From: an uncultured Clostridia bacterium
GTDB lineage: Bacteria > Bacillota > Clostridia > Oscillospirales > Ruminococcaceae
Reading direction: 5' to 3'
Assembly (NCBI GenBank): GCA_947625615.1
Contig: CANQPB010000013.1
Span: 1-60,605 of the forward strand
DNA length: 60,605 nt
Shown here piece by piece: positions 1-60,605 of the stretch (the first letter of the stretch is position 1; the number at the start of each line of letters is the position of its first letter). The notes beneath the pieces were generated by a model. The model did no database searches. It was not told the origin of the DNA and saw only the letters and a list, made by a program, of their open reading frames with translations. The translations under genes and the position numbers were made by a program.

Positions 1-24
1 GTCAATTTTTGCTATTCTCGACAT
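1..24 (-). CDS. 5' end of an unidentified gene leaving the left edge
   Basis: Only eight codons are visible, reading MSRIAKID on the minus strand from an ATG at 24. A GAGGTGAT ribosome binding site lies at 30-37, which makes the start credible. A TATAAT-like -10 lies at 43-48, but it would leave a very short leader. The product cannot be named from this much sequence. Confidence 0.5.
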
Positions 25-66
25 TTTTATCACCTCAATCATATTATATCATATTGTGGGTGGTTT

Positions 67-330
67 GTACACACCCGGGTAGAAGAGATGTGGCCGAAAC
101 GGCCACATCAGAAAGCAGAAATTAGATGTCAGAAGTCAGAATTTCAAGGTGTCGCCTTCCGGCGACGTTTTTAAGCATAGGATAATGCGTGCGGAATGGA
201 CACTCTCGGGTAGAAGTTAGATGTTGCCTGACGGCCACATCAAGAAGATAGAAGTTAGAAGTCAGATATCAGAATTTTAAGGTGTCGCCTGCGGCGACAT
301 ATTTAAATGATGTTAGAGATTAGAGGGTGT
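67..330. repeat. Two tandem copies of a dispersed hairpin repeat
   Basis: Two head-to-tail copies of one unit, starting near 70 and near 202. Each unit has a GGCC...GGCC hairpin (91-105; degenerate at 223-237), then a purine-rich stretch built from AGAAGTTAGA-like words, then a GTCGCC...GGCGAC hairpin (151-166; 284-298). The first copy continues with ATAATGCGTGCGGAATGGAC. A third copy lies at 40671-40800. No open frame explains it. Confidence 0.75.
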
Positions 331-355
331 ACTATTATAATGTGTAAAGCAAAAT

Positions 356-374
356 GCCCCCTCTGAGAGGGGGC
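356..374 (-). terminator. Terminator of typA
   Basis: Eight-pair stem GCCCCCTC/GAGGGGGC with a TGA loop, just past the typA stop on the minus strand and followed there by ATTTTGC. Confidence 0.7.
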
Positions 375-387
375 CGTCAGACATACA

Positions 388-2208
388 TTATTTAAGTTTT
401 GCGTTATCTTTGGCGCGCTGGACGTTTGAAAGGGTCTTTTTGCGGAGCCTGATGTTCTTGGGCGTCACCTCGACGAGCTCGTCGTCGGCGATGAATTCAA
501 GGCTGTCCTCAAGGCTGAATATTCTCGGCGGGATAAGCCTTAAGGCGTCGTCCGAGCCGCTTGCGCGGGTGTTTGTCAGATGCTTGCGCTTGCAGACGTT
601 TACCACAAGGTCTCCCGGCTTCGGCGAAACGCCGACTATCATTCCCTCGTAGACCTGCGTGCCCGCGCCGATGAACAGCGCGCCGCGCTCCTGAGCATTG
701 TAAAGCCCGTAGGTGACCGCCTCGCCCGATTCGAACGCGACGAGCGAGCCGCTTGTTCTTCTGGGGATATCCCCCTTATAGGGCTCGTAGTCGTAGAACA
801 CCGAGCTCATGATTCCCTCACCCTTGGTGTCGGTCAGAAATTCGTTGCGGTAGCCGAAAAGCCCTCTTGCGGGAACATGGAAGACCGCCCTCATTCGCGA
901 GCCCATCGGCGTCATCGAGACCATTTCGCCCTTTCGGGTGCCCATCTTTTCCATAACCGAGCCGAGAGCCGTCTCCGGCACGTCTACTACAAGTTCCTCT
1001 ACCGGCTCGCAGAGCTTGCCGTTTACCTCTTTATAAAGAACCCTCGGTGTGGACACGCCCATTTCGTAGCCCTCGCGGCGCATGTTCTCTATGAGTATGG
1101 AAAGATGCATCTCTCCGCGGCCGGCCACCTTAAAGGAATCGGTGGTGTCGGTCTCGGATACCCTAAGCGAGACGTCCTTCAAAAGCTCCCTAAAGAGCCT
1201 TTCGCGCAGGTGGCGCGAGGTGACGTATTTTCCCTCGCGGCCGGCAAAGGGAGAATCGTTTACCGAGAAGGTCATCTCAACGGTGGGTTCGCTTATCTTG
1301 ACGAAGGGCAGGGGCTCGAAGGCGAGAGGATCGCCTATCGTGTCGCCGATGGTTATGTTTTCGATCCCGCTTATGCAGACGATGTCGCCGACCGACGCCG
1401 CCTCGGCGGGGGTTCTTTCAAGGCCGTCTATCTGGTAGAGGGTGACTATCTTGCTGCGGTATTCCTTTTTGGAGCGGTGATAGTCGCCTATCATTATCTC
1501 CTGGTTCACCCTTGCGGTGCCCCGCTCGATCTTGCCTATGGCTATTCTGCCGACGTATTCGTTGTAGTCTATCGAGCTGACGAGCATCTGAAGCGGTGCG
1601 TCGGGGTCGCCCTCCGGCGCGGGGATATATTCAAGAATTTTATTGAAAAGGGGAATGAGGTCGGTGCCGGCGGTGTGCTCGTCCTCCGAAGCGGTGCCGT
1701 CGCGGCCCGAGCAGAAGAGTATCGGGCTGTCAAGCTGCTCGTCCGAGGCGTTGAGATCTATAAGAAGCTCATAGCATTCGTCTATGACCTCGTCTATCCT
1801 TGCGTCGGGGCGGTCTATCTTGTTTATGACGATTATCACCCTGTGGCCGAGCTCCAAAGCATGCTGCAAAACAAATCTTGTCTGCGGCATGGGGCCCTCG
1901 GCGGCGTCGACAAGAAGGATAACGCCGTCCACCATTTTCAGAATGCGCTCAACCTCGCCGCCGAAATCGGCGTGGCCGGGGGTGTCGACGATGTTTATCT
2001 TGACGCCCTTATAGATTACCGAAGTGTTTTTTGCAAGAATGGTTATGCCGCGCTCCCGCTCGATGTCGTTCGAGTCCATGACGCGCTCGTTTACCACCTG
2101 GTTGCGGCGGAAGGTGCCGCTTTGCTTAAGCATGCCGTCGACAAGCGTCGTCTTGCCGTGATCGACATGGGCGATTATCGCGACGTTTCTCAAATCGTTT
2201 CTGACCAA
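388..2208 (-). CDS. typA: Ribosome-associated GTPase TypA/BipA
   Basis: A translational GTPase related to EF-G that binds the ribosome and supports late 50S assembly and stress or cold growth. The 606-residue length is normal for the family. The G1 motif AHVDHGKTT is near residue 14, followed by the switch II motif DTPGHAD and the guanine-specificity motif NKID. EF-G-like domain II and the TypA-specific C-terminal domain complete the protein. The start is a TTG at 2208, chosen because AAGGAGAGAT lies just upstream and the first residues ([18 protein letters not shown]) match the family start. The gene stands alone, diverges from rny, and has its own promoter and terminator. Confidence 0.96.
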
Positions 2209-2246
2209 TTAAGATCTCTCCTTGATTCACTTTTTTCCAAAGTAGT

Positions 2247-2275
2247 ATTATACTATCCGGATAAAGGTAAATCAA
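2247..2275 (-). promoter_or_regulatory. Promoter of typA
   Basis: On the minus strand TTGATT (2275-2270), a 17-nt spacer, and TATAAT (2252-2247). It lies about 40 nt upstream of the typA start. Confidence 0.65.
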
Positions 2276-2430
2276 TAGGGATTTTTAACAGAAACACAGG
2301 ACGGCCGAGGCCCGCCGATTGTCAATTTTGCGGCGGAAAAGGACTTGCAGGAAAACTTTCCCCTCCGTATTTTGTTTCCTCCCTTTTCGGCCATACTATA
2401 TAAAAAGCCGAAAAAGAATTAAAAAAACCC

Positions 2431-2459
2431 TTGACATACATAAAAAATCAGTATACAAT
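2431..2459 (+). promoter_or_regulatory. Promoter of rny
   Basis: TTGACA (2431-2436), 17-nt spacer, TACAAT (2454-2459). It lies about 85 nt upstream of the rny start. Confidence 0.75.
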
Positions 2460-2546
2460 ATATCTGTATATTGCATTTTTATGCTTATATCGCACCATGC
2501 TTATTTCTTTCTATAGAGAAAAATTTTTGTGAAAGGAGAAATGTCA

Positions 2547-4112
2547 ATGAGTACATGGTTAGTACTGCTTTTAATAGTCGCCGCGGCCGCCGTTTCCGCA
2601 GTCGTGTGCGGTATGATTTTTTACAGACGCGGCTATAATGATAGAAAAACAAAAGCAGAAGCACAGATAGGCTCGGCAGAGCAAGAGGCCGAAAGAATTC
2701 TTGAAGACGCCAAAAAGACTGCCGATTCCCTTAAAAAAGAAAAACTCATCGAGACAAAGGACGAGATATATAAGGCTCGGCAGGAAGCCGAGCGCGAAAT
2801 CAAGGAACGCCGTTCGGAAATCTCAAGACAGGAAAGAAGAGTACAGCAAAAAGAGGAGACGCTTGACAAAAAGCTCGACAGCCTTGACCGCAAGAACGAG
2901 CTTGTCCAGCAAAAGCTCCAGCAGGCCGACGCCAAGCTTGAAGAGGCCGAGGGCGTCCGCCGCGGACAGCTTGAGATGCTCGAAAGAATATCTCAGTTCA
3001 CGGTAGATCAGGCAAAGGACTACCTTTTAAAGCAGCTTGAAAACGATCTTATTCACGAAAAAGCCGTCAAGATCATGAATTACGAGGCGCAGATCAAGGA
3101 GGAGTGCGAGGCCAAGGCCCGCCAGTATATCTCTTTGGCGATAGCCCGCTGCGCCGCCGATCAGGTTTCGGAATCCGCCGTAAGCGTTGTTCCGCTGCCC
3201 AACGACGAGATGAAGGGCCGCATAATCGGGCGCGAGGGCCGCAATATCCGCGCGCTGGAGCAGCTCACCGGCGTAGACCTTATCATCGACGACACCCCCG
3301 AGACGATCACCCTCTCCTGCTTCGATCCCGTGCGCCGCGAGGTCGCAAGGATTGCGCTTGAAAAGCTTATCCAGGACGGCCGTATCCACCCGACCCGCAT
3401 AGAGGAAATGGTAGACAAGGCTCGCCGCGAAGTCGAGCAGGTCATCAAGAACGAGGGCGAGCGCGCCGTGCTCGAGGCGAATATCCACGGGTTGAACCAC
3501 GAGCTTGTAAAGCTCATCGGCCGCCTGCACTACCGCACCAGCTACCGCCAGAATGTTCTGAACCACTCTATAGAGGTGGCGCACCTTGCCGGAATGATGG
3601 CCTCGGAGCTCGGCGTGGATCCCACCCTTGCCCGCAGAGCAGGTCTTCTGCATGACATAGGCAAGGCGCTCAGCCACGAGATAGAAGGCTCCCACGTTCA
3701 GATAGGCGTGGACGTCTGCCGCAAGTATAAAGAATCCCCCGATATCATTCACGCAATTGAAGCCCACCACGGCGACGTCGAGTGCCACAGCGTAATAGCG
3801 GCGCTTGTTCAGGCCGCCGACGCCATCTCCGCGGCAAGACCCGCAGCCCGCTCGGAAAACTTTGAAAGCTACATCAAACGCCTCGAAAAGCTTGAGGAGA
3901 TCTGCTCCGGCTTCGAGGGCGTGGAAAAATCCTTCGCGATTCAGGCGGGGCGCGAGGTCAGAATTCTCGTCATTCCCGAAAAAGTTTCGGACGAGCAGAT
4001 GGTCATCGTCGCCAGGGAGATCTCCCAGAAAATCGAGGAGGAAATGGATTACCCCGGACAGATCAAAGTCAATCTCATTCGAGAATCCCGCGCGGTTGAC
4101 TACGCAAAATAA
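2547..4112 (+). CDS. rny: Ribonuclease Y
   Basis: Membrane-anchored endoribonuclease that starts mRNA turnover in Firmicutes. Residues 1-25 form one membrane helix. A long charged coiled coil follows to about residue 170. A KH domain comes next ([20 protein letters not shown] region), then an HD phosphohydrolase domain with the metal-binding HDIGKA motif, and a short C-terminal domain. Length is about 521 residues, as expected. The reading frame is open from a GTG at 2529, but GAAAGGAG at 2531-2538 places initiation at the ATG at 2547 (2541 is too close). It is transcribed alone from a near-consensus promoter. Confidence 0.96.
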
Positions 4113-4136
4113 AAATATTCAGCAAAGATTACAACT

Positions 4137-4162
4137 GCGGTGGCTTTAAAACGGCTGCCGCT
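4137..4162 (+). terminator. Probable terminator of rny
   Basis: Imperfect eight-pair stem GCGGTGGC/GCTGCCGC (two wobble pairs), followed by TTGTGTATTTTTC. The U-tract is weak. Confidence 0.4.
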
Positions 4163-4316
4163 TGTGTATTTTTCACAAAAGAAAAAAATTTCAAAGAATT
4201 TTGAAACAATTCCGCCCGCTGCCGACACTAATTACACAGCGGGAGACGAAAGACGTCCGTAAAGATCACCGCGAAGCATAAAAAAACACTTTTTCGGAAA
4301 ATAAATTGGAAAAGGG

Positions 4317-4345
4317 TTGACAAATTGACTAAACGGTGATATACT
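4317..4345 (+). promoter_or_regulatory. Strong promoter of the surface protein gene
   Basis: TTGACA (4317-4322), 17-nt spacer, TATACT (4340-4345). The roughly 85-nt leader carries a nine-pair hairpin (ATTCCTATA/TATAGGGAT, 4375-4397) that may stabilise the mRNA. With the codon bias of the gene, this suggests high expression. Confidence 0.8.
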
Positions 4346-4435
4346 TTTAACGTCTGGTACCCCGGACAAATCTGATTCCTATATCCTTTATAGGGATTGA
4401 AACCTTATCCAAATTTTTTAAGGAGGAAAAACACT

Positions 4436-6391
4436 ATGGCAAAGAAACTTCTGGCTGTCGTTCTGGCAGTCATGGTCGCTGTCTCTGCAATGGCGACCAG
4501 CGTGTTTGCTACCGACATTCCTTTGTTCCCGAGCAAAGACGCATGGAAAAATCAGACACACAGTGAAGGTGTCTACCAGGTCACCTTCGATATCCCGATT
4601 TTCGGCATGTACGGCTACCTCACTGCAGGCGACTACATGATCCTCCAGCTCCCGAGAGACTGGAACGGCAACTGCGATGACAGTTCCATCAAGTGGACTG
4701 TTCAGGTCATGGGACAGAACTACGATCTTCCCGAGATCGAGAACCTCAAGGGCTGGGGCGATTTCTCCAAGAAGGTTACCCCCGGTAACACCCTCAGCAA
4801 GAGCGAAGTCGATCAGAGTGGTAAGGACGCCAACACCGTTGTCAAGGTATCCTTCGGCTACTTCGGCCGCTCTTGGGACGGCACCGACACCGTTATCCCT
4901 CAGACTGTTGGTTACAACACCATCTCCACCATTCGCCTGATCGCTGAGATCGAGCCCGAGAACGGCCTCTATGATTCTTGGCGCATCGATGCCGGCATGT
5001 TCGGCAAGAACGGCACCTATGCCACCGCTGTCAACGCTCAGTACTACAAGGCTGACGGCACTCCCGTTCAGGGCTCCATCACCTATGCTAAGGACTGGAA
5101 CGCTACCGTTGTTAACGGCGTAGAGTCTGTCAACAACGCCTATAACTTCGTCACTGCTGAATGGATCACCGGCGCTGAGGATCAGACCCCCGCTTATCCT
5201 TTCACTTGGGACCACACCCTTGAAGCCCGTAGACAGGCTCAGTTGGCTTACGACAACGATTACCCTGTAGAGCTTCATATCCCGCTCAACAAGACCCTCA
5301 ACGGCGTTGCCACCTACACCCTCTACAAGAACGCCTATGACGCGACCTACTCCGACAGATACTCCAGCACTCTGTGGTGGCAGTATGAGGCCGGCAGAGA
5401 GTTCGTTGCGAAGTGTGACCTTACCGGCCCGACCGATGAGCTCGTCTTCTACCTTCCCTCTAACGTCCTCTTCGACGGTGTTTACGGCACCTATGCTTCC
5501 GAGTTCGTAATCTTCGAGGATATTCTTCTCCTCAACACTTCCCTCATGGCTGACTACACTCACGTTGACAGAACCAAGGTCGGCGGCGACGCCGGTTCCA
5601 TGGGCGACCTGAGCTGGAAGGCCAGCTGGGAGAACAACGACAGAGCCCAGTACAAGGGCCAGCCCATCAACTACGCCAAGTCCGGCGCTGCCGGCGTAGG
5701 CTTCCCGACCGGAACTTACACCGCTTATCCGCTTGACAAGGCTGTTCTCACCGGCACTACTACCCGCGCCGCTGGCGGCGGAGAGTGGGACGCCAACATG
5801 GGCATCGGCATCAACCTTGATGATGCAAGCCTTACCGACGACATGATCGTTGTTTACCAGGGTGTTCCTGCTGGCGTTAAGCTCAGAATCCAGGGCGACG
5901 GCGCTGGCGACGGCACCGACGGCGACCTTGTTGCTACCGATGACGGTACTCAGCGCACCACTGTTGGCGCTCTGAAGAAGTTCAGAGGCAACTGGGTTCA
6001 GATCCGCACTGTGGGTCAGGGCAACTCAACTGCGAACAATGTTAATGTTTATGTCCTTCCTGCCGGCACTGATCTTAGTGGCTGCGGCGTAGCTTCCCGC
6101 ACTTCTTGGCCTTATCCGGACGGCCATGCCGATGTCATGGCTACCAATGGCATGAAGATCGTTATCGTTGACGATGGGGACACTACCGGTGAAATTGTTG
6201 ATGTAGAGGCTAACGCTCCTACCGACACCACCACTCAGAACACCGACACCGACGACGATGAGACCGATGTTGGCGACACCGAGACCGAGGCTCCCGCCAA
6301 GGAAGAAGAGAACCCGAAGACCGGCGTTGCTCTCGCTGTCATTCCTATGCTCGTAGCCGCAGCTGCTGCTGTTGTTGCTAAGAAGCACTGA
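4436..6391 (+). CDS. Secreted, wall-anchored surface protein (unrecognised)
   Basis: A 651-residue exported protein. AGGAGG at 4421-4426 fixes the start at the ATG at 4436. Residues 1-26 are a signal peptide (MAKKLLAVVLAVMVAVSAMA) ending at VFA. The mature part is rich in Gly, Asp, Thr and aromatic residues, typical of beta-rich surface proteins, and matches no family I recognise. A Thr/Asp-rich linker leads to ENPKTG, an Ala/Val hydrophobic helix and a short basic KKH tail, which together read as a sortase-type anchor (NPxTG variant). No sortase is encoded in this window. Codon choice is strongly biased to C-ending and G-ending codons, more than in rny, as expected for an abundant product. 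A structural or S-layer-like role is inference. Confidence 0.85.
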   Translation: MAKKLLAVVLAVMVAVSAMATSVFATDIPLFPSKDAWKNQTHSEGVYQVTFDIPIFGMYGYLTAGDYMILQLPRDWNGNCDDSSIKWTVQVMGQNYDLPEIENLKGWGDFSKKVTPGNTLSKSEVDQSGKDANTVVKVSFGYFGRSWDGTDTVIPQTVGYNTISTIRLIAEIEPENGLYDSWRIDAGMFGKNGTYATAVNAQYYKADGTPVQGSITYAKDWNATVVNGVESVNNAYNFVTAEWITGAEDQTPAYPFTWDHTLEARRQAQLAYDNDYPVELHIPLNKTLNGVATYTLYKNAYDATYSDRYSSTLWWQYEAGREFVAKCDLTGPTDELVFYLPSNVLFDGVYGTYASEFVIFEDILLLNTSLMADYTHVDRTKVGGDAGSMGDLSWKASWENNDRAQYKGQPINYAKSGAAGVGFPTGTYTAYPLDKAVLTGTTTRAAGGGEWDANMGIGINLDDASLTDDMIVVYQGVPAGVKLRIQGDGAGDGTDGDLVATDDGTQRTTVGALKKFRGNWVQIRTVGQGNSTANNVNVYVLPAGTDLSGCGVASRTSWPYPDGHADVMATNGMKIVIVDDGDTTGEIVDVEANAPTDTTTQNTDTDDDETDVGDTETEAPAKEEENPKTGVALAVIPMLVAAAAAVVAKKH

Positions 6392-6438
6392 TTCCTCCCC
6401 AAAAAACGAGGATAACCGCTTAGATAAACGGTAAATAC

Positions 6439-6473
6439 GCCCCCGCGCGATGCAGACGAGCGGGGGCTTTTCT
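6439..6473 (+). terminator. Terminator of the surface protein gene
   Basis: Eight-pair stem GCCCCCGC/GCGGGGGC (6439-6446 and 6460-6467), followed by TTTTCTTT. Confidence 0.85.
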
Positions 6474-6560
6474 TTGCCCACAAGATGTTGTTGCCGTTGT
6501 CGGTTTTGACAACATCATTTTGAGGGAAAAAATTTTTTTGTGGAAATTGCGTGATTTCTC

Positions 6561-6589
6561 TTGACACGGGCTTTACACTTTGCTATAAT
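6561..6589 (+). promoter_or_regulatory. Promoter of the 20-kb transporter cluster
   Basis: Perfect TTGACA (6561-6566), 17-nt spacer, perfect TATAAT (6584-6589). The leader is about 160 nt. It contains a hairpin, AAGCAAATA at 6635-6643 pairing with TATTTGCTT at 6669-6677, with a small inner stem. No other equally strong promoter was seen before 26 kb. Confidence 0.85.
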
Positions 6590-6754
6590 AATAGCACAAG
6601 AAAAGCGATTCGCAATCGAATATTTTTGGATATAAAGCAAATATAGACTTCACCTTTTGTGAAAGCTGTATTTGCTTAAAGTCGTTTTGGTAGATTATAG
6701 GGTCAAATTGTGCATGATGCACAAAAGCCGCCCTGCGCGCTTTATGGAGGAACA

Positions 6755-7432
6755 ATGGCAGAACTTTTAACGGCAACAAACATAACCCGCGATTTCGTCA
6801 TCGGCGACGGTTCGGTAGTGCACGCTCTCAAGGGCGTGAACATTCAGGTCGCCGAGGGCAAGCTCACCATTTTAAAGGGACGCTCGGGCTCGGGTAAAAC
6901 AACACTTATCAACATGCTCGGCGCACTTGACCGCCCGACAACCGGCGAGGTCATCTTCGACGGGCAGGATATAACAAAACTCAGCGATTTAAAGCGCGAT
7001 GAGATCCGCCGCTACCAGATGGCGTTCGTCTTCCAGAGCGTCGCCTTAATGAGCTCGATGACCGCCTACGAAAACGTGGATTTCGGCTTAAGGCTGGCGG
7101 GATTCCCGCTTGAAAAGCGGCAGGAGCGCGTTACAAAGTGCCTTGAGGAGGTCGGCCTCGCGAAGAGAATGCATCACCGCCCCGGCGAGCTTTCGGGCGG
7201 CGAGCAGCAAAGGGTCGCGATAGCGAGGGCGCTCGCCCACGAGCCGAAGATAATCTTCGCCGACGAGCCCACCGCCGAGCTCGATTCCGGCACCAGCCAC
7301 CACATCGTCGAGCTTTTTAAAACGCTTGTCCTCGACGAGCACATGACGATAGTAATGACAACGCACGACGTCAGCCTTCTTGAGATCGCGGACAGGGTGT
7401 ATACGCTTGAGGACGGTGAGATTGTTGAGTAA
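6755..7432 (+). CDS. ABC transporter ATPase, MacB/LolD type
   Basis: A 225-residue ATP-binding subunit of the MacB/LolD/FtsE type, which works with FtsX-like permeases rather than sugar importers. Visible motifs are Walker A GRSGSGKTT, Q-loop VFQS, signature LSGGEQQR, Walker B IIFADEPTAELD and switch TTHD. TGGAGGAACA just upstream decides the ATG at 6755. The open frame extends 45 nt further upstream without a ribosome site. It is the first gene of the long cluster and overlaps the next gene by several codons. Its likely partners are the adaptor and FtsX-type permease at 22.2-26.1 kb. Confidence 0.92.
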   Translation: MAELLTATNITRDFVIGDGSVVHALKGVNIQVAEGKLTILKGRSGSGKTTLINMLGALDRPTTGEVIFDGQDITKLSDLKRDEIRRYQMAFVFQSVALMSSMTAYENVDFGLRLAGFPLEKRQERVTKCLEEVGLAKRMHHRPGELSGGEQQRVAIARALAHEPKIIFADEPTAELDSGTSHHIVELFKTLVLDEHMTIVMTTHDVSLLEIADRVYTLEDGEIVE

Positions 7433-8384
7433 AAAGAAGCAGAAAAAGCTTGAACACGAACAGGAACTTATCGCCGAAAGCGAATACGCAATAGAGTGCG
7501 AAAACCTTGTTAAGATCTATAAGACCGACCAGATAGAGGTCGTGGCGCTGCAGGGGCTCGATTTACAGGTGAAAAAAGGCGAGCTCGTCGCAATCGTCGG
7601 CACCTCGGGAAGCGGCAAATCCACGCTTCTCAATATGCTCGGCGGCCTCGACAAGCCCTCGGCCGGCAGCCTCACGGTGAACGGAAGGAATCTTCTGAAA
7701 TTCACCGAAGAGGACTACATGATCTACAAGCGGAACACCGTCGGGTTTGTCTGGCAGAACAACGCAAGAAACCTCGTGCCCTACCTCACGGCCGTGCAGA
7801 ACGTCGAGCTGCCGATGCTTTTGCAGGGCCAGAAAAAGCGCCGCGAAAAAGCTCTTGAGCTTTTGGACGCCGTAGGGCTTTCAAACAGAATAAATTCCCG
7901 GCTCGACCAGATGTCGGGCGGCGAGCAGCAGAGGGTCGCGATAGCGATTTCGCTCGCCAACGATCCCGCGATACTTTTGGCCGACGAGCCCACAGGCTCG
8001 GTAGACACGAAAACCTCAGATCAGCTTCTCGGGGTATTCAAGGACATCAACCGCACGCGCGGCGTCACGGTGGTAATAGTCACCCACGACCTGCGCCTTG
8101 CCAAACAGATAGACAGAGTTGTCTCAATCCGCGACGGACGCACCTCGAGCGAGATCATCAAAAAATCTCACGCGGAGATAATGCGGGAATCGTCGGGCTG
8201 GGACACCGGCGGAGAGGAAGAAGCCGCCGAAGAGGTCTCGGAGGAGCTTGTAGTTCTCGACAGAACCGGGCGGCTGCAGATCCCGAAGGACTATCTTGAG
8301 GCCCTTGAGATCAAGGGAGGGTCGAAGGTCAAGGCAGATCTCGACCTTGAAAACGAGCGCATCTATATCCACAAGGCTCAATAA
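7416..8384 (+). CDS. ABC ATPase fused to a C-terminal AbrB-like domain
   Basis: A second MacB/LolD-type ATPase. Walker A GTSGSGKST, Q-loop WQNN, signature MSGGEQQR and Walker B ILLADEPTGSVD are all present. After the ATPase (about residue 245) comes an acidic linker, and residues 278-322 read LDRTGRLQIPKDYLEALEI followed by GGSKV. This resembles the swapped-hairpin AbrB/SpoVT fold, normally found in DNA-binding transition-state regulators and antitoxins. The start is uncertain: GTG 7416, TTG 7422 or TTG 7425, all overlapping the stop of the upstream ATPase, so translation is coupled. The extension could bind DNA, dimerise the ATPase or contact a partner; none of these is shown. Confidence 0.88.
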   Translation: MRLLSKKKQKKLEHEQELIAESEYAIECENLVKIYKTDQIEVVALQGLDLQVKKGELVAIVGTSGSGKSTLLNMLGGLDKPSAGSLTVNGRNLLKFTEEDYMIYKRNTVGFVWQNNARNLVPYLTAVQNVELPMLLQGQKKRREKALELLDAVGLSNRINSRLDQMSGGEQQRVAIAISLANDPAILLADEPTGSVDTKTSDQLLGVFKDINRTRGVTVVIVTHDLRLAKQIDRVVSIRDGRTSSEIIKKSHAEIMRESSGWDTGGEEEAAEEVSEELVVLDRTGRLQIPKDYLEALEIKGGSKVKADLDLENERIYIHKAQ

Positions 8385-8448
8385 ATTTCTTTATAACCCC
8401 AAACGGAGAAAATATATCATTCAAAATAAGATGAAAGGTGGATTCACA

Positions 8449-11367
8449 GTGAAAGACAAAATGTTCAGGCGTCTGATATCGCTTGTTTTGGTGTTAGTGA
8501 TGACAGTGCCGACATTGGCTTGCGTTTTCGCCGACGACAGCGCCGCCGAGCCCGAGGCCCCGGAAGAGGTCAGAGAGACATCGGCACAGTCGCTTGACGA
8601 CGAGAACAGAGCCCGCACCTACAGCACTTACTACGACAAGCATGCAGGCGACCCGCGGCCCAATGAAGAGGCGGTTATAAATGCCGTCGACTACTTAAGC
8701 GCCTCGGACGACGCCGAAGCCCGCATAGATACCCTTGAGGGCGTAGACGCCCTTGTATGGGAGGGCGCGAGCGGCGAAGTCTCGTTTGACGTAGACATTC
8801 CCAAGGACGGCGTTTACGCCGTCAAGATGAGCTATTACGCCCTTTCAGGCTCGGCAAACAGCATTGAATTTGCCCTGCTTATCGACGGCGAAGCTCCCTT
8901 TGCCTCGGCAGAGCAGATCTCCCTTCCGAAGATCTGGGTAAGCTCCGAAAAGTCGTTTGAATACGACGACGCCGGCGTGCGCAGCTTCCGCCGCGACGTT
9001 CACGGCAACCAGATCCGCCCGACCCTTGAGGAATCGCTGGGCTGGCAGGAGGCCTTCCTTAAAGACTCGGACGGCCTGTTCAACGGCGCCCTCGGCTTCT
9101 ATGTAACAGCCGGCAAGCACACGATAACTCTTCGTTCGGACAAGGCGAGATTCGCAATCTCGACCATAACCTTCACCCAGGAGGACGCCATTCAGCCGGC
9201 CGCCAAACTCGACAACGTCACCACCGACGAATCGAAGGCCGCTTCCTCGAAGGATATCTTCGTCTCGATTGAAGGCGAAGATCCCACCTCTGCTTCCGAT
9301 ATCACCCTTTACCCCACTTATGACCGCGCCACCTACCTCACTTCCCCCTCCGACCCGACAAAGATGATCTACAACACCATCGGCAAGGAAAACTGGAAGA
9401 CCTCCGGCCAGTATATAAGCTGGGATTTCACCATGCCTGCGGCAGGCTGGGTGAAAATAGGCATTCGCGCTAAGCAGGATCAGATGCGCGGACTTTATTC
9501 GAACAGAACCCTCTACATAGACGGCAAGGTGCCCTGCGAAGAGGCCGAGCAGATCAAGTTCTACTACTCGACCACCTGGGACTGCGTCGTTCCCTCCGAC
9601 GCCGAGGGCAAGACCCTTTACTTCTACCTCGACGCCGGCGAGCATAACATCATGCTCGAAGCCATGCCGGGCGAGATCGGCGGCATTATGAGACAGCTTG
9701 ACGACGTCGTCTACTATCTCAACAGCTACTATCGCCAGATTCTCCAGATAACCGGCCCTTCCCCCGACGAATACAACACCTACATGATCCAGAACCAGAT
9801 CGAGGGCATTCTTGAGGACTTCCAGTCCTACGCCGATACCTTAAGAGACATCAAGGGCGAGATAGAGACCCTCGCCGGCACCTCCGGCACCGAGGCCGTT
9901 TCGCTCGAGACCATGGCTAAACTCCTCGACAGGCTTGTCGACAAGCCGGACGAGATCCCGGGAAGCTTGGGACAGATCAAGGATAACATCTCCTCGCTCT
10001 CCCAGTGGATGGCCGACTACCGTTCGCAGGCCCTTGAGATCGACGTCATCGAGATCGCCTCGGCCGATAAGGAATTCAGCCCCATCAAGGAAAACTTCTT
10101 CAAGCAGCTTTCCTTCAGCTTCCGTTCCTTCTTAGGCTCCTTCTTCGAGGACTACAACGTCCTTTCCGAGGACAACAAGGCCGCCCTCAACGTCTGGGTA
10201 TCCTTAGGACGCGACCAGGCTCAGATAGTCAAGGAGCTCGTCGACTCCTACTTCGTTGAGGACACCGGCATTCCGATAAACATCAACCTCGTTCAGGGCG
10301 GTATACTTGAATCCACCCTCGCGGGCAAGGGCCCTGACGTAGTTCTCTTCGTCGGCGGCGATCTCCCCATTCAGCTGGCCGCCCGTGACTGCCTCGTCGA
10401 TATCTCGCAGTTCCCCGACTACCAGGAGGTAATCAAGAGATTCGCCCCCAACGTCATGACGCTTTACACCTATCAGAACGGCGTCTACGGACTGCCTATC
10501 TCCCAGAACTTCTCGATGATGTTCTGCCGCAACGACGTTCTGGCCGGCTTCGGCTTTGACAAGGGTCCCGACACCTGGACTGAGCTTATCGACATGCTGC
10601 CTACACTTCAGCGCAGCTACATGGGCGTAGGCTTCAACTTCGACGTCTACGGCACGTTCATGGTTCAGCGCGGCCTCGGCTACTACAACGAGAACAAGAC
10701 CAAGACCATATTCGACCAGCAGGAAGCCGTTGAGGCGTTTGAGATGTGGTGCAAGTTCTACTCGACCTACAGCTTCGAGCAGACCTTCGACCAGTTCACA
10801 CGTTTCCGTTCCGGCGAATATCCGATAGTCATCACCGGCTACACCTTCTACAACCAGCTTTACATGGCCGCCCCCGAAATCCGCGGACTCTGGCAGTTCG
10901 ACGCCATTCCCGGCACCGAGGAGGCCGACGGCACCGTCAACCATTCGACAACCTCGTCTTCCGCCGGCGGAATAATCTTCTCCAAGCTTAACGAAAAGCA
11001 GCGCGCCGACGCCTGGGAGCTTATCAAGTGGTTCACCAGCGCCGAGATCCAGTCGGAATACGGCCGTTCGATAGAAGCCCTGTTAGGCCCTCTCGGACGC
11101 TTTGAAACCGCCAACCGCGAAGCCCTCGGACAGCTCGCCTGGAACCAGACCGAGCTCGAAAAGATCCGCACGCAGATGGACAACACCGTTGATATAGATA
11201 TCATTCCGGCAACTTACATCGTTACCAGAAATATCACCAACGCTTTCAGAGAAACCGTAAACCAGGCAACCAACCCGCGCGATACTCTCGTCTGGTATAA
11301 CAGAGATATCAACGACGAGATCATCAGAAAATATGAGGAACTCGGCATCGAAGTTCCGCAAGATTAA
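8449..11367 (+). CDS. Giant extracellular solute-binding protein
   Basis: A 972-residue exported protein, about twice the usual size of a sugar ABC binding protein. AAAGGTGG at 8434-8441 supports the GTG at 8449. A signal peptide runs to about residue 27 (PTLACVFA; the Cys is only a poor lipobox). Residues about 80-245 and 268-425 are two beta-sandwich-like regions that look like carbohydrate-binding modules. Residues about 440-520 are helical. Residues about 560-960 are a MalE-type binding domain (GPDVVLFVGGDLPIQLAA region, then NFSMMFCRNDVL and the ITGYTFYNQL region). Two permease genes follow at once. A glycan-docking front end on the binding protein is inferred; the substrate is unknown. 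Confidence 0.88.
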   Translation: MKDKMFRRLISLVLVLVMTVPTLACVFADDSAAEPEAPEEVRETSAQSLDDENRARTYSTYYDKHAGDPRPNEEAVINAVDYLSASDDAEARIDTLEGVDALVWEGASGEVSFDVDIPKDGVYAVKMSYYALSGSANSIEFALLIDGEAPFASAEQISLPKIWVSSEKSFEYDDAGVRSFRRDVHGNQIRPTLEESLGWQEAFLKDSDGLFNGALGFYVTAGKHTITLRSDKARFAISTITFTQEDAIQPAAKLDNVTTDESKAASSKDIFVSIEGEDPTSASDITLYPTYDRATYLTSPSDPTKMIYNTIGKENWKTSGQYISWDFTMPAAGWVKIGIRAKQDQMRGLYSNRTLYIDGKVPCEEAEQIKFYYSTTWDCVVPSDAEGKTLYFYLDAGEHNIMLEAMPGEIGGIMRQLDDVVYYLNSYYRQILQITGPSPDEYNTYMIQNQIEGILEDFQSYADTLRDIKGEIETLAGTSGTEAVSLETMAKLLDRLVDKPDEIPGSLGQIKDNISSLSQWMADYRSQALEIDVIEIASADKEFSPIKENFFKQLSFSFRSFLGSFFEDYNVLSEDNKAALNVWVSLGRDQAQIVKELVDSYFVEDTGIPININLVQGGILESTLAGKGPDVVLFVGGDLPIQLAARDCLVDISQFPDYQEVIKRFAPNVMTLYTYQNGVYGLPISQNFSMMFCRNDVLAGFGFDKGPDTWTELIDMLPTLQRSYMGVGFNFDVYGTFMVQRGLGYYNENKTKTIFDQQEAVEAFEMWCKFYSTYSFEQTFDQFTRFRSGEYPIVITGYTFYNQLYMAAPEIRGLWQFDAIPGTEEADGTVNHSTTSSSAGGIIFSKLNEKQRADAWELIKWFTSAEIQSEYGRSIEALLGPLGRFETANREALGQLAWNQTELEKIRTQMDNTVDIDIIPATYIVTRNITNAFRETVNQATNPRDTLVWYNRDINDEIIRKYEELGIEVPQD

Positions 11368-11384
11368 AGGAGGGAGGAATAAAA

Positions 11385-12338
11385 ATGGCAAAAGAAAAAG
11401 CTGCTGAAGTAAAAACCGCAAAGCCTCTTAACACCGAGAGCAAAACGGCTTATACGCTTCACCTGATGAAGATGAATCAGGCGTGCTACTGGATGATGCT
11501 TCCGTTCTTCGCGCTGTTCACAATCTTCACGGTCATACCGGTCGTGATGTCGCTGCCTCTGGGTCTTACGAGCTTCAACCTCGTTCAGTTCCCGCGCTTC
11601 ATCGGCCTGCAAAACTTCTATTCGCTCTTCGTCAACGACGACATTTTCCTCATCGCAATCAAAAACACGCTGATATTCGCCGTGTTCACGGGCCCGTTCT
11701 CCTATGTGCTCAGCTTCCTGCTCGCATGGCTTATCAACGAAATGAATCCGTTCTTGAAGGTATTCTTCACCTTCGTCTTCTACGCCCCGTCGATGACCCC
11801 CTCGGCATTCGTCATCTGGCAGCTCATCTTCTCGGGCGACTCCTACGGATACCTCAACTCGATCCTTCTTGATTTCGGCATTATCAACACGGCCAAACAG
11901 TGGCTGACCGACGTCACCTACATGATGACCGTCGTCATTATAGTCCAGCTGTGGATGTCGATGGGCGCGGGCTTCTTGGCTCTTCGCGCCGGCTTCCAGG
12001 GAATCGACACCGCCCTTTACGAGGCGGGCGCCATCGAAGGAATCCAGAACCGCTTCCAGGAGCTGTTCACCATCACCATTCCGGCAATGGGCCCTTCGCT
12101 TCTGTTCGCCGCCGTTCTCGCCATTTCGGGCGCCTTCACAGTCGGCTCGGTCGGAGCTTCACTCTGCGGCCTGCCCTCGACGGCATACGCGGTACATACC
12201 GTTATGAACCACGCTCAGGACTACGGCTCCATTCGTTACGAAATGGGCTACGCTTCGGCAATATGCTTCGTTCTGTTCGCCGTCATGCTGATATGTAACC
12301 AAGTCATCAGAAGCGTTCTGAGCAAATATACCGATTAA
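11385..12338 (+). CDS. Sugar ABC transporter permease, MalF-like
   Basis: A 317-residue inner-membrane permease with about six membrane helices. The EAA loop lies near residue 210 (LYEAGAIEGIQNRFQELFTI), where the importing ATPase docks. AAAGGAGGGAGG lies just upstream of the ATG. It sits 17 nt after the binding protein and 14 nt before the next permease, so the three form an importer. No MalK/MsmX-type ATPase is encoded in the window. A shared MsmX-like ATPase elsewhere, or the cluster's own ATPases, would have to power it. Confidence 0.93.
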   Translation: MAKEKAAEVKTAKPLNTESKTAYTLHLMKMNQACYWMMLPFFALFTIFTVIPVVMSLPLGLTSFNLVQFPRFIGLQNFYSLFVNDDIFLIAIKNTLIFAVFTGPFSYVLSFLLAWLINEMNPFLKVFFTFVFYAPSMTPSAFVIWQLIFSGDSYGYLNSILLDFGIINTAKQWLTDVTYMMTVVIIVQLWMSMGAGFLALRAGFQGIDTALYEAGAIEGIQNRFQELFTITIPAMGPSLLFAAVLAISGAFTVGSVGASLCGLPSTAYAVHTVMNHAQDYGSIRYEMGYASAICFVLFAVMLICNQVIRSVLSKYTD

Positions 12339-12352
12339 AGGAGGGGAACATA

Positions 12353-13327
12353 ATGGCAGACGCTGTACAGACACCGGTAATGGATTCGCTGGAATCCGCA
12401 AACGCCAAGGCGCTTAAAAAGCTTAGAAAGCGCCAGCAAAAAAGAGGCGACATTGAAAAGGCAAGGGTCAAAAAGTCAAAGGGCAAGCACATAAACGGCT
12501 CCCTCGGCGGAGACATCTGCATTTTCATTCTCCTCAGCCTTCTGGGAATATTCATGATATTCCCGCTCTACTACTCGATCGTCCAGTCCTTCAAGCCCAT
12601 AAGCGAGCTGTTCGTATTCCCTCCTAAGCTTTACGTTTTGCAGCCCACCGGCGAAAACTTCTCCAACCTGTTCAAGGTAGCCGGCAACCTGTGGGTACCC
12701 TTCTCAAGATACGTCTTCAACTCGGTCTTCATCACCATCGTCATCACCCTCATGCATGTGTTCGTCGTTTGCTGCTGCGCTTACGTGCTTTCCAAGTGCC
12801 CTAAGATCCCCGGCTACAAATTCGCGAACCAGCTGATAGTAACCTCGATGCTCTTCACCTCGACCGCCACCTGGATCATGCAGTTCGTCATCATGGCCAA
12901 GATGGGCATGATAAACACCTATTGGGCGATGATCCTTCCTAACGTCGCCACCTCGATGGGTCTTTACCTCATGAGACAGAACATGTCGACTATAAACGAC
13001 GCCATCATCGACGCCGCAAAGGTCGACGGCGCGGGCGCGTTCCGCACCTGCTGGCAGGTCGTCATACCCAACCAGAAGCCCGCTATAGCTACCCTGATAA
13101 TCTTCGTGTTCCAGGGCGCTTGGAATATCCAGGGCGGCGCGCTGGTTTACCGCGAGGACCTCAAGACGCTCCCGACTATCATGACGCAGATCGCCGCTTC
13201 GGGTATTGCGCGTCAGGGCATCATCTATGCATCGGCAGTCGTTCTGATGATACCTCCGCTTGTCATCTTCCTTATTGCCCAGAGTAATGTTATGGAAACC
13301 ATGGCCAACTCAGGTATGAAGGACTAA
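12353..13327 (+). CDS. Sugar ABC transporter permease, MalG-like
   Basis: A 324-residue partner permease. About 60 charged N-terminal residues precede six membrane helices. The EAA loop reads IDAAKVDGAGAFRTCWQVVI, then the NQKPA region. AAAGGAGGGGAA precedes the ATG. Pairing with the upstream MalF-like gene is clear from spacing. The C-terminus (NVMETMANSGMKD) resembles the usual MalG ending. Confidence 0.93.
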   Translation: MADAVQTPVMDSLESANAKALKKLRKRQQKRGDIEKARVKKSKGKHINGSLGGDICIFILLSLLGIFMIFPLYYSIVQSFKPISELFVFPPKLYVLQPTGENFSNLFKVAGNLWVPFSRYVFNSVFITIVITLMHVFVVCCCAYVLSKCPKIPGYKFANQLIVTSMLFTSTATWIMQFVIMAKMGMINTYWAMILPNVATSMGLYLMRQNMSTINDAIIDAAKVDGAGAFRTCWQVVIPNQKPAIATLIIFVFQGAWNIQGGALVYREDLKTLPTIMTQIAASGIARQGIIYASAVVLMIPPLVIFLIAQSNVMETMANSGMKD

Positions 13328-13372
13328 TTCAGATTAAGACAAAAATTAAAATGAAAGGTGATAGATAAAGCG

Positions 13373-15043
13373 GTGAATAGTATGAAATGCAAAAAGATAT
13401 TCAGTATACTGCTCGTCGCAATAATGGCGGTAGGAATAATGACAGCTACCGTCAGCGCGGTCGACCCGTATACTACCTACAACTACGACGCATGGTACAA
13501 CGCCGTGCCGTCTCAGGCGGGATATGAGGTCATAGACACCTACAACGGCGTGTCCATGAAGCTCAGCCAGCTTTCGGATCCCGAGAGCGAGTTCTTCATC
13601 AGCGAGAACGAGCCCGCAACGCTTTCCGATTCCAAGGACTTCTTTGTTACCAAAAAGGGCGAGTTCTACATCGCCGACACCGGCAACAACAGAATCATCA
13701 AGACAGACATCAACTTCAATCTTCTTGCCTGCTACAAGACATTCCCGGGCAGCACCTCGAAGCACGTCGTCGTCGATGAAAACGGCAACGAGGTAGAGGT
13801 CGACGCAGACGAGCTGAAATCGCCCTACGGCGTTTTCGTGGACGACAACGACGTCATCTACATAGCCGACCGCGACAACCAGCGCATCGTCAAATGTGTT
13901 GAGGAGACCAAGACCTCGGCGAGGATCCTTCAGGAATACTACCGCCCCGAGACCCCTCTTTACGATTCCGTCTCCTTCTACTGCACCAAGGTATTGGTTG
14001 ACGCCGCCGGCAACGTATACGTCATCTGCCCGGCCATCAACAAGGGCGCTATAATGTTCTCCGATTCCGGCTCCTTCGTAGGATTCTACGGAGCCAACCG
14101 CGTTGAGGTAACCGCTGAGGTTATCCGCAACAAGCTCTGGAGAAAGATAGCCTCCGAGGAGCAGATAGCCTCGCTGACAAAATCCACCCCTGTCGAATAT
14201 GCAAACTTCGACATCGACGAGGAGGGCTTCATCTATACCGTCACCGAGGTTGCCAACGCCACCACCGACGCCGTTAAGAAGATGAACCCCGCGGGCTACA
14301 ACATTCTGGAGAGAACCGCCGACAACAACCAGTTCGGCGACCAGGTTTCGGCCACCTATAACGGCACCACCTACGCCACCCGTCTTACCGACATCTCGGT
14401 CGACGACGAGGGATTCATCGACATTCTCGACTACACCACCGGCCGCGTCTTCCAGTATGACGAGCGTTGCAACCAGCTTCTCATCTGCGGCTTCGACCAG
14501 GAGGAGCAGCGCGGCGGCTTCAACAACCCGAACGCCATAGAGACCTTCGACAAGAAGATCTATGTCCTTGACGGACGCAACAACGACATCACCGTCTTCG
14601 GCCTCACCGAATTCGGACAGTACGTCCACGACGCCATTCAGCTCCACAACCGCGGCTTCTACGATCAGGCCTATGACCTCTGGCAGGAAGTTTTAAAGCG
14701 CGACGGCGGCTTCTACATGGCTCTCGTCGGCACCGCCAAGGCCCTCTACAATCAGGACGACTACGAAGGCGCCATGAAATATTCCAAGCTCAGCTTCTAC
14801 GCCGACGAATATGACAAGGCCTTCGAGGCGGCAAGACAGGAAACCCTGCGCGACAACTTCACCCTCTATGTCGTAATAATCCTCATTCTTGTAATTCTCT
14901 GGTTCGTGATAAAGATCCTGCAGAAGAAGGGAAAAATTCCTAAGAAACTTATCGCCACCGGCTGCGGAAAGGTTGTAAACGCATGCAAGAACGCGGCGAT
15001 ATCGGTTGTCGATAAAATAAAGAAAGGGGGCAAGGGTAAATGA
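13373..15043 (+). CDS. Secreted NHL beta-propeller / TPR protein with C-terminal membrane helix
   Basis: About 556 residues. AAAGGTGAT at 13354-13362 favours the GTG at 13373; ATG 13382 is the alternative. A signal peptide ends near TATVSA. Residues about 70-440 hold NHL-type repeats (YIADTGNNRIIK, YIADRDNQRIVK, VYVICPAINKGAIMF, IYVLDGRNNDITVF), which form a six-bladed-type propeller. A TPR-like helical pair follows (AIQLHNRGFYDQAYDLWQEV region). One membrane helix near residues 499-520 and a basic cytoplasmic tail end the protein. The propeller therefore faces outside, tethered to the membrane. Its place between permease and Yip1 genes, with overlapping stop/start, suggests a scaffold or sensor of the transporter. 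That role is inference. Confidence 0.82.
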   Translation: MNSMKCKKIFSILLVAIMAVGIMTATVSAVDPYTTYNYDAWYNAVPSQAGYEVIDTYNGVSMKLSQLSDPESEFFISENEPATLSDSKDFFVTKKGEFYIADTGNNRIIKTDINFNLLACYKTFPGSTSKHVVVDENGNEVEVDADELKSPYGVFVDDNDVIYIADRDNQRIVKCVEETKTSARILQEYYRPETPLYDSVSFYCTKVLVDAAGNVYVICPAINKGAIMFSDSGSFVGFYGANRVEVTAEVIRNKLWRKIASEEQIASLTKSTPVEYANFDIDEEGFIYTVTEVANATTDAVKKMNPAGYNILERTADNNQFGDQVSATYNGTTYATRLTDISVDDEGFIDILDYTTGRVFQYDERCNQLLICGFDQEEQRGGFNNPNAIETFDKKIYVLDGRNNDITVFGLTEFGQYVHDAIQLHNRGFYDQAYDLWQEVLKRDGGFYMALVGTAKALYNQDDYEGAMKYSKLSFYADEYDKAFEAARQETLRDNFTLYVVIILILVILWFVIKILQKKGKIPKKLIATGCGKVVNACKNAAISVVDKIKKGGKGK

Positions 15044-15675
15044 TCTATGATATGAAACCGTGGCAATGGGTAAAACACGTTATTTTCCACCCCACCGAAG
15101 GCTTTGAGGATATGAGATGGAAAAAGGCCGGTTCTTTGAAGATCTCCTTCTTCATCGTGTTCCTGCTCTTTGCCTCGCAGGTATTCTCCTCAAGATACGG
15201 AGGCTTTGCCTATAACACAAGGGCCTACTCCGATGTCTTCAACATCATGCCGATCCTTGTTCAGTCCGTTGCATACTACGCCACATGGGTAGTCTCCAAC
15301 TGGAGTATATGCACCCTGTTCGACGGCGAGGGCAACATGCGCCGCGTCGCCATCTACACAGCGTATTCGCTGGTGCCCTACATCATCGGCAATACCCTTT
15401 CGACCGCCCTCTCCTATTTCCTCACCCTTGACGAGTCGATCTGGTATAACGCGATAAGCATGATCGGCCTCGGCTGGTCGGTGGTAATGATGATCTTCGC
15501 CATGAAGGCCTGCCACCAATACAGCTTCACGATGACCTTCGTCAGCATGATCTCAACGGTCGCCGGCATGGTGCTTATCCTCTGCCTGCTCGCGCTTGTA
15601 ATGTCGCTCTTCCAGCAGGTATACGTATTCTTCGCAACAATCTACACGGAAATCCTTTACAGATTCAGAAGCTGA
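15040..15675 (+). CDS. Yip1-family membrane protein
   Basis: A 211-residue polytopic protein with about five membrane helices and the usual YIP1 layout: a short cytoplasmic start (WQWVKHVIFHPTEGFEDMR), then a helical bundle. Its ATG overlaps the stop of the NHL/TPR gene (ATGA), so the two are translationally coupled. Bacterial Yip1 proteins have no settled function, and many sit beside transport or secretion genes. Here it probably forms a membrane complex with the NHL/TPR and DUF5696-type proteins. Confidence 0.8.
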   Translation: MIYDMKPWQWVKHVIFHPTEGFEDMRWKKAGSLKISFFIVFLLFASQVFSSRYGGFAYNTRAYSDVFNIMPILVQSVAYYATWVVSNWSICTLFDGEGNMRRVAIYTAYSLVPYIIGNTLSTALSYFLTLDESIWYNAISMIGLGWSVVMMIFAMKACHQYSFTMTFVSMISTVAGMVLILCLLALVMSLFQQVYVFFATIYTEILYRFRS

Positions 15676-15697
15676 GAAAGCAGAAAGTGAGTAAAAC

Positions 15698-18256
15698 ATG
15701 AAAAATTTATTTCTGAAATTACTGGCTTGCCTGCTTGTCGCGGCAATGCTGATAACATCTTCCGCCGTCTGCCTGTTTGCAGAGCCTAACGGCGAAGAAG
15801 CCGCAGACGGAGACTTAGTCGTCGAGCCGGTAGACATCGGCCCCGACGAGGGCGAGCCGACGGATCCCGGCGCACTTGAGGGCGACGAAGCCCCCGCGGC
15901 CGAGGGAGACGAGGCTGCTCCCGCCGAAGACGAAGAGGCCGCCCCCGCTGAGGGCGAGGAAGCCCCTGCCGAGGGCGAGGAAGCCCCTGCCGAGGGCGAG
16001 GAAGCTGCTCCCGCCGAAGGCGAAGAAGAAGCCGACGAAGCCGTTGCAATGATCACCGACGAGGAGGCTCTTGCGGCCTGCCAGAAGGTTGCGGAAAACG
16101 ACAAGTTCGAGCTTTACTGCGACTTCGGCGTTGAGGACGCTGAGCTTGAAAGAATAGCTCTCGTCGTCAAGGAAACCGGCTTTATCTGGTGGTCTAACCC
16201 CATCAACGCGCTTGCAGACACCTCGACAAACAAATCGAGCCTCAGACAGAACCGTCTTTCAAACATCGCCTATAAATACGGCAACGCCACCGACCTCATC
16301 GCTTCCTCCGCGTTCCTTTATTCCTACAGAGAATCCACCTCGCGCGGAAACTGCAAGTATGAGATCAAGGACAACGAGATCGTCATCAGGTACACCCTAA
16401 GAACCGCCTCCTGCATGGTTCCGGTGCATGTGGCGCTTGACGACGAGGGCCTTTACACCTATATCGAGACCTCCGAGATAAAGGAGAACAACGGATATAG
16501 GGAAGAGGTCAAGAACGACCAGGACGCCGAGGACAGAGACACCATAGTTCTCACCGAGGTCGCGATGTTCCCCTACATGGGCGCGGCTCCGGCTGACGAA
16601 GAGGGCTATATGCTCATACCCGACGGCTCCGGCGCAATCATCAACCTCAACAACGGCAAGGGCAACTACTCCGATTACAGCCAGCCGCTCTACGGCCGCG
16701 ACATCACCACCGTCAAGGAAGTCGAGCCCGACATGGTCGAGCAGGCCTACCTGCCGGTAATGGCAATGGTCAGACAGAACAACGGCCTTGTCATGATAGC
16801 CGCCGACGGCGACACCTTTGCCAACGTAAACGCAAACGTCTCCTATTCCAAGAACGAAAACTCCTGGTATAACGACTGCTACTTCTCCTTCACGCTCCGC
16901 TCGACCGACAACTACTACATGACCGGCGACTCTTCGGCCATCATGGTCTTTGAAAAGGGCGACGGCAAGATACTTGTCCCGAGAGTAGGCGTTAAGTTCA
17001 TTCCCGTCACCGGCGACGGCGACACCGTCACCACCGGCGAAATTGCGGACATCTACCGCAACTACCTCATTGAGGAAAAGGGCCTTGCCAAGGCCGAAGG
17101 CGCCACCGAGCCCGCACTTTACATCGATATGTACGGCGGCACCCTCAAGTCCAAGTCTATCCTCGGTATCCCGATCAAGCTCAAGACCGCCTACACCTCC
17201 TTCAAGCAGGCCTCCGACATAGTTTCGCAGCTCAACGAGCTCGGCGTCGGCAACATGGTCGTCAACTACAACGACTGGTCTGAGGATTCAATGTCCTCCA
17301 AGATCGATACCGGCGACAGCGTGGCCTCCTGCCTGGGTGGCAAGAGCCAGTACAAGAAGATGCTCAAGCAGTTCGCCGATCTCGGCGTCGACTACTACGC
17401 AAGCGTCTCCGGCGTCACATTCAAATCAAACGGCAACGGCTTCTGGACGCTGTTCAACACCGCTTACCGCGTTTCAAAGTCATATTCGAGACAGTACACC
17501 TACAACATCGCGTACGGCACGCCCGACACCGGCGTCGCCCCGGCCCTTATGAGCCCGCGCTCTATAGAAAAGCTCTCGAAGAAGGTTTCTAAGAATCTCG
17601 GCAAATATGAGCAGGGCGCCGGCCTCGGAATCATCTCCAACACGCTGTGGAGCGATTTCTCGAACAAATATCGCACCAACCGCTACACCACCGCTCAGTA
17701 CGTCGTAGACTACTACAAGGCGGTCAAGGAATCGAACGGCAAGGTCATAGCCGACGCGCCGAACGCCTACCTGCTGCCCTACGTTACAAGGATCAACAAC
17801 CTGACGCTTCAGTCCAGCCAGTTCAAGCTCACCGACTACGATATCCCGTTCTATCAGATGGTAATGCACGGATATGTCGACTACGCCTCCGAGGCCATAA
17901 ACGGCACCCCCGACACCACCATCGCCGTTCTCAAGGCTATAGCCGCCGGCTCGAACATTCACTTCGACTTCATGTATGAAGAGGCAAGCGAGCTTGTTAA
18001 TACCGATTACGTAAACAAGTTCTACTGCTGCTACGAAGGCTGGCTCGATGAGGCTGCAAAGGCCTATCAGCTCGTGAGCGAGATCCTTACGCCCGCCAAG
18101 GACGCCACCATCTCCTCCTACGATGTTGACGGCAAGGTTATCACCACCACCTATTCGAACGGCTACGAGACCGTTGTAGATCTCGGGTCGGGCGACATCA
18201 AGGCCGGCGGAAAAACCTATAACTACACAGATTACGTTAAAGGAGGTTCGGACTAA
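15698..18256 (+). CDS. Large secreted protein, DUF5696-like
   Basis: An 852-residue exported protein. The signal peptide (residues 1-26) ends at LFA. Residues about 28-115 are an acidic, Pro/Ala/Glu low-complexity spacer with internal repeats, probably a flexible stalk across the wall. The rest is a large folded body with motifs such as YMLIPDGSGAIINLNNGKG, YGRDITT and a late TIM-barrel-like stretch. I recall DUF5696 proteins of this size beside sugar permeases in Firmicutes; the name is from memory, unverified. The start has only a weak ribosome site (GAAAGTGAG). The stop overlaps the next ATG (TAATG). The barrel-like half suggests glycan binding or hydrolysis, but I see no assignable active site. 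Confidence 0.72.
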   Translation: MKNLFLKLLACLLVAAMLITSSAVCLFAEPNGEEAADGDLVVEPVDIGPDEGEPTDPGALEGDEAPAAEGDEAAPAEDEEAAPAEGEEAPAEGEEAPAEGEEAAPAEGEEEADEAVAMITDEEALAACQKVAENDKFELYCDFGVEDAELERIALVVKETGFIWWSNPINALADTSTNKSSLRQNRLSNIAYKYGNATDLIASSAFLYSYRESTSRGNCKYEIKDNEIVIRYTLRTASCMVPVHVALDDEGLYTYIETSEIKENNGYREEVKNDQDAEDRDTIVLTEVAMFPYMGAAPADEEGYMLIPDGSGAIINLNNGKGNYSDYSQPLYGRDITTVKEVEPDMVEQAYLPVMAMVRQNNGLVMIAADGDTFANVNANVSYSKNENSWYNDCYFSFTLRSTDNYYMTGDSSAIMVFEKGDGKILVPRVGVKFIPVTGDGDTVTTGEIADIYRNYLIEEKGLAKAEGATEPALYIDMYGGTLKSKSILGIPIKLKTAYTSFKQASDIVSQLNELGVGNMVVNYNDWSEDSMSSKIDTGDSVASCLGGKSQYKKMLKQFADLGVDYYASVSGVTFKSNGNGFWTLFNTAYRVSKSYSRQYTYNIAYGTPDTGVAPALMSPRSIEKLSKKVSKNLGKYEQGAGLGIISNTLWSDFSNKYRTNRYTTAQYVVDYYKAVKESNGKVIADAPNAYLLPYVTRINNLTLQSSQFKLTDYDIPFYQMVMHGYVDYASEAINGTPDTTIAVLKAIAAGSNIHFDFMYEEASELVNTDYVNKFYCCYEGWLDEAAKAYQLVSEILTPAKDATISSYDVDGKVITTTYSNGYETVVDLGSGDIKAGGKTYNYTDYVKGGSD
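15945..16030 (+). repeat. Tandem 21-bp coding repeat
   Basis: Near-identical 21-bp units (GAAGCCCCTGCCGAGGGCGAG type) encode EAPAEGE repeats in the acidic stalk of the DUF5696-like protein. Length variation between strains would be in frame. Confidence 0.8.
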
Positions 18257-19254
18257 TGGCAGAGTCAACCAACACCGCTGCGGCCGCAAAGGAAGTCAAG
18301 GTTAAAGCCCCCAAGGCTCCCAAGGCTGCCAAGGCGCCGAAAGAGCCTAAGCAGAAAGGTCTGAGAATAGCCTACGAAAAGCGCAAAGCGCTCTATGCCT
18401 ACGGCTTCCTCGCTATCTGGATTATAGGCACCATCTACTTCTTCTTAAGGCCTCTCGGCGTTTCGCTGTGGTATTCATTCAACAAGACCGAAGTCAAGCT
18501 CGGCTACATGGGCACCACGTTTACGGGCATCACAAACTACATAAGGGCGTTCAGAGAGGACACCGAGTATACCGAGGCTCTTCTGGCGGTACTGAGAGAC
18601 ACCCTTTGGCAGACTCCTCTTATCATCGTCTTCTCCATCTTCATCGCCGTAATCCTCAATCAGAAGTTCAAGGGCAGAACATTCGCCCGTGCGGTCTTCT
18701 TCCTCCCCGTTATCATTGCCACCGGCCCGGTTATCTCGATAATCAACGGCGACATGGACACCTCGGGTTATTCGGGAGGCGCCGAGCAGTTCTCGACAAT
18801 GTTTGAAACGGACATGACGGGAGCGCTGATGAACTTCCTCGGGGTATACAACATAAGCGATAAGGTTACGGATATGATCTCGACGATAACGTCGAACGTA
18901 TTCAACCTTGTATGGGATTCGGGTATCCAGATAATCATCTTCCTTTCGGCCTTGCAGAATATTCCGTTCTCGGCAAGAGAGGCCGCCTCGATAGAAGGCG
19001 CCACCGCCTGGGAATTCTTCTGGAAGATAACTATCCCCTACATCAGCCCCATGATAGTCACCAACCTTATCTACACCATAGTCGACTCCTTCATCGATCC
19101 TGCCAACGGCGTTATGACGCTGGTTCTGCAAAAGGCTTCGGATTGGGAACACGGCTATTCGGCGGCCATGGCGTGGTCATACTTCATCATAGTTATAGCC
19201 GCACTTGCGATTGTGCTGCCGATTCTGAACAAATTTGTTTACTACGAAGTATAA
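18256..19254 (+). CDS. Sugar ABC transporter permease (second pair, MalF-like)
   Basis: A 332-residue permease. An unusual Ala/Lys/Pro-rich N-terminal tail of about 35 residues (APKAPKAAKAPKEPKQ) precedes the membrane helices. The EAA loop reads AREAASIEGATAWEFFWKI. AAAGGAGG ends about ten bases before the ATG, which overlaps the upstream stop. It is a second, distinct importer half in the cluster, with no binding protein of its own immediately upstream. The giant binding protein or the DUF5696-like protein may serve it. Confidence 0.92.
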   Translation: MAESTNTAAAAKEVKVKAPKAPKAAKAPKEPKQKGLRIAYEKRKALYAYGFLAIWIIGTIYFFLRPLGVSLWYSFNKTEVKLGYMGTTFTGITNYIRAFREDTEYTEALLAVLRDTLWQTPLIIVFSIFIAVILNQKFKGRTFARAVFFLPVIIATGPVISIINGDMDTSGYSGGAEQFSTMFETDMTGALMNFLGVYNISDKVTDMISTITSNVFNLVWDSGIQIIIFLSALQNIPFSAREAASIEGATAWEFFWKITIPYISPMIVTNLIYTIVDSFIDPANGVMTLVLQKASDWEHGYSAAMAWSYFIIVIAALAIVLPILNKFVYYEV

Positions 19255-19268
19255 AGGAGGGATATTGA

Positions 19269-20405
19269 ATGGCAACTGCAAAAGAAGAAAAGCAATTTGA
19301 ACGTGAGCGCCAGAAGGCTCTGAAAGAGCGCGCCAAGGCCTATAAGGCCGCCAAAAAAGCGGGCACGCTTGACGAGCGGATAATATCCCCCGAGCACACG
19401 GCATATCTGAGAAGAAAAGCCGTGCTAAGCAAGGTTTGGCCGTTCTTCCGCTTCCTCATTCTGTTCGGCCTCTGCTTCGTTATACTCTATCCGCTTATCT
19501 ACATGTTCTCGACGGCATTCCGCCCCAACGTCCAGATGACCGACCCGTCCATCATCTGGATCCCGAAGACGCTGACCATTTCGAACATGGCCGACGCCTG
19601 GTCGATAATGAAATTCGACGAGGCCCTTTTGAACACCCTTAAGATAAATATAGTGTGTTCTCTCTTCTCGGTCATCACCTGCGCGCTTACCGGCTACGGT
19701 CTTGCCAGATTCAACTTCAAGGGCAAGGGAATCTGCTTCGCGGTGGTTATCATGCAGATAATCGTTCCGCCGCAGATCACCGTTATCCCGCTTTACCTCC
19801 AGTGGGCCTTCTTCAAGGGCGCCGGAATCGTAAAGCTCTGCTCTAAGCTCGGAATGACCACCTTCCTCGGCGCAACCATCAAGGACATCACCGACGTCAA
19901 CGGCGTGGCGACGGGACAGAAATACGCCTCGCTCATCGACAACCCGATAGTCATGTACTGGCCGGCCCTCTTTGCAAACGGCATAAAATCCGGTCTGTTC
20001 ATCTTCATCTTCCGCCAGTTCTTCCGCGGACTTCCGATTGAGCTTGAAGACGCCGCCTACCTCGACGGCTGCGGCCCGTTAAAGACCTTCATCAGAATCA
20101 TGGTTCCTAACGCGGCTTCGTCCTTCCTGACGGTCTTCCTCTTCGCCATAGTCTGGTACTGGAACGACTACTACATTTCGTCCACCTTCTTCCTCAACAA
20201 CAACACTGTCTCGCTTGCTCTGCAAAAACTCTCGAGCAACCTCGACCAGTACCTGTTCAACGGGGCGCAGGTCGGCACACGAAAGAAGATAGTCTGGCTC
20301 GAATCGGGCTGCCTTCTGACTATCGCACCTATCCTCGTAATGTACATCTTCCTGCAGAAGTACTTCACCGAGGGACTTGCGAGATCCGGTCTGACCGGTA
20401 TGTAA
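19269..20405 (+). CDS. Sugar ABC transporter permease (second pair, MalG-like)
   Basis: A 378-residue permease, longer than usual because of a 60-residue charged N-terminus (KEEKQFERERQKALKERAKA) and an inserted loop around NGVATGQKYASLIDNPIVMY. The EAA loop reads LEDAAYLDGCGPLKTFIRIM. AAAGGAGGGATAT precedes the ATG. A TGCCGCC hairpin follows in the 124-nt gap before the GH26 gene. Confidence 0.92.
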   Translation: MATAKEEKQFERERQKALKERAKAYKAAKKAGTLDERIISPEHTAYLRRKAVLSKVWPFFRFLILFGLCFVILYPLIYMFSTAFRPNVQMTDPSIIWIPKTLTISNMADAWSIMKFDEALLNTLKINIVCSLFSVITCALTGYGLARFNFKGKGICFAVVIMQIIVPPQITVIPLYLQWAFFKGAGIVKLCSKLGMTTFLGATIKDITDVNGVATGQKYASLIDNPIVMYWPALFANGIKSGLFIFIFRQFFRGLPIELEDAAYLDGCGPLKTFIRIMVPNAASSFLTVFLFAIVWYWNDYYISSTFFLNNNTVSLALQKLSSNLDQYLFNGAQVGTRKKIVWLESGCLLTIAPILVMYIFLQKYFTEGLARSGLTGM

Positions 20406-20440
20406 TTTCACCGGCGGACGGATAAAATCCGAAAACGGTA

Positions 20441-20464
20441 TGCCGCCTGCAAACGCGGGCGGCA
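20441..20464 (+). terminator. Hairpin after the second permease pair
   Basis: Seven-pair stem TGCCGCC/GGCGGCA with a ten-base loop, followed only by CACTTTCG. It may be a partial terminator or an mRNA-processing hairpin that lowers downstream expression. Confidence 0.4.
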
Positions 20465-20529
20465 CACTTTCGTGAATAAGAAATTTTGCGAACTTTATTA
20501 AAAAATTCATTCATTAACGGAGCGATGAC

Positions 20530-22122
20530 ATGAGAAGAGTAACGGCTCTTTTTATCTGCGGGCTGATGCTTTTGTCCGCCTGTTCGCAGGCCGAAGAGCA
20601 GCCGTCCGGGACAACGGGCGGAGGGATCTCGCTTTTCACCGAAGACCCCTCGCCGTCTGACCTGCCCGAGACTTCCGAAGACGCGTTTGGCGTTTCCGCC
20701 GAAACGGCGCCGCAGACAGTGCCGGAAATTTCGGACGCCGTGATAGAGCCGCAGACCTTTGCGCAGACAGAGGCCGAAATTCTCATCGAGCCTGAGGAGC
20801 AGGGAAATCTGCCCGAGAGCGCGTCGGTCACCGATTCCCGCGAGGGATATTCGGGTTCGGGCTGCGTAAGCGGCCTGAGGCCCGAGGACACCCTTGTCGC
20901 CGAGGCAGACCTGCCCGCTTCGCAGCATTATAACATCACCATCCGTGCGGCGGCCGATTCGCCGGTGAGCGGGGTTTTTGCCATAAACGGCATTCCCTGC
21001 GGCAGCTTTTCGCTGTCCGGCGACGGCTTTGAAGCTTTAAGGTTTGACAACATCTTCCTGTCGGCCGGAAAATGCCTTTTGGGGATAACCGCCCTCAGCG
21101 GCGCCGCCGACATCGACTGCCTGCTGATAGAAAATTCCGGCTACGTCCCCGATTTCTCCCTCCCCGGCGGGGGAGCGCTCTGCACGCCGAATCCCTCGGT
21201 GGGCGCGGAAGCGCTTTACGGCTACATCACCGGGCTTTTCGGCAAGAAAATTTTAAGCGGCCAGCAGGTCTCGCAGGGGAGCGACGCCGAGCTTGAAGCG
21301 GTTTACGGCGCTTCGGGCAGATACCCCGCCATACGCTTCGGCGAGCTTATGGATTACTCCGCAGGAGCGGACAGCGGCGACATCGAGCTTGCTGTCGGCT
21401 GGGCAAAGTCGGGCGGAATTGTCGGATATGTCTGGAACTGGACGATGAACGGCTCGGTATATGCCGACAGAACCGGCTTCGATCTTTCAAAAGCCGTCAC
21501 CGATCTCGACATAGTCGCGATGAACGGCAGCGCCCTCACCCTAAGATATGAATCGGGCGACATAACCGTCGAGACGCTCGCCGTTATCGACGGGATCGAC
21601 CTTGCGGCCGAGGCGTTAAAGCGCCTCAAAGAGGAGGATATCCCGGTGCTGTTCCGGCCGCTGCCCGAGGCCTCGGGCGGACAGTTTTGGTGGTCGAAGA
21701 GCGTCGAGAGCTATAAGTGGCTCTATAAACTCATTTATGAAAGAATGACCGTCTACCACGGGCTGGACAATCTGATCTGGGTCTGGAACGGCCAGAGCCC
21801 CGAATGGTACGTCGGGGATAACATGTGCGACATCGTCTCGCTCGACGTATACCTTGACGGCGGCACCGCGCCATACCCGAGCTGTCTGAACTTTTTGCTC
21901 GCCGCCCGCGAGATAACGCCCTCGAAGCCGGTGGCGCTCAGCGAAATTTCCCAGCTTCCCTCGCCTGACAGCCTCGCCTTGGACAGCGCCGTCTGGAGCT
22001 ATATATCCACCTGGACGGGCGAATACTCGCCCGAGGGCACGGGCACCGACCCGAGCATCTGGGACAGATTTTACAACAATACAATGGTCATCACAAAGGA
22101 TAAAATAGAATACAATCGGTAA
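20530..22122 (+). CDS. GH26-type glycoside hydrolase lipoprotein
   Basis: A 530-residue lipoprotein (lipobox LLSAC, Cys18). A Ser/Glu/Pro-rich linker runs to about residue 100. Residues about 100-215 look like a beta-sandwich carbohydrate-binding module. Residues about 225-510 are a GH26-like barrel: KKILSGQQ, YPAIRFGELMDYSAG and the GIVGYVWNW region. The acid/base is Glu380 in VLFRPLPEASGGQFWW and the nucleophile Glu472 in PVALSEIS. GH26 enzymes are mostly beta-mannanases and beta-1,3-xylanases. The His normally just before the acid/base (RPLHE) is Pro here, so specificity or activity may differ. Its place behind two permease pairs suggests it trims the imported glycan at the cell surface. 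Confidence 0.85.
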   Translation: MRRVTALFICGLMLLSACSQAEEQPSGTTGGGISLFTEDPSPSDLPETSEDAFGVSAETAPQTVPEISDAVIEPQTFAQTEAEILIEPEEQGNLPESASVTDSREGYSGSGCVSGLRPEDTLVAEADLPASQHYNITIRAAADSPVSGVFAINGIPCGSFSLSGDGFEALRFDNIFLSAGKCLLGITALSGAADIDCLLIENSGYVPDFSLPGGGALCTPNPSVGAEALYGYITGLFGKKILSGQQVSQGSDAELEAVYGASGRYPAIRFGELMDYSAGADSGDIELAVGWAKSGGIVGYVWNWTMNGSVYADRTGFDLSKAVTDLDIVAMNGSALTLRYESGDITVETLAVIDGIDLAAEALKRLKEEDIPVLFRPLPEASGGQFWWSKSVESYKWLYKLIYERMTVYHGLDNLIWVWNGQSPEWYVGDNMCDIVSLDVYLDGGTAPYPSCLNFLLAAREITPSKPVALSEISQLPSPDSLALDSAVWSYISTWTGEYSPEGTGTDPSIWDRFYNNTMVITKDKIEYNR

Positions 22123-22228
22123 TATATCCTAAGGATATTACTTGCCGTTTATATAATTTTAGCATTCATCGCTGATCTGTCCTGCGGGGCGGTCACGGAG
22201 AAATAAAGACCCTTTCAGGAGGAACAAT

Positions 22229-23278
22229 ATGAAACCGTCAAAGATCATACCATTCGCCCTCGCGGCGCTGACCGCAATGTCGGCCCTTTCGGGCTGTTAT
22301 TTCCTGCCGGAGGAGGAAGAGCTTTTAGAGGCGCCCGTCGTCAAGGCGAGCGAGGTGTCCTATACCACCACCACGGCCGAACTTAAGGACATCACCAAGC
22401 AGGTGCTTACCCCCGGCAACATAGCTTCCGGCACCGAATATAACGCCAGGTTCTCGGATATTGGCGGCAACATCAAGGCCGTTTACGTTTCGGCGGGGGA
22501 CACCGTCGAGGAGGGCCAGCTTCTTGCGGAATACGAGACCTACGAGCTTGACAAGCAGATTGAGCGCGGCGAGCTTGAGCTTCTGCGCGAGCAGCTTGAA
22601 TACGAGATAGCCGTTGAAAAGCACGAATCCGAGACCGTTAAGCAAAAGGAGCTTTTGGACGTTCAGCTTATGCAGAACGATCTCGACAAGCTTTACGCCG
22701 ACAAGGAGGCCGCAAAGCTTTACTCCGAGGTTGCGGGCACGGTTTCCTTTGTTAAAACCTGCTCGCCCGGCGACTGGGTAAATGCCGGCGAGACCATAGC
22801 CACCGTCATCGACATAACCGATCTCTATATCAAGATCGACCCCAACAACGACGTCGACCAGTTCATGATAGGCCGCCCGATAACCATTCGCTATGAGGGC
22901 GAATATTACGACGGCACCATTGTCCGCAACAAATCCGGCGTTCAGTGGGACGAGGCCGCTCAGGGCGCTCTTGTGGGCTCCGACGGCGAGGAGATTTTGG
23001 GCGAGGAATCCGAGGATATCATCGTCAAGTTCAACGACATTATCCCCGAGAGCTCGGCGGTCGGAAATATTGCCGACACCATACTTGTCCTCGACAAGCG
23101 TGAGAACGTCATAGTCATCTCGGCGAATCTTGTCAAGAAAGTGAACGGCGTCAACTGCGTCTACGTCTTCAAGGACAACGAAAGAGTTCCCGTTAACGTA
23201 TCGCTCGGGCTTCAGAGCGGTTCGCTCGTTGAAATAACCTCCGGGCTCGAGCCGGGAGATGAAGTCATCATAAGATAA
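22229..23278 (+). CDS. MacA/HlyD-type periplasmic adaptor lipoprotein
   Basis: A 349-residue membrane-fusion-type protein. Lipobox LSGC is near residue 19. A lipoyl-type half (EYNARFSDIGGNIKAVYVSAG), a short coiled coil (YELDKQIERGELELLREQ and onward), the second lipoyl half and beta-barrel domains follow in the usual order. CAGGAGGAACA precedes the ATG. In Firmicutes these work with an FtsX-like permease and a MacB-type ATPase. The permease follows 41 nt downstream, but the ATPases are 14 kb upstream. Confidence 0.9.
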   Translation: MKPSKIIPFALAALTAMSALSGCYFLPEEEELLEAPVVKASEVSYTTTTAELKDITKQVLTPGNIASGTEYNARFSDIGGNIKAVYVSAGDTVEEGQLLAEYETYELDKQIERGELELLREQLEYEIAVEKHESETVKQKELLDVQLMQNDLDKLYADKEAAKLYSEVAGTVSFVKTCSPGDWVNAGETIATVIDITDLYIKIDPNNDVDQFMIGRPITIRYEGEYYDGTIVRNKSGVQWDEAAQGALVGSDGEEILGEESEDIIVKFNDIIPESSAVGNIADTILVLDKRENVIVISANLVKKVNGVNCVYVFKDNERVPVNVSLGLQSGSLVEITSGLEPGDEVIIR

Positions 23279-23319
23279 GACAGCGCGTCTGCGGATTTTA
23301 ACAGCATGGAGGATACGAG

Positions 23320-26139
23320 ATGTTAACACTGCTTTTCCGAAAGATGCGAAATACCAAATGGATGGTTATCTGTCTTCTTGTCGGATTCATCATGGCAACG
23401 GCCATGACAAGTACGATCCCGATATATATGCACGCCTCGCTGCAGCGTATGCTGATAAAGGATATGCAGGCATATCAGGAGAATACCGGGGTATATCCCG
23501 GCGTTTACGCCGTCTCCAAGACCCTTGTGAGCGGCACGAGCGCAAAAAATCAGCGCGCAAACGTAAACAATGTTTATGCGCGCGCCGCAAACCGCTTCAA
23601 CGACCTTTTTGTCCCCTATGAGACATATAAGGCGTTCACCTCCGATTCCTACCTCTACGTCACCAATATCGAGACCGACGGAGATCCCTCGATGGTGAAA
23701 TTGGGCGGCATGACGGATATCGGGGATCACATCAAGATAGTCAGGGGCAGAATGTATGAGAAGGAAAAGACTGCCGACGGCGTATATGAGGTAATATGCA
23801 CCGAAAAGGCCCTGCAGCTCACCCAGCTCACCACCGACACCGTCTACGAGGTCAAGAACATCTTAGACCGCGTGACCGAGGACACCCTGAAAATAAAGAT
23901 AGTCGGCGTTTTTGAGACCGCCACCGACAACGACACCTACTGGTCGGAGGGGCTTTCAAACTACGACAACACCTTCTTTACCGATTTCATCACCCTCACC
24001 GATGAAATAATCTTCACAGGGATAGTCAACCTGAACAGCGTTGAATGCCGCTTCATCATCGACTATCAGCACATGGACATGAACGTCATCGAGCATGTCC
24101 GCAACCAGTTTGCCTCCCAGCTTGAGCAGTATAAGGAAGAGGCGACCACCTTCGAAGTCCCCGCGCAGGAGGTTTTAGAGGAATACGCCACAAAGGCGGC
24201 CTCGCTGAAATACATACTTCTCATGCTCGACATACCGGTCATACTAATGCTGATATTCTACCTGTTCATGGTGTCTCAGCTCAACATAGAATCGGAGCGC
24301 AACGAGATAGCGATGCTCAAATCGCGCGGAGCCTCTGCCTGGCAGATACTTCGCATTTACGCCTACGAGACCCTTATCCTCGGCGCGGTTTCGGCGCTGG
24401 TGGGCCCGTTTGTAGGCCTCGGGCTCTGCAACATCTTGGGCGTTTCAAACGGCTTCTTGGAATTCGTAAACAGGCCGGCTTTGCACGCAAAGCTTTCTTT
24501 GACGGCGTTCGGATATGCCGTGGCGGCGGTGGCGGTGTTCTTTGTCACCACCCTCGTGCCGATAATTCCCGCCTCGCGCGTGTCGATAGTTGCGCACAAG
24601 CAGTCGAAGGCCCACGAGCAGAAAAAGCCCTTCTGGCAGCGCTCCTTCCTCGACGTCATCTGCGTTGTCCTGCCGGTGGTGTGGCTCTGGTGGTATAACA
24701 GAACCAACGACAACCTCATCGCCCAGGGAATCGTCGACACCTCTGCAAATATGAATCCGCTGATGTTCGCGGCCTCCACTGTGTTCATTCTCGGCGCGGC
24801 GCTTCTCTGCGTAAGAATTTACCCATACTTCATCAGGCTTGTATACTTCATCGGCCGCAAGCATTGGTCGCCGGCGGCGTATATCTCCCTCAACAACATC
24901 GGCCGCTCGTCTACCGGCCGCGAGAAGTTCATCATGATCTTCCTTATCCTCACGGTTGCCCTCGGAATATTCTCGGCGAACACCGCCCGGGCGATAAACC
25001 GCAACACCGAGGAGAGAATACGCTATAATCTCGGCGCCGACGCGGTCATCGAAGAGGCTTGGAAGACGAGCCGCGTAAAGGTCTACGACGAGGAGGCCGG
25101 CGAGGAGACGTCGACCACCCAGTATACCGAGCCGGAATTCGAGCGCTATTCGGCGCTTCCCGGCGTAAAGCTCGCCACCCCCGTCTTCAAGCGTGACATG
25201 GTTCAGATGAGATATAACGACTCCAACCAGACCGACTGCATCGCCATGGCGATAATTCCCGATCAGTTTGCCCAGGTGGCCTGGTTCCGCTCAGACCTCC
25301 TGCCGGTGCACATCAACTACTACATCAACGCGCTCAGCGAATGCCAGGACGGCGCGATAATCTCCCGCTCCTACGCCGACAAGAAGGGCGTGAACCTCGG
25401 CGACGTAGTTGAGGTAAAGTGGGCGAGAAACAACTGGTTCGAGACCACCGTCGTCGCGATAGTCGATTACTGGCCGAGCATGAACCCCTATAACAAGAAT
25501 TCCCAGGGCGACTATCAGGACTTCATCGTCCTCAACTACGACTACGTCAGCATCATGACGATAACCGAGCCCTATCAGGTCTGGCTCTCGCTTGAGGACG
25601 ACGCCGACATCGGCGAGTTCTACCAGGCGGCCTCCGACAGCGGCATCGTCGCCACCAGAATGGACGTCGCATCGCAGCTCATCATAAGCTCGAAGACCGA
25701 CGCCGTCTTACAGGGCGTAAACGGCGCGCTTACCCTCGGCTTCATCACGATAATGGCTATGTGCTTCATCGGCTTCCTGATTTACTGGATCCTCTCCATC
25801 AAGGGCAGAACGCTCCAGTTCGGTATCCTCAGAGCCATGGGTATGTCCTTCAGAGAGATCATCTCTATGATAGTTTACGAGCAGCTTCTGGTTTCCGGCG
25901 TTTCGATATTCCTGTCGATAATCATCGGCGGAATCGCCTCCGACATCTTCGTGCCGCTCTTCCAGGTGCTCTACAATGTCACCGACCAGGTGCCGCCGTT
26001 CAGGGTTGTTTCCCAGCGCAGCGACTACATAAAGCTTTACATCATCGTTCTTGTGATGCTTTTGGTAGGATTTATCGTCATAGCGCGGCTTATCAAGCAG
26101 ATAAACATCAACAAGGCCCTGAAACTCGGCGAGGATTAA
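23320..26139 (+). CDS. FtsX/MacB-type ABC permease
   Basis: A 939-residue permease: one N-terminal helix, a large external domain, three helices (residues about 300-420), further central helices, a second external domain, and three C-terminal helices (LGFITIMAMCFIGFLIYWIL to VMLLVGFIVIARLI). This duplicated layout is typical of large FtsX-family permeases in Firmicutes. It carries no ATPase. The two ATPases that open the cluster are the natural partners. Such systems usually move peptides or lipids or signal mechanically rather than import sugars. Confidence 0.92.
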   Translation: MLTLLFRKMRNTKWMVICLLVGFIMATAMTSTIPIYMHASLQRMLIKDMQAYQENTGVYPGVYAVSKTLVSGTSAKNQRANVNNVYARAANRFNDLFVPYETYKAFTSDSYLYVTNIETDGDPSMVKLGGMTDIGDHIKIVRGRMYEKEKTADGVYEVICTEKALQLTQLTTDTVYEVKNILDRVTEDTLKIKIVGVFETATDNDTYWSEGLSNYDNTFFTDFITLTDEIIFTGIVNLNSVECRFIIDYQHMDMNVIEHVRNQFASQLEQYKEEATTFEVPAQEVLEEYATKAASLKYILLMLDIPVILMLIFYLFMVSQLNIESERNEIAMLKSRGASAWQILRIYAYETLILGAVSALVGPFVGLGLCNILGVSNGFLEFVNRPALHAKLSLTAFGYAVAAVAVFFVTTLVPIIPASRVSIVAHKQSKAHEQKKPFWQRSFLDVICVVLPVVWLWWYNRTNDNLIAQGIVDTSANMNPLMFAASTVFILGAALLCVRIYPYFIRLVYFIGRKHWSPAAYISLNNIGRSSTGREKFIMIFLILTVALGIFSANTARAINRNTEERIRYNLGADAVIEEAWKTSRVKVYDEEAGEETSTTQYTEPEFERYSALPGVKLATPVFKRDMVQMRYNDSNQTDCIAMAIIPDQFAQVAWFRSDLLPVHINYYINALSECQDGAIISRSYADKKGVNLGDVVEVKWARNNWFETTVVAIVDYWPSMNPYNKNSQGDYQDFIVLNYDYVSIMTITEPYQVWLSLEDDADIGEFYQAASDSGIVATRMDVASQLIISSKTDAVLQGVNGALTLGFITIMAMCFIGFLIYWILSIKGRTLQFGILRAMGMSFREIISMIVYEQLLVSGVSIFLSIIIGGIASDIFVPLFQVLYNVTDQVPPFRVVSQRSDYIKLYIIVLVMLLVGFIVIARLIKQININKALKLGED

Positions 26140-26207
26140 AAATTTACCGCGAATTTTGCGAAAAAATATCGCGCAAAAATATTTACCTTTGTCACCATAA
26201 TTTAAAG

Positions 26208-26237
26208 AATTGCCGTCCGAATTATCGGGCGGCAATT
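26208..26237. terminator. Bidirectional terminator between the transporter cluster and galM
   Basis: Thirteen-pair stem (AATTGCCGTCCGA/TCGGGCGGCAATT, one wobble) with flanking A and T runs on both sides, between convergent genes. Confidence 0.85.
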
Positions 26238-26275
26238 TCAAAAAATATAATTGCGGAATTTTGCGCGGCGGCCTG

Positions 26276-27331
26276 TCAGTCTTCGGTTACGCCGAATTTA
26301 TAGACCGTCAGGTGTCTGTACTTTTCGCCTTTTTTGAGAACGGGCTTTTCAAAATTGTCGAATCTCATGGCGTTGGGCCAGAACTGCGTTTCAAGGCAAA
26401 GGCCCTCGCGGCGGTTTATCGGGCGGCCGCCCTTGCCGAACGGCGGGCGGGAATTCAAGGAATTTCCGCTGTAAAACTGCATTCCCGGAAGGTCGGTATA
26501 CACCTCCATGGTGCGGCCGGTCTTGGGGGAGCAGAGAACGGCTGCGCGCCGGAATCCGTTGCCGTTAATGCAGAAATTGTGGTCGTATCCGCCGCCGAAG
26601 GCTATCTGATCGTTATGCTTCGCGCCGATTCGAAGACCTATCTTCTCGGGCGAGGTGAAATCGAACGGCGTGCCGCACACCTTTGCAACATGCCCCATGG
26701 GCAGACACTCGCTGTTGCAGGGGGTATAGTGATCCGCCTCAATTTTGAGAACATGATCGGTTATTTCGCCGCTGCCCTCGCCGTTGAGGTTGAAATAGCA
26801 GTGGTTTGTAAGATTGCAGACAGTGTCGCTGTCGCAGACGGCCGAGTATTCTATCCCCAAAGCGTTCGAATCGTTAAATGTATATCTCACGGTCACGTCA
26901 AGGTTCCCCGGGAAGCCCTCTTCGCCGTCGGGGGAGAGATATTTGAGAACAAGCGCCTCGCCGTCAATTTCGGCATTCCAGAGTTTTTTGTCAAAGCCCA
27001 TGGGGCCGCCGTGCAGATTGTTTCTGCCGTCGTTGCGCCTGAGCTTAAAGACGTTTCTGCCGAGCCTGAATGAGGCGTCTTCAATGCGGTTGCCGTGGCG
27101 GCCGATGAGCGCGCCGATGTATTTGTCCTGCTTTTCGTAGTCCGCGGCGGAATCGTACCCCAAAGCGACGTCGCCGAGAACCCCGTTTTTGTCGGGAACA
27201 AATATCGAGCGAATGGCGCCGCCGAAGTCGGTGATCTCAACATATGCGCCGGAGGAATTTTTAAGCTCGAAGAGCGAGACCTCCTCGCCGGTTGAAAGCT
27301 TGCCGAACGGTTTTTTTGTGATTTTTGTCAT
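26276..27331 (-). CDS. galM: Aldose 1-epimerase (galactose mutarotase)
   Basis: A 351-residue enzyme interconverting alpha- and beta-anomers of galactose and glucose in the cytoplasm. It matches the family in length. NLTNHCYFNL carries a catalytic His, GGYDHNFCI the substrate-binding Asp, and LETQFWPNA the catalytic Glu. The N-terminus (MTKITKKPFGKLSTGEEV) is typical. It is a single gene with its own promoter, convergent with the transporter cluster, and fits sugar use after uptake. Confidence 0.95.
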   Translation of the reverse strand: MTKITKKPFGKLSTGEEVSLFELKNSSGAYVEITDFGGAIRSIFVPDKNGVLGDVALGYDSAADYEKQDKYIGALIGRHGNRIEDASFRLGRNVFKLRRNDGRNNLHGGPMGFDKKLWNAEIDGEALVLKYLSPDGEEGFPGNLDVTVRYTFNDSNALGIEYSAVCDSDTVCNLTNHCYFNLNGEGSGEITDHVLKIEADHYTPCNSECLPMGHVAKVCGTPFDFTSPEKIGLRIGAKHNDQIAFGGGYDHNFCINGNGFRRAAVLCSPKTGRTMEVYTDLPGMQFYSGNSLNSRPPFGKGGRPINRREGLCLETQFWPNAMRFDNFEKPVLKKGEKYRHLTVYKFGVTED

Positions 27332-27419
27332 AGAATCAGCGACCTTTCCGTCAATTTTAACAAAATTTAAAAAATCATGAAACTAAACGCAATATTTCGG
27401 CGTCTATATCAGTATTACA

Positions 27420-27448
27420 AGTGTAGCACCTTTATTCGAGGATTGCAA
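27420..27448 (-). promoter_or_regulatory. Promoter of galM
   Basis: On the minus strand TTGCAA (27448-27443), 17-nt spacer, TACACT (27425-27420), about 90 nt upstream of galM. Confidence 0.55.
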
Positions 27449-27528
27449 GGGCTTTTGTAAAATTGCCTATATGCAGGAAAATTTTTTCTTAAAAAAAGCT
27501 TAAATTTTCTATTTTTCTCAAAAACCTA

Positions 27529-27557
27529 TTTACAAATCCGAAAAAGGGTGATATAAT
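27529..27557 (+). promoter_or_regulatory. Promoter of the repetitive secreted protein
   Basis: TTTACA (27529-27534), 17-nt spacer, TATAAT (27552-27557). The leader is short, with AAAGGAG at 27575-27581. Confidence 0.8.
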
Positions 27558-27592
27558 AATATCAACATTTTTTAAAAGGAGTGTTATTATCA

Positions 27593-30211
27593 ATGACAAA
27601 AAGAATTTTGGCAATCGTTTTGGCAGTTGTCATGGCTATGTCGGTTCTTATGGTCGAAGCTTTTGCTTATGATTATATGACTGGTCTCCAAGCAACTGTC
27701 AGTGGCAACTCGATTACAGTTAGCGGTTATGCGGTTTCCGGCGCATCATCGTATAAAATAACTGTAAAATGTGGTACCAGCACCGTGTATAACGGTACAG
27801 TTTCCTCAACCTCCACCGTTGTTACGACCTCCCTCTATGGAACGCATTCTGTTGATGTCGATGCATTTTCGGGAGCAAACGGAAGCGGCGACAGAATCGG
27901 CTCGGGTTCTACCAAATGCGATGTTCAGAGATCAACAACCTCTAACGGCATTACGGTCACCTCAAGCGGGTCTGGAGTAACTGTAACATGGACAAAGGAT
28001 CCTGCAATCAGCTCTTACTTCGTCTCGTATTCGTACTACGATGCCTACAACCAGCGTCAGACCAGTTCTACGTCGGGTGCAGGTTCTGCTACAATTAATG
28101 TGGCGTATGAAAAGCTGATCTCTGTAAGCGTGTATGCAGGCTCGTCTTCCAGTTCAGGTCTTGTTGGTACTTGGAACAACAATACCGGCAGTTCATGGGG
28201 CGGAAGCACCAGCACCGGCGGCGTCACTATCAGCGGCACCACCCTTTACTGGAGCAACCCGACCTATCAGTACTGCTATGTATCCGCCACCTGCAACGGC
28301 AGAACCATTCTTAACAGGCAGTCTGTCGGCACCACCAGCAGCTTCAACTTCGGAAGCTATATCAGCAGCACTTACCTTTACGGCGGCTACCCGATCTACT
28401 TCACCGTCTCCACCGCTTACACCACTATAGGAACCGCCACCTACAACGCTAACGGCTCCTACAACAACGGCAGCGTCTATGTTCAGGGCACTACCCTTTA
28501 TTGGACTGCCGTTCCCGGCCACTACTACAGCGTTACCGCTTCCGGCAACTACGGTTCTCAGACAGTCCTCGCCGCCTCCACTACCGAACACGTAGAGTTC
28601 AGCGGCCTTGTCACTAACAGCTATTCCACCATTTCCTTCACCGTCAGAGATACCACCACAGGCATTACCGTCGGTACTGCAACCTACTATCCCGGCAACT
28701 TCGGCGGCACCTCGGGCAATGTCGGCATCAGCGGCACCACCCTCTACTGGACTGGCAGTGCGCAGGTCTACTATGTTTCCGCCACTCAGAACGGCAGAAC
28801 CATTCTTTCGAGATCGAGAGTCGGCGCCGTCACCAGCGTTAACATCGCAAGCCTTATCAACCAGTCTTATCTCAACAGCGGCTATCCGATAATCTTCACC
28901 GTTTACGATTCCTACTACACCACTGTCGGCACCGCCACCTATTACCCCGGTTCCTCTAATCTTTACGGCACCAACTACAACTTCAGAGTAACCGTCACCA
29001 ACTTTAACGTAAACGTCGCCTGGGATACCGTTCCCTACGCTTCGACTTACCGTGTAACCTACCAGGGTCTTACCAACGGCAGCTCTAAGCAGTACCTCGA
29101 CACTCCCTTCACCTCGGCCAACCTTACTCTTCCCGCCGGCGGCCTTTATGTTGAGGTAACCTACTACTACAACAACCGCGCCTACAGCGTCGGCGCCGCC
29201 ACCATCTCCGCCACCGGCCAGGTCAACTACAGCGGCACCGGCACTAACACCAATACCAACACCAACACCGGCTCTACTCAGTCCGGCAACTATGTCAGCG
29301 GCACCAACTGCACGATGACCGTAGGCGCTACGAGCACCCTCGTTTCCTGGAACGATTACTACGGCGCCACCAGATATCAGGTAATCTACACCAACGTCGC
29401 CACCAACCAGGCCCGCAGCGTGACCGGCATCTACACCAACAGCTATGAGATCCCGCTCGGCTACGACAACACCACCGGCGGCATCTCGGTGCAGGTAATC
29501 GCCTATAACGGCGTCAACCCGCTTGGCGCAGGCCCGTTCGCATACGCGACCTACAAGCCGACCACTACCAACAACAATAACACCACCACCAAGCCCGCCG
29601 ACACCACTCCTGACGCTCCCACGAGCTTCAAGGCGACTGCCAGCAACAAGCAGGTTCTCCTCTCCTGGAACGCCGCCAAGAATTCCACCTCTTATAAGGT
29701 TTACTGGAAGCGTTCTTCCAACTCGACCTGGAAGCTTGCCAAGGAGACCACCAAGCGCGCTCTGACCATCAAGGGCCTCAACAACGACATGAACTATGAC
29801 TTCAAGGTTGTCGCCTCTACCGGCGTTGAGAGCAGCGTCATAAAGATCGCCCCGACCTCTTCGGGCAGCAACACCAAGACCGCTGACGATCCTAAGGGCT
29901 CGACCTCGAGCAGCTCGTCCAAGAATCCCGTCATCACCTCGGCCACCGGCGGCAACGGCACCTTCACCGTAAGCTGGAACGGCGTTAGCGGCGCGAACTC
30001 CTATAAGGTTTACGCTCACCGCGTCGGCGTTGACGTCACCTCGGACGGCAAGCAGACCTACTACTGCAAGGCCACCGTTTCGGGCACCAGCGCTACCGTC
30101 AGCAACCTCGCTGCCGGCACCTACCAGATCAGAATCAAGGCCTCTACCGACGGCGGAAACACCTGGACAAGCCTCTCCGCCTGCGATTACTACACCGTAA
30201 CCGTCAGCTGA
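27593..30211 (+). CDS. Secreted repetitive beta-domain protein with fibronectin-III-like ends
   Basis: An 872-residue exported protein. AAAGGAG and spacing support the ATG at 27593. The signal peptide ends near VEAFA. Three tandem modules of about 83 residues (starting near 28215, 28470 and 28716) share GTTLYW, a YYVSAT-like strand, NGRTIL and IGTATY. A related fourth domain follows. Asn/Thr linkers then lead to two fibronectin-III-like domains (DAPTSFKATASNKQVLLSW; SWNGVSGANSYKVY). There is no anchor motif, so it is probably released or held non-covalently. It is rich in Tyr, Ser and Gly. Adhesion or matrix function is inference. Confidence 0.82.
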   Translation: MTKRILAIVLAVVMAMSVLMVEAFAYDYMTGLQATVSGNSITVSGYAVSGASSYKITVKCGTSTVYNGTVSSTSTVVTTSLYGTHSVDVDAFSGANGSGDRIGSGSTKCDVQRSTTSNGITVTSSGSGVTVTWTKDPAISSYFVSYSYYDAYNQRQTSSTSGAGSATINVAYEKLISVSVYAGSSSSSGLVGTWNNNTGSSWGGSTSTGGVTISGTTLYWSNPTYQYCYVSATCNGRTILNRQSVGTTSSFNFGSYISSTYLYGGYPIYFTVSTAYTTIGTATYNANGSYNNGSVYVQGTTLYWTAVPGHYYSVTASGNYGSQTVLAASTTEHVEFSGLVTNSYSTISFTVRDTTTGITVGTATYYPGNFGGTSGNVGISGTTLYWTGSAQVYYVSATQNGRTILSRSRVGAVTSVNIASLINQSYLNSGYPIIFTVYDSYYTTVGTATYYPGSSNLYGTNYNFRVTVTNFNVNVAWDTVPYASTYRVTYQGLTNGSSKQYLDTPFTSANLTLPAGGLYVEVTYYYNNRAYSVGAATISATGQVNYSGTGTNTNTNTNTGSTQSGNYVSGTNCTMTVGATSTLVSWNDYYGATRYQVIYTNVATNQARSVTGIYTNSYEIPLGYDNTTGGISVQVIAYNGVNPLGAGPFAYATYKPTTTNNNNTTTKPADTTPDAPTSFKATASNKQVLLSWNAAKNSTSYKVYWKRSSNSTWKLAKETTKRALTIKGLNNDMNYDFKVVASTGVESSVIKIAPTSSGSNTKTADDPKGSTSSSSSKNPVITSATGGNGTFTVSWNGVSGANSYKVYAHRVGVDVTSDGKQTYYCKATVSGTSATVSNLAAGTYQIRIKASTDGGNTWTSLSACDYYTVTVS
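28215..28965 (+). repeat. Three tandem coding repeats of about 250 bp
   Basis: Units begin near 28215, 28470 and 28716 and share long near-identical stretches around ATCAGCGGCACCACCCT. Recent duplication within the gene is likely. Confidence 0.75.
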
Positions 30212-30240
30212 TAATTCAGCCTGAGGCGCTAAACGAAATT

Positions 30241-30274
30241 AAAAATCCCCTGCCTTTTGGCGGGGGATTTTTTT
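30241..30274 (+). terminator. Terminator of the repetitive secreted protein gene
   Basis: Twelve-pair stem (AAATCCCCTGCC/GGCGGGGGATTT) with a TTTT loop, followed by a T run. Confidence 0.92.
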
Positions 30275-30412
30275 GAACGATGAACGGTTGATATGCTATA
30301 AAAACCGAGCGCCGCGCAGGCTTAACCCTCCTCCCAATCTTCCGAGTGAATACGGGGCAAATTAAATCAGCCAATCATATCATGCTGTACTGGCTCTGTT
30401 TTTTAAAATTAA

Positions 30413-30442
30413 AACCCCCTCCCCAAATCGGGGGAGGGGGTT
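30413..30442 (-). terminator. Terminator of the sulfatase/CotH gene pair
   Basis: Twelve-pair stem AACCCCCTCCCC/GGGGAGGGGGTT. On the minus strand it is followed by TTTTAATTTT. Confidence 0.85.
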
Positions 30443-30457
30443 ATCTTCAAACCACAC

Positions 30458-32545
30458 CTAATATTTTCCGTCGGTGAGGGCCCAGTAGGCGTAGTAGCCG
30501 TACATGTTCAGCACCTCGTCGCTGTATACGTCCTCGCGGGAATTCCAGGTGAAGAACCTGTCGTAATAGCCCCAGGTGGCCATCGCCGGGGCGACGTATT
30601 CCGCGTCAAGGATCATCTTATACTTTTCCGAGAGGGGAATCCCGGCGGCCATCAGCGTCTTAACGCCAAGGAAATTGGCGCTCGTCACGCCGTAAAGCGT
30701 GAAGTCGGTGTCGATATCGAAGTTAGACCAAATGACGAAGGGCGTTTCAAACCTCGTCAGGTAGGCGTTTACAAACTGTTCGCGGTTGGGGTCGAGGGCG
30801 TCTATAAGCTCTGCCTCGACGTTCGGCTGGTGATCGCCGAAGAAGACTATCATCGTCTTTTCGTCGACCTTGCTGAAATAGTCGATGAGCTCCTCAAGCG
30901 CCTCGTCGGAATCCTTTATAAGCGACAGATACTGCTCCGCCCTCGGGAATTCCCCCTCTGGTCGCTCGATGTGTACGTCGGTTTCAAAGTCGTCGCCGTC
31001 ATATTCATAGGTCGAGTGGTTCTGAACCGTCACGCCGAAGATGAAAAGCGGGTCGTCGTCCTTCTCCTCAAACCGCTTTTCTATTTGTTTGTAGAAGAAG
31101 CTGTCGCTTATCAGAGTTCTTATATATTCCACCTTGTCGCCGAAGCCCTTTTCCCAGCGGTCGGCGCTTACGTAAAGCCCCGCTTCGCCCGAGGCCATGT
31201 CCTCGCCGCTTATAAAATCGTCGAAGCCCATGAATTTATAGACCGAGTTGCGCTTCCAGCACACCTCATAAAAGGGGTGCATCGCCACGGTGTCGTAGCC
31301 GTAGCCTTTGAGGTAAGAGGCCATCGACTCCACCGGGCGCTTAATGTGCTGCATATAGGTGTAGCAGCCGGACGGCATGTACATCATCGAAAGCCCGGTT
31401 AGAAACTCGAATTCGGTGTTGCAGGTGCCTCCGCCGAGAACGCTTACAAGCACCCTGCCGTCCTCGCAGTTTGTGATCAGGCTGTTGAAATAGGGCATGT
31501 ATGGGACGTTTGTCTTAAGCCGGCCGATGTAGCCGAGATCCGAAAAGCTCTCGTTCATGATGACGATGATGTTCGGGCGGTCTTCGCTTGAAACTTCCGA
31601 GCCGGCGTTGTCGGCCTCGGCGTTCTTGCGGTTTACAAGGGTGTCCTGCGTTTTATACTGCTCGAGGAACTCGAACAGCGCCTCCTCGGAATATCCCTCA
31701 GGCGGGTCGAAGTCCATCTTCCGCCAGTTTATGTAAAAGCTTAGAGCCGTGCCGTTTACGTTATTTGTCGATTCGGTGTCAAAGGTAGAGGTCGAAAAGC
31801 TCTCGTAGTCGATGTTGTATATCCCGACGACCCCCACGCACAAAAGCGCCGCCGCAGCGGCCGCCGCACAGGGCTTCAGCCACTTTTTGGGGTATTCGAA
31901 TTTGAACTGCGCCGCAAGCGCTATAAGCATGATGCAGGCGCAGAGGCCGGTCAGCATGTCCACGTTGAAGTGCCAGTCCGAGGTGGTGGTAACCTTCATC
32001 GCCGTGCCGATGGCGTAAAGATCCGTCGGGACGACCGGCGTGCCGCGTATCAGCAAAACAATTTCGTTTGCAAAATTCAGAAGCGATCCCACGGCCATGG
32101 CCGTGCAGAATGACACCCTCGCCGACTGCGTGATCAGAAAAACCATGAGCTGCAAAACCGCGTAGAACGCGACGTTGAGCCAATATATGCGGCTGTCGTA
32201 TCTCGGCACGCCGATTATAAGCTTGACCGTCTCAAAGGTGAGCATTGGCCCGCAGAGAAAGAACGCCGCCGCCGCGGTGCGCTCGGCCCAGTCGGGCAGC
32301 TTGAACCGAAATATCAGCGCTGCCGACATCAGAATAAACAGCCCTATGAATGTCGCGAGCGCGCCGGTGTTTATAACGTGCCGGCCGATTTCAAGCGTCG
32401 AGTAGACGTTTGCTTCAAGCGGCTCGTCGATATCATAGATCAGCCCGTTTTTGAAAGATGAGATGTTGTAAAGCGTCAGCAGCGCGGCGAGAATAATCAC
32501 CGCAATGCCGAGCCATAATTTTTTGCCTTTTTTTAATTCGATCAT
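30458..32545 (-). CDS. LTA-synthase-family membrane sulfatase
   Basis: A 695-residue enzyme. About five to six membrane helices lie in residues 1-240, followed by an external sulfatase-fold domain. Glu332 (IIVIMNESF) and Thr374 (GGGTCNTEFEFLTG) match the metal-binding Glu and catalytic Thr of lipoteichoic acid synthases. FFGDHQPN carries the late Asp-His metal ligands. Known members transfer glycerol-phosphate from phosphatidylglycerol to a glycolipid or glycan. The exact acceptor here cannot be told. It follows the CotH gene by 14 nt on the same strand, so the two are probably co-transcribed. Confidence 0.92.
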   Translation of the reverse strand: MIELKKGKKLWLGIAVIILAALLTLYNISSFKNGLIYDIDEPLEANVYSTLEIGRHVINTGALATFIGLFILMSAALIFRFKLPDWAERTAAAAFFLCGPMLTFETVKLIIGVPRYDSRIYWLNVAFYAVLQLMVFLITQSARVSFCTAMAVGSLLNFANEIVLLIRGTPVVPTDLYAIGTAMKVTTTSDWHFNVDMLTGLCACIMLIALAAQFKFEYPKKWLKPCAAAAAAALLCVGVVGIYNIDYESFSTSTFDTESTNNVNGTALSFYINWRKMDFDPPEGYSEEALFEFLEQYKTQDTLVNRKNAEADNAGSEVSSEDRPNIIVIMNESFSDLGYIGRLKTNVPYMPYFNSLITNCEDGRVLVSVLGGGTCNTEFEFLTGLSMMYMPSGCYTYMQHIKRPVESMASYLKGYGYDTVAMHPFYEVCWKRNSVYKFMGFDDFISGEDMASGEAGLYVSADRWEKGFGDKVEYIRTLISDSFFYKQIEKRFEEKDDDPLFIFGVTVQNHSTYEYDGDDFETDVHIERPEGEFPRAEQYLSLIKDSDEALEELIDYFSKVDEKTMIVFFGDHQPNVEAELIDALDPNREQFVNAYLTRFETPFVIWSNFDIDTDFTLYGVTSANFLGVKTLMAAGIPLSEKYKMILDAEYVAPAMATWGYYDRFFTWNSREDVYSDEVLNMYGYYAYWALTDGKY

Positions 32546-32559
32546 TTTCTAACCTGCTT

Positions 32560-35175
32560 TTATGAGAAATTTGCCGTTATTTCAAGCGACCCCGACGGGC
32601 TCCAGCTTATGCTGCTGCCGGTGCCGTCATATCCGCCGCTCCAGCCGGTGAAGCTCTGCCCCTTTGCAGGCTGAGCTTCGACGGTAATTTTATACCCGCT
32701 GATATATTTGCCCGTCCATTTACCGTTAGTAAAGGTTATCGGGTAGCCGTTTACCTTAACGGTGCCGTTTCCCTTTTTGGTGATTGTCAGCGTGGCCGAG
32801 GCTCGCGACGGCGTGCCGAGGGCTTTTGACATCTGCTCGGGGAAATAGCTGCGGCGGTTTGTCAGCCACTTTTTATAGCCGTTTCGGTTGTTTTCAACGC
32901 CCCGCTCGCTCTGCCAGAAAATATAGCGCCTGAAATGCTGACTCATATAGGGCGAGTAGGTTTTATGGAAGCTGTCCATAAGCGCCGCGGCGGAATCGGG
33001 ATTGAACGCTATGTTCATCATGTCCTCGCAGGCGAGGACGAATTTTGCCGAGAACTCGGAATTTTTTAGGAGCGATTTAAGCATCGGCCCGAGGTGGCCG
33101 TCGCCGCCGGCAAGCTGACTTAAGATGTCATACCGGTAGTCGTCGCCGCTGTTGTAAAGGTTCATCGAATACTCGGTGTCGTAGCACATGAATCTCCAGC
33201 GGCCGTCTTCATAGGGCTTGTCGGAGGTATCTCTTACACGCCAGACCGCCCAGTTGCCCCACACCCAGTCCTCGTTGCCGATGTAGACGTTCATCGCGAC
33301 ATATTCGGCGAAGCTGTCGAGATCCATCATTGCGGAGGCCTTTTTATAGTTGTCCGTTACCGACATGTCGTTTTGCGAGATGAATTTCACGGTGCTGTCC
33401 CATAGGTCGTAGTCTGAGGCGTTGCCCTCCTCAAGCTCGCCCGCCTTTATCATTACGGCGTTGTCGGCGTTTACCCCGAAGTTTTCTTCGATGTAGTTGT
33501 CGTCGTAAAGCTCCATCATCGTGTAGATGCCCCAGTATTCGCCGTCAAGAAAAGCTATGGCAAGGCTGTTGTCCTGGGTGGCGAAGGGGAAGTTTTTCAC
33601 GCAGGCCTGCGTCCAGGCGTCCTTGTAAAGCAGCAGGAAGGAATCGTTGCCGCCGTTGCGGATCATGAAGCGCTTGTATTCTTTGACCGTCTTGCCGCTG
33701 TCATAGGCGCGGTTGTTTTCAAAGAGCTCGTATTTCAGCTTCGATTCGCCATAGTCCGAGCGGAAGTAGAATTTCAGAGATTTTTGCTGGCTGTTTCTCG
33801 ACCACCCGCCGTGAACTCTCATTCCGGCGTCGGAGCTGAATTCAAGCTGCCCGTCCTTGAAGTAGTCGATGTGCGCCTCGCGCTCCCAGTCGCGGCCTCG
33901 CTGGTTGAAGTTTGCAGGGGTGGAGCCGTCGAGGACGCCGGAGGGATTCTGCTTTCGCCACTGCGTGAAGACGTCGCCGGCGACGTAGATGCCGGTCTTT
34001 TGGTTGTAAAGCCCGTCGGGATCGGATACCACCGAGATGACCGAGACATTTTTATACTTTTGGGCGATCTTTTCGCCGACAAAATATGTGGCGGTGGAGA
34101 CGGCGCTTTGAACGCCGTTTTTGTCGACCGCCATCGCGCGGACTATGGTGGCCTTTTCAAATTCGGTGTTCGGGAACTGCTCGGAGCCGGAATCGACGGT
34201 GGTGCCGCGCTTATAGGTGAGCACGGCGCGCTCGTTCGAGCGGTCTTTTATTGAAATCGGCGAGGAAAATTTTGCCGAAGAGCTTGTCGGAAGGCTGCCG
34301 TCTGTGGTATAATATATTACGGAGCCCTCGGGCGCGGTGATGTTTAGGGAGAACGCCGAGGAGTAGAATCCGCTCGGCTTGTCGAAGACCGGCGGCGCGG
34401 AAAGTTCCTTTGCGCCGGAATTTGATTTCAGCGGCGTTGCCTCGACGAGCGAGAATTCGCCGCCGTCGGGCAGGCGGCCGAAGGCCTGATCCTCCGACAT
34501 ATCCGAAACCGTGACGGAATCTATCTTATCGCCGTCAGGCGAGCTGAGGGTGAGCGTTTCGCTGCCCGAGGAGATCTTGAAATTGGCGTGAAGCTCGTTT
34601 CCGTATAGATCCTTGTCCGAGCAGAAGACTATGAGATATCCCTGCGGGGAGATATCGACGTCGGGGAAGACCCATTTTGCCGGCGATGAGGCGTCGTCAG
34701 TGAGGCCGCAGCCCTCAAGCGAGACGGGCAGGCTGCCCTTGTTGTAAAGCTCAAGCCAGTCGGGGCTGTCGCCGTCGGAATCGGTTATCGACGATTTATT
34801 TTTCGCGCATACTTCATTTATTACGACGTCGGAGAGGCTGCCCGTTTTCTCCGGTGGAGGCTCGGTCGCCGAGGTTGCGGTGGTTTTCGGCGCTGTGGTA
34901 GTTGAAGGCGCGGTGGTGGTAGCGGGCGCGGACGTTTCGGCAACGGTTGTCGTCGTCGGGGCGGTTTCGGGGGAGGTCGCCGTGGTTTCGGCCTCGGTAA
35001 CCGTGGCTTCGGGCGGCTGCGTCGAAGCGGGTGCGGAGGTCTCCGGGGCGGTTGCCGCCGGGGCCAATGTAGCGGCGGTCGTGACGTTAGTTGTGACGTC
35101 GGGATTTCCCGCCTGTGAAGCGCAGGAGGCCAAAAGCGAGACGGATATAATTATGGGGAAAAGCTTTAGTTTCAT
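32560..35175 (-). CDS. Lamin-tail / CotH-kinase lipoprotein
   Basis: An 871-residue surface lipoprotein. GGGAGG fixes the ATG at 35175; the signal has lipobox LLASC. A Thr/Ala/Pro linker follows. Next comes a lamin-tail domain (VVINEVCAKNKSSITDSDGD to PDWLELYN), a chitobiase-like beta domain (YYTTDGSLPT), a CotH kinase-like domain (IRNGGNDSFLLLYKDAW, YWGIYTMMELYDDNYIEENF, YDTEYSMNLYN) and a C-terminal bacterial beta repeat (FTGWSGGYDG). CotH proteins are atypical kinases known from spore coats, and lamin-tail/CotH fusions are common exported proteins of Clostridia. Residues matching the CotH Asp and Asn catalytic positions seem present in the DTEYSMN region. Its target is unknown. Confidence 0.88.
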   Translation of the reverse strand: MKLKLFPIIISVSLLASCASQAGNPDVTTNVTTAATLAPAATAPETSAPASTQPPEATVTEAETTATSPETAPTTTTVAETSAPATTTAPSTTTAPKTTATSATEPPPEKTGSLSDVVINEVCAKNKSSITDSDGDSPDWLELYNKGSLPVSLEGCGLTDDASSPAKWVFPDVDISPQGYLIVFCSDKDLYGNELHANFKISSGSETLTLSSPDGDKIDSVTVSDMSEDQAFGRLPDGGEFSLVEATPLKSNSGAKELSAPPVFDKPSGFYSSAFSLNITAPEGSVIYYTTDGSLPTSSSAKFSSPISIKDRSNERAVLTYKRGTTVDSGSEQFPNTEFEKATIVRAMAVDKNGVQSAVSTATYFVGEKIAQKYKNVSVISVVSDPDGLYNQKTGIYVAGDVFTQWRKQNPSGVLDGSTPANFNQRGRDWEREAHIDYFKDGQLEFSSDAGMRVHGGWSRNSQQKSLKFYFRSDYGESKLKYELFENNRAYDSGKTVKEYKRFMIRNGGNDSFLLLYKDAWTQACVKNFPFATQDNSLAIAFLDGEYWGIYTMMELYDDNYIEENFGVNADNAVMIKAGELEEGNASDYDLWDSTVKFISQNDMSVTDNYKKASAMMDLDSFAEYVAMNVYIGNEDWVWGNWAVWRVRDTSDKPYEDGRWRFMCYDTEYSMNLYNSGDDYRYDILSQLAGGDGHLGPMLKSLLKNSEFSAKFVLACEDMMNIAFNPDSAAALMDSFHKTYSPYMSQHFRRYIFWQSERGVENNRNGYKKWLTNRRSYFPEQMSKALGTPSRASATLTITKKGNGTVKVNGYPITFTNGKWTGKYISGYKITVEAQPAKGQSFTGWSGGYDGTGSSISWSPSGSLEITANFS

Positions 35176-35297
35176 AAAATACCTCCCAAAAAGGTCGAAG
35201 CGGTCAGCATACACTACAATTATACACCAAAAGGCGGCCGGTTGCAAGCCAAACGGGGGCAAATTACAAAATTTTATAGGCGGGCTCCTGCTCCTGT

Positions 35298-35385
35298 CGG
35301 GGCGAAGCCCCGCGCGGCGCAGTTCTGCGCCGCGCTCCCACCGCGCCCGCAGGGCGCGGTGGACGCCGCCCCTGCAGGGCGGCGT
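35298..35385. repeat. Cluster of four consecutive GC-rich hairpins
   Basis: Perfect inverted repeats follow one another: CGGGGC/GCCCCG (35298-35312), GCGCGGCGCA/TGCGCCGCGC (35312-35335), CCACCGCGCCC/GGGCGCGGTGG (35338-35362) and ACGCCGCCC/GGGCGGCGT (35363-35385). Stem sequences differ. GGGCTTCGCC at 35386-35395 is the reverse complement of 35301-35310. It lies between divergent genes and has no T-tracts, so these are not ordinary terminators. Confidence 0.85.
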
Positions 35386-35438
35386 GGGCTTCGCCTAAGG
35401 CCGGGAGCTCTGCCAAAAACCGTGAGAGGAGACATATA

Positions 35439-36299
35439 ATGAAAAAGTACACCGAAATAATAAAGCAGTCGCTGTTATGCATAGTCGGCTCGGCGGTATA
35501 TGCGGCGGCGGTCAGCCTGTTTTTAGACCCCAACGGCATTGTCCCCGGGGGATTTACCGGCATCGCCATGATACTCGGCAGGTTTATCCCGCTTCAGACG
35601 GGTACCATGTCGCTCATTCTCAACGTGCCGCTTCTGATCGCCGGGATTTTCGTCTTCGGGGTGAAATTTCTCGGCACAACGATCCTTTCGGTTGCGGTGT
35701 CGTCGGCGATGATGAACCTTTTCGCGCCGATAGGCCCGCTCACCCAAGACCCGCTTCTTGCGGCGCTTGCGGGCGGCGCGCTGATGGCTTTCGGTCTTGA
35801 GATAGTCCTTTTGCAGGGGGCCACCACCGGCGGCACCGACATCATCGTAAAAATGCTGAGGAAAAAATTCCGCGGCATCTCCGCGGGCAAATTCTTTCTT
35901 ATCACCGACGGTTTTATAGTGCTCTGCTCGGCGATAGTCTTCAAAAATGTCGACGCCGGCCTTTACGCCGCGGTCTGCATAGTCGTGTCGTCGTCGCTTA
36001 TGGACGCCATGCTCTACGGCAGGGATCAGGCGAAGCTGATTATTTTGATAAGCGACCGCCACAAGGAGATCACCGACAGAATTCTAAAAGAGCTCGACGT
36101 CGGCGCGACTATCCTTGAGGGGAGCGGCGCCTATTCCGGCCGGGAGAAAAAGGTGGTCATCTGCGTTGTCAGAAAGTGGCTCATCGGCCGCGCGCTGAAA
36201 ATCATAAAGTCTGAGGATACGAGGTCGTTCGCGATCGTCACCACCGCAAACGAGGTCTTCGGCGAGGGCTACAAGCCCCACGACGGCGACGTGATATAA
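35439..36299 (+). CDS. YitT-family membrane protein
   Basis: A 286-residue protein with five to six N-terminal membrane helices and a C-terminal DUF2179 cytoplasmic domain (residues about 210-280, reading GATILEGSGAYSGREKKVVI). Motifs DPNGIVPGGFTGIAMI and LQGATTGGTDIIVKM are typical. AGGAG precedes the ATG. YitT proteins are common in Firmicutes. Their substrate is not firmly known. Confidence 0.92.
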   Translation: MKKYTEIIKQSLLCIVGSAVYAAAVSLFLDPNGIVPGGFTGIAMILGRFIPLQTGTMSLILNVPLLIAGIFVFGVKFLGTTILSVAVSSAMMNLFAPIGPLTQDPLLAALAGGALMAFGLEIVLLQGATTGGTDIIVKMLRKKFRGISAGKFFLITDGFIVLCSAIVFKNVDAGLYAAVCIVVSSSLMDAMLYGRDQAKLIILISDRHKEITDRILKELDVGATILEGSGAYSGREKKVVICVVRKWLIGRALKIIKSEDTRSFAIVTTANEVFGEGYKPHDGDVI

Positions 36300-36304
36300 A
36301 AAAC

Positions 36305-36332
36305 CGGGCGCTCCGCTTTTGCAGGGCGCCCG
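36305..36332. terminator. Terminator between convergent yitT-type gene and serA
   Basis: Stem CGGGCGC/GCGCCCG with a 14-nt interior. A run precedes it and a T-rich stretch follows. Confidence 0.65.
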
Positions 36333-36345
36333 TGCTTTGATTTTA

Positions 36346-37500
36346 TCAGATAACCCTTACCCCGGTGACACCCTCGATCTTTTCAATGTCGGCGGGGTCG
36401 ACCTTTCCGGTCACATCGAGCATCGTGTAGGCCCAATCCTTCTTGGACTTCGAGGCGATATTCTCGATGTTGCCTCCGCAGGCCGAAATCGCGCCGGTGA
36501 TCTGGTTTATCAGCGTCGGAACATTCTTGTGGATAACGCAGACAAGGCAGTCGGCAGTCTTTGCAAGCTCGCAGTCGGGCAGATTGACCGAGTTCTTGAC
36601 GGTGCCGTGCTCGAGATATGCAATAAGCTCCTGAGCAGCCATAACCGCGCAGTTGTCCTCAGATTCGGGGGTCGAAGCGCCGAGGTGAGGAATCGCGGTA
36701 ACCCCGTCGACGCCGATGAGCGCGTCATTCGGGAAGTCGGTGATATATGCCGCGCACTTTCCGCTTTCAAGCGCAGCGAGCAGCGCCTCGGTGTTGACAA
36801 GCTCGCCGCGAGCGAAGTTGAGAATCCTCACGCCGTCCTTCATCTTCGCGAGGCTGTCGGTGTTCACGGTGTCCTTAGTGTCCTTATTATAAGGAAGATG
36901 CAAGGTGATGTAGTCCGCGGCGGCATAAACCTCGTCGAGCGACTTAACCACCTTTACCCCGGGCTTGAGGTTCAAAGCGGCGTTGACCGAGAGGAACGGG
37001 TCGTAGCCGATGACCTCCATGCCGAGGGAGAGTGCGGTGTTCGCGACTTTAACGCCTATCGCGCCGAGGCCGACGATACCGAGAGTCTTGCCCATGATCT
37101 CAGGCCCGGCAAACTGGCTCTTGCCTTTTTCAACGAGCTTAGATACCTCGTCGCCCTTGCCTTTGAGAGTCTTCGCCCAATCGATAGCTGCTGCAACCTT
37201 GCGGGAGGTCAAAAGAAGTCCCGCGATGACGAGCTCTTTAACGGCGTTGGCGTTTGCTCCGGGGGTGTTGAATACGCAGATACCCTCTTCGGAGCAGCGG
37301 TCGACCGGGATATTATTCACGCCCGCGCCGGCTCTGGCTATAGCCTTGAGGGTGGGCGCAAATTTCTCTTCGAGCATATTCGCCGAGCGAACCATAATTC
37401 CGTCCGGCTCGGCTTCCATATCGGTGACGGTATATTTCGACCTGTCGAAGAGGTCAGTGCCGCATGCGGCTATTTTATTTAAAGTCAGAATCTTGTACAT
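36346..37500 (-). CDS. serA: D-3-phosphoglycerate dehydrogenase
   Basis: First step of serine synthesis: 3-phosphoglycerate plus NAD to 3-phosphohydroxypyruvate. The 384 residues make the short form with a single C-terminal ACT domain (ACGGNIENIASKSKKDWAYT region). RAGAGVNNIPVD, the NAD-binding motif GLGAIGVKVAN, NFARGELVN and IPHLGAST (catalytic His) are all present. AAGGAGA supports the ATG. It lies 11 nt downstream of serC in one operon. The missing step, phosphoserine phosphatase, is not in the window. Confidence 0.96.
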   Translation of the reverse strand: MYKILTLNKIAACGTDLFDRSKYTVTDMEAEPDGIMVRSANMLEEKFAPTLKAIARAGAGVNNIPVDRCSEEGICVFNTPGANANAVKELVIAGLLLTSRKVAAAIDWAKTLKGKGDEVSKLVEKGKSQFAGPEIMGKTLGIVGLGAIGVKVANTALSLGMEVIGYDPFLSVNAALNLKPGVKVVKSLDEVYAAADYITLHLPYNKDTKDTVNTDSLAKMKDGVRILNFARGELVNTEALLAALESGKCAAYITDFPNDALIGVDGVTAIPHLGASTPESEDNCAVMAAQELIAYLEHGTVKNSVNLPDCELAKTADCLVCVIHKNVPTLINQITGAISACGGNIENIASKSKKDWAYTMLDVTGKVDPADIEKIEGVTGVRVI

Positions 37501-37511
37501 AACTGTTCTCC

Positions 37512-38591
37512 TTATGCGTTTTCGGCTTCAAACTTGGTCATGAATTCAACGAGCTTCTCAACGCCCGCCTTCGGCATTGCGTTGTAGATAGATGCTCTCA
37601 TTCCGCCGACGGAACGGTGGCCCTTGATGTTGATAAGACCGGCCTTCTTGGCCTCCGAAACAAATTTAGCGTCCATTTCCTCGTTGCCGGTGACGAACGG
37701 AATGTTCATCAGCGAGCGGTCTTTGCCCTGAACGGTGGCTTTGAAGAGCTTGGAATTGTCTAAGAAGTTATAGAGGATAGCGGCCTTTTCCTCGTTGAGC
37801 TTCTTCATGGCTTCAAGGCCGCCCTTTTCCTTTACCCAGTCGAGGACGAGGCCGAGGATATAAATGCCGTAGGTCGGCGGGGTATTGAACATCGAACCGT
37901 TGTCGGCGTGGGTTTTGTAGTTGAACATCGTCGGGGTGATGTCTTTAGCGTTGCCGATGAGATCCTCACGAATGATGACTACCGTGAGACCCGCGGGGCC
38001 CATGTTCTTCTGCGCACCGGCGTAGATGATTCCGAACTTCGAGACGTCGACTGGCTCTGAGAGGATAGAGCTCGACATATCCGCGACGAGGGGAACGTTT
38101 CCGGTGTCGGGCAGCTCGGGGAATTTGGTGCCGTAGATGGTGTTGTTGTAGCAGATGTGGAAATAGTCGGCGTCGGGGGTGAAATCGGCCTTGTTGAGCT
38201 CGGGGATATAGCTGAAGGTCTTATCTTTAGAGCTTGCAACAACCTTGCATTCGCCGTATCTCGAAGCCTCCTGATAAGCTTTAGTCGCCCATTGGCCGGT
38301 GAGAACGAAATCGGCCTTGCCGGATTTGTTCATAAGGTTCAAAGGAACCATCGCGAACTGGCTTGAAGCGCCGCCCTGCAAGAACAGCACCTTGTAGTTT
38401 TCGGGGATAGACATTACCTCGCGGAGCTTTGCCTCGACGGAATCGATGATTGCCTGATACTCCTTAGAGCGGTGGGACATCTCCATTACCGACTGGCCGG
38501 TCTCGCCGTACTCTAACATCTCGTCGGCGGCACGCTTTAAAACTTCCTCCGGCAGCATTGCCGGCCCTGCGCTGAAATTGTAAACTCTCAT
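37512..38591 (-). CDS. serC: Phosphoserine aminotransferase
   Basis: PLP enzyme converting 3-phosphohydroxypyruvate and glutamate to phosphoserine. 359 residues. The N-terminus MRVYNFSAGPAMLPEEVL is diagnostic. The PLP-binding lysine sits in YAGAQKNMGPAG, and HRSVGGMRASIYNAMP is the conserved C-terminal motif. It is the first gene of the serC-serA operon with a good promoter upstream. No leader riboswitch or T-box was seen. Confidence 0.97.
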   Translation of the reverse strand: MRVYNFSAGPAMLPEEVLKRAADEMLEYGETGQSVMEMSHRSKEYQAIIDSVEAKLREVMSIPENYKVLFLQGGASSQFAMVPLNLMNKSGKADFVLTGQWATKAYQEASRYGECKVVASSKDKTFSYIPELNKADFTPDADYFHICYNNTIYGTKFPELPDTGNVPLVADMSSSILSEPVDVSKFGIIYAGAQKNMGPAGLTVVIIREDLIGNAKDITPTMFNYKTHADNGSMFNTPPTYGIYILGLVLDWVKEKGGLEAMKKLNEEKAAILYNFLDNSKLFKATVQGKDRSLMNIPFVTGNEEMDAKFVSEAKKAGLINIKGHRSVGGMRASIYNAMPKAGVEKLVEFMTKFEAENA

Positions 38592-38657
38592 GTTTAGTCC
38601 TCCTGTAGATAAAGAATCGTGATATGTTCCTTTAATATATACATACCGAATATACCA

Positions 38658-38686
38658 ATTATACTTCGCTCGCGGACAAGTGTCAA
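38658..38686 (-). promoter_or_regulatory. Promoter of serC-serA
   Basis: On the minus strand TTGACA (38686-38681), 17-nt spacer, TATAAT (38663-38658). Both hexamers are perfect. Confidence 0.85.
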
Positions 38687-38770
38687 TCTGCGAAAGACAA
38701 AAATATTAGAAACAGCTTGAAGCGAAGTTTGTATGAATTGCTGAAATAGATAACTTAATAACGGCCCGAA

Positions 38771-38808
38771 AAAAACGCCGCCTGCAAAAACAGGCGGCAG
38801 ACGGTTTT
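38771..38808 (-). terminator. Terminator of the PspA operon
   Basis: Stem GCCGCCTG/CAGGCGGC with a CAAAAA loop. On the minus strand it is followed by GTTTTTTT. Confidence 0.85.
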
Positions 38809-38840
38809 GATTTTCGGGATATGTAACCCGCAAGACCCGG

Positions 38841-39512
38841 TTACAGTCCGAGCTCGGCTTTCATCTTGGCAAGCTCGTCTTCGACGGAGGTGTCGGAGGT
38901 GTTGGCGTATTTTTCCATGAGATCGTCGGCGTCGCTCTTTTTGACGTTCAGCTCGGCTTCGGCCATGGCCTTGTCGAAAGCCTCGTTGGCCTTGGCCTCC
39001 ATGCGGTCAAACGCCTCTAAAGACGAGGTGGAATCCATGCCGGCGGTGATGTCGTTTATCTTGTTCTGAGCCTTCGCGGCGGCCGATTTTGCCTTTATGT
39101 TCGCCTTGCGATCCTCAAGCTCGCGGATATCCTCGACGAGCTTGTCATACATCTGGCGCATCTTCTCGGCGTTCTCGTGGGCGAGATCGTAGGCCTGCTT
39201 TCTGCCCTCAAGAAGGGCTTCGCAGCGCTGTTTTTCCGAGATGAGCTTTCTTGCGGCGTCCTCGTCGCCCGATTTAAGGGCGTTGCGGGCGCTGTTTGCC
39301 GCCTTTTCCACCTTTTCGGCCGCGTCCTCGGCGTCGCGCTTGGCCTTTGTTTCGGCGGCGATCACCCCGGCGGTCTCCTTCTTGACGTCGGCAAGCTTCT
39401 CACGAAGATCGACAAGATATTGGTCGACCATCTTTTCGGGATCCTCGGCCCTGTCTAAAAGCGCGTTGATATTAGATTTCATAATATCAGCGAATCTTGA
39501 AATAATTCCCAT
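38841..39512 (-). CDS. pspA: PspA/IM30 family envelope-stress protein
   Basis: A 223-residue, almost wholly helical coiled-coil protein that polymerises on damaged inner membrane. The N-terminal amphipathic segment MGIISRFADIMKSNINALLD and the EDPEKMVDQYL motif are typical. AAAGGAC upstream selects the ATG at 39512. The upstream frame is non-family. It is the second gene of an operon with a TPM-like membrane protein, recalling the Bacillus pairing of PspA with YdjH. Confidence 0.93.
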   Translation of the reverse strand: MGIISRFADIMKSNINALLDRAEDPEKMVDQYLVDLREKLADVKKETAGVIAAETKAKRDAEDAAEKVEKAANSARNALKSGDEDAARKLISEKQRCEALLEGRKQAYDLAHENAEKMRQMYDKLVEDIRELEDRKANIKAKSAAAKAQNKINDITAGMDSTSSLEAFDRMEAKANEAFDKAMAEAELNVKKSDADDLMEKYANTSDTSVEDELAKMKAELGL

Positions 39513-39580
39513 AGTGTATCGTCCTTTCGATTTTATTCCAAAGGCGTTCCGCAAAAGGCGGCCCGCCGTTTGCACGGTTG

Positions 39581-40585
39581 CTACTCAAGCGGCGTTTCGA
39601 GGATCTTTTTCGTCTCCTCGTTCCGCTCCCTTTCGTGTTTGCGGCGCTGATTCATTATTATAATGATCACAACCGCGACGACTATCACCAAAACAATTAT
39701 CAGCACGATTTTTGTGATGTCGTTTTTGGTGGCGGTCTTTGTCATTATCCTGTCGGCGGTGCGGTTAAATGTGTTCGCGATGGCGTCCTCGGTGGTGGCG
39801 TCGCCGTACCACTCCTGATCGCATATCCTCCAGAAGATGTCCACCGCCTCAGCGTCCATCACGCCGAGGGCCTGCGAGCCGCCCTCGTAGTACATATAGC
39901 CGACGTCGTCGGGATTTGCCTCCTCAAAATAGAAGAACGCAAAGGTATAGCCGTTGCCGATCTCTTCCTCATAGTAGTCGGAGGCGAACTTCGCTTTGTC
40001 GGAATCGCTTGTCAGCTCGGGGCGGTAGCCCACAAGATAGACATAGGGCTGAACGCCGGTTTTGTCGAAGAATTCCCGAAGCTGCCGCTCAAGGCCGGAT
40101 ACGGAGCCGTCCTCGCTTATCCAGCCTATTTCGTCTACAACGCAGTCGTTCGACCAGGAGGTGTCCTCAAGCTTTTCGCGGTTATACGAGCTTGCGGGGA
40201 TATCAGAGGTATTGACGCTTTCAACACGGGCCGGCGCCGCGTAATTAGACATCATGAGCGAGAAGATAACGAGAATGATCACGACCGCGACCACGCCGAC
40301 CAAGCAGCCGGAGCAGCCGAAGCTTCCGCAGCCCATAGTTCCGCCGAGGCCCATTCCACGGCCGTTGTTTATTATTATCGGGGGAGACGCCGATCTTCGA
40401 GTGCTGAAGAAAGGCTCGCCCATGCCGCCCGACGAAGACCGCGAAGATGTGCGGGAGGCCGACGAGCCCGCGCGTGAGCTTCCGCCGAAAGAGGCGCGGT
40501 GCCCTCCGCCGCTGTGACCCGACGAGATATGCCCTCCGCCGCCGAAGCCCCCTGAATGAGAGCCTCCGCCGCCTGCACGACCCAT
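39581..40585 (-). CDS. Membrane protein with TPM-like external domain
   Basis: About 334 residues. AAAGGAG supports the ATG at 40585. The first 75 residues are Gly/Ser/His-rich low complexity (GGGGSHSGGFGGGGHISSGH). A small Cys/Gly patch and one membrane helix follow (VGVVAVVIILVIFSLMM). Then comes an external domain of about 165 residues with TPM-type features (LERQLREFFDKTGVQPYVYL; FAFFYFEEANPDDVGY), a second helix (IVLIIVLVIVVAVVIIIIM) and a charged tail. It is 68 nt upstream of pspA in one operon. Probably a partner that recruits PspA to the membrane; the domain call is moderate. Confidence 0.75.
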   Translation of the reverse strand: MGRAGGGGSHSGGFGGGGHISSGHSGGGHRASFGGSSRAGSSASRTSSRSSSGGMGEPFFSTRRSASPPIIINNGRGMGLGGTMGCGSFGCSGCLVGVVAVVIILVIFSLMMSNYAAPARVESVNTSDIPASSYNREKLEDTSWSNDCVVDEIGWISEDGSVSGLERQLREFFDKTGVQPYVYLVGYRPELTSDSDKAKFASDYYEEEIGNGYTFAFFYFEEANPDDVGYMYYEGGSQALGVMDAEAVDIFWRICDQEWYGDATTEDAIANTFNRTADRIMTKTATKNDITKIVLIIVLVIVVAVVIIIIMNQRRKHERERNEETKKILETPLE

Positions 40586-40621
40586 AAGACCAGCTCCTTT
40601 AAAACACATTTACCTAAGTAT

Positions 40622-40650
40622 ATGATATCACAAATGTCGCAATATGTCAA
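40622..40650 (-). promoter_or_regulatory. Promoter of the TPM-like/pspA operon
   Basis: On the minus strand TTGACA (40650-40645), 17-nt spacer, TATCAT (40627-40622). Confidence 0.7.
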
Positions 40651-40670
40651 CAGTTGTAAAAAGATTGATG

Positions 40671-40800
40671 TGGCCCAAAGGCCACATCAAGAAGATAGAA
40701 GTTAGAAATTAGAAGTTAGAGTTTCAAGGTGTCGCCTGCGGCGACGCATCTGAATATTTCTGATAATGCGTGCGGAGTGGACGCTCCCAAAAAGATGTGA
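40671..40800. repeat. Third copy of the dispersed hairpin repeat
   Basis: Same order as at 67-330: GGCC hairpin (40671-40685), the word ACATCAAGAAGATAGAAGTT, TTTCAAGGTGTCGCCTGCGG with its GTCGCC/GGCGAC hairpin (40730-40745), then ATAATGCGTGCGGAGTGGAC. It lies between the TPM-like gene and the hairpin cluster upstream of fba. Confidence 0.78.
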
Positions 40801-40889
40801 GAGCCGATAAAATTTAAAATACGGCATTATTATTCGCGCTTTTAGTCTGTCATAAAACTCATCTCTATCTCGGTCGCGTTAATAAAACA

Positions 40890-41060
40890 TAAAAATCGGG
40901 GCTTTGCCGCGATTTTTATACCTTTATCGCCGCAGCCTCTAAGCCGCGCAAATGCGCGGCTTAGGGGCGTGAGCATAGCGCAGGCGATGCAGGAAAGGTT
41001 TACGGAAAACCCGTGCGTGGGTTTTCCGTCATAGGCTGTCGAAAAATTCGACAGCCTATG
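40890..41060. repeat. Cluster of four consecutive hairpins upstream of fba
   Basis: Inverted repeats TAAAAATCG/CGATTTTTA (40890-40918), a 14-pair stem around AAGCCGCGC/GCGCGGCTT (40936-40967), ACGGAAAACCC/GGGTTTTCCGT (41002-41029) and a 14-pair stem CATAGGCTGTCGAA/TTCGACAGCCTATG (41030-41060). Each has a different sequence. The fba promoter starts 12 nt later, so they lie outside the fba transcript. Confidence 0.85.
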
Positions 41061-41072
41061 TGCCCATACCTC

Positions 41073-41101
41073 TTGCAATTTTAATGAAGATACGCTATAA
41101 T
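41073..41101 (+). promoter_or_regulatory. Promoter of fba
   Basis: TTGCAA (41073-41078), 17-nt spacer, TATAAT (41096-41101). Confidence 0.8.
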
Positions 41102-41157
41102 ATAGGTGCGTAGGGATAAGGATCCCGAATGACATTATATTACAGGAGGTTACAACA

Positions 41158-42021
41158 ATGCTTGTATCTGCAAAGGAAATGCTTAACAAGGCGCGCGACG
41201 GACACTATGCCGTCGGACAGTTCAACATCAACAATCTGGAATGGACAAAGTGCATTCTGCAAACCGCTGAGGAGCTCAAGGCCCCGGTAATTCTCGGCGT
41301 ATCCGAGGGCGCGGGCAAGTATATGTGCGGCTACGACACCGTTGTCGGCATGGTAAAGGGCATGATAAAGTGCCTGAATATCACCGTCCCGGTTGCCCTT
41401 CATCTCGATCACGGCACCTTTGAGGGCGCCAAGGCCTGCATCAATGCCGGCTTCTCGTCGATAATGTTCGACGGCTCCCACTATCCCATTGAGGAAAACA
41501 TCAAGCTCACCACCGCCCTTGTAAACACCTGCGACATTCTCGGAATCTCGCTTGAGGCCGAAGTCGGCGCCATCGGCGGAGAGGAGGACGGCGTCGTCGG
41601 AATGGGCGAGGTCGCGGATCCCAAGGAGTGCAAGATGATTGCCGATCTCGGCGTTACGATGCTCGCCGCCGGCATAGGCAACATTCACGGCAAATATCCC
41701 GCCAACTGGCCGGGTCTCAGATTCGACGCCCTCGAAGCCATCAAGGCCGAGGTCGGCGACATGCCGCTCGTTCTCCACGGCGGCACCGGTATCCCCGAGG
41801 ACATGATCAAAAAGGCGATCTCCCTCGGCGTAGCCAAGATAAACGTCAACACCGAATGCCAGATAGCCTTCTCGGCCGCCGTCCGCAAGTATATCGAGGA
41901 GGGCAAGGATCTCGTCGGCAAGGGCTTCGATCCGAGAAAGGTTCTCGCCCCCGGCTGCGAGGCCATCAAAGAGACCGTCAGGGAGAAGATGGAGATCTTC
42001 GGCTGCATAGGCAAGGCCTGA
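41158..42021 (+). CDS. fba: Class II fructose-1,6-bisphosphate aldolase
   Basis: Zinc aldolase of glycolysis and gluconeogenesis. 287 residues. LHLDHGTFEGAKACINAGF holds the first zinc His and the catalytic Asp. EAEVGAIGGEEDG is the conserved Glu stretch, GIGNIHGKY and LHGGTGIPEDMIKKAI hold further zinc and phosphate ligands, and KINVNTECQIAF is typical. ACAGGAGGTTACAAC precedes the ATG. It is monocistronic. Confidence 0.97.
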   Translation: MLVSAKEMLNKARDGHYAVGQFNINNLEWTKCILQTAEELKAPVILGVSEGAGKYMCGYDTVVGMVKGMIKCLNITVPVALHLDHGTFEGAKACINAGFSSIMFDGSHYPIEENIKLTTALVNTCDILGISLEAEVGAIGGEEDGVVGMGEVADPKECKMIADLGVTMLAAGIGNIHGKYPANWPGLRFDALEAIKAEVGDMPLVLHGGTGIPEDMIKKAISLGVAKINVNTECQIAFSAAVRKYIEEGKDLVGKGFDPRKVLAPGCEAIKETVREKMEIFGCIGKA

Positions 42022-42058
42022 TAAGCTTTTTGTCAAGCAATAAATTTTCGCAAAATTT

Positions 42059-42082
42059 AAAGGAGCGCTTTTGCGCTCCTTT
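42059..42082. terminator. Terminator between convergent fba and ypeB
   Basis: Ten-pair stem AAAGGAGCGC/GCGCTCCTTT with a TTTT loop. Confidence 0.85.
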
Positions 42083-42104
42083 GATTTATAGCTTTGTCGC
42101 TCAG

Positions 42105-43445
42105 TTACTCGGCCAAAACGCCGGTGTCGCTTTCTATGAGGATCAAAATATCCTCCTCCCGGCCGGTGTCGGCATTGAGATAGACAAGGACGTTTCTGCC
42201 GTTGTCGGCGCGGCATTTAAGCTCATAGCAGAGCTTTTCCTCGACGGCGTCCGTCGGTATCACTGCAAGGCGGCAGCCGTCCACCTCAAGCCCCTCCGCG
42301 GCCTTAGATATCGCCTCGTCCTCGCCGATTGCCGGCTCGCCGAAGCTGCGCTCGCGGTGGTTGACCAAAAATCCTCTCGCGTCATAGCCGAGTACCTCGC
42401 CGTTGTCAAGCGCCACCGCTACCTTTATTAGGTCGGTATAGCAGATGACGCCGCCGTCGGAATAGGCGTAGTTTATCGTGCAGACGTTGTTGTAGCATTC
42501 GTAGTAGGTGCGCTCCATGTTTTCGATTCCGAGCCGCGCAAGATATCCGTCGGCGTAGCCGCAGGCCTCCTCGCAGGTCAAAGAGGAATCCCTGACCGCG
42601 CGGCTTTTCATGCAGTATACGATATATCCGCCGTTTTTGGATATCGCGCATCTGCCGCCGTCGCAGTAAAAGCAGTAGGACGGCATTTTGCCCTCCTCGC
42701 CGGCCTCGCATTCGAGCGCCCTGTAGCTCTCCTCCCCGAGGGCGAGGGCCGCCTTTTCCCTTGCGGCTTCAAGGTCGATCGCTTCGGCGTCCTTTGTCAT
42801 AAGCGGGACGCGGTCTAAAATGTGATCGGAAAACGGGCCGTCATATATGAGCTTCGGCATGTCCGAAAGCCCGTCCTCGATCTCGGAAAAACCGTCGGCT
42901 ATAAAGCTGCCCGCCTCGCTGTTTATCCCCTTAAACAGCTCCGAAACCGTCAAATCGTCGGAAAGAAGCCGCCCCTTAAGCTGCCAGACGCTGTTTTTAA
43001 GGCTGTCGGCGCATAAGCGGAGCTTTTCAAGGTTTTCGCGGTCTGCGGTCTCAAGCTCCTCGCCGAGAGCCGCCCGCTCGGAGAGCGCCGAGGCGTAATT
43101 TCCCACCTGCGAGAGGAATTTTTCAAGGTTGTCAAGCTCAAGCCCCCACACCGGCAGGCTTTGAAGCGCCGCCTTTGCCTCGGCCGAGCATTCGGTGAGG
43201 CTGTTTGAAAGCCGGCTCATCATCTCGGGGGAGGCGGCATAACGCCCCTTTTCGAGAACCGAGGATATGCGGTCGGCGCTCTGCGCCAGGTTTTCGACCG
43301 CCGCGGCGTAGCCGGAATCGACGGCGTTTTCAAGCCGCGAGAGCTTTGACATATAAATTATATTCGACGCGCCCAAAACCGCGACAAGGGCGATCATAAA
43401 AGAAGCGAAGCGTATCAGCGCGCGCCGGGAAAAAGATGTTTTCAT
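42105..43445 (-). CDS. ypeB: Germination protein YpeB
   Basis: A 446-residue protein. It has an N-terminal membrane helix (residues about 10-32), a helical region, and three PepSY-like domains in the C-terminal half (CEEACGYADGYLARLGIENM; IGEDEAISKAAEGLEVDGCR). YpeB is needed in spores for the cortex lytic enzyme SleB, which is normally encoded next to it. No sleB is present here on either side. AAAGGAAGG supports the ATG. It is good evidence that the organism makes spores. Confidence 0.88.
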   Translation of the reverse strand: MKTSFSRRALIRFASFMIALVAVLGASNIIYMSKLSRLENAVDSGYAAAVENLAQSADRISSVLEKGRYAASPEMMSRLSNSLTECSAEAKAALQSLPVWGLELDNLEKFLSQVGNYASALSERAALGEELETADRENLEKLRLCADSLKNSVWQLKGRLLSDDLTVSELFKGINSEAGSFIADGFSEIEDGLSDMPKLIYDGPFSDHILDRVPLMTKDAEAIDLEAAREKAALALGEESYRALECEAGEEGKMPSYCFYCDGGRCAISKNGGYIVYCMKSRAVRDSSLTCEEACGYADGYLARLGIENMERTYYECYNNVCTINYAYSDGGVICYTDLIKVAVALDNGEVLGYDARGFLVNHRERSFGEPAIGEDEAISKAAEGLEVDGCRLAVIPTDAVEEKLCYELKCRADNGRNVLVYLNADTGREEDILILIESDTGVLAE

Positions 43446-43537
43446 TAAAACCTTCCTTTCGGTGTTTTAAGGATATTTTTCCACCGCGCCGGCGCCGATA
43501 TGCCTGCAAAATTATGGATTGTCTTTAAAGGAGAACT

Positions 43538-44260
43538 ATGCCGCATTCTGTTAAATTTTTCGATGTTTTGGATTCAACTAATTCATATATAAAGCGAAAC
43601 GCCGCCGAAATGTCTGACGGCGACGTGATTGCCGCGCGCTCGCAGACGGGCGGGCGGGGGCGGCTTGGCAGGCAGTTTTTCAGCCCGGGGGGAGGGCTTT
43701 ACTTCTCCCTGTTATTAAAAAGGCAGATCCCGATCGACAGCTTGAATCTTCTCACCCCGCTTGCCGCGGTGGCCGTGTGCGACGCGCTTGAAAGCTGCGG
43801 CGTAAAGACGGGTATAAAATGGGTGAACGACGTTTATGTCGGCCGAAAAAAGGTATGCGGAATACTCGTTGAAAGCCCGCTCACGCAAAGCGTCGAGGCC
43901 GCGTATACCGTCGTCGGCGCGGGGATAAATATTACGGAGCCTGAGGGAGGCTTTCCGCCGGAGATTTCCGAGCGCGCCGGCGCCGCCTTTAAAAAGGGCT
44001 TTGCCCCGCCGCCCGAGGAGCTTTTGGAAAAGATCCTGTCCGCGTTTGACAGGCGGCTCGAGGGGCTTTTTGAGCGCGATTTTCTTTTTGATTACCGCGC
44101 CCGATCGGTGATTATAGGCGGGGAGATAACCGTTCTGCCCTTAAACGCCGAGCCTTATAAAGCCGTCGCCGTAAAAATCGACGATGACTGCCGGCTTGTC
44201 GTGGATACCCCGAACGGGCAAAAGACGCTTTTCACCGACGAGGTGAGCATAAAGCTATAA
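43538..44260 (+). CDS. birA: Biotin-[acetyl-CoA-carboxylase] ligase
   Basis: Attaches biotin to carboxylase carrier domains through biotinyl-AMP. 240 residues. There is no N-terminal DNA-binding domain, so it is a ligase only and not the biotin repressor. DSTNSY, the biotin/ATP loop GGRGRLGRQFFSP, KWVNDVYVGRKKVCGILVE and GAGINI are present. AAAGGAGAAC precedes the ATG. It is convergent with alr. Confidence 0.95.
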   Translation: MPHSVKFFDVLDSTNSYIKRNAAEMSDGDVIAARSQTGGRGRLGRQFFSPGGGLYFSLLLKRQIPIDSLNLLTPLAAVAVCDALESCGVKTGIKWVNDVYVGRKKVCGILVESPLTQSVEAAYTVVGAGINITEPEGGFPPEISERAGAAFKKGFAPPPEELLEKILSAFDRRLEGLFERDFLFDYRARSVIIGGEITVLPLNAEPYKAVAVKIDDDCRLVVDTPNGQKTLFTDEVSIKL

Positions 44261-44261
44261 G

Positions 44262-45407
44262 TCAGCGCCTGTCCTCTATAAGCTCCACACGGCGGCTTAT
44301 TCCGCAGACTATTTCATAGCCTATGGTGCCGATTTTTTCGGCGAGCTCGTCGGCGGTGATGGTTTCGCCGCCGTCGGTTCCGAATAGGGTGACGGTGTCG
44401 CCCACCTCGGCCCCGGGGATATCGGTGACGTCGGCCATCAGCATATCCATGCACACCCGGCCGAGCACCGGCGCGCGCCTTCCGCGAATCAAAACGTCTG
44501 CCTTCTGCGAAAGCTGCCTCGGATAGCCGTCGGCGTAGCCTATCGTCACGACGGCCACCTTTGTTTGGCGTTCGGTGGTGAATTTGCGCCCGTAGCTTAT
44601 ATCGACGCCCGGCTCCACCGTTTTTATCTGAGAAATCATCGCCTTAAGCTCCATTACCGGCTCAAGCTGCACGGGCAGCTTAAGGGCGGGATTCGGTTTC
44701 AGGCCGTAGAGCATTATTCCGAAGCGGGCAAGGCAGCTTCGGGAGTCGGGGTGGTAAGCCGCGCCGGCGGAATTCAAAAAGTGCACGGGAATATCCCTGC
44801 CCTCGGCCGCAAGGGCGCTTTTAACGGCGCAGATAAGCTCGATCTGCTTTTTTGTGTAGTCGATGTCGCCGGGGTCGGCGCTGTCCGCGACAGACAGATG
44901 TGTAAACAGCGCCTCGGTCTTAAGCCCGGGGACGGTAAGTATCCTCTTTACGCCCTCGGAAAGCTCGGCGGCGTTTCCGCGCAGGCCTATCCTCGTCATG
45001 CCGGTGTCAAGGGCAAGGTGGCACCTTGCGGTTTTTCCGCCAAGGCATTCGCTCAGCTTTTTTGCGTAGTCCTCGTCGGTTATAGCCTGAATAAGGCCGA
45101 GATCGGATATCACGCCGGCGTTTTCGGGCGGGGTGTAACCCAAAATGAGAATGTCGCCTTTAACGCCCAGCTCTCTAAGCTCTATCGCCTCTATCAGATT
45201 GGACACCGCGAATTTTTCCACGCCGCACCCCAAAAGGCAGGGGATTATATTCCCGACGCCGTGGCCGTAGGCGTTCGCCTTTACCACGCACATCAAATCT
45301 ACCCCGTCGGGAAGAAGCGAGCGGCATTTGCTCAGATTCCGCTCAAGCCTGTCAAGGTGGATCTGCGCCCAGGCGCGCCTTAAGTGCGGTTTTTTGATAT
45401 ATTCCAT
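44262..45407 (-). CDS. alr: Alanine racemase
   Basis: PLP enzyme making D-alanine for peptidoglycan and teichoic acids. About 381 residues from the ATG at 45407, chosen by GGAGG and the family start (RRAWAQIHLDRLERNL). The PLP lysine is in VKANAYGHG and the catalytic Tyr in DISYGRKF. MLMADVTD and the GDTVTLFG motif are typical of the C-terminal beta domain. The open frame extends further upstream without a ribosome site. Confidence 0.96.
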   Translation of the reverse strand: MEYIKKPHLRRAWAQIHLDRLERNLSKCRSLLPDGVDLMCVVKANAYGHGVGNIIPCLLGCGVEKFAVSNLIEAIELRELGVKGDILILGYTPPENAGVISDLGLIQAITDEDYAKKLSECLGGKTARCHLALDTGMTRIGLRGNAAELSEGVKRILTVPGLKTEALFTHLSVADSADPGDIDYTKKQIELICAVKSALAAEGRDIPVHFLNSAGAAYHPDSRSCLARFGIMLYGLKPNPALKLPVQLEPVMELKAMISQIKTVEPGVDISYGRKFTTERQTKVAVVTIGYADGYPRQLSQKADVLIRGRRAPVLGRVCMDMLMADVTDIPGAEVGDTVTLFGTDGGETITADELAEKIGTIGYEIVCGISRRVELIEDRR

Positions 45408-45453
45408 AAAAACCTCCGAAAATGAATATTTTGTAACAATCGGCGCATAAGTC

Positions 45454-45482
45454 TTGCAAAAAATGCGCGTTTGTGGTATGCT
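45454..45482 (+). promoter_or_regulatory. Promoter of the SLOG gene, possibly sharing its -35 with alr
   Basis: TTGCAA (45454-45459), 17-nt spacer, TATGCT (45477-45482). TTGCAA is self-complementary. On the minus strand it lies 17 nt from TTACAA (45436-45431), upstream of alr. Confidence 0.6.
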
Positions 45483-45513
45483 CAATATAGTATACGAAAG
45501 GGGGAGACCGGGT

Positions 45514-46077
45514 ATGATCTACGCCGAAGGCGGGCCGGCATTTCTGACCGACGCCCGGACTACCGCCTGCTTTACGGGCCACCGGCCGGAAAAATTTCCG
45601 TTCGACACGAGTGTAAAGCTTTTCCGCGACATGATAGCAAGCGTTATATATCTTCATATCTGCGACGCAGCCGCCGAAGGGTATGTAACCTTTATCAGCG
45701 GAATGCAGCGGGGGACGGATATCTGGGCGGCGCAAGAGGTGATAAAGGCCAAAAAAGCCTATCCCGAAATAAAGCTCGTCTGCGTCTGCCCCTTTGAGGG
45801 GGAGGAACTGAAGCGCTCGCCCAATGATCGCCGGGAATACGAGGAGATCGCCGCTTTGTGCGACAGCTTTGTTATATTGCAGCGTGAATTCACCCGGGAC
45901 TGCTATACCAAAAGAAACAGGTTTATGGTTGACAACTCGTCGCTTGTGATAGCCGCCGCGGCCGACAGGCACAGCGGCACCTGGCAGACGGTGAACTACG
46001 CCAGAAAATGCGGCGTCAGGGTGGACGTCATAGACCTTGAACGCTTTGCCGAGGATTACGGTCTCGACCGTTACTGA
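45514..46077 (+). CDS. SLOG-family protein, YpsA/DUF1273-like
   Basis: A 187-residue Rossmann-like protein. The TACFTGHRPEKFPF start, the FISGMQRGTDIWAAQ motif and NRFMVDNSSLVIAAA are characteristic of the DUF1273/SLOG superfamily, which binds nucleotide-like ligands. Bacillus YpsA is linked to cell division control, but the biochemical role is open. AAAGGGGG at 45497-45504 selects the ATG at 45514. It lies divergent from alr. Confidence 0.88.
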   Translation: MIYAEGGPAFLTDARTTACFTGHRPEKFPFDTSVKLFRDMIASVIYLHICDAAAEGYVTFISGMQRGTDIWAAQEVIKAKKAYPEIKLVCVCPFEGEELKRSPNDRREYEEIAALCDSFVILQREFTRDCYTKRNRFMVDNSSLVIAAAADRHSGTWQTVNYARKCGVRVDVIDLERFAEDYGLDRY

Positions 46078-46167
46078 TATTTTACACCCGCGCCGAGAAA
46101 ATTGCAACAGTTTCGGGCGAATTTGTTTCGCCTAAGGGCGGGGAAATATTTAAAGGAGTGAGTTTGA

Positions 46168-47121
46168 ATGTCCGTTAAAAAACAGAGCCAGGTGTCGGTG
46201 CTTTTGGTTTATGTGCTCACCATGCTGATCTCCCTTGTGGTGTTCGGCGCGGTGGCGCTTTTGCTGCTCGACACCTTTGTGACAAAGCCGAAGCTCGCCC
46301 GCGAGGCTCTTGCCTCGAACGCGGGTGACGAAGACGCCGCGGATACCGCCGTTGACGACTATTCCTCGGCGAGGGAGACGATTCTCTTTGTCGGCGCCGA
46401 GGGTGAGACCATAAACGGCATGGCGCTTTTAAGGGTTCTGCCCGACGCGCTTTCCGTCAAGATAGTCCCCGTCTCGCCGATGATTTATACAAACGTCAGC
46501 GGCACCGAGGGCACCATAGCCTCGCTTTACAGCATGGGCGGCATGACCTACCTAAAAAGCGCCGTCGAGACCGCCTTCGATATAAAATGCGACAAATACA
46601 TAAAGATATCTAACGACGGCTTCAAGAGCATGGTGGAATATCTCGGCGGGACGAATTCCTATTCCTTCCCCTATGACATCTACTATAAAAACGAGGCGAC
46701 CGGCGAGGTGACGAGCTTTTCGCAGGGTCAGGTGACAAGAACCCTCTACGGCGACGACATAAGAAGGATAATCACCTACCCGTTATACCCCAACGGAAAC
46801 GAGACCAAGGCGCAGGTTTTGGGCGAGCTTTCGGCGGCGCTGATAAATTCGGCCTGCACATCAAATTCCGGCAGCGTCGTTTCGAATATCCAGAGCATCT
46901 TTAACGTAATATTCAACAATTCCGACACCGACATAACCTCAAAGTCATTTTCCGACGTCCGCTCGGCCTATGAGCACCTTGTCTCCGATTCCACAGCCCC
47001 GGCCACCTACCGGCTTCCCTCGGGCATATGGGACGAGAGGGGATACTTCAACGTCGACGAAAGCTTTAAGACCGACATAAGGGTTTATTTCGAGCTTGAG
47101 GACGAACCCGCGGCGGAATAA
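46168..47121 (+). CDS. LytR-CpsA-Psr-like membrane protein, degenerate
   Basis: A 317-residue protein with one N-terminal membrane helix (residues about 11-33) and an external domain with LCP layout (ILFVGAEGETINGMALLRVL; the GGMTYLKSAVETAFDIKCDK region; FKSMVEYLGG). True LCP ligases carry Arg residues after the first strand (SIPRD-type motif) that bind the polyprenyl phosphate. Here that place reads VPVSPMIY, so catalysis as usual is doubtful. AAAGGAGTG precedes the ATG. It is followed by the MBL and malQ genes with 18-21-nt gaps. Confidence 0.72.
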   Translation: MSVKKQSQVSVLLVYVLTMLISLVVFGAVALLLLDTFVTKPKLAREALASNAGDEDAADTAVDDYSSARETILFVGAEGETINGMALLRVLPDALSVKIVPVSPMIYTNVSGTEGTIASLYSMGGMTYLKSAVETAFDIKCDKYIKISNDGFKSMVEYLGGTNSYSFPYDIYYKNEATGEVTSFSQGQVTRTLYGDDIRRIITYPLYPNGNETKAQVLGELSAALINSACTSNSGSVVSNIQSIFNVIFNNSDTDITSKSFSDVRSAYEHLVSDSTAPATYRLPSGIWDERGYFNVDESFKTDIRVYFELEDEPAAE

Positions 47122-47139
47122 ACATATCGGGAGAAAAGC

Positions 47140-47742
47140 ATGATAAAGCTCAGCGAGAGAATATCATATATCAAAGCGACCGAAAGCCCTCTTTCGGCCG
47201 ATGTCGGCCTAATCTTCGGCGACCGCAGCCTTTGGCTCTACGACGTCGGAAACAATACCGAGGTCACACGGGAGATTTTAAGCATAGACATGCCCAAAAA
47301 TGCGGTGCTTTCGCATTTTCACCCAGACCACACCGGCGGGCTTTTGAGCGTCGGCGCCGAGAGGGTTTACCTCAGCGCGTACACGAAAAAATACGTCGGC
47401 CTCGGCGAGACCGTTATAGGTGACGTTTACGTTTCGGACGGCGTAAAGCTTCACATTTTTCCTCTGCCCTCAAGTCATTCGAAGGGCGCGCTCGGGTTGG
47501 AGGCCGAGGGCTTCGCCTTTTTGGGCGACGGAACATATACCGAGAAAAAGGGCGGCAGATACGTCTATAACGCCACGCTTTTGAAGGATATGATAACCCG
47601 CCTGAAATCGCTTGAGGCGACGACGTTTTTGCTGAGCCACGACCCTCGCTACGCCCTCCCGCGGGAGGAGGTAATTTTAAATCTCGAAAAAATATATTCC
47701 CGCCGAAAAAAGGAAGAGGCGTATATCGACGCCGGCGAATAA
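47140..47742 (+). CDS. MBL-fold metallo-hydrolase
   Basis: A 200-residue metallo-beta-lactamase-fold protein. The zinc motif HFHPDHTGG is near residue 63. Asp in FLGDGTY and His in LLSHDPRY are later ligands. It is shorter than average for the fold but appears complete. Substrate unknown. GGGAGAA precedes the ATG. It is co-directional with the LCP-like and malQ genes. Confidence 0.85.
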   Translation: MIKLSERISYIKATESPLSADVGLIFGDRSLWLYDVGNNTEVTREILSIDMPKNAVLSHFHPDHTGGLLSVGAERVYLSAYTKKYVGLGETVIGDVYVSDGVKLHIFPLPSSHSKGALGLEAEGFAFLGDGTYTEKKGGRYVYNATLLKDMITRLKSLEATTFLLSHDPRYALPREEVILNLEKIYSRRKKEEAYIDAGE

Positions 47743-47763
47743 TCACCGAAAGGAGTTAAATAA

Positions 47764-49287
47764 ATGAGAACAAGCGGACTGCTGCTCGGCCTTAATTCGC
47801 TGCCGGGCAAATACGGGATCGGCAAAATGGGAAGAGAGGCCCGGGAATTTGTCGATTTTTTAAAGGAGGCAAAGCAGAAATACTGGCAGATACTCCCCCT
47901 TTCTCCGACGGGCTACGGAGACAGCCCCTACCAGTCGTTTTCTATCCACGCGGGCAATCCCTATTTTATCGATTTCGAGGCTCTTGAGGCCGACGGCCTT
48001 TTGAAGCCTGAGGAGTATAAAACCGTCGCTTTCGGCGACAGCGACCGCTACATAAACTACGGCATGATCTACGAAACGGTCTACCCCGTTCTGAGAAAGG
48101 CGTATTCGCGCTTTGTCCCCGACGGAGAGTATGACAGGTTCTTGGAGAAAAACCGCGGTTGGGTTTCGGACTACGCCCTTTTTATGGCTGAAAAGAACGC
48201 CCACGGCGGCGCCCCTTGGTATGAGTGGGAGGAGGAGCTTAAAATGGCCCGTCCCGCCGCCATTGAGGCCGCCCGCGCCGAGCTTAAGGACGAGATGGGC
48301 TTTTACGTATTTTTGCAGTATGAATTTTTCCGCCAGTGGTTTGCCTTAAAGGAGTACGCCAACCGCAGCGGCATCGAGATAATCGGCGACATGCCGATAT
48401 ACTGCGCCTACGACAGCGTTGAGGCGTGGCTCTGCCCCGAGCTGTTCGAGTTCGATTCCGAAAAGCGGCCGAAAAACGTGGCCGGCTGCCCGCCCGACGG
48501 CTACGCCCCCGAGGGTCAGCTGTGGGGAAATCCCCTATACAACTGGAAGGACATGGAGCAAAACGGCTATAAGTGGTGGATAGACCGCATGGCCTTTGCC
48601 ACCGATGTCTACGACGTCCTTCGGATAGACCATTTCCGCGCCTTTGCGGGGTATTACTCGATCCCCGGCGGCGACAAAAACGCCGTCAACGGCCGCTGGC
48701 GCGAAGGCCCCCGCATGAAGCTCTTTAACTCGACAAACTACTGGCTCGGCCCGAAAAAGATAATTGCCGAGGATCTCGGATTCATCACCGAGGACGTTGT
48801 GCAGCTTTTAAAGGACACCGGCTACCCGGGAATGAAGGTTTTGCAGTTTTCATTCGGCCCCTCCGCCGACAGCGTCTATCTGCCCTGCAATCTTGAAGAC
48901 ACCCGCTGCGTCATCTACACCTCTACCCACGACAGCGACACCGCAAAGGGCTGGGCCGAAAACCTGTCCGGCGCCGAGCTCAGGTTCTGCCTTGATTACT
49001 GCGGGGTGAGCTCTCGCGAGGAGATCCCCGAGGCGCTTTTGAGAATGGCCTGGTCGAGCACCGCGCAGACGGCCATCGCGCAGCCGCAGGATCTTCTGGG
49101 GCTCGGCAACGAGGCGAGGATAAACACCCCCGCGACCGTCGGCCAAAACTGGCGCTGGCGGCTTTTGCCGGGCGAGCTTGACGGCCGCATGATGTCGAAG
49201 CTGAGGCGCCTGAGCGAGGTATATAACCGCACCGGCGCCGAGCCGCAAAAATGCCCCGACACCGTGCGTGGGTATGTTTTCGGATAA
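47764..49287 (+). CDS. malQ: 4-alpha-glucanotransferase (amylomaltase)
   Basis: A GH77 enzyme that transfers maltooligosaccharide segments in the cytoplasm. 507 residues. RTSGLLLGLNSLPGKYGIG, SPYQSFSIHAGNPYFIDFE and GDMPIYCAYDS are typical. The nucleophile Asp is in LRIDHFRAF, the acid/base Glu in IIAEDLGFIT and the stabilising Asp in STHDSDT (usually GTHDNDT). AAAGGAG precedes the ATG. Together with the GH2 and GalM enzymes it points to carbohydrate use. Confidence 0.96.
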   Translation: MRTSGLLLGLNSLPGKYGIGKMGREAREFVDFLKEAKQKYWQILPLSPTGYGDSPYQSFSIHAGNPYFIDFEALEADGLLKPEEYKTVAFGDSDRYINYGMIYETVYPVLRKAYSRFVPDGEYDRFLEKNRGWVSDYALFMAEKNAHGGAPWYEWEEELKMARPAAIEAARAELKDEMGFYVFLQYEFFRQWFALKEYANRSGIEIIGDMPIYCAYDSVEAWLCPELFEFDSEKRPKNVAGCPPDGYAPEGQLWGNPLYNWKDMEQNGYKWWIDRMAFATDVYDVLRIDHFRAFAGYYSIPGGDKNAVNGRWREGPRMKLFNSTNYWLGPKKIIAEDLGFITEDVVQLLKDTGYPGMKVLQFSFGPSADSVYLPCNLEDTRCVIYTSTHDSDTAKGWAENLSGAELRFCLDYCGVSSREEIPEALLRMAWSSTAQTAIAQPQDLLGLGNEARINTPATVGQNWRWRLLPGELDGRMMSKLRRLSEVYNRTGAEPQKCPDTVRGYVFG

Positions 49288-49305
49288 ACGGCCCGCGAGG
49301 GCATA

Positions 49306-49333
49306 AAAAAGGCGAGGGGAACCTCGCCTTTTT
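49306..49333 (+). terminator. Terminator of malQ
   Basis: Twelve-pair stem AAAAAGGCGAGG/CCTCGCCTTTTT with a GGAA loop. It is also the first member of the hairpin cluster that follows. Confidence 0.9.
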
Positions 49334-49575
49334 CAGTGGGGAACACCCCTGCGGGGTTTTCCCCACAGCCCTTTTCCGAGTAGCACGCCGGGCAAGCCGT
49401 CGTGCTAAGAGGGGACGCCCTATCTTACAGGGCGTCCCCTCTTGCAAAAACAGCCCACCGGGCTGTTTTTGCAATTCACCCCTTGCGGAGCGCGCGAAGC
49501 ATAGGATTTCGCAGCCTGCGGGCTGCGACGAGGGGCTGCGCGCCCCTCGACCCGCGCGGCCTTTTGAAAAAGGCC
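49306..49575. repeat. Cluster of eight consecutive hairpins
   Basis: The malQ terminator is followed by imperfect GTGGGGAA/TTCCCCAC (49336-49366), TAGCACG/CGTGCTA (49381-49407), a perfect 15-pair stem AAGAGGGGACGCCCT (49407-49443), a perfect 15-pair stem TTGCAAAAACAGCCC (49442-49474), TCGCAGCC/GGCTGCGA (49509-49528), CGAGGGGC/GCCCCTCG (49529-49549) and GGCCTTTT/AAAAGGCC (49558-49575). No stem repeats another. The cluster ends in a 22-bp sequence (49567-49588) found again at 52255-52276. It fills the 327-base gap between malQ and the VWA gene. Confidence 0.88.
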
Positions 49576-49614
49576 GGCGAAAACTTTTTCCTTTGCAAAC
49601 CGTGGACGGAGAAT

Positions 49615-50271
49615 TTATCTCCTGCCCTTTTTTCTGCGCTTGAAGTCTTCATCTATGCGGGTTTTCCAGCCAGAGCCGAGCGGCGCGCTGCATCTCACAG
49701 CGCTGATGGCGTCGCTGAGTACCTCGTAGTTGAGTTGCGTGCCCGCGCCGTCGCTGTGATAGTTCACCGCGCGGTCGGCGCCTATGCCGAAGCCCTGGGC
49801 GGTCGCGATGGCGTCGATGTTCGCCCCCAAGAACAGAAACTCCCAGCCGTACTTCTCCTTCTGCCGCTCGATCATGCTTTTCACCTCGCCGAGGGTATAG
49901 CGGCGGCTCGCGTTCTCCATACCGTCCGTCGTGATGACGAAAAGCGTGTGCTCCGGCACGTCCTCGGGGCGGGCATATTTGTGCACGTTCCCGATGTGGT
50001 GAATGGCCCCGCCTATGGCGTCGATAAGCGCGGTGCACCCGCGCACGCTGTACTCGTTTTCGGTGAGGGGGCGGATATCCGCGATATTCACGCGGTCGTG
50101 AATTACCTCGCTGAAATTGTCGAACAGCACCGTCGAAACGAGCGCATCGCCCTCCGCCCTCTTCTGCTTTTCGATCATCGAGTTGAAGCCGCCTATCGTG
50201 TCCGATTCGAGGCCGGCCATCGATCCGCTGCGGTCAAGGATAAAGACTAATTCCGTAAGATTCTTTTTCAT
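49615..50271 (-). CDS. VWA-domain protein, TerY-like
   Basis: A 218-residue von Willebrand A protein. AGGAGG selects the ATG at 50271. The MIDAS metal site is intact: DRSGSM near residue 12, a Thr in GCTALIDAI and an Asp in TTDGMEN. The C-terminus is basic (RRKKGRR). It has no signal peptide, so it is cytoplasmic. It is third in line after a macro-domain gene and a small lipoprotein gene on the minus strand. A TATAAT (50325-50320) in the 96-nt gap may give it extra expression. Similar VWA proteins accompany stress and macro-domain systems (recalled, not checked). Confidence 0.85.
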   Translation of the reverse strand: MKKNLTELVFILDRSGSMAGLESDTIGGFNSMIEKQKRAEGDALVSTVLFDNFSEVIHDRVNIADIRPLTENEYSVRGCTALIDAIGGAIHHIGNVHKYARPEDVPEHTLFVITTDGMENASRRYTLGEVKSMIERQKEKYGWEFLFLGANIDAIATAQGFGIGADRAVNYHSDGAGTQLNYEVLSDAISAVRCSAPLGSGWKTRIDEDFKRRKKGRR

Positions 50272-50367
50272 GATAAAACCTCCTGAATAATGTGACGTCT
50301 GCCGTTTGCTTACAGTCATATTATAGCGGAGGTTTTTGCGATTTGGTCGCCCGCGAAGCGACATTTT

Positions 50368-50727
50368 TTACTGATACTCTGCCTCAAGCCCGTCGGGAAT
50401 TTCGGTCACGCTTTCCTCTTTCATAAGCATCGCTCCGCCGTCTGTCGGAATCCAGCTGACAAGCCATTCCTCGACGGGATATCCCTTGTATTCGCTGACC
50501 CTGTCGTCTTCGTCGCCGTCGACATAACCTATCTGCCCGCCGCAGTCGCTTTTTGACACCACGCAGAACGGAACATAAACCCTGTCCTCCCAGACTACCG
50601 CCCTTACCTCGGTGACGCCCGTGTCGACAATGCGGGAGCTCATATCTATAAGATCGCTTTTTATGCCGCAGGCGCTCGTGATTACCGCAAGCAGCAGCGC
50701 AGCAAGGCCGACAAATAATTTTTTCAT
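50368..50727 (-). CDS. Small lipoprotein, unrecognised
   Basis: A 119-residue lipoprotein with signal and lipobox ITSAC near residue 20. GGGGAAG selects the ATG at 50727. The mature part has two charged beta-rich stretches (TEVRAVVWEDRVYVPF; EYKGYPVEEWLVSW) and matches no family I know. It starts 14 nt after the macro-domain gene, so it is co-transcribed. Lying between two cytoplasmic proteins, it could signal envelope state to them, which is speculation. Confidence 0.75.
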   Translation of the reverse strand: MKKLFVGLAALLLAVITSACGIKSDLIDMSSRIVDTGVTEVRAVVWEDRVYVPFCVVSKSDCGGQIGYVDGDEDDRVSEYKGYPVEEWLVSWIPTDGGAMLMKEESVTEIPDGLEAEYQ

Positions 50728-50741
50728 ACCAACTTCCCCTG

Positions 50742-51803
50742 TCACGCGCCCAAAAGCGCCTGGTCAAAGGCGAACAGCGCCTCGTTTATCTCGAAGATGT
50801 TGTAGTTGCCCCTCTCGATAAAATACTCGATGATTATATCGAACTTGCTCGAATGAGACAGCGCAAAGCCCGCCTTTTCAAGCATCTCTTTGGTTTCGGA
50901 AAGCGAAAGCTCCAGAGCGATAGCAAAGGCTATCGCCGTAGGCTTTGAGGGCTTATAATGCCTGTCGCTGCGGATCTTCGAAAAAAGTTTGCGGTCGATA
51001 TTCGCCTTTTTATAGCACTGCGCGTCGGTCATTCCCCGCTCGTCGATCTTTCTTAAAAGCATCTCGGAAAAGCTCTCGTCAAGCTGCTTTAAGGCGTCGT
51101 CGAGTGAGATTGCCTTTGCCGCGGCCTTGGGCGAAGCTTGGGGCGCCGCCTTAGCTGCGGGAGCGTAATCTGCCGCCATCGGCGCCGCGCCGAAAACGGG
51201 GCCGTTTTCCCTGAGGGTATGCACGCTCGGGGCGTTCATGCGCCTTAACCTCTCGGAGACGCTGTCCGAATGCTCGTCGGCATAGCGGTCGTCGATATAC
51301 TCCTTTATATCCTTAAAAAGCTTTTCGCCTATCTGATAGGCCGCCCTGTCGAAGATGACGATGTAAACGGTCATGTCGTTATCCGCCAAAAACTCGCTGA
51401 CCGCGCCGACGGCAACATTCAGAGCCTCGTCCTTCGGGTAGCCGTACACGCCCGAGGATATCAGCGGAAAGGCGACGGTCTCGCACCTTTTGCTCTTCGC
51501 GAGCTCGAGTGATCTTTTATAGCAGGATATGAGCTTTTCTCGCTCGCCGCTGCCTCCGCCCTGCCACACCGGCCCGACGGTGTGAATGACATATCTGCAG
51601 GGCAATCTGTAGCCGCGGGTGATCTTGGCGTCGCCGGTCTCGCAGCCGCCGAGCGTGCGGCACTCGGCCAAAAGCTTTGGCCCCGCCGCCTTATGTATTG
51701 CGCCGTCGACCCCTCCCCCGCCCAAAAGCGAGTTGTTTGCGGCGTTGACAATGGCGTCCACCTTCATTTTTGTGATGTCGTTTCTGACGATTTGGATAGG
51801 CAT
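50742..51803 (-). CDS. Macro-domain protein with C-terminal helical HTH-like domain
   Basis: A 353-residue protein. Residues 1-170 are a MacroD-type macro domain that binds or removes ADP-ribose: [20 protein letters not shown] (NAAN and GGVD signatures) and [16 protein letters not shown]. An Ala/Pro linker follows. Residues about 235-350 are a conserved-looking helical domain ([20 protein letters not shown], then [17 protein letters not shown]) that resembles an XRE-type helix-turn-helix and recurs in Firmicutes stress proteins (from memory). CGGAGTG selects the ATG at 51803. It is first in an operon with the lipoprotein and VWA genes. Confidence 0.88.
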
Positions 51804-51836
51804 ATGATTCACTCCGTTTCCTGCCGGTTTTAGATT

Positions 51837-51865
51837 ATTATACCTCATCGCCGCCGGGCAGTCAA
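51837..51865 (-). promoter_or_regulatory. Promoter of the macro/lipoprotein/VWA operon
   Basis: On the minus strand TTGACT (51865-51860), 17-nt spacer, TATAAT (51842-51837). Confidence 0.8.
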
Positions 51866-52140
51866 CCGGGATTTTAGAAAAGATGTCCCCGCAGAATGCA
51901 TTGAAAAACATTTATTTGCTCTGCAAATGCAGGGGGGACGCAGCGCAAAAGTATTCCACAAAATCGCGCATATATTTTGCACTGCGTTGTAAAGCCGCTT
52001 CGCAGACTACCGGCTTTGCCGAAATTTCTTATGTTTTGTTCCCGGCAAGCGTTATATGAACGCAGGCTGTCATAAAACGGAAAGCACCGCACCGAAAGTG
52101 CCTCGCGGGCTTCGATGTTGTGGGACGCCTTTGGGAACAC

Positions 52141-52237
52141 ACCCCTCCCCTCGAGGGGAGGGGTCGCGCCGTTCGCCGCAAGGTGAACGGCCGGGTGACG
52201 GGGTGGAACCCCCTCTCCCTTTGCGAGGGAGAGGGGG
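52141..52237. repeat. Cluster of three hairpins ending in the shared 22-bp sequence
   Basis: A perfect 24-nt palindrome (52141-52164, ACCCCTCCCCTC and its complement), GCCGTTC/GAACGGC (52168-52191) and a perfect 12-pair stem CCCCCTCTCCCT (52209-52237). The 22-bp sequence shared with 49567-49588 follows at 52255-52276. It lies within the 546-base gap between the macro-domain and GH2 genes. The rest of the gap (51866-52140) shows no gene. Confidence 0.85.
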
Positions 52238-52308
52238 CAGGGGGTGAGACAGATAAAAAGGCCGGCGAAAACTTTTGATTTTTTGTGGCGCGCGGCAAAA
52301 ATTTATGC

Positions 52309-52314
52309 TATAAT
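52309..52314 (+). promoter_or_regulatory. -10 element of the GH2 gene
   Basis: Perfect TATAAT with no good -35 at 16-18 nt upstream. Activator-dependent or carbohydrate-controlled expression is possible. Confidence 0.45.
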
Positions 52315-52349
52315 GTCCGTGGCACAATTATCCGAAAGGAGGAAATTTT

Positions 52350-54434
52350 ATGGACAGAAACGGCGGCAGGACGGTGACCGATTTCAACTCGGGGTGGAAA
52401 TTTTTAAAGCTCACCCGGGCGGGAGGGCTCTCTGAGCTCAGGGTCGAAGACCCCGGCTTTGACGACTCCATGTGGGAATCCGTCAATCTTCCGCATACCT
52501 GGAATGCCTCCGACGGCGCAGGAGGCAAACGGGAGCCCTGCGAGGGCGGCGAGCAATATTACCGAGGCCTCGGGGGATACCGCAAAAGCTTTACGATCCC
52601 CGAAAATCTCAAAAATAAGCGTATTTTCATCGAATTCGGCGGGAGCAACATTGTCACCGAAGTATACATAAACGGCGAATTTGTCGGCAGGCACGAGGGC
52701 GGCTACGCGGCGTTCAGGTTCGATATAACCGGCTTTGTGCGGCCGGGCGCGGAGAACCATATCTGCGTAAAAGTCAATAATGCCCCGACCGACTATATCC
52801 CGCCGATAACCGATCAGGGCGATTTTACCAAGATGGGCGGCCTCTACCGCGACGTCAAGCTGATCGCCGTGCCGAACGCGCACATCGACCTGCTGGACTA
52901 CGGTTCGCCGGGCGTTTACGTCACGCCGGAGAACATTTCGGCCGACGGCGCCGACGTGCGGATTCTCGCGAGGCTCAAAAACGACGGCGCGGCCGACAGA
53001 TCGGCAAGAATAATCGCGGAAATTTTTGACGCCGCGGGCTGCTCCGTGGGGGCGGCGGAGGGATCCGCAAAAATCACCGTCGGGAAAGCGGCAGATTACA
53101 ATACATCAATCTATCTCAAAAGCCCGCACCTCTGGAACGGCGTCGACGATCCCTATCTTTACACCGCAAGAATCACACTAAAGGGCGAAAGCGGCGAGAT
53201 CCTCGACGAGGTGGCCGAGCACTTCGGCGTGAGGACTTTCAGCGTTGACCCGGAGAAGGGATTCTTCCTAAATGGGCGATATTACGACCTCCACGGCGTC
53301 AATTACCACCAGGACAGCTTCGAAAACGGCTGGGCGATGACCGACGAACAGCGCGAGCGGGACTACAAAATGATGCGCGACTTGGGCTGCACGGTCGTGC
53401 GAATGGCGCACTATCAGCACGCAAAATACGAGTACGATCTCTGCGACAGGCTGGGAATCTGCGTGTGGACGGAATTAGGAATCGTCAATAAAATGTCCGC
53501 CGACGACAAGAACAAAAAGGTCGCCGCGGGCTTTGCTGAGAACGCAAAGCAGCAGCTCCGCGAGCTCATACGCCAAAATTACAACCACCCGTCTGTCATA
53601 ATTTGGGGGACGTCGAACGAGCTTTTCCAGATGACCGACGAAATTTTCGGGATTTACAGCGAGCTGAACACACTCGCGAGAGCTGAGGATAAGTCAAGAC
53701 TTATATCCTTTGCCGATTCGCAATTCTGGGGCAGATTCATGGATTTGCCGGGAGATATAGTCGGCTACAACCGCTATTTCGGCTGGTATATCGACGGTGC
53801 GGACGGCGCTTTCGGCCGCTGGCTCGACGACTATCACAAAAAGGAAAGCCGCCCTATTGCGGTCACCGAATACGGCGGAGGCGGGGCGATCTCGCAGCAC
53901 AAAGATAACATAATCTGGCAAAATGATATTGACAGCCGAGGCCCACGCCACCCCGAAAATTACCAGTCGGCGATGCACGAGGAAATCTGGCGGCAGTTCG
54001 AAAAAAGGCCTTATTTATGGGGAAAATTCGTCTGGTGCATGTTCGACTTCGCCTCAAAGGGGCGCTGCGAGGGCGACACCGAAGGCCTTAACGATAAAGG
54101 CCTTTGCACTCGCGAGCGGCTCCCAAAGGACGCGTACTTTTTCTATAAATCGGTCTGGAGCCCCGAGCCGACGGTGCACCTCTGCGACAAGCGATTCACT
54201 CCGAGGCCGAGCCCTGTGCCGGTCGTCAAGGCCTATTCAAACGCCGAACAGGTCGAGCTTTGGGCTGACGGAACCTCTCACGGATTTGGCGCAAGAAACG
54301 GCACCGTGTTCACATGGGAAAACATCAATCTTTCAGCCGGGGCGAAGAGTGAAATACGGGTAGTCGCGAAATTTGCTGACGGCAAAATCCTTGAGGATTG
54401 CGCGGAGTGGATAGGAACCGTTGAGATCGAGTAG
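52350..54434 (+). CDS. GH2 family glycoside hydrolase
   Basis: A 694-residue cytoplasmic enzyme of the beta-galactosidase/glucuronidase family. An N-terminal jelly-roll domain (WESVNLPHTWNA; GSNIVTEVYINGEFVGRHEG), an immunoglobulin-like domain and a TIM barrel (GFFLNGRYYDLHGVNYHQD) are in order. The acid/base is Glu424 in IIWGTSNE and the nucleophile Glu507 in VTEYGGGG. A short beta domain ends the protein. AAAGGAGGAA precedes the ATG. It has no signal peptide, so it acts on imported glycans. Specificity (galactoside, glucuronide or mannoside) cannot be fixed from motifs. Confidence 0.93.
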   Translation: MDRNGGRTVTDFNSGWKFLKLTRAGGLSELRVEDPGFDDSMWESVNLPHTWNASDGAGGKREPCEGGEQYYRGLGGYRKSFTIPENLKNKRIFIEFGGSNIVTEVYINGEFVGRHEGGYAAFRFDITGFVRPGAENHICVKVNNAPTDYIPPITDQGDFTKMGGLYRDVKLIAVPNAHIDLLDYGSPGVYVTPENISADGADVRILARLKNDGAADRSARIIAEIFDAAGCSVGAAEGSAKITVGKAADYNTSIYLKSPHLWNGVDDPYLYTARITLKGESGEILDEVAEHFGVRTFSVDPEKGFFLNGRYYDLHGVNYHQDSFENGWAMTDEQRERDYKMMRDLGCTVVRMAHYQHAKYEYDLCDRLGICVWTELGIVNKMSADDKNKKVAAGFAENAKQQLRELIRQNYNHPSVIIWGTSNELFQMTDEIFGIYSELNTLARAEDKSRLISFADSQFWGRFMDLPGDIVGYNRYFGWYIDGADGAFGRWLDDYHKKESRPIAVTEYGGGGAISQHKDNIIWQNDIDSRGPRHPENYQSAMHEEIWRQFEKRPYLWGKFVWCMFDFASKGRCEGDTEGLNDKGLCTRERLPKDAYFFYKSVWSPEPTVHLCDKRFTPRPSPVPVVKAYSNAEQVELWADGTSHGFGARNGTVFTWENINLSAGAKSEIRVVAKFADGKILEDCAEWIGTVEIE

Positions 54435-54461
54435 CATCGCTGTATTTATAGATCATACCAA

Positions 54462-54487
54462 AAAATGCCACTTAACGGTGGCATTTT
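54462..54487 (+). terminator. Terminator of the GH2 gene
   Basis: Ten-pair stem AAAATGCCAC/GTGGCATTTT with a six-base loop, followed by ATTTG. Confidence 0.9.
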
Positions 54488-54570
54488 ATTTGTGCTATTA
54501 TGAAGTCGTGACAGAGCCCGCAAGACCGTGGATTTTGCGGGGAAAAGGAGCGGCAGCCCGTCAAGCTAAG

Positions 54571-54627
54571 CCGCGATTTGCAATAGGTTTATAGGCAAAT
54601 CGCGGCGAGCCAAAAGGGCTCGCCGCG
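54571..54627. repeat. Two overlapping, mutually exclusive hairpins
   Basis: CCGCGATTTGC (54571-54581) pairs with GCAAATCGCGG (54595-54605). CGCGGCGAGCC (54601-54611) pairs with GGCTCGCCGCG (54617-54627). CGCGG at 54601-54605 belongs to both, so only one can form at a time. It lies at the junction between the GC-rich backbone and the AT-rich island. The rest of 54628-54879 holds no gene I can see. Confidence 0.75.
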
Positions 54628-54879
54628 ACGTGGATTTTAGGATTGAAATAGATGGAGTCCTCATAGGCTTGTCAGTACATATCTTATTGTTTCAGATTGT
54701 CTGTCTTCTAATTGGGCATTTTTAATTAGTTTGCCAATTCAAAACGTAAAACTCAATCCCTGTAAATTCGCACCAAGCCGAAACGTGCAACAAAAAGCCT
54801 ATTGACATTTAAACCTAAATAATGCAGATTTCGATAGATGATTTATTTTAAATGCAGCATAAAAGTGCGTCGTTTCAAA

Positions 54880-55815
54880 TTAAAACAATGTCATCTGATC
54901 ATTTCTTTTAGAATACACTTCCCTGACCTTTAATATATCATCATACCCCATCTCGCCGCTAAGAAGAGGAGATTCAGGATTATGTTGTTCAAAATTACTT
55001 AATACAGACTTTTGGCTGAAGTTAGCATAGCAGTAAAGACACCCGTTTTTGCATGTGTTGTACAATCCTATATCTATGCTCTCAACGCAGCCGCATTCTA
55101 AACGTTGGTTTTTATCCTTTTTTACTTCCAGAGTATAGTTGCCAAGTCTTTCAAAACGCTGTTTATCTATACAGTGTGCGCGTTTAATTCCATATCTGCT
55201 CAGCTCGGCGTCTTCAGAGCAAGTATCAATATATATCCCATTTTCCTGAGCAATTTCACTAAACTGTTGCAAAAGCTCCTTCTGCTGAATTAACGATGGC
55301 ACAACTGCACCTATAGAATTTATATTACGCTGTGTATTCTTGTATATGTCTAAAAAACTCACTGTACACTTCTCAGTATAATCAGCGAGCATTTCTGTCA
55401 ATCGCCTAAAGTACTTCAAATGATATTGAACTGTGTATTTTTCGCTAAGGAAAATCGGATCATAACGCCATACAACCTTCTCTTTGCCTATCATGCGAGA
55501 TAGTTTTTGAAAGGCAGGAATTATTATTTCATTCTTCGATGGTATATTAGGCTCGACATCTTTGTCATAAGAATTAAGAGTAAATTGAAAATAATACGTG
55601 TACCCGTTCAGTTCGTCTAACCTTTCCATCATTGGTATCGGATTCTTTGTCCAAAACACTATACCATCAACTATATCAGGCAACAGAGATACCTGAGATA
55701 CCTGATGAATATTCATTGGATTCCTTACGTAGACAAAACCATCCTTTATACGATTGAAGAACCAATCGGAATAATAAGTCGGTATATCCGTTCGTCTGCT
55801 GGCACTTATTATCAT
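54880..55815 (-). CDS. DUF1848 family protein
   Basis: A 311-residue protein of unknown function. The start MIISASRRTDIPTYYSDWF and the FWTKNPIPM motif are typical of the family. The C-terminal part carries Cys241, Cys243, Cys255, Cys259 and Cys262 (the last three in NTCKNGCLYCYAN), which look like iron-sulfur or zinc ligands. The fold is reminiscent of radical-SAM barrels, but the cysteines are C-terminal. It starts five bases after the stop of the methyltransferase-like gene, whose end provides its ribosome site (GGAG), so the two are coupled. GC content is far below the neighbours to the left. Confidence 0.88.
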   Translation of the reverse strand: MIISASRRTDIPTYYSDWFFNRIKDGFVYVRNPMNIHQVSQVSLLPDIVDGIVFWTKNPIPMMERLDELNGYTYYFQFTLNSYDKDVEPNIPSKNEIIIPAFQKLSRMIGKEKVVWRYDPIFLSEKYTVQYHLKYFRRLTEMLADYTEKCTVSFLDIYKNTQRNINSIGAVVPSLIQQKELLQQFSEIAQENGIYIDTCSEDAELSRYGIKRAHCIDKQRFERLGNYTLEVKKDKNQRLECGCVESIDIGLYNTCKNGCLYCYANFSQKSVLSNFEQHNPESPLLSGEMGYDDILKVREVYSKRNDQMTLF

Positions 55816-55820
55816 GCTAT

Positions 55821-56693
55821 CTACTCCAATTCAATTACCAATGCTGCACCTTCCATAGTGTCAGGTGTCGCCTTGTATGTATATTCTATGCAACCCAATG
55901 TAGTTTCACAATTTCCCCATCGTTTCTCTCCAAGATCGCCTTTAGGAAACTTACTGTAAGCAGTAGCTCTACCGCTAAATCCTGCGCTTTCCAATCTGCT
56001 GAGCAAAAGATAAATCTTATTTCGCCCTTTATTCAATGTATCAATATCGTTGATTATAATCAAAAAAGGTGAGTTGTCAAGCCTGTTGTAAGATAGAAGG
56101 TTTATGATTCCTTGGTATAAAATATTAACATCATCTATCTGATCCGTGTTATACAAATGGGATATAAGGTATTGTATGACCACAACATTATAATCTTCGT
56201 CTTTTGGCATACCATCACCAAATGCTTCGAAGATATCCTCCTGATATAAGTCAGCATCCAACCAAGAAAATGCATTTGCATACTCTTCTATGCAGTTATG
56301 GATATCTTCCCACAGTGGATTTCTGTCATACCCCTTATAGAATATAGGCTTTCTTTCTCTTACAAGCTCCAGCGCCATTAAATCGGGTGCTGCGCCGCAA
56401 CCGATAGAGAGTACATTAAAGCAAGGATATCTGCTCAAGTCAATATCGTTTAACAACGTAAGCATATTATTTTCATATCTTCCTAAAAAGCCATTAACAT
56501 AACTATATATTAGTTTCGGGCAGTCGTAATCAACCCTTTCGTTTAGAGTCGGTCCCCAATGTACCTGATCAAGGCAATTTTTACAGCTACCACTGCACTC
56601 CCCGGATGGATGGTTGCACCTTTTTAGACCACAATTATCGCCGTAACATGAGAACATATTCAAACTGAACTTTTTTATTTCATCAAAAAGCAT
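55821..56693 (-). CDS. Cys-rich methyltransferase-like protein
   Basis: A 290-residue protein. GAGGAGG selects the ATG at 56693. Residues 16-40 form a cysteine cluster (Cys16, 21, 26, 33, 37, 40) that probably binds zinc or an Fe-S cluster. Residues 94-100 (VLSIGCG) are a class I S-adenosylmethionine-binding motif, followed by strands YKGYDRN and YNVVVIQYLISHL in the Rossmann order. The rest is unlike any methyltransferase family I can name. It is translationally coupled to the DUF1848 gene. A joint modification reaction, perhaps on RNA or a small metabolite, is inferred only. Confidence 0.7.
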   Translation of the reverse strand: MLFDEIKKFSLNMFSCYGDNCGLKRCNHPSGECSGSCKNCLDQVHWGPTLNERVDYDCPKLIYSYVNGFLGRYENNMLTLLNDIDLSRYPCFNVLSIGCGAAPDLMALELVRERKPIFYKGYDRNPLWEDIHNCIEEYANAFSWLDADLYQEDIFEAFGDGMPKDEDYNVVVIQYLISHLYNTDQIDDVNILYQGIINLLSYNRLDNSPFLIIINDIDTLNKGRNKIYLLLSRLESAGFSGRATAYSKFPKGDLGEKRWGNCETTLGCIEYTYKATPDTMEGAALVIELE

Positions 56694-56830
56694 ATTTTGC
56701 CTCCTCATAATTGTTTTTAGTTATTGACTGCTCTTATTCATTGCAAGTGAAAAATATAGCTACTTGAGTATAACGAACAGTCGAGCTAAAATTATATCTT
56801 TTCTAAAAGTTATGTTGATGTTACAGCATT

Positions 56831-56959
56831 ATGACTATTGATGATCGCGAGGAAATTGCAAAACTCTATTACACCGAGCCCAAATACCTTGGCAGTTGGA
56901 TTTTGATTCTTGTTGAAATTCGAAATATCTGCGCGCATTATCCTAATTATCCTATATAA
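56831..56959 (+). pseudogene. Relic of an Abi_2 family gene
   Basis: A 42-codon plus-strand fragment, with a stop 15 bases before its ATG. It reads AKLYYTEPKYLGSWILILV, then EIRNICAHYPN. This matches the Abi_2 (AbiD/AbiF) core with its HEPN-type RNxxxH motif, normally followed by RLYNR, which is lost here. The rest of the gap 56694-57074 holds no gene I can support. Probably a decayed phage-resistance gene. Confidence 0.5.
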
Positions 56960-57074
56960 TAACAAATAACTTATTGAAATTATATCTTTCCTAGAGACTT
57001 TTTCTTTCTCATTGCGCAAAAACCGCATTAATCAGATATACTCGTTTCTCTTCGTTGTTACTTTCTGCCTTGGC

Positions 57075-58442
57075 TCACTCATTGATTTGCCAATGTCCTT
57101 CTGTGTCAGAGCCAACACGAAGAATGATGCCTTTATTTCTCAATTTAGCAATGCGAACAGAAACTGTTTTTCGGCTCACATGAAGTTTTTCGGCTAATTC
57201 GTTGTAGGTGTAAGAGGGATTCTCCCGTAACAATGATAAAACTTTAAGCTCTTTCTCAGTCACCCTCTCAGTCACCCTCTCAGTCACCCTCTCAGTCACC
57301 CTCTCAGTCACCCTCTCTGAACCAATTCTGATAACTTTATCTTCCGGGGCTGTGAATTTAATCACTACAGAATTGCCAGTAATGTCATATTCGGGTAGCG
57401 GCACATTATCTGCACCGCAAGCATCACATATCTTCTCAACGCCACGCCCCCAGCTTTCAATAAAGCCTGCCAAATAGAAAACATGAGCGATATTAGGGTT
57501 AAACGGTTCTGAAGAATGCTTTTCCATGAGTTTTTCCGCAGACCAGTTTTCAGGAAGACGTCCACAGTTGGCGATATACAGTCTATCATCATACACACTC
57601 ACTTGAATCGGGATGCCGCGCGCATAATCCTTATGGCACAGTGCATTCAACAGAGCCTCACGCAGAGCCTCATCTGGAACGAAATATCGCTCAATCCGCT
57701 GTACCCCCTCGTAGGAAATTTTTGCTTTCATGTATTTCAGGTGAACGATTTCGATGATGCGATCAATCTGGTCGAGCAATGAACCGTGAATCTCGTCTTG
57801 ATAAAGCAGATCTGAGTCGCTTTCAAAATATCCGATTTTCGTGAATGCACCAAGCTGCCAAGACTCCGGGTCTTCCGCAAACAGGAGCATAGCGGCATTG
57901 GTCAAATACCCATTGTTCATCAAATGGAGCTTTTTCATCAGAATGTCTTTCGGCTCATCCAGTGCGCTCTTATCAATGCGCCCTTTTTTGGACGCCCACT
58001 TTTTGAAACGACTTACGACGCCATCATCCACATCTTCTATCGTAAATGACGGCAGTGGCAGATTGTCCCACGTTGCGCCCTGTTTGTGTAGCAAGAAACT
58101 TTCCAATTCTAATCCTGTCAACTTCTGATTGGTGCTTCCGCTCCGATAATAATATGTTCCTCTGTAAGAGATGGCAATAGGATATGGCTGAACCGGAATC
58201 TCCAAGTATTCGAGCCCATTCTCTTCTAATAGGTTTATGGGCACGATGATACCCAGTGCATCTCTTATTTTATTCGGGAGATCTTCGAGAAGTTTGCGTG
58301 AGCTTGCCACGCCTACGACTTCGCCCTCATCGTTTTTCCCGATATAAAGGATACCGCCCTGTGCATTGGCAAATCCGCATATCCACGCAAGATAATCGTC
58401 CTTCCATATTGATTTCCATTCAATATTCTGTAATTCAGGCAT
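57075..58442 (-). CDS. AlbA_2 / HATPase regulator with C-terminal winged helix
   Basis: A 455-residue protein. GAGGAG points to the ATG at 58442. Residues about 5-115 are an AlbA_2-type (schlafen-like) nucleic-acid-binding domain (GFANAQGGILYIGKNDEGEV). Residues about 255-350 are an HATPase_c_4 domain (ALREALLNALCHKDYARG; ESWGRGVEKI). Residues 376-397 are five VTER repeats. Residues about 397-450 are a winged helix (YTYNELAEKLHVSRKTVSVR). It is of the type often labelled transcriptional regulator or RecG-like, frequent in accessory islands. The target is unknown. Confidence 0.88.
   Translation of the reverse strand: MPELQNIEWKSIWKDDYLAWICGFANAQGGILYIGKNDEGEVVGVASSRKLLEDLPNKIRDALGIIVPINLLEENGLEYLEIPVQPYPIAISYRGTYYYRSGSTNQKLTGLELESFLLHKQGATWDNLPLPSFTIEDVDDGVVSRFKKWASKKGRIDKSALDEPKDILMKKLHLMNNGYLTNAAMLLFAEDPESWQLGAFTKIGYFESDSDLLYQDEIHGSLLDQIDRIIEIVHLKYMKAKISYEGVQRIERYFVPDEALREALLNALCHKDYARGIPIQVSVYDDRLYIANCGRLPENWSAEKLMEKHSSEPFNPNIAHVFYLAGFIESWGRGVEKICDACGADNVPLPEYDITGNSVVIKFTAPEDKVIRIGSERVTERVTERVTERVTERVTEKELKVLSLLRENPSYTYNELAEKLHVSRKTVSVRIAKLRNKGIILRVGSDTEGHWQINE
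57257..57316 (-). repeat. Five perfect 12-bp tandem repeats in the regulator gene
   Basis: The unit CAGTCACCCTCT (plus strand) occurs five times without change and encodes the ERVT linker repeats between the ATPase and winged-helix domains. Copy changes keep the frame and alter linker length. Confidence 0.95.
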
Positions 58443-58861
58443 CTGACTGCTCCTCATTTCACATTAATTTTGCTGTATGTTTAAGGCGTCATACAGTTAA
58501 CTACCGCTTAATTTATTGGGTATTTTTGAGCTGCTCAAGCATCTGCTCACCTGTTTTTCGCAAAGTAATCTCATATTGCGCATATACTTATACTTGATAT
58601 TATGTCAAATCGGTATTGATATTATTAGATTATACATCAAAAGGTCGTTTTCGTCAAGAAGTTAACATTCGCGGGATTCACTTCATATACTGTCGCAAAT
58701 ATTGTAGTTACTAATCATTTGAACCCTGATAGCTTTGCAGGAGATTAACCGCCGGTTCAAGCAAGATGGCGTAATTATCGCTTTTTCTGATTCGTAGAGC
58801 CAACCCAATGAAGATTTCCAGAAAAAGCACATCGTATGTTGCCAACATTGATGACTTGAAA

Positions 58862-58978
58862 TTATTCAGATTTGATAATAACCTCAATAATTCCATTCTG
58901 GCATACAATAGCCCTTGCTACAAGACTCCTCACAATAGAATCGTCATACTCGGTAATCCCACCATGTCTTTGTGGCCT
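58862..58978 (-). pseudogene. Possible C-terminal relic of a serine recombinase
   Basis: A minus-strand stretch reads GGITEYDDSIVRSLVARAIV, then CQNGIIEVIIKSE and a stop. This resembles the C-terminal end of large serine recombinases (YD..LVR.LI..ITV...I.VEFKSG). An in-frame stop lies just upstream, so only a remnant is left. The remainder of the 711-base gap 58443-59153 contains no intact gene I can support. Confidence 0.35.
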
Positions 58979-59068
58979 GATTTTGAATTGTTAGTGCGAT
59001 TACAAATGCACTTTTAATGAAAACACACGAACCTGTAAGCCCGCATAAATAAGGCTTTTACGCGCAAA

Positions 59069-59127
59069 AACGACGGTGCAAAATCTGAATATTCCAATAA
59101 AAGCATTCAGATCTCGCACCGTCGTTC
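59069..59127 (-). terminator. Terminator of the HEPN gene
   Basis: Long hairpin: AACGACGGTGC/GCACCGTCGTT outer stem (11 pairs), a small mismatch, and ATCTGAAT/ATTCAGAT inner stem. On the minus strand it is followed by TTTTT. Confidence 0.75.
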
Positions 59128-59153
59128 ATTTCTTAATACCTTTACATATTCCG

Positions 59154-60293
59154 TCATTCATTATTCCCCGCAATATAGACTATTACCTTTTCGCAGATAT
59201 ACATAAGCTTTGTGACAGCTAAGTCTACGCTGATATGACTGACGGGGTTCTCTATCTTACGTCTTTCACCGTGAAAATAAATATTGCGCAAGTCCGTGAG
59301 TTCCTCAATGCACGTTTTATCTACAACAAAATGAGTTCCGCAATCATCAAATTCTTTTATTCCCATTTTATGAAGTATGTTGACCAGCTTTGCATTTCTT
59401 CCAAGCACAGTGATTTTGTCCATCATTGTCATAGCAGAACTTTTCAGGCGATCTCTCTTACCTTTGGGCATATCAATTTGCTCGATACATTTTGAAACTG
59501 TCTGCATATCAGTTTCATCAAAAACTTTCTCCGTATCTGCCAAGGCTGCATATTCTCTTTCAATAAACTCAATTATCGTGAACAGGTGAAAGAATTTACT
59601 TGAAACAGACTCCCGCCCAAGTGCCGTGTAATACTCATCGACTACAAAGCTTAACGCCGGCGACTTTTCAAGATCGTAATATGTGAAAAACCGTGAGATG
59701 TCCATTTTCCCAAATAAAACATGATGCACACTAACCTCGATATCAATGCTATCTGACGCATACAGCCGTATTACTTTGTTTCCGTTTTCATCTATATACT
59801 CACTTGGCCCATATGCCTCCTCAATCAATGCCTCATATGGTTCATATTTGTCAATCGACCACTCCTGCTGATTGAACATAGGCTCGACTCTCGGTTGATA
59901 CCCATGCTTATTACCGTTGTTAAAGCTCATTAGAACGCTTAGCGACTTGCAAGCTTTTAAGATCAATTCGTCAACAAGTTCCCTTGCCTTTATTTTCGAC
60001 TCTGCAACTATGCCCGAAACAACACACATAAACTGTTTATCCGGCATTTCATAGGAACTATTTCCCTTATCATCTATGTGAACATTATTTTTGCAGGAAA
60101 TAGAAAAATGAATACTTTCCGTCGCTTGATATCTCCTGTGATTGTCATTAGGATATGGCACATCTACTGGGCATGGCTCGTCCCACTCAATGGTATCACC
60201 CAATCCTAAAATGAATTCTCCCTGGTCGCTGCGAAGATCATATGTATAATATGCCAGCGGCAAAGATAGTGTATAAATTTGGAGTCGTGTCAT
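59154..60293 (-). CDS. HEPN-domain protein (ApeA-like)
   Basis: A 379-residue cytoplasmic protein. The N-terminal 200 residues are a beta-rich domain of no family I can name. The C-terminal part (about 210-375) is helical and contains Arg336-Asn337-x3-His341 in ELTDLRNIYFHGERR. This is the RNxxxH signature of HEPN domains, many of which are RNases in toxin and anti-phage systems. Other helices (KFFHLFTIIEFIEREYAAL) fit the ApeA-like HEPN layout. GGAGG precedes the ATG. It has its own terminator. A defence role is inferred from motif and location. Confidence 0.75.
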   Translation of the reverse strand: MTRLQIYTLSLPLAYYTYDLRSDQGEFILGLGDTIEWDEPCPVDVPYPNDNHRRYQATESIHFSISCKNNVHIDDKGNSSYEMPDKQFMCVVSGIVAESKIKARELVDELILKACKSLSVLMSFNNGNKHGYQPRVEPMFNQQEWSIDKYEPYEALIEEAYGPSEYIDENGNKVIRLYASDSIDIEVSVHHVLFGKMDISRFFTYYDLEKSPALSFVVDEYYTALGRESVSSKFFHLFTIIEFIEREYAALADTEKVFDETDMQTVSKCIEQIDMPKGKRDRLKSSAMTMMDKITVLGRNAKLVNILHKMGIKEFDDCGTHFVVDKTCIEELTDLRNIYFHGERRKIENPVSHISVDLAVTKLMYICEKVIVYIAGNNE

Positions 60294-60605
60294 TAGAACC
60301 TCCGAACAAAATGATTTGATTTAGCTGAATCCGGCAAATAGATGATATGTATTTGAAGGCATTGTTTAGTCCAAATTGGGGTATCATTTAAAAACGGTTA
60401 GTTGATTTTAGTGCTTTATATAATGCAGAACCGTCTTTAAAATATTCAGGCAGTTCGTTGTGCCGGTGATTGCACAAGCCCCTTAGGGCGTGATTACTGA
60501 CAGAACTTATATGCTCGTAGAAAGATTTGCCGATAAGGTACAATATCTTTCGCAAAAAGAAAAAGAGACAAAAATATAGACATGTCCCCGCACTTCTGGT
60601 AGAAT
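60294..60605. other. Right-edge AT-rich region without a confident gene
   Basis: 312 bases at the window end. Short frames exist on both strands (plus 60513-60581; minus 60388 to the edge, ending NHRHNELPEYFKDGSALYK). Neither has a clear start or a family match. Confidence 0.4.

Follow-up and report, generated by a model that had tools for sequence, protein, structure and literature searches.

Gene row of an uncultured Clostridia bacterium joins a candidate oligosaccharide-importer cassette to the two halves of a type VII ABC unit

The window, a 60,605-nt stretch of DNA from an uncultured Clostridia bacterium, carries a row of 13 co-directional genes on its + strand (6755-26139), downstream of a promoter that matches the consensus at 12 of 12 positions (Table 1). 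Both the promoter and the row had been read from the letters in a preliminary description, and the gene types named there were recovered as well: Pfam gave two ABC_tran domains, SBP, BPD_transp, NHL/TPR_3, Yip1, DUF5696, GH26, HlyD and FtsX, and the permeases p1F, p1G and p2F were recognised through NCBIfam models and their EAA loops. No regulator gene was found among the 13 genes in the Pfam scan.

Table 1 Features of the gene row and its leader (positions in the window)
Feature	Position	Strand	Basis
σ70 promoter TTGACA-N17-TATAAT, TG before -10	6561..6589	+	12/12 consensus match, kept in relatives
Leader inverted repeat AAGCAAATA ... TATTTGCTT, arms 6635-6643 / 6669-6677	6635..6677	+	candidate RNA hairpin or operator
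Palindrome TTGTGCA-TGA-TGCACAA upstream of atp1	6708..6724	+	candidate operator
atp1, LolD/FtsE/MacB-type ATPase	6755..7432	+	Pfam, NCBIfam; start picked by RBS
atp2, MacB/LolD-type ATPase, C-terminal AbrB/MazE-like tail	7425..8384	+	Pfam, NCBIfam
SBP: N-terminal beta-rich part, helical linker, C-terminal oligosaccharide-type binding protein	8449..11367	+	Pfam, Foldseek
p1F, MalF/UgpA-like permease, intact EAA loop	11385..12338	+	NCBIfam, alignment
p1G, MalG/UgpE-like permease, intact EAA loop	12353..13327	+	Pfam weak, NCBIfam, alignment
NHL-repeat/TPR protein, hydrophobic N-terminus, one C-terminal hydrophobic segment	13358..15043	+	Pfam, hydropathy
Yip1-domain membrane protein	15040..15675	+	Pfam
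DUF5696 protein, hydrophobic N-terminus, GH129-like fold	15698..18256	+	Pfam, fold comparison
p2F, MalF-like permease, intact EAA loop	18256..19254	+	Pfam weak, NCBIfam, alignment
p2G, MalG-like permease, intact EAA loop	19269..20405	+	Pfam, NCBIfam, alignment
GH26 glycosidase, putative lipoprotein (LLSAC near N-terminus, read from sequence)	20530..22122	+	Pfam
HlyD/MacA-like adaptor, putative lipoprotein (LSGC near N-terminus, read from sequence)	22229..23278	+	Pfam
Duplicated FtsX-type permease, 10 hydrophobic segments, two FtsX stretches	23320..26139	+	Pfam, hydropathy

Within the row, atp1/atp2, NHL/Yip1 and DUF5696/p2F overlap by 8, 4 and 1 nt, respectively. The gaps on the head side measure 64 (atp2-SBP), 17 (SBP-p1F), 14 (p1F-p1G) and 30 nt (p1G-NHL), followed by 22 (Yip1-DUF5696), 14 (p2F-p2G), 124 (p2G-GH26), 106 (GH26-HlyD) and 41 nt (HlyD-FtsX). 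The best promoter-like sites inside the row on the + strand (11177, 18716 and 21044) match at 10 of 12 positions, and the scan gave 17 promoter-like sites where 11.3 are expected and 25 terminator-like sites where 20.9 are expected; a single transcript for all 13 genes is thus possible. The perfect promoter was also present upstream of 21 of 23 ATPase-headed named loci. The arms of the leader repeat were near-identical in the relatives L211-L214, and an Rfam search of the leader returned sub-threshold matches throughout.

Eight of the genes form a cassette in the order SBP-F-G-NHL-Yip1-DUF5696-F-G, whose members surround DUF5696 in almost all testable loci from Clostridia and Bacilli. Conservation was counted in 78 named loci and in 63 loci of a genome sample that includes the window, all found through DUF5696 proteins of at least 650 aa. 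Among the 70 named loci testable upstream, SBP was present in 70, p1F in 68, p1G in 69 and NHL in 70, and the 74 testable downstream contained p2F in 74 and p2G in 73 cases; the corresponding numbers in the genome sample were 59, 59, 57 and 58 of 59 upstream and 61 and 59 of 61 downstream. Of 41 loci without a separate Yip1 gene, 38 encode Yip1 as a fusion with NHL. In G336 one of four DUF5696 places was read, and in G369 the contig ends after Yip1 and a 158-aa ORF lies between atp2 and SBP. In the sample of 147 genomes from the window's order, 74 had a DUF5696 match above the cut-off, a count that includes partial matches and of which a part was checked for the cassette. Cultured carriers of the cassette include Ruminococcus albus, Paenibacillus terrigena and P. 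lautus. The cassette is widespread in gut and soil Firmicutes and apparently undescribed: the name DUF5696 was absent from the literature searched, no description was found there of Yip1 combined with NHL and a sugar ABC transporter, and the titles and abstract openings on YIP1 family proteins with ABC transporter permeases held nothing on it.

All four permeases are of the MalF/MalG type with the EAA loop of CUT1 importers. Pfam gave no match for p1F and matches under the cut-off for p1G and p2F; in NCBIfam p1F and p1G were nearest to UgpA and UgpE, under the cut-offs as well. The EAA glutamate and glycine were kept in 69 and 68 of 69 rows of p1F and in 76 and 76 of 77 rows of p2F, and the glycine in 70 of 70 rows of p1G and 73 of 75 of p2G. 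As had been stated previously, the row contains no importer-type ATPase. This absence is ordinary, since the genome encodes elsewhere a stand-alone UgpC/MsmX-type ATPase that scores 474.9 with the NCBIfam UgpC model (cut-off 432), as is the case for Clostridium thermocellum transporter B, for which service by the stand-alone ATPase Clo1313_2554 was tested according to the part of the source consulted (PMC9601137). An OB_MalK (UgpC/MsmX-type) ATPase was encoded elsewhere in all 24 cassette genomes searched; its presence in 10 of 14 control genomes marks it as common. The idea that the cassette is the only MalFG-type system of the window's genome found no support, given the further permease sets C8, beside an ATPase of its own, and C52, around which the stretch read showed no ATPase, and because of these sets the stand-alone ATPase is not assignable by exclusion. 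We infer that it serves the importer of the window. It could be argued that atp1 and atp2 power the importer permeases instead, as the row has no other ATPases and throughout the lineage the pair stays linked to the cassette. However, the pair tracks HlyD-FtsX rather than the cassette, 45 of the 68 named cassettes whose head is readable lack it, and the OB_MalK ATPase was found in every cassette genome searched, which leaves this reading very improbable.

The SBP is 972 residues long with a large N-terminal part. Pfam identified an oligosaccharide-type SBP_bac_8 match (76.4 bits), and in Foldseek the C-terminal half resembled β-1,2-glucooligosaccharide and maltose binding proteins; the Foldseek entries shown all fell on this half. 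For the N-terminal part a weak CBM_35 match was obtained (20.7 bits, cut-off 28). Across 40 sequences from Clostridia to Paenibacillus the mean column identity of the SBP was 45 %, and such strong conservation may point to one fixed ligand. The DUF5696 protein, probably exported judging from its sequence, has a GH129-like fold in the fold comparison. Compared with the GH129 glycosidases NagBb and ZgGH129 and the GH101/GH36 group it shares 10-15 % identity, and unlike GH129 glycosidases it travels with an ABC importer. No D or E was invariant across the 141 sequences aligned. The best-kept acids are D653 (121/141) and D713 (113/141). Alignment at residue level did not place the known GH129 catalytic Asp, and a broader DUF5696 profile stopped short of the catalytic region of the GH129 entries.

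The SBP conservation and the missing invariant acid would both suit a cassette for sensing or recycling some conserved glycan of the envelope, rather than one that feeds the cell on plant glycans, with the NHL propeller and the GH129-fold protein as binding parts and one fixed ligand for the SBP. Against this stand up to 24 plant-glycan-family glycosidases in 71 scanned downstream ORFs and the patchy occurrence of DUF5696 in the order, which is ill-suited to a housekeeping role in the envelope, and we consider an envelope-glycan function unlikely. The scan covered 71 of 111 downstream ORFs, leaving out L212-L215 and others, with 25 of 105 families listed; among the matches listed, GH95 and GH10 occurred five times each, GH26 four times, GH30 and GH43 three times each, and GH36 and GH2-mannosidase-like proteins twice each, as raw counts. 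From such neighbours a plant-type oligosaccharide can be guessed as the substrate.

The four remaining transporter genes constitute a type VII (FtsX-type) ABC unit. The best NCBIfam models for atp1 and atp2 were LolD, DevA, FtsE and MacB, all under their curated cut-offs, and both proteins are ATPases of the LolD/FtsE/MacB type. Regarding atp2, described before as AbrB-fused, the tail itself stood, its motif being kept in the orthologues compared, whereas its match to MazE_antitoxin remained under the Pfam cut-off (19.9 against 24.7 bits). The adaptor matched HlyD_D23 and HlyD_3 over the Pfam cut-off and the MacA model with 30.5 bits (cut-off 342). The permease is a 939-residue chain with PF02687 in two stretches (76.4 bits) and 10 hydrophobic segments in a simple hydropathy scan; the model ADOP for duplicated permeases matched it weakly, at 25.7 bits (cut-off 622). 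In MacAB and YknXYZ the permease is a single FtsX-type chain with four TM segments, a form that the 10-segment protein does not have. The order HlyD-FtsX-atp1-atp2, with the AbrB tail, was contiguous in 12 of 14 loci, and the other two hit the contig edge after atp1; these loci came from genomes outside the window's family, among 25 order genomes with an FtsX orthologue (E < 1e-100, a threshold of our choice). Orthologues of the ATPase pair, the adaptor and FtsX were all present in 13 and all absent in 4 of 17 genomes; these were not a random set but had been selected in the light of earlier results, some having and others lacking FtsX or DUF5696. The ATPases and the adaptor-permease pair are therefore partners, as had been proposed.

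In the window's family the ATPase pair stood at the head of the cassette in every one of the nine genomes that have both, and in eight of these HlyD-FtsX was located elsewhere. Among family genomes with the cassette but without an FtsX orthologue, five had a readable head, and the pair headed the cassette in none of them (L291-L294 and L296; of the seven with DUF5696 and without FtsX, L295 was contig-cut and G368 unread). HlyD-FtsX, together with GH26, was found at the cassette tail in the window and five named relatives (L211-L215), where both halves of the unit consequently flank the cassette. Linked atp2 sequences formed one tree group (1 change, support 99/98) in a tree whose rows were chosen by motif pattern, which dropped the unlinked G123 and G364 and the linked G284 and G345. 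Of 48 family genomes, nine had both FtsX and DUF5696, two FtsX only, seven DUF5696 only and 30 neither (Fisher p 2.6e-4, relatedness not corrected). In the order sample of 147 the numbers were 11, 14, 64 and 58, with no association: taking both counts as made on the same 147 genomes, 75 genomes had a DUF5696 match and 64 of them no FtsX orthologue, and 25 had an FtsX orthologue and 14 of them no DUF5696. Ten of these 14 loci were read; eight were full HlyD-FtsX-ATPase-ATPase operons and two lay at a contig edge. ATPases next to the cassette in G249 and G123 were rejected as linkage cases, as by eye they resemble UvrA/ABC-F and LivF/LivG-type proteins.

The preliminary description had offered either one nested machine or a fixed association of two. 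An association fixed in one gut lineage stood up to the neighbourhood comparison, a general nested machine did not. A single envelope machine, in which the FtsX unit works on the importer by glycan release or by assembly of SBP and DUF5696 and Yip1 couples the two in a YknW-like manner, would account for the fixed ATPase-cassette linkage, the flanking by both halves and the family counts. It could also draw on YknW, a Yip1 protein that modulates YknXYZ assembly in the part of the source consulted (PMC4887032). Further contacts were seen. An FtsX homologue lies directly before SBP at the third locus of G037 and in L252. Five Paenibacillus loci have an ABC exporter after the cassette, with ABC_membrane and ABC_tran domains in the two scanned (L254, L261), accompanied by a DUF1854 gene; the downstream ATPase-like ORFs of 731-743 aa in these loci were rejected as parts of the type VII unit. 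Because a second kind of exporter stands beside the cassette, we gave the one-machine reading more weight and the two-machine reading less. Nevertheless, the lack of association in the order sample and the membership of Yip1 in the cassette, NHL-fused in genomes without the FtsX unit, render a single machine rather improbable.

We favour two co-regulated machines, an oligosaccharide importer and a type VII ABC unit under one conserved promoter, and regard this as somewhat probable. A functional link between them may exist, of which the G037 and L252 contacts and the Paenibacillus exporter are hints. As HlyD-FtsX is next to the cassette in the window's clade alone, co-transcription of both halves cannot be needed. 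Two further genomes count against the two-machine reading: in G123 the ATPase pair and HlyD-FtsX stood apart from each other without the cassette, and of the four FtsX homologues of G037 a single one lies in the four-gene operon. At the cell surface, plant-type oligosaccharides would be captured by the exported SBP, whose front part is CBM-like, and the DUF5696 protein with its GH129 fold might, like the GH26 lipoprotein, bind or trim them outside. Import would proceed through the two EAA-containing permease pairs, both powered by the shared UgpC/MsmX-type ATPase, with the NHL-TPR-TM-Yip1 proteins as a putative membrane scaffold. Atp1 and atp2 would drive the duplicated FtsX permease, to which the HlyD adaptor is coupled, and mechanotransmission would then serve to move or release something on the outside. 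Within the window's family, the importer operon would have gained the ATPase half of the type VII unit as its head, and within the window's clade also the permease half as its tail, tying the expression of both.

Like other CUT1-type importers, such as C. thermocellum transporter B with Clo1313_2554 (PMC9601137, consulted in part), the cassette combines an SBP and EAA permeases without a cluster ATPase. It differs in having two complete permease pairs and a 972-residue SBP with an N-terminal beta-rich part, and in the NHL, Yip1 and DUF5696 genes that accompany it in nearly every locus read. The type VII unit resembles YknWXYZ and MacAB-type systems in its LolD/FtsE-type ATPase, FtsX permease and HlyD/MacA-like adaptor. 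It departs from them by a second, different ATPase, the AbrB-like tail conserved on one of the two, and a single duplicated permease with 10 hydrophobic segments. YknXYZ is partnered by a Yip1 protein (PMC4887032, in the part consulted), whereas Yip1 in the window belongs to the importer cassette. The row also joins transporter and glycosidase, as do the polysaccharide utilisation loci of Gram-positive bacteria. These carry both in one row with a regulator gene within the locus, whereas the 13-gene row has no regulator and includes a type VII unit in half or in full.

Tentatively, the cassette may represent a distinct importer class, with an oversized CBM-like SBP, two pores, an NHL/TPR/Yip1 scaffold and a possibly non-catalytic GH129-fold protein, to which exporters were recruited on more than one occasion, as if import and surface release were coupled. 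Cases of such recruitment would be the type VII unit in Oscillospirales and the ABC_membrane exporter with DUF1854 in Paenibacillus. Four orphan parts, namely DUF5696, NHL/TPR, Yip1 and the second permease pair, gain testable roles from the comparative maps. The splitting of a type VII operon and its re-use around an importer, with a strong promoter kept, makes a clear case of lasting operon recombination.

The gene order SBP-F-G-NHL-(Yip1)-DUF5696-F-G, with two MalF/MalG-type permease pairs (p1F/p1G and p2F/p2G) and a large binding protein (SBP), recurred around DUF5696 in both named loci and the genome sample. Maps were drawn of 69 stretches (window included), taken from whole-genome samples of the class, order and family, and of 80 named loci that a genome scan had yielded; block counts were taken around DUF5696 proteins of at least 650 aa. 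SBP, p1F, p1G and NHL were found in 70, 68, 69 and 70 of the 70 named loci that reach far enough upstream, and p2F and p2G in 74 and 73 of the 74 with downstream ORFs; the corresponding numbers for the genome sample were 59, 59, 57 and 58 (n = 59) and 61 and 59 (n = 61). As the loci were found through DUF5696, these counts describe its surroundings and not whether the other cassette genes ever lack DUF5696. Cassette-bearing named loci belonged, among other taxa, to Oscillospiraceae, Ruminococcus albus, Clostridiaceae, Paenibacillus, Cohnella and Lederbergia. The importer cassette stands as an independent unit. Of 41 NHL proteins from loci lacking a separately labelled Yip1 gene, 38 contain the Yip1 domain, versus none of 97 from loci in which Yip1 is separate; this fusion suggests that NHL and Yip1 function together. 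The papers searched gave neither a mention of DUF5696 by that name nor an account of the gene combination of the cassette; the parts are of known kinds, and their combination is apparently new.

In the window, the cassette is preceded by a head of two ATPase genes (atp1, atp2) and followed by a tail, GH26-HlyD-FtsX. The 13 co-directional genes and the perfect promoter of the preliminary description were both recovered. Its gene family names were largely borne out by family searches, but p1F had no Pfam match and p1G and p2F stayed under the cut-off. The tail of atp2, described as AbrB-like, also fell under the Pfam cut-off, although the motif recurs in the atp2 orthologues inspected, in linked settings (ATPase pair adjoining the cassette) as well as unlinked ones. 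Start codons of the listed genes were chosen by ribosome-binding sites.

Features of the window in and around the gene row
Feature	Position	Strand	Remark
RNase Y gene	2529-4112	+	upstream of the row
Perfect promoter	6561-6589		sigma-70 type, 12/12 match, upstream of the 13-gene row
Leader, promoter to atp1	6600-6754		two inverted repeats: AAGCAAATA/TATTTGCTT and TTGTGCA-N3-TGCACAA
13-gene row	6755-26139	+	atp1 to FtsX
Aldose 1-epimerase gene	26276-27331	-	faces the FtsX gene
GC content	54001-60000		about 0.55 to about 0.40 toward the contig end

The full order was shared by five named relatives (L211-L215; DUF5696 identity 63-79 %), from records whose isolate names suggest rabbit and roe deer; in L211 and L215, GH26 is preceded by an additional ORF or by a gap of about 0.7 kb. 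A sixth locus, L216 (58 %), had the head and lacked GH26-HlyD-FtsX. The TTGTGCA-N3-TGCACAA repeat is conserved in L211-L213 and L216 and degenerate in L214 and L215; many Ruminococcus heads contain half-sites of TGCACAAA or near-palindromes. The leader repeats of the window are a candidate operator or leader RNA.

Among 48 genomes of the family Ruminococcaceae, DUF5696 occurred in 16, an FtsX orthologue in 11 and both in 9. In all nine the ATPase pair stood before SBP, with a 158-aa ORF intervening in G369, and HlyD-FtsX was located away from the cassette in eight. None of the five readable heads among the seven family genomes with DUF5696 and without an FtsX orthologue carried the pair. Perfect promoters preceded 21 of 23 ATPase-headed named cassettes versus 6 of 45 others, with 49 such promoters in 1.56 Mb (both strands) across all named loci, and one stood before the head in each of the eight other family genomes. 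In the atp2 tree (30 linked and 14 unlinked rows) the linked sequences formed one group (1 change, support 99/98), in line with a single origin of the linkage. One ATPase-headed cassette (L241) comes from a record whose title reads Bacteroides sp.; since its atp2 falls among Oscillospiraceae sequences, a binning error is probable. In the order sample (Oscillospirales, n = 147), 11 genomes had both FtsX and DUF5696, 14 FtsX only, 64 DUF5696 only and 58 neither; across this sample the cassette and the type VII ABC unit (HlyD, FtsX, atp1, atp2) are not associated. Of the proposal of one machine or a fixed association of two, the fixed association held in one lineage but not across the order.

The adaptor and FtsX permease had been named as natural partners of the ATPases, and orthologues of the AbrB-tailed ATPase (atp2), the adaptor and the duplicated FtsX permease did co-occur: in 17 hand-chosen genomes all three were present in 13 and none, at orthologue level, in 4 (the weak G342 adaptor match, E 4.1e-10, was counted by its position adjoining FtsX). 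At 14 order-sample loci outside the family, HlyD-FtsX-atp1-atp2 was complete in 12, and two reach the contig edge after atp1; these operons carry one to three HlyD copies. Three successive HlyD-type genes before FtsX were seen in L301, L302, L304, L305, L306 and L310, from other families. G037 holds atp1-HlyD-FtsX-atp2 at one place and three further FtsX homologues: one has HlyD alone beside it, a second follows ATPases of a different type, and the third precedes a cassette SBP. In G123, the ATPase pair and HlyD-FtsX lie at different places and the cassette is absent. The importer cassette and the type VII unit differ in distribution and in partners, and are more likely two machines than one.

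As claimed, no MalK-type importer ATPase is among the row genes. The EAA loop, which docks an ATPase, is kept in all four window permeases and nearly all relatives. An OB_MalK ATPase was found in 24 of 24 cassette genomes searched (exactly one in 22); the family is common, though, with matches in 10 of 14 controls as well. The one in the window's genome lies on a separate contig and exceeds the NCBIfam UgpC cut-off. In two relatives of the same genus, L033 (G142) and L120 (G284), this MsmX/UgpC-type ATPase gene lies about 4 kb upstream of the head of the cassette, on the same strand. A comparable arrangement, in which an importer cluster lacks its own ATPase and a stand-alone gene at another site encodes one, has been tested in Clostridium thermocellum (PMC9601137); here too the row lacks a MalK-type ATPase and a candidate is encoded elsewhere. 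In structure model comparison the C-terminal half of SBP resembles oligosaccharide-binding proteins; the N-terminal part is rich in beta structure and matches CBM_35 weakly. At least 16 of the 70 named and 14 of the 59 sample loci (L249, L258, L263, L265, L270, L273, L276, L279, L281, L284-L286 and others) have a second SBP gene of ordinary size, no more than two ORFs ahead of the large one or downstream of p2G; the window's row lacks one. These are lower bounds because Pfam also detects SBP domains in neighbours of L254, L261, L277 and L289 that carried no label. The p2F/p2G pair may therefore once have been served by a separate binding protein, as though a pair of importers had been joined. 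Glycosidase matches listed among 71 scanned downstream ORFs were GH95 (5), GH10 (5), GH26 (4), GH30 (3), GH43 (3), GH36 (2) and GH2-mannosidase-like (2), all counted in cassette neighbourhoods; plant hemicellulose-type oligosaccharides are a candidate cargo.

A functional link between importer cassette and type VII unit is possible. It is hinted at by the stable ATPase-cassette linkage and by FtsX relatives adjoining the cassette at two further places (the third G037 locus and L252). A different ABC exporter (731-743 aa; the two scanned, those of L254 and L261, combine ABC_membrane and ABC_tran) follows p2G in five Paenibacillus loci (L254, L255, L256, L261, L264); next comes a gene of roughly 165 aa, identified as DUF1854 in L254. 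Moreover, assembly of YknXYZ, a related Bacillus unit, is modulated by YknW, which is a Yip1 protein (PMC4887032). With two machines, the ATPase pair would have been placed before the cassette once in the lineage, as judged from the tree, and then kept, a strong promoter going with it; in the window's clade the other half, HlyD-FtsX, would have been added at the tail. Co-regulation would account for the linkage without a joint complex.
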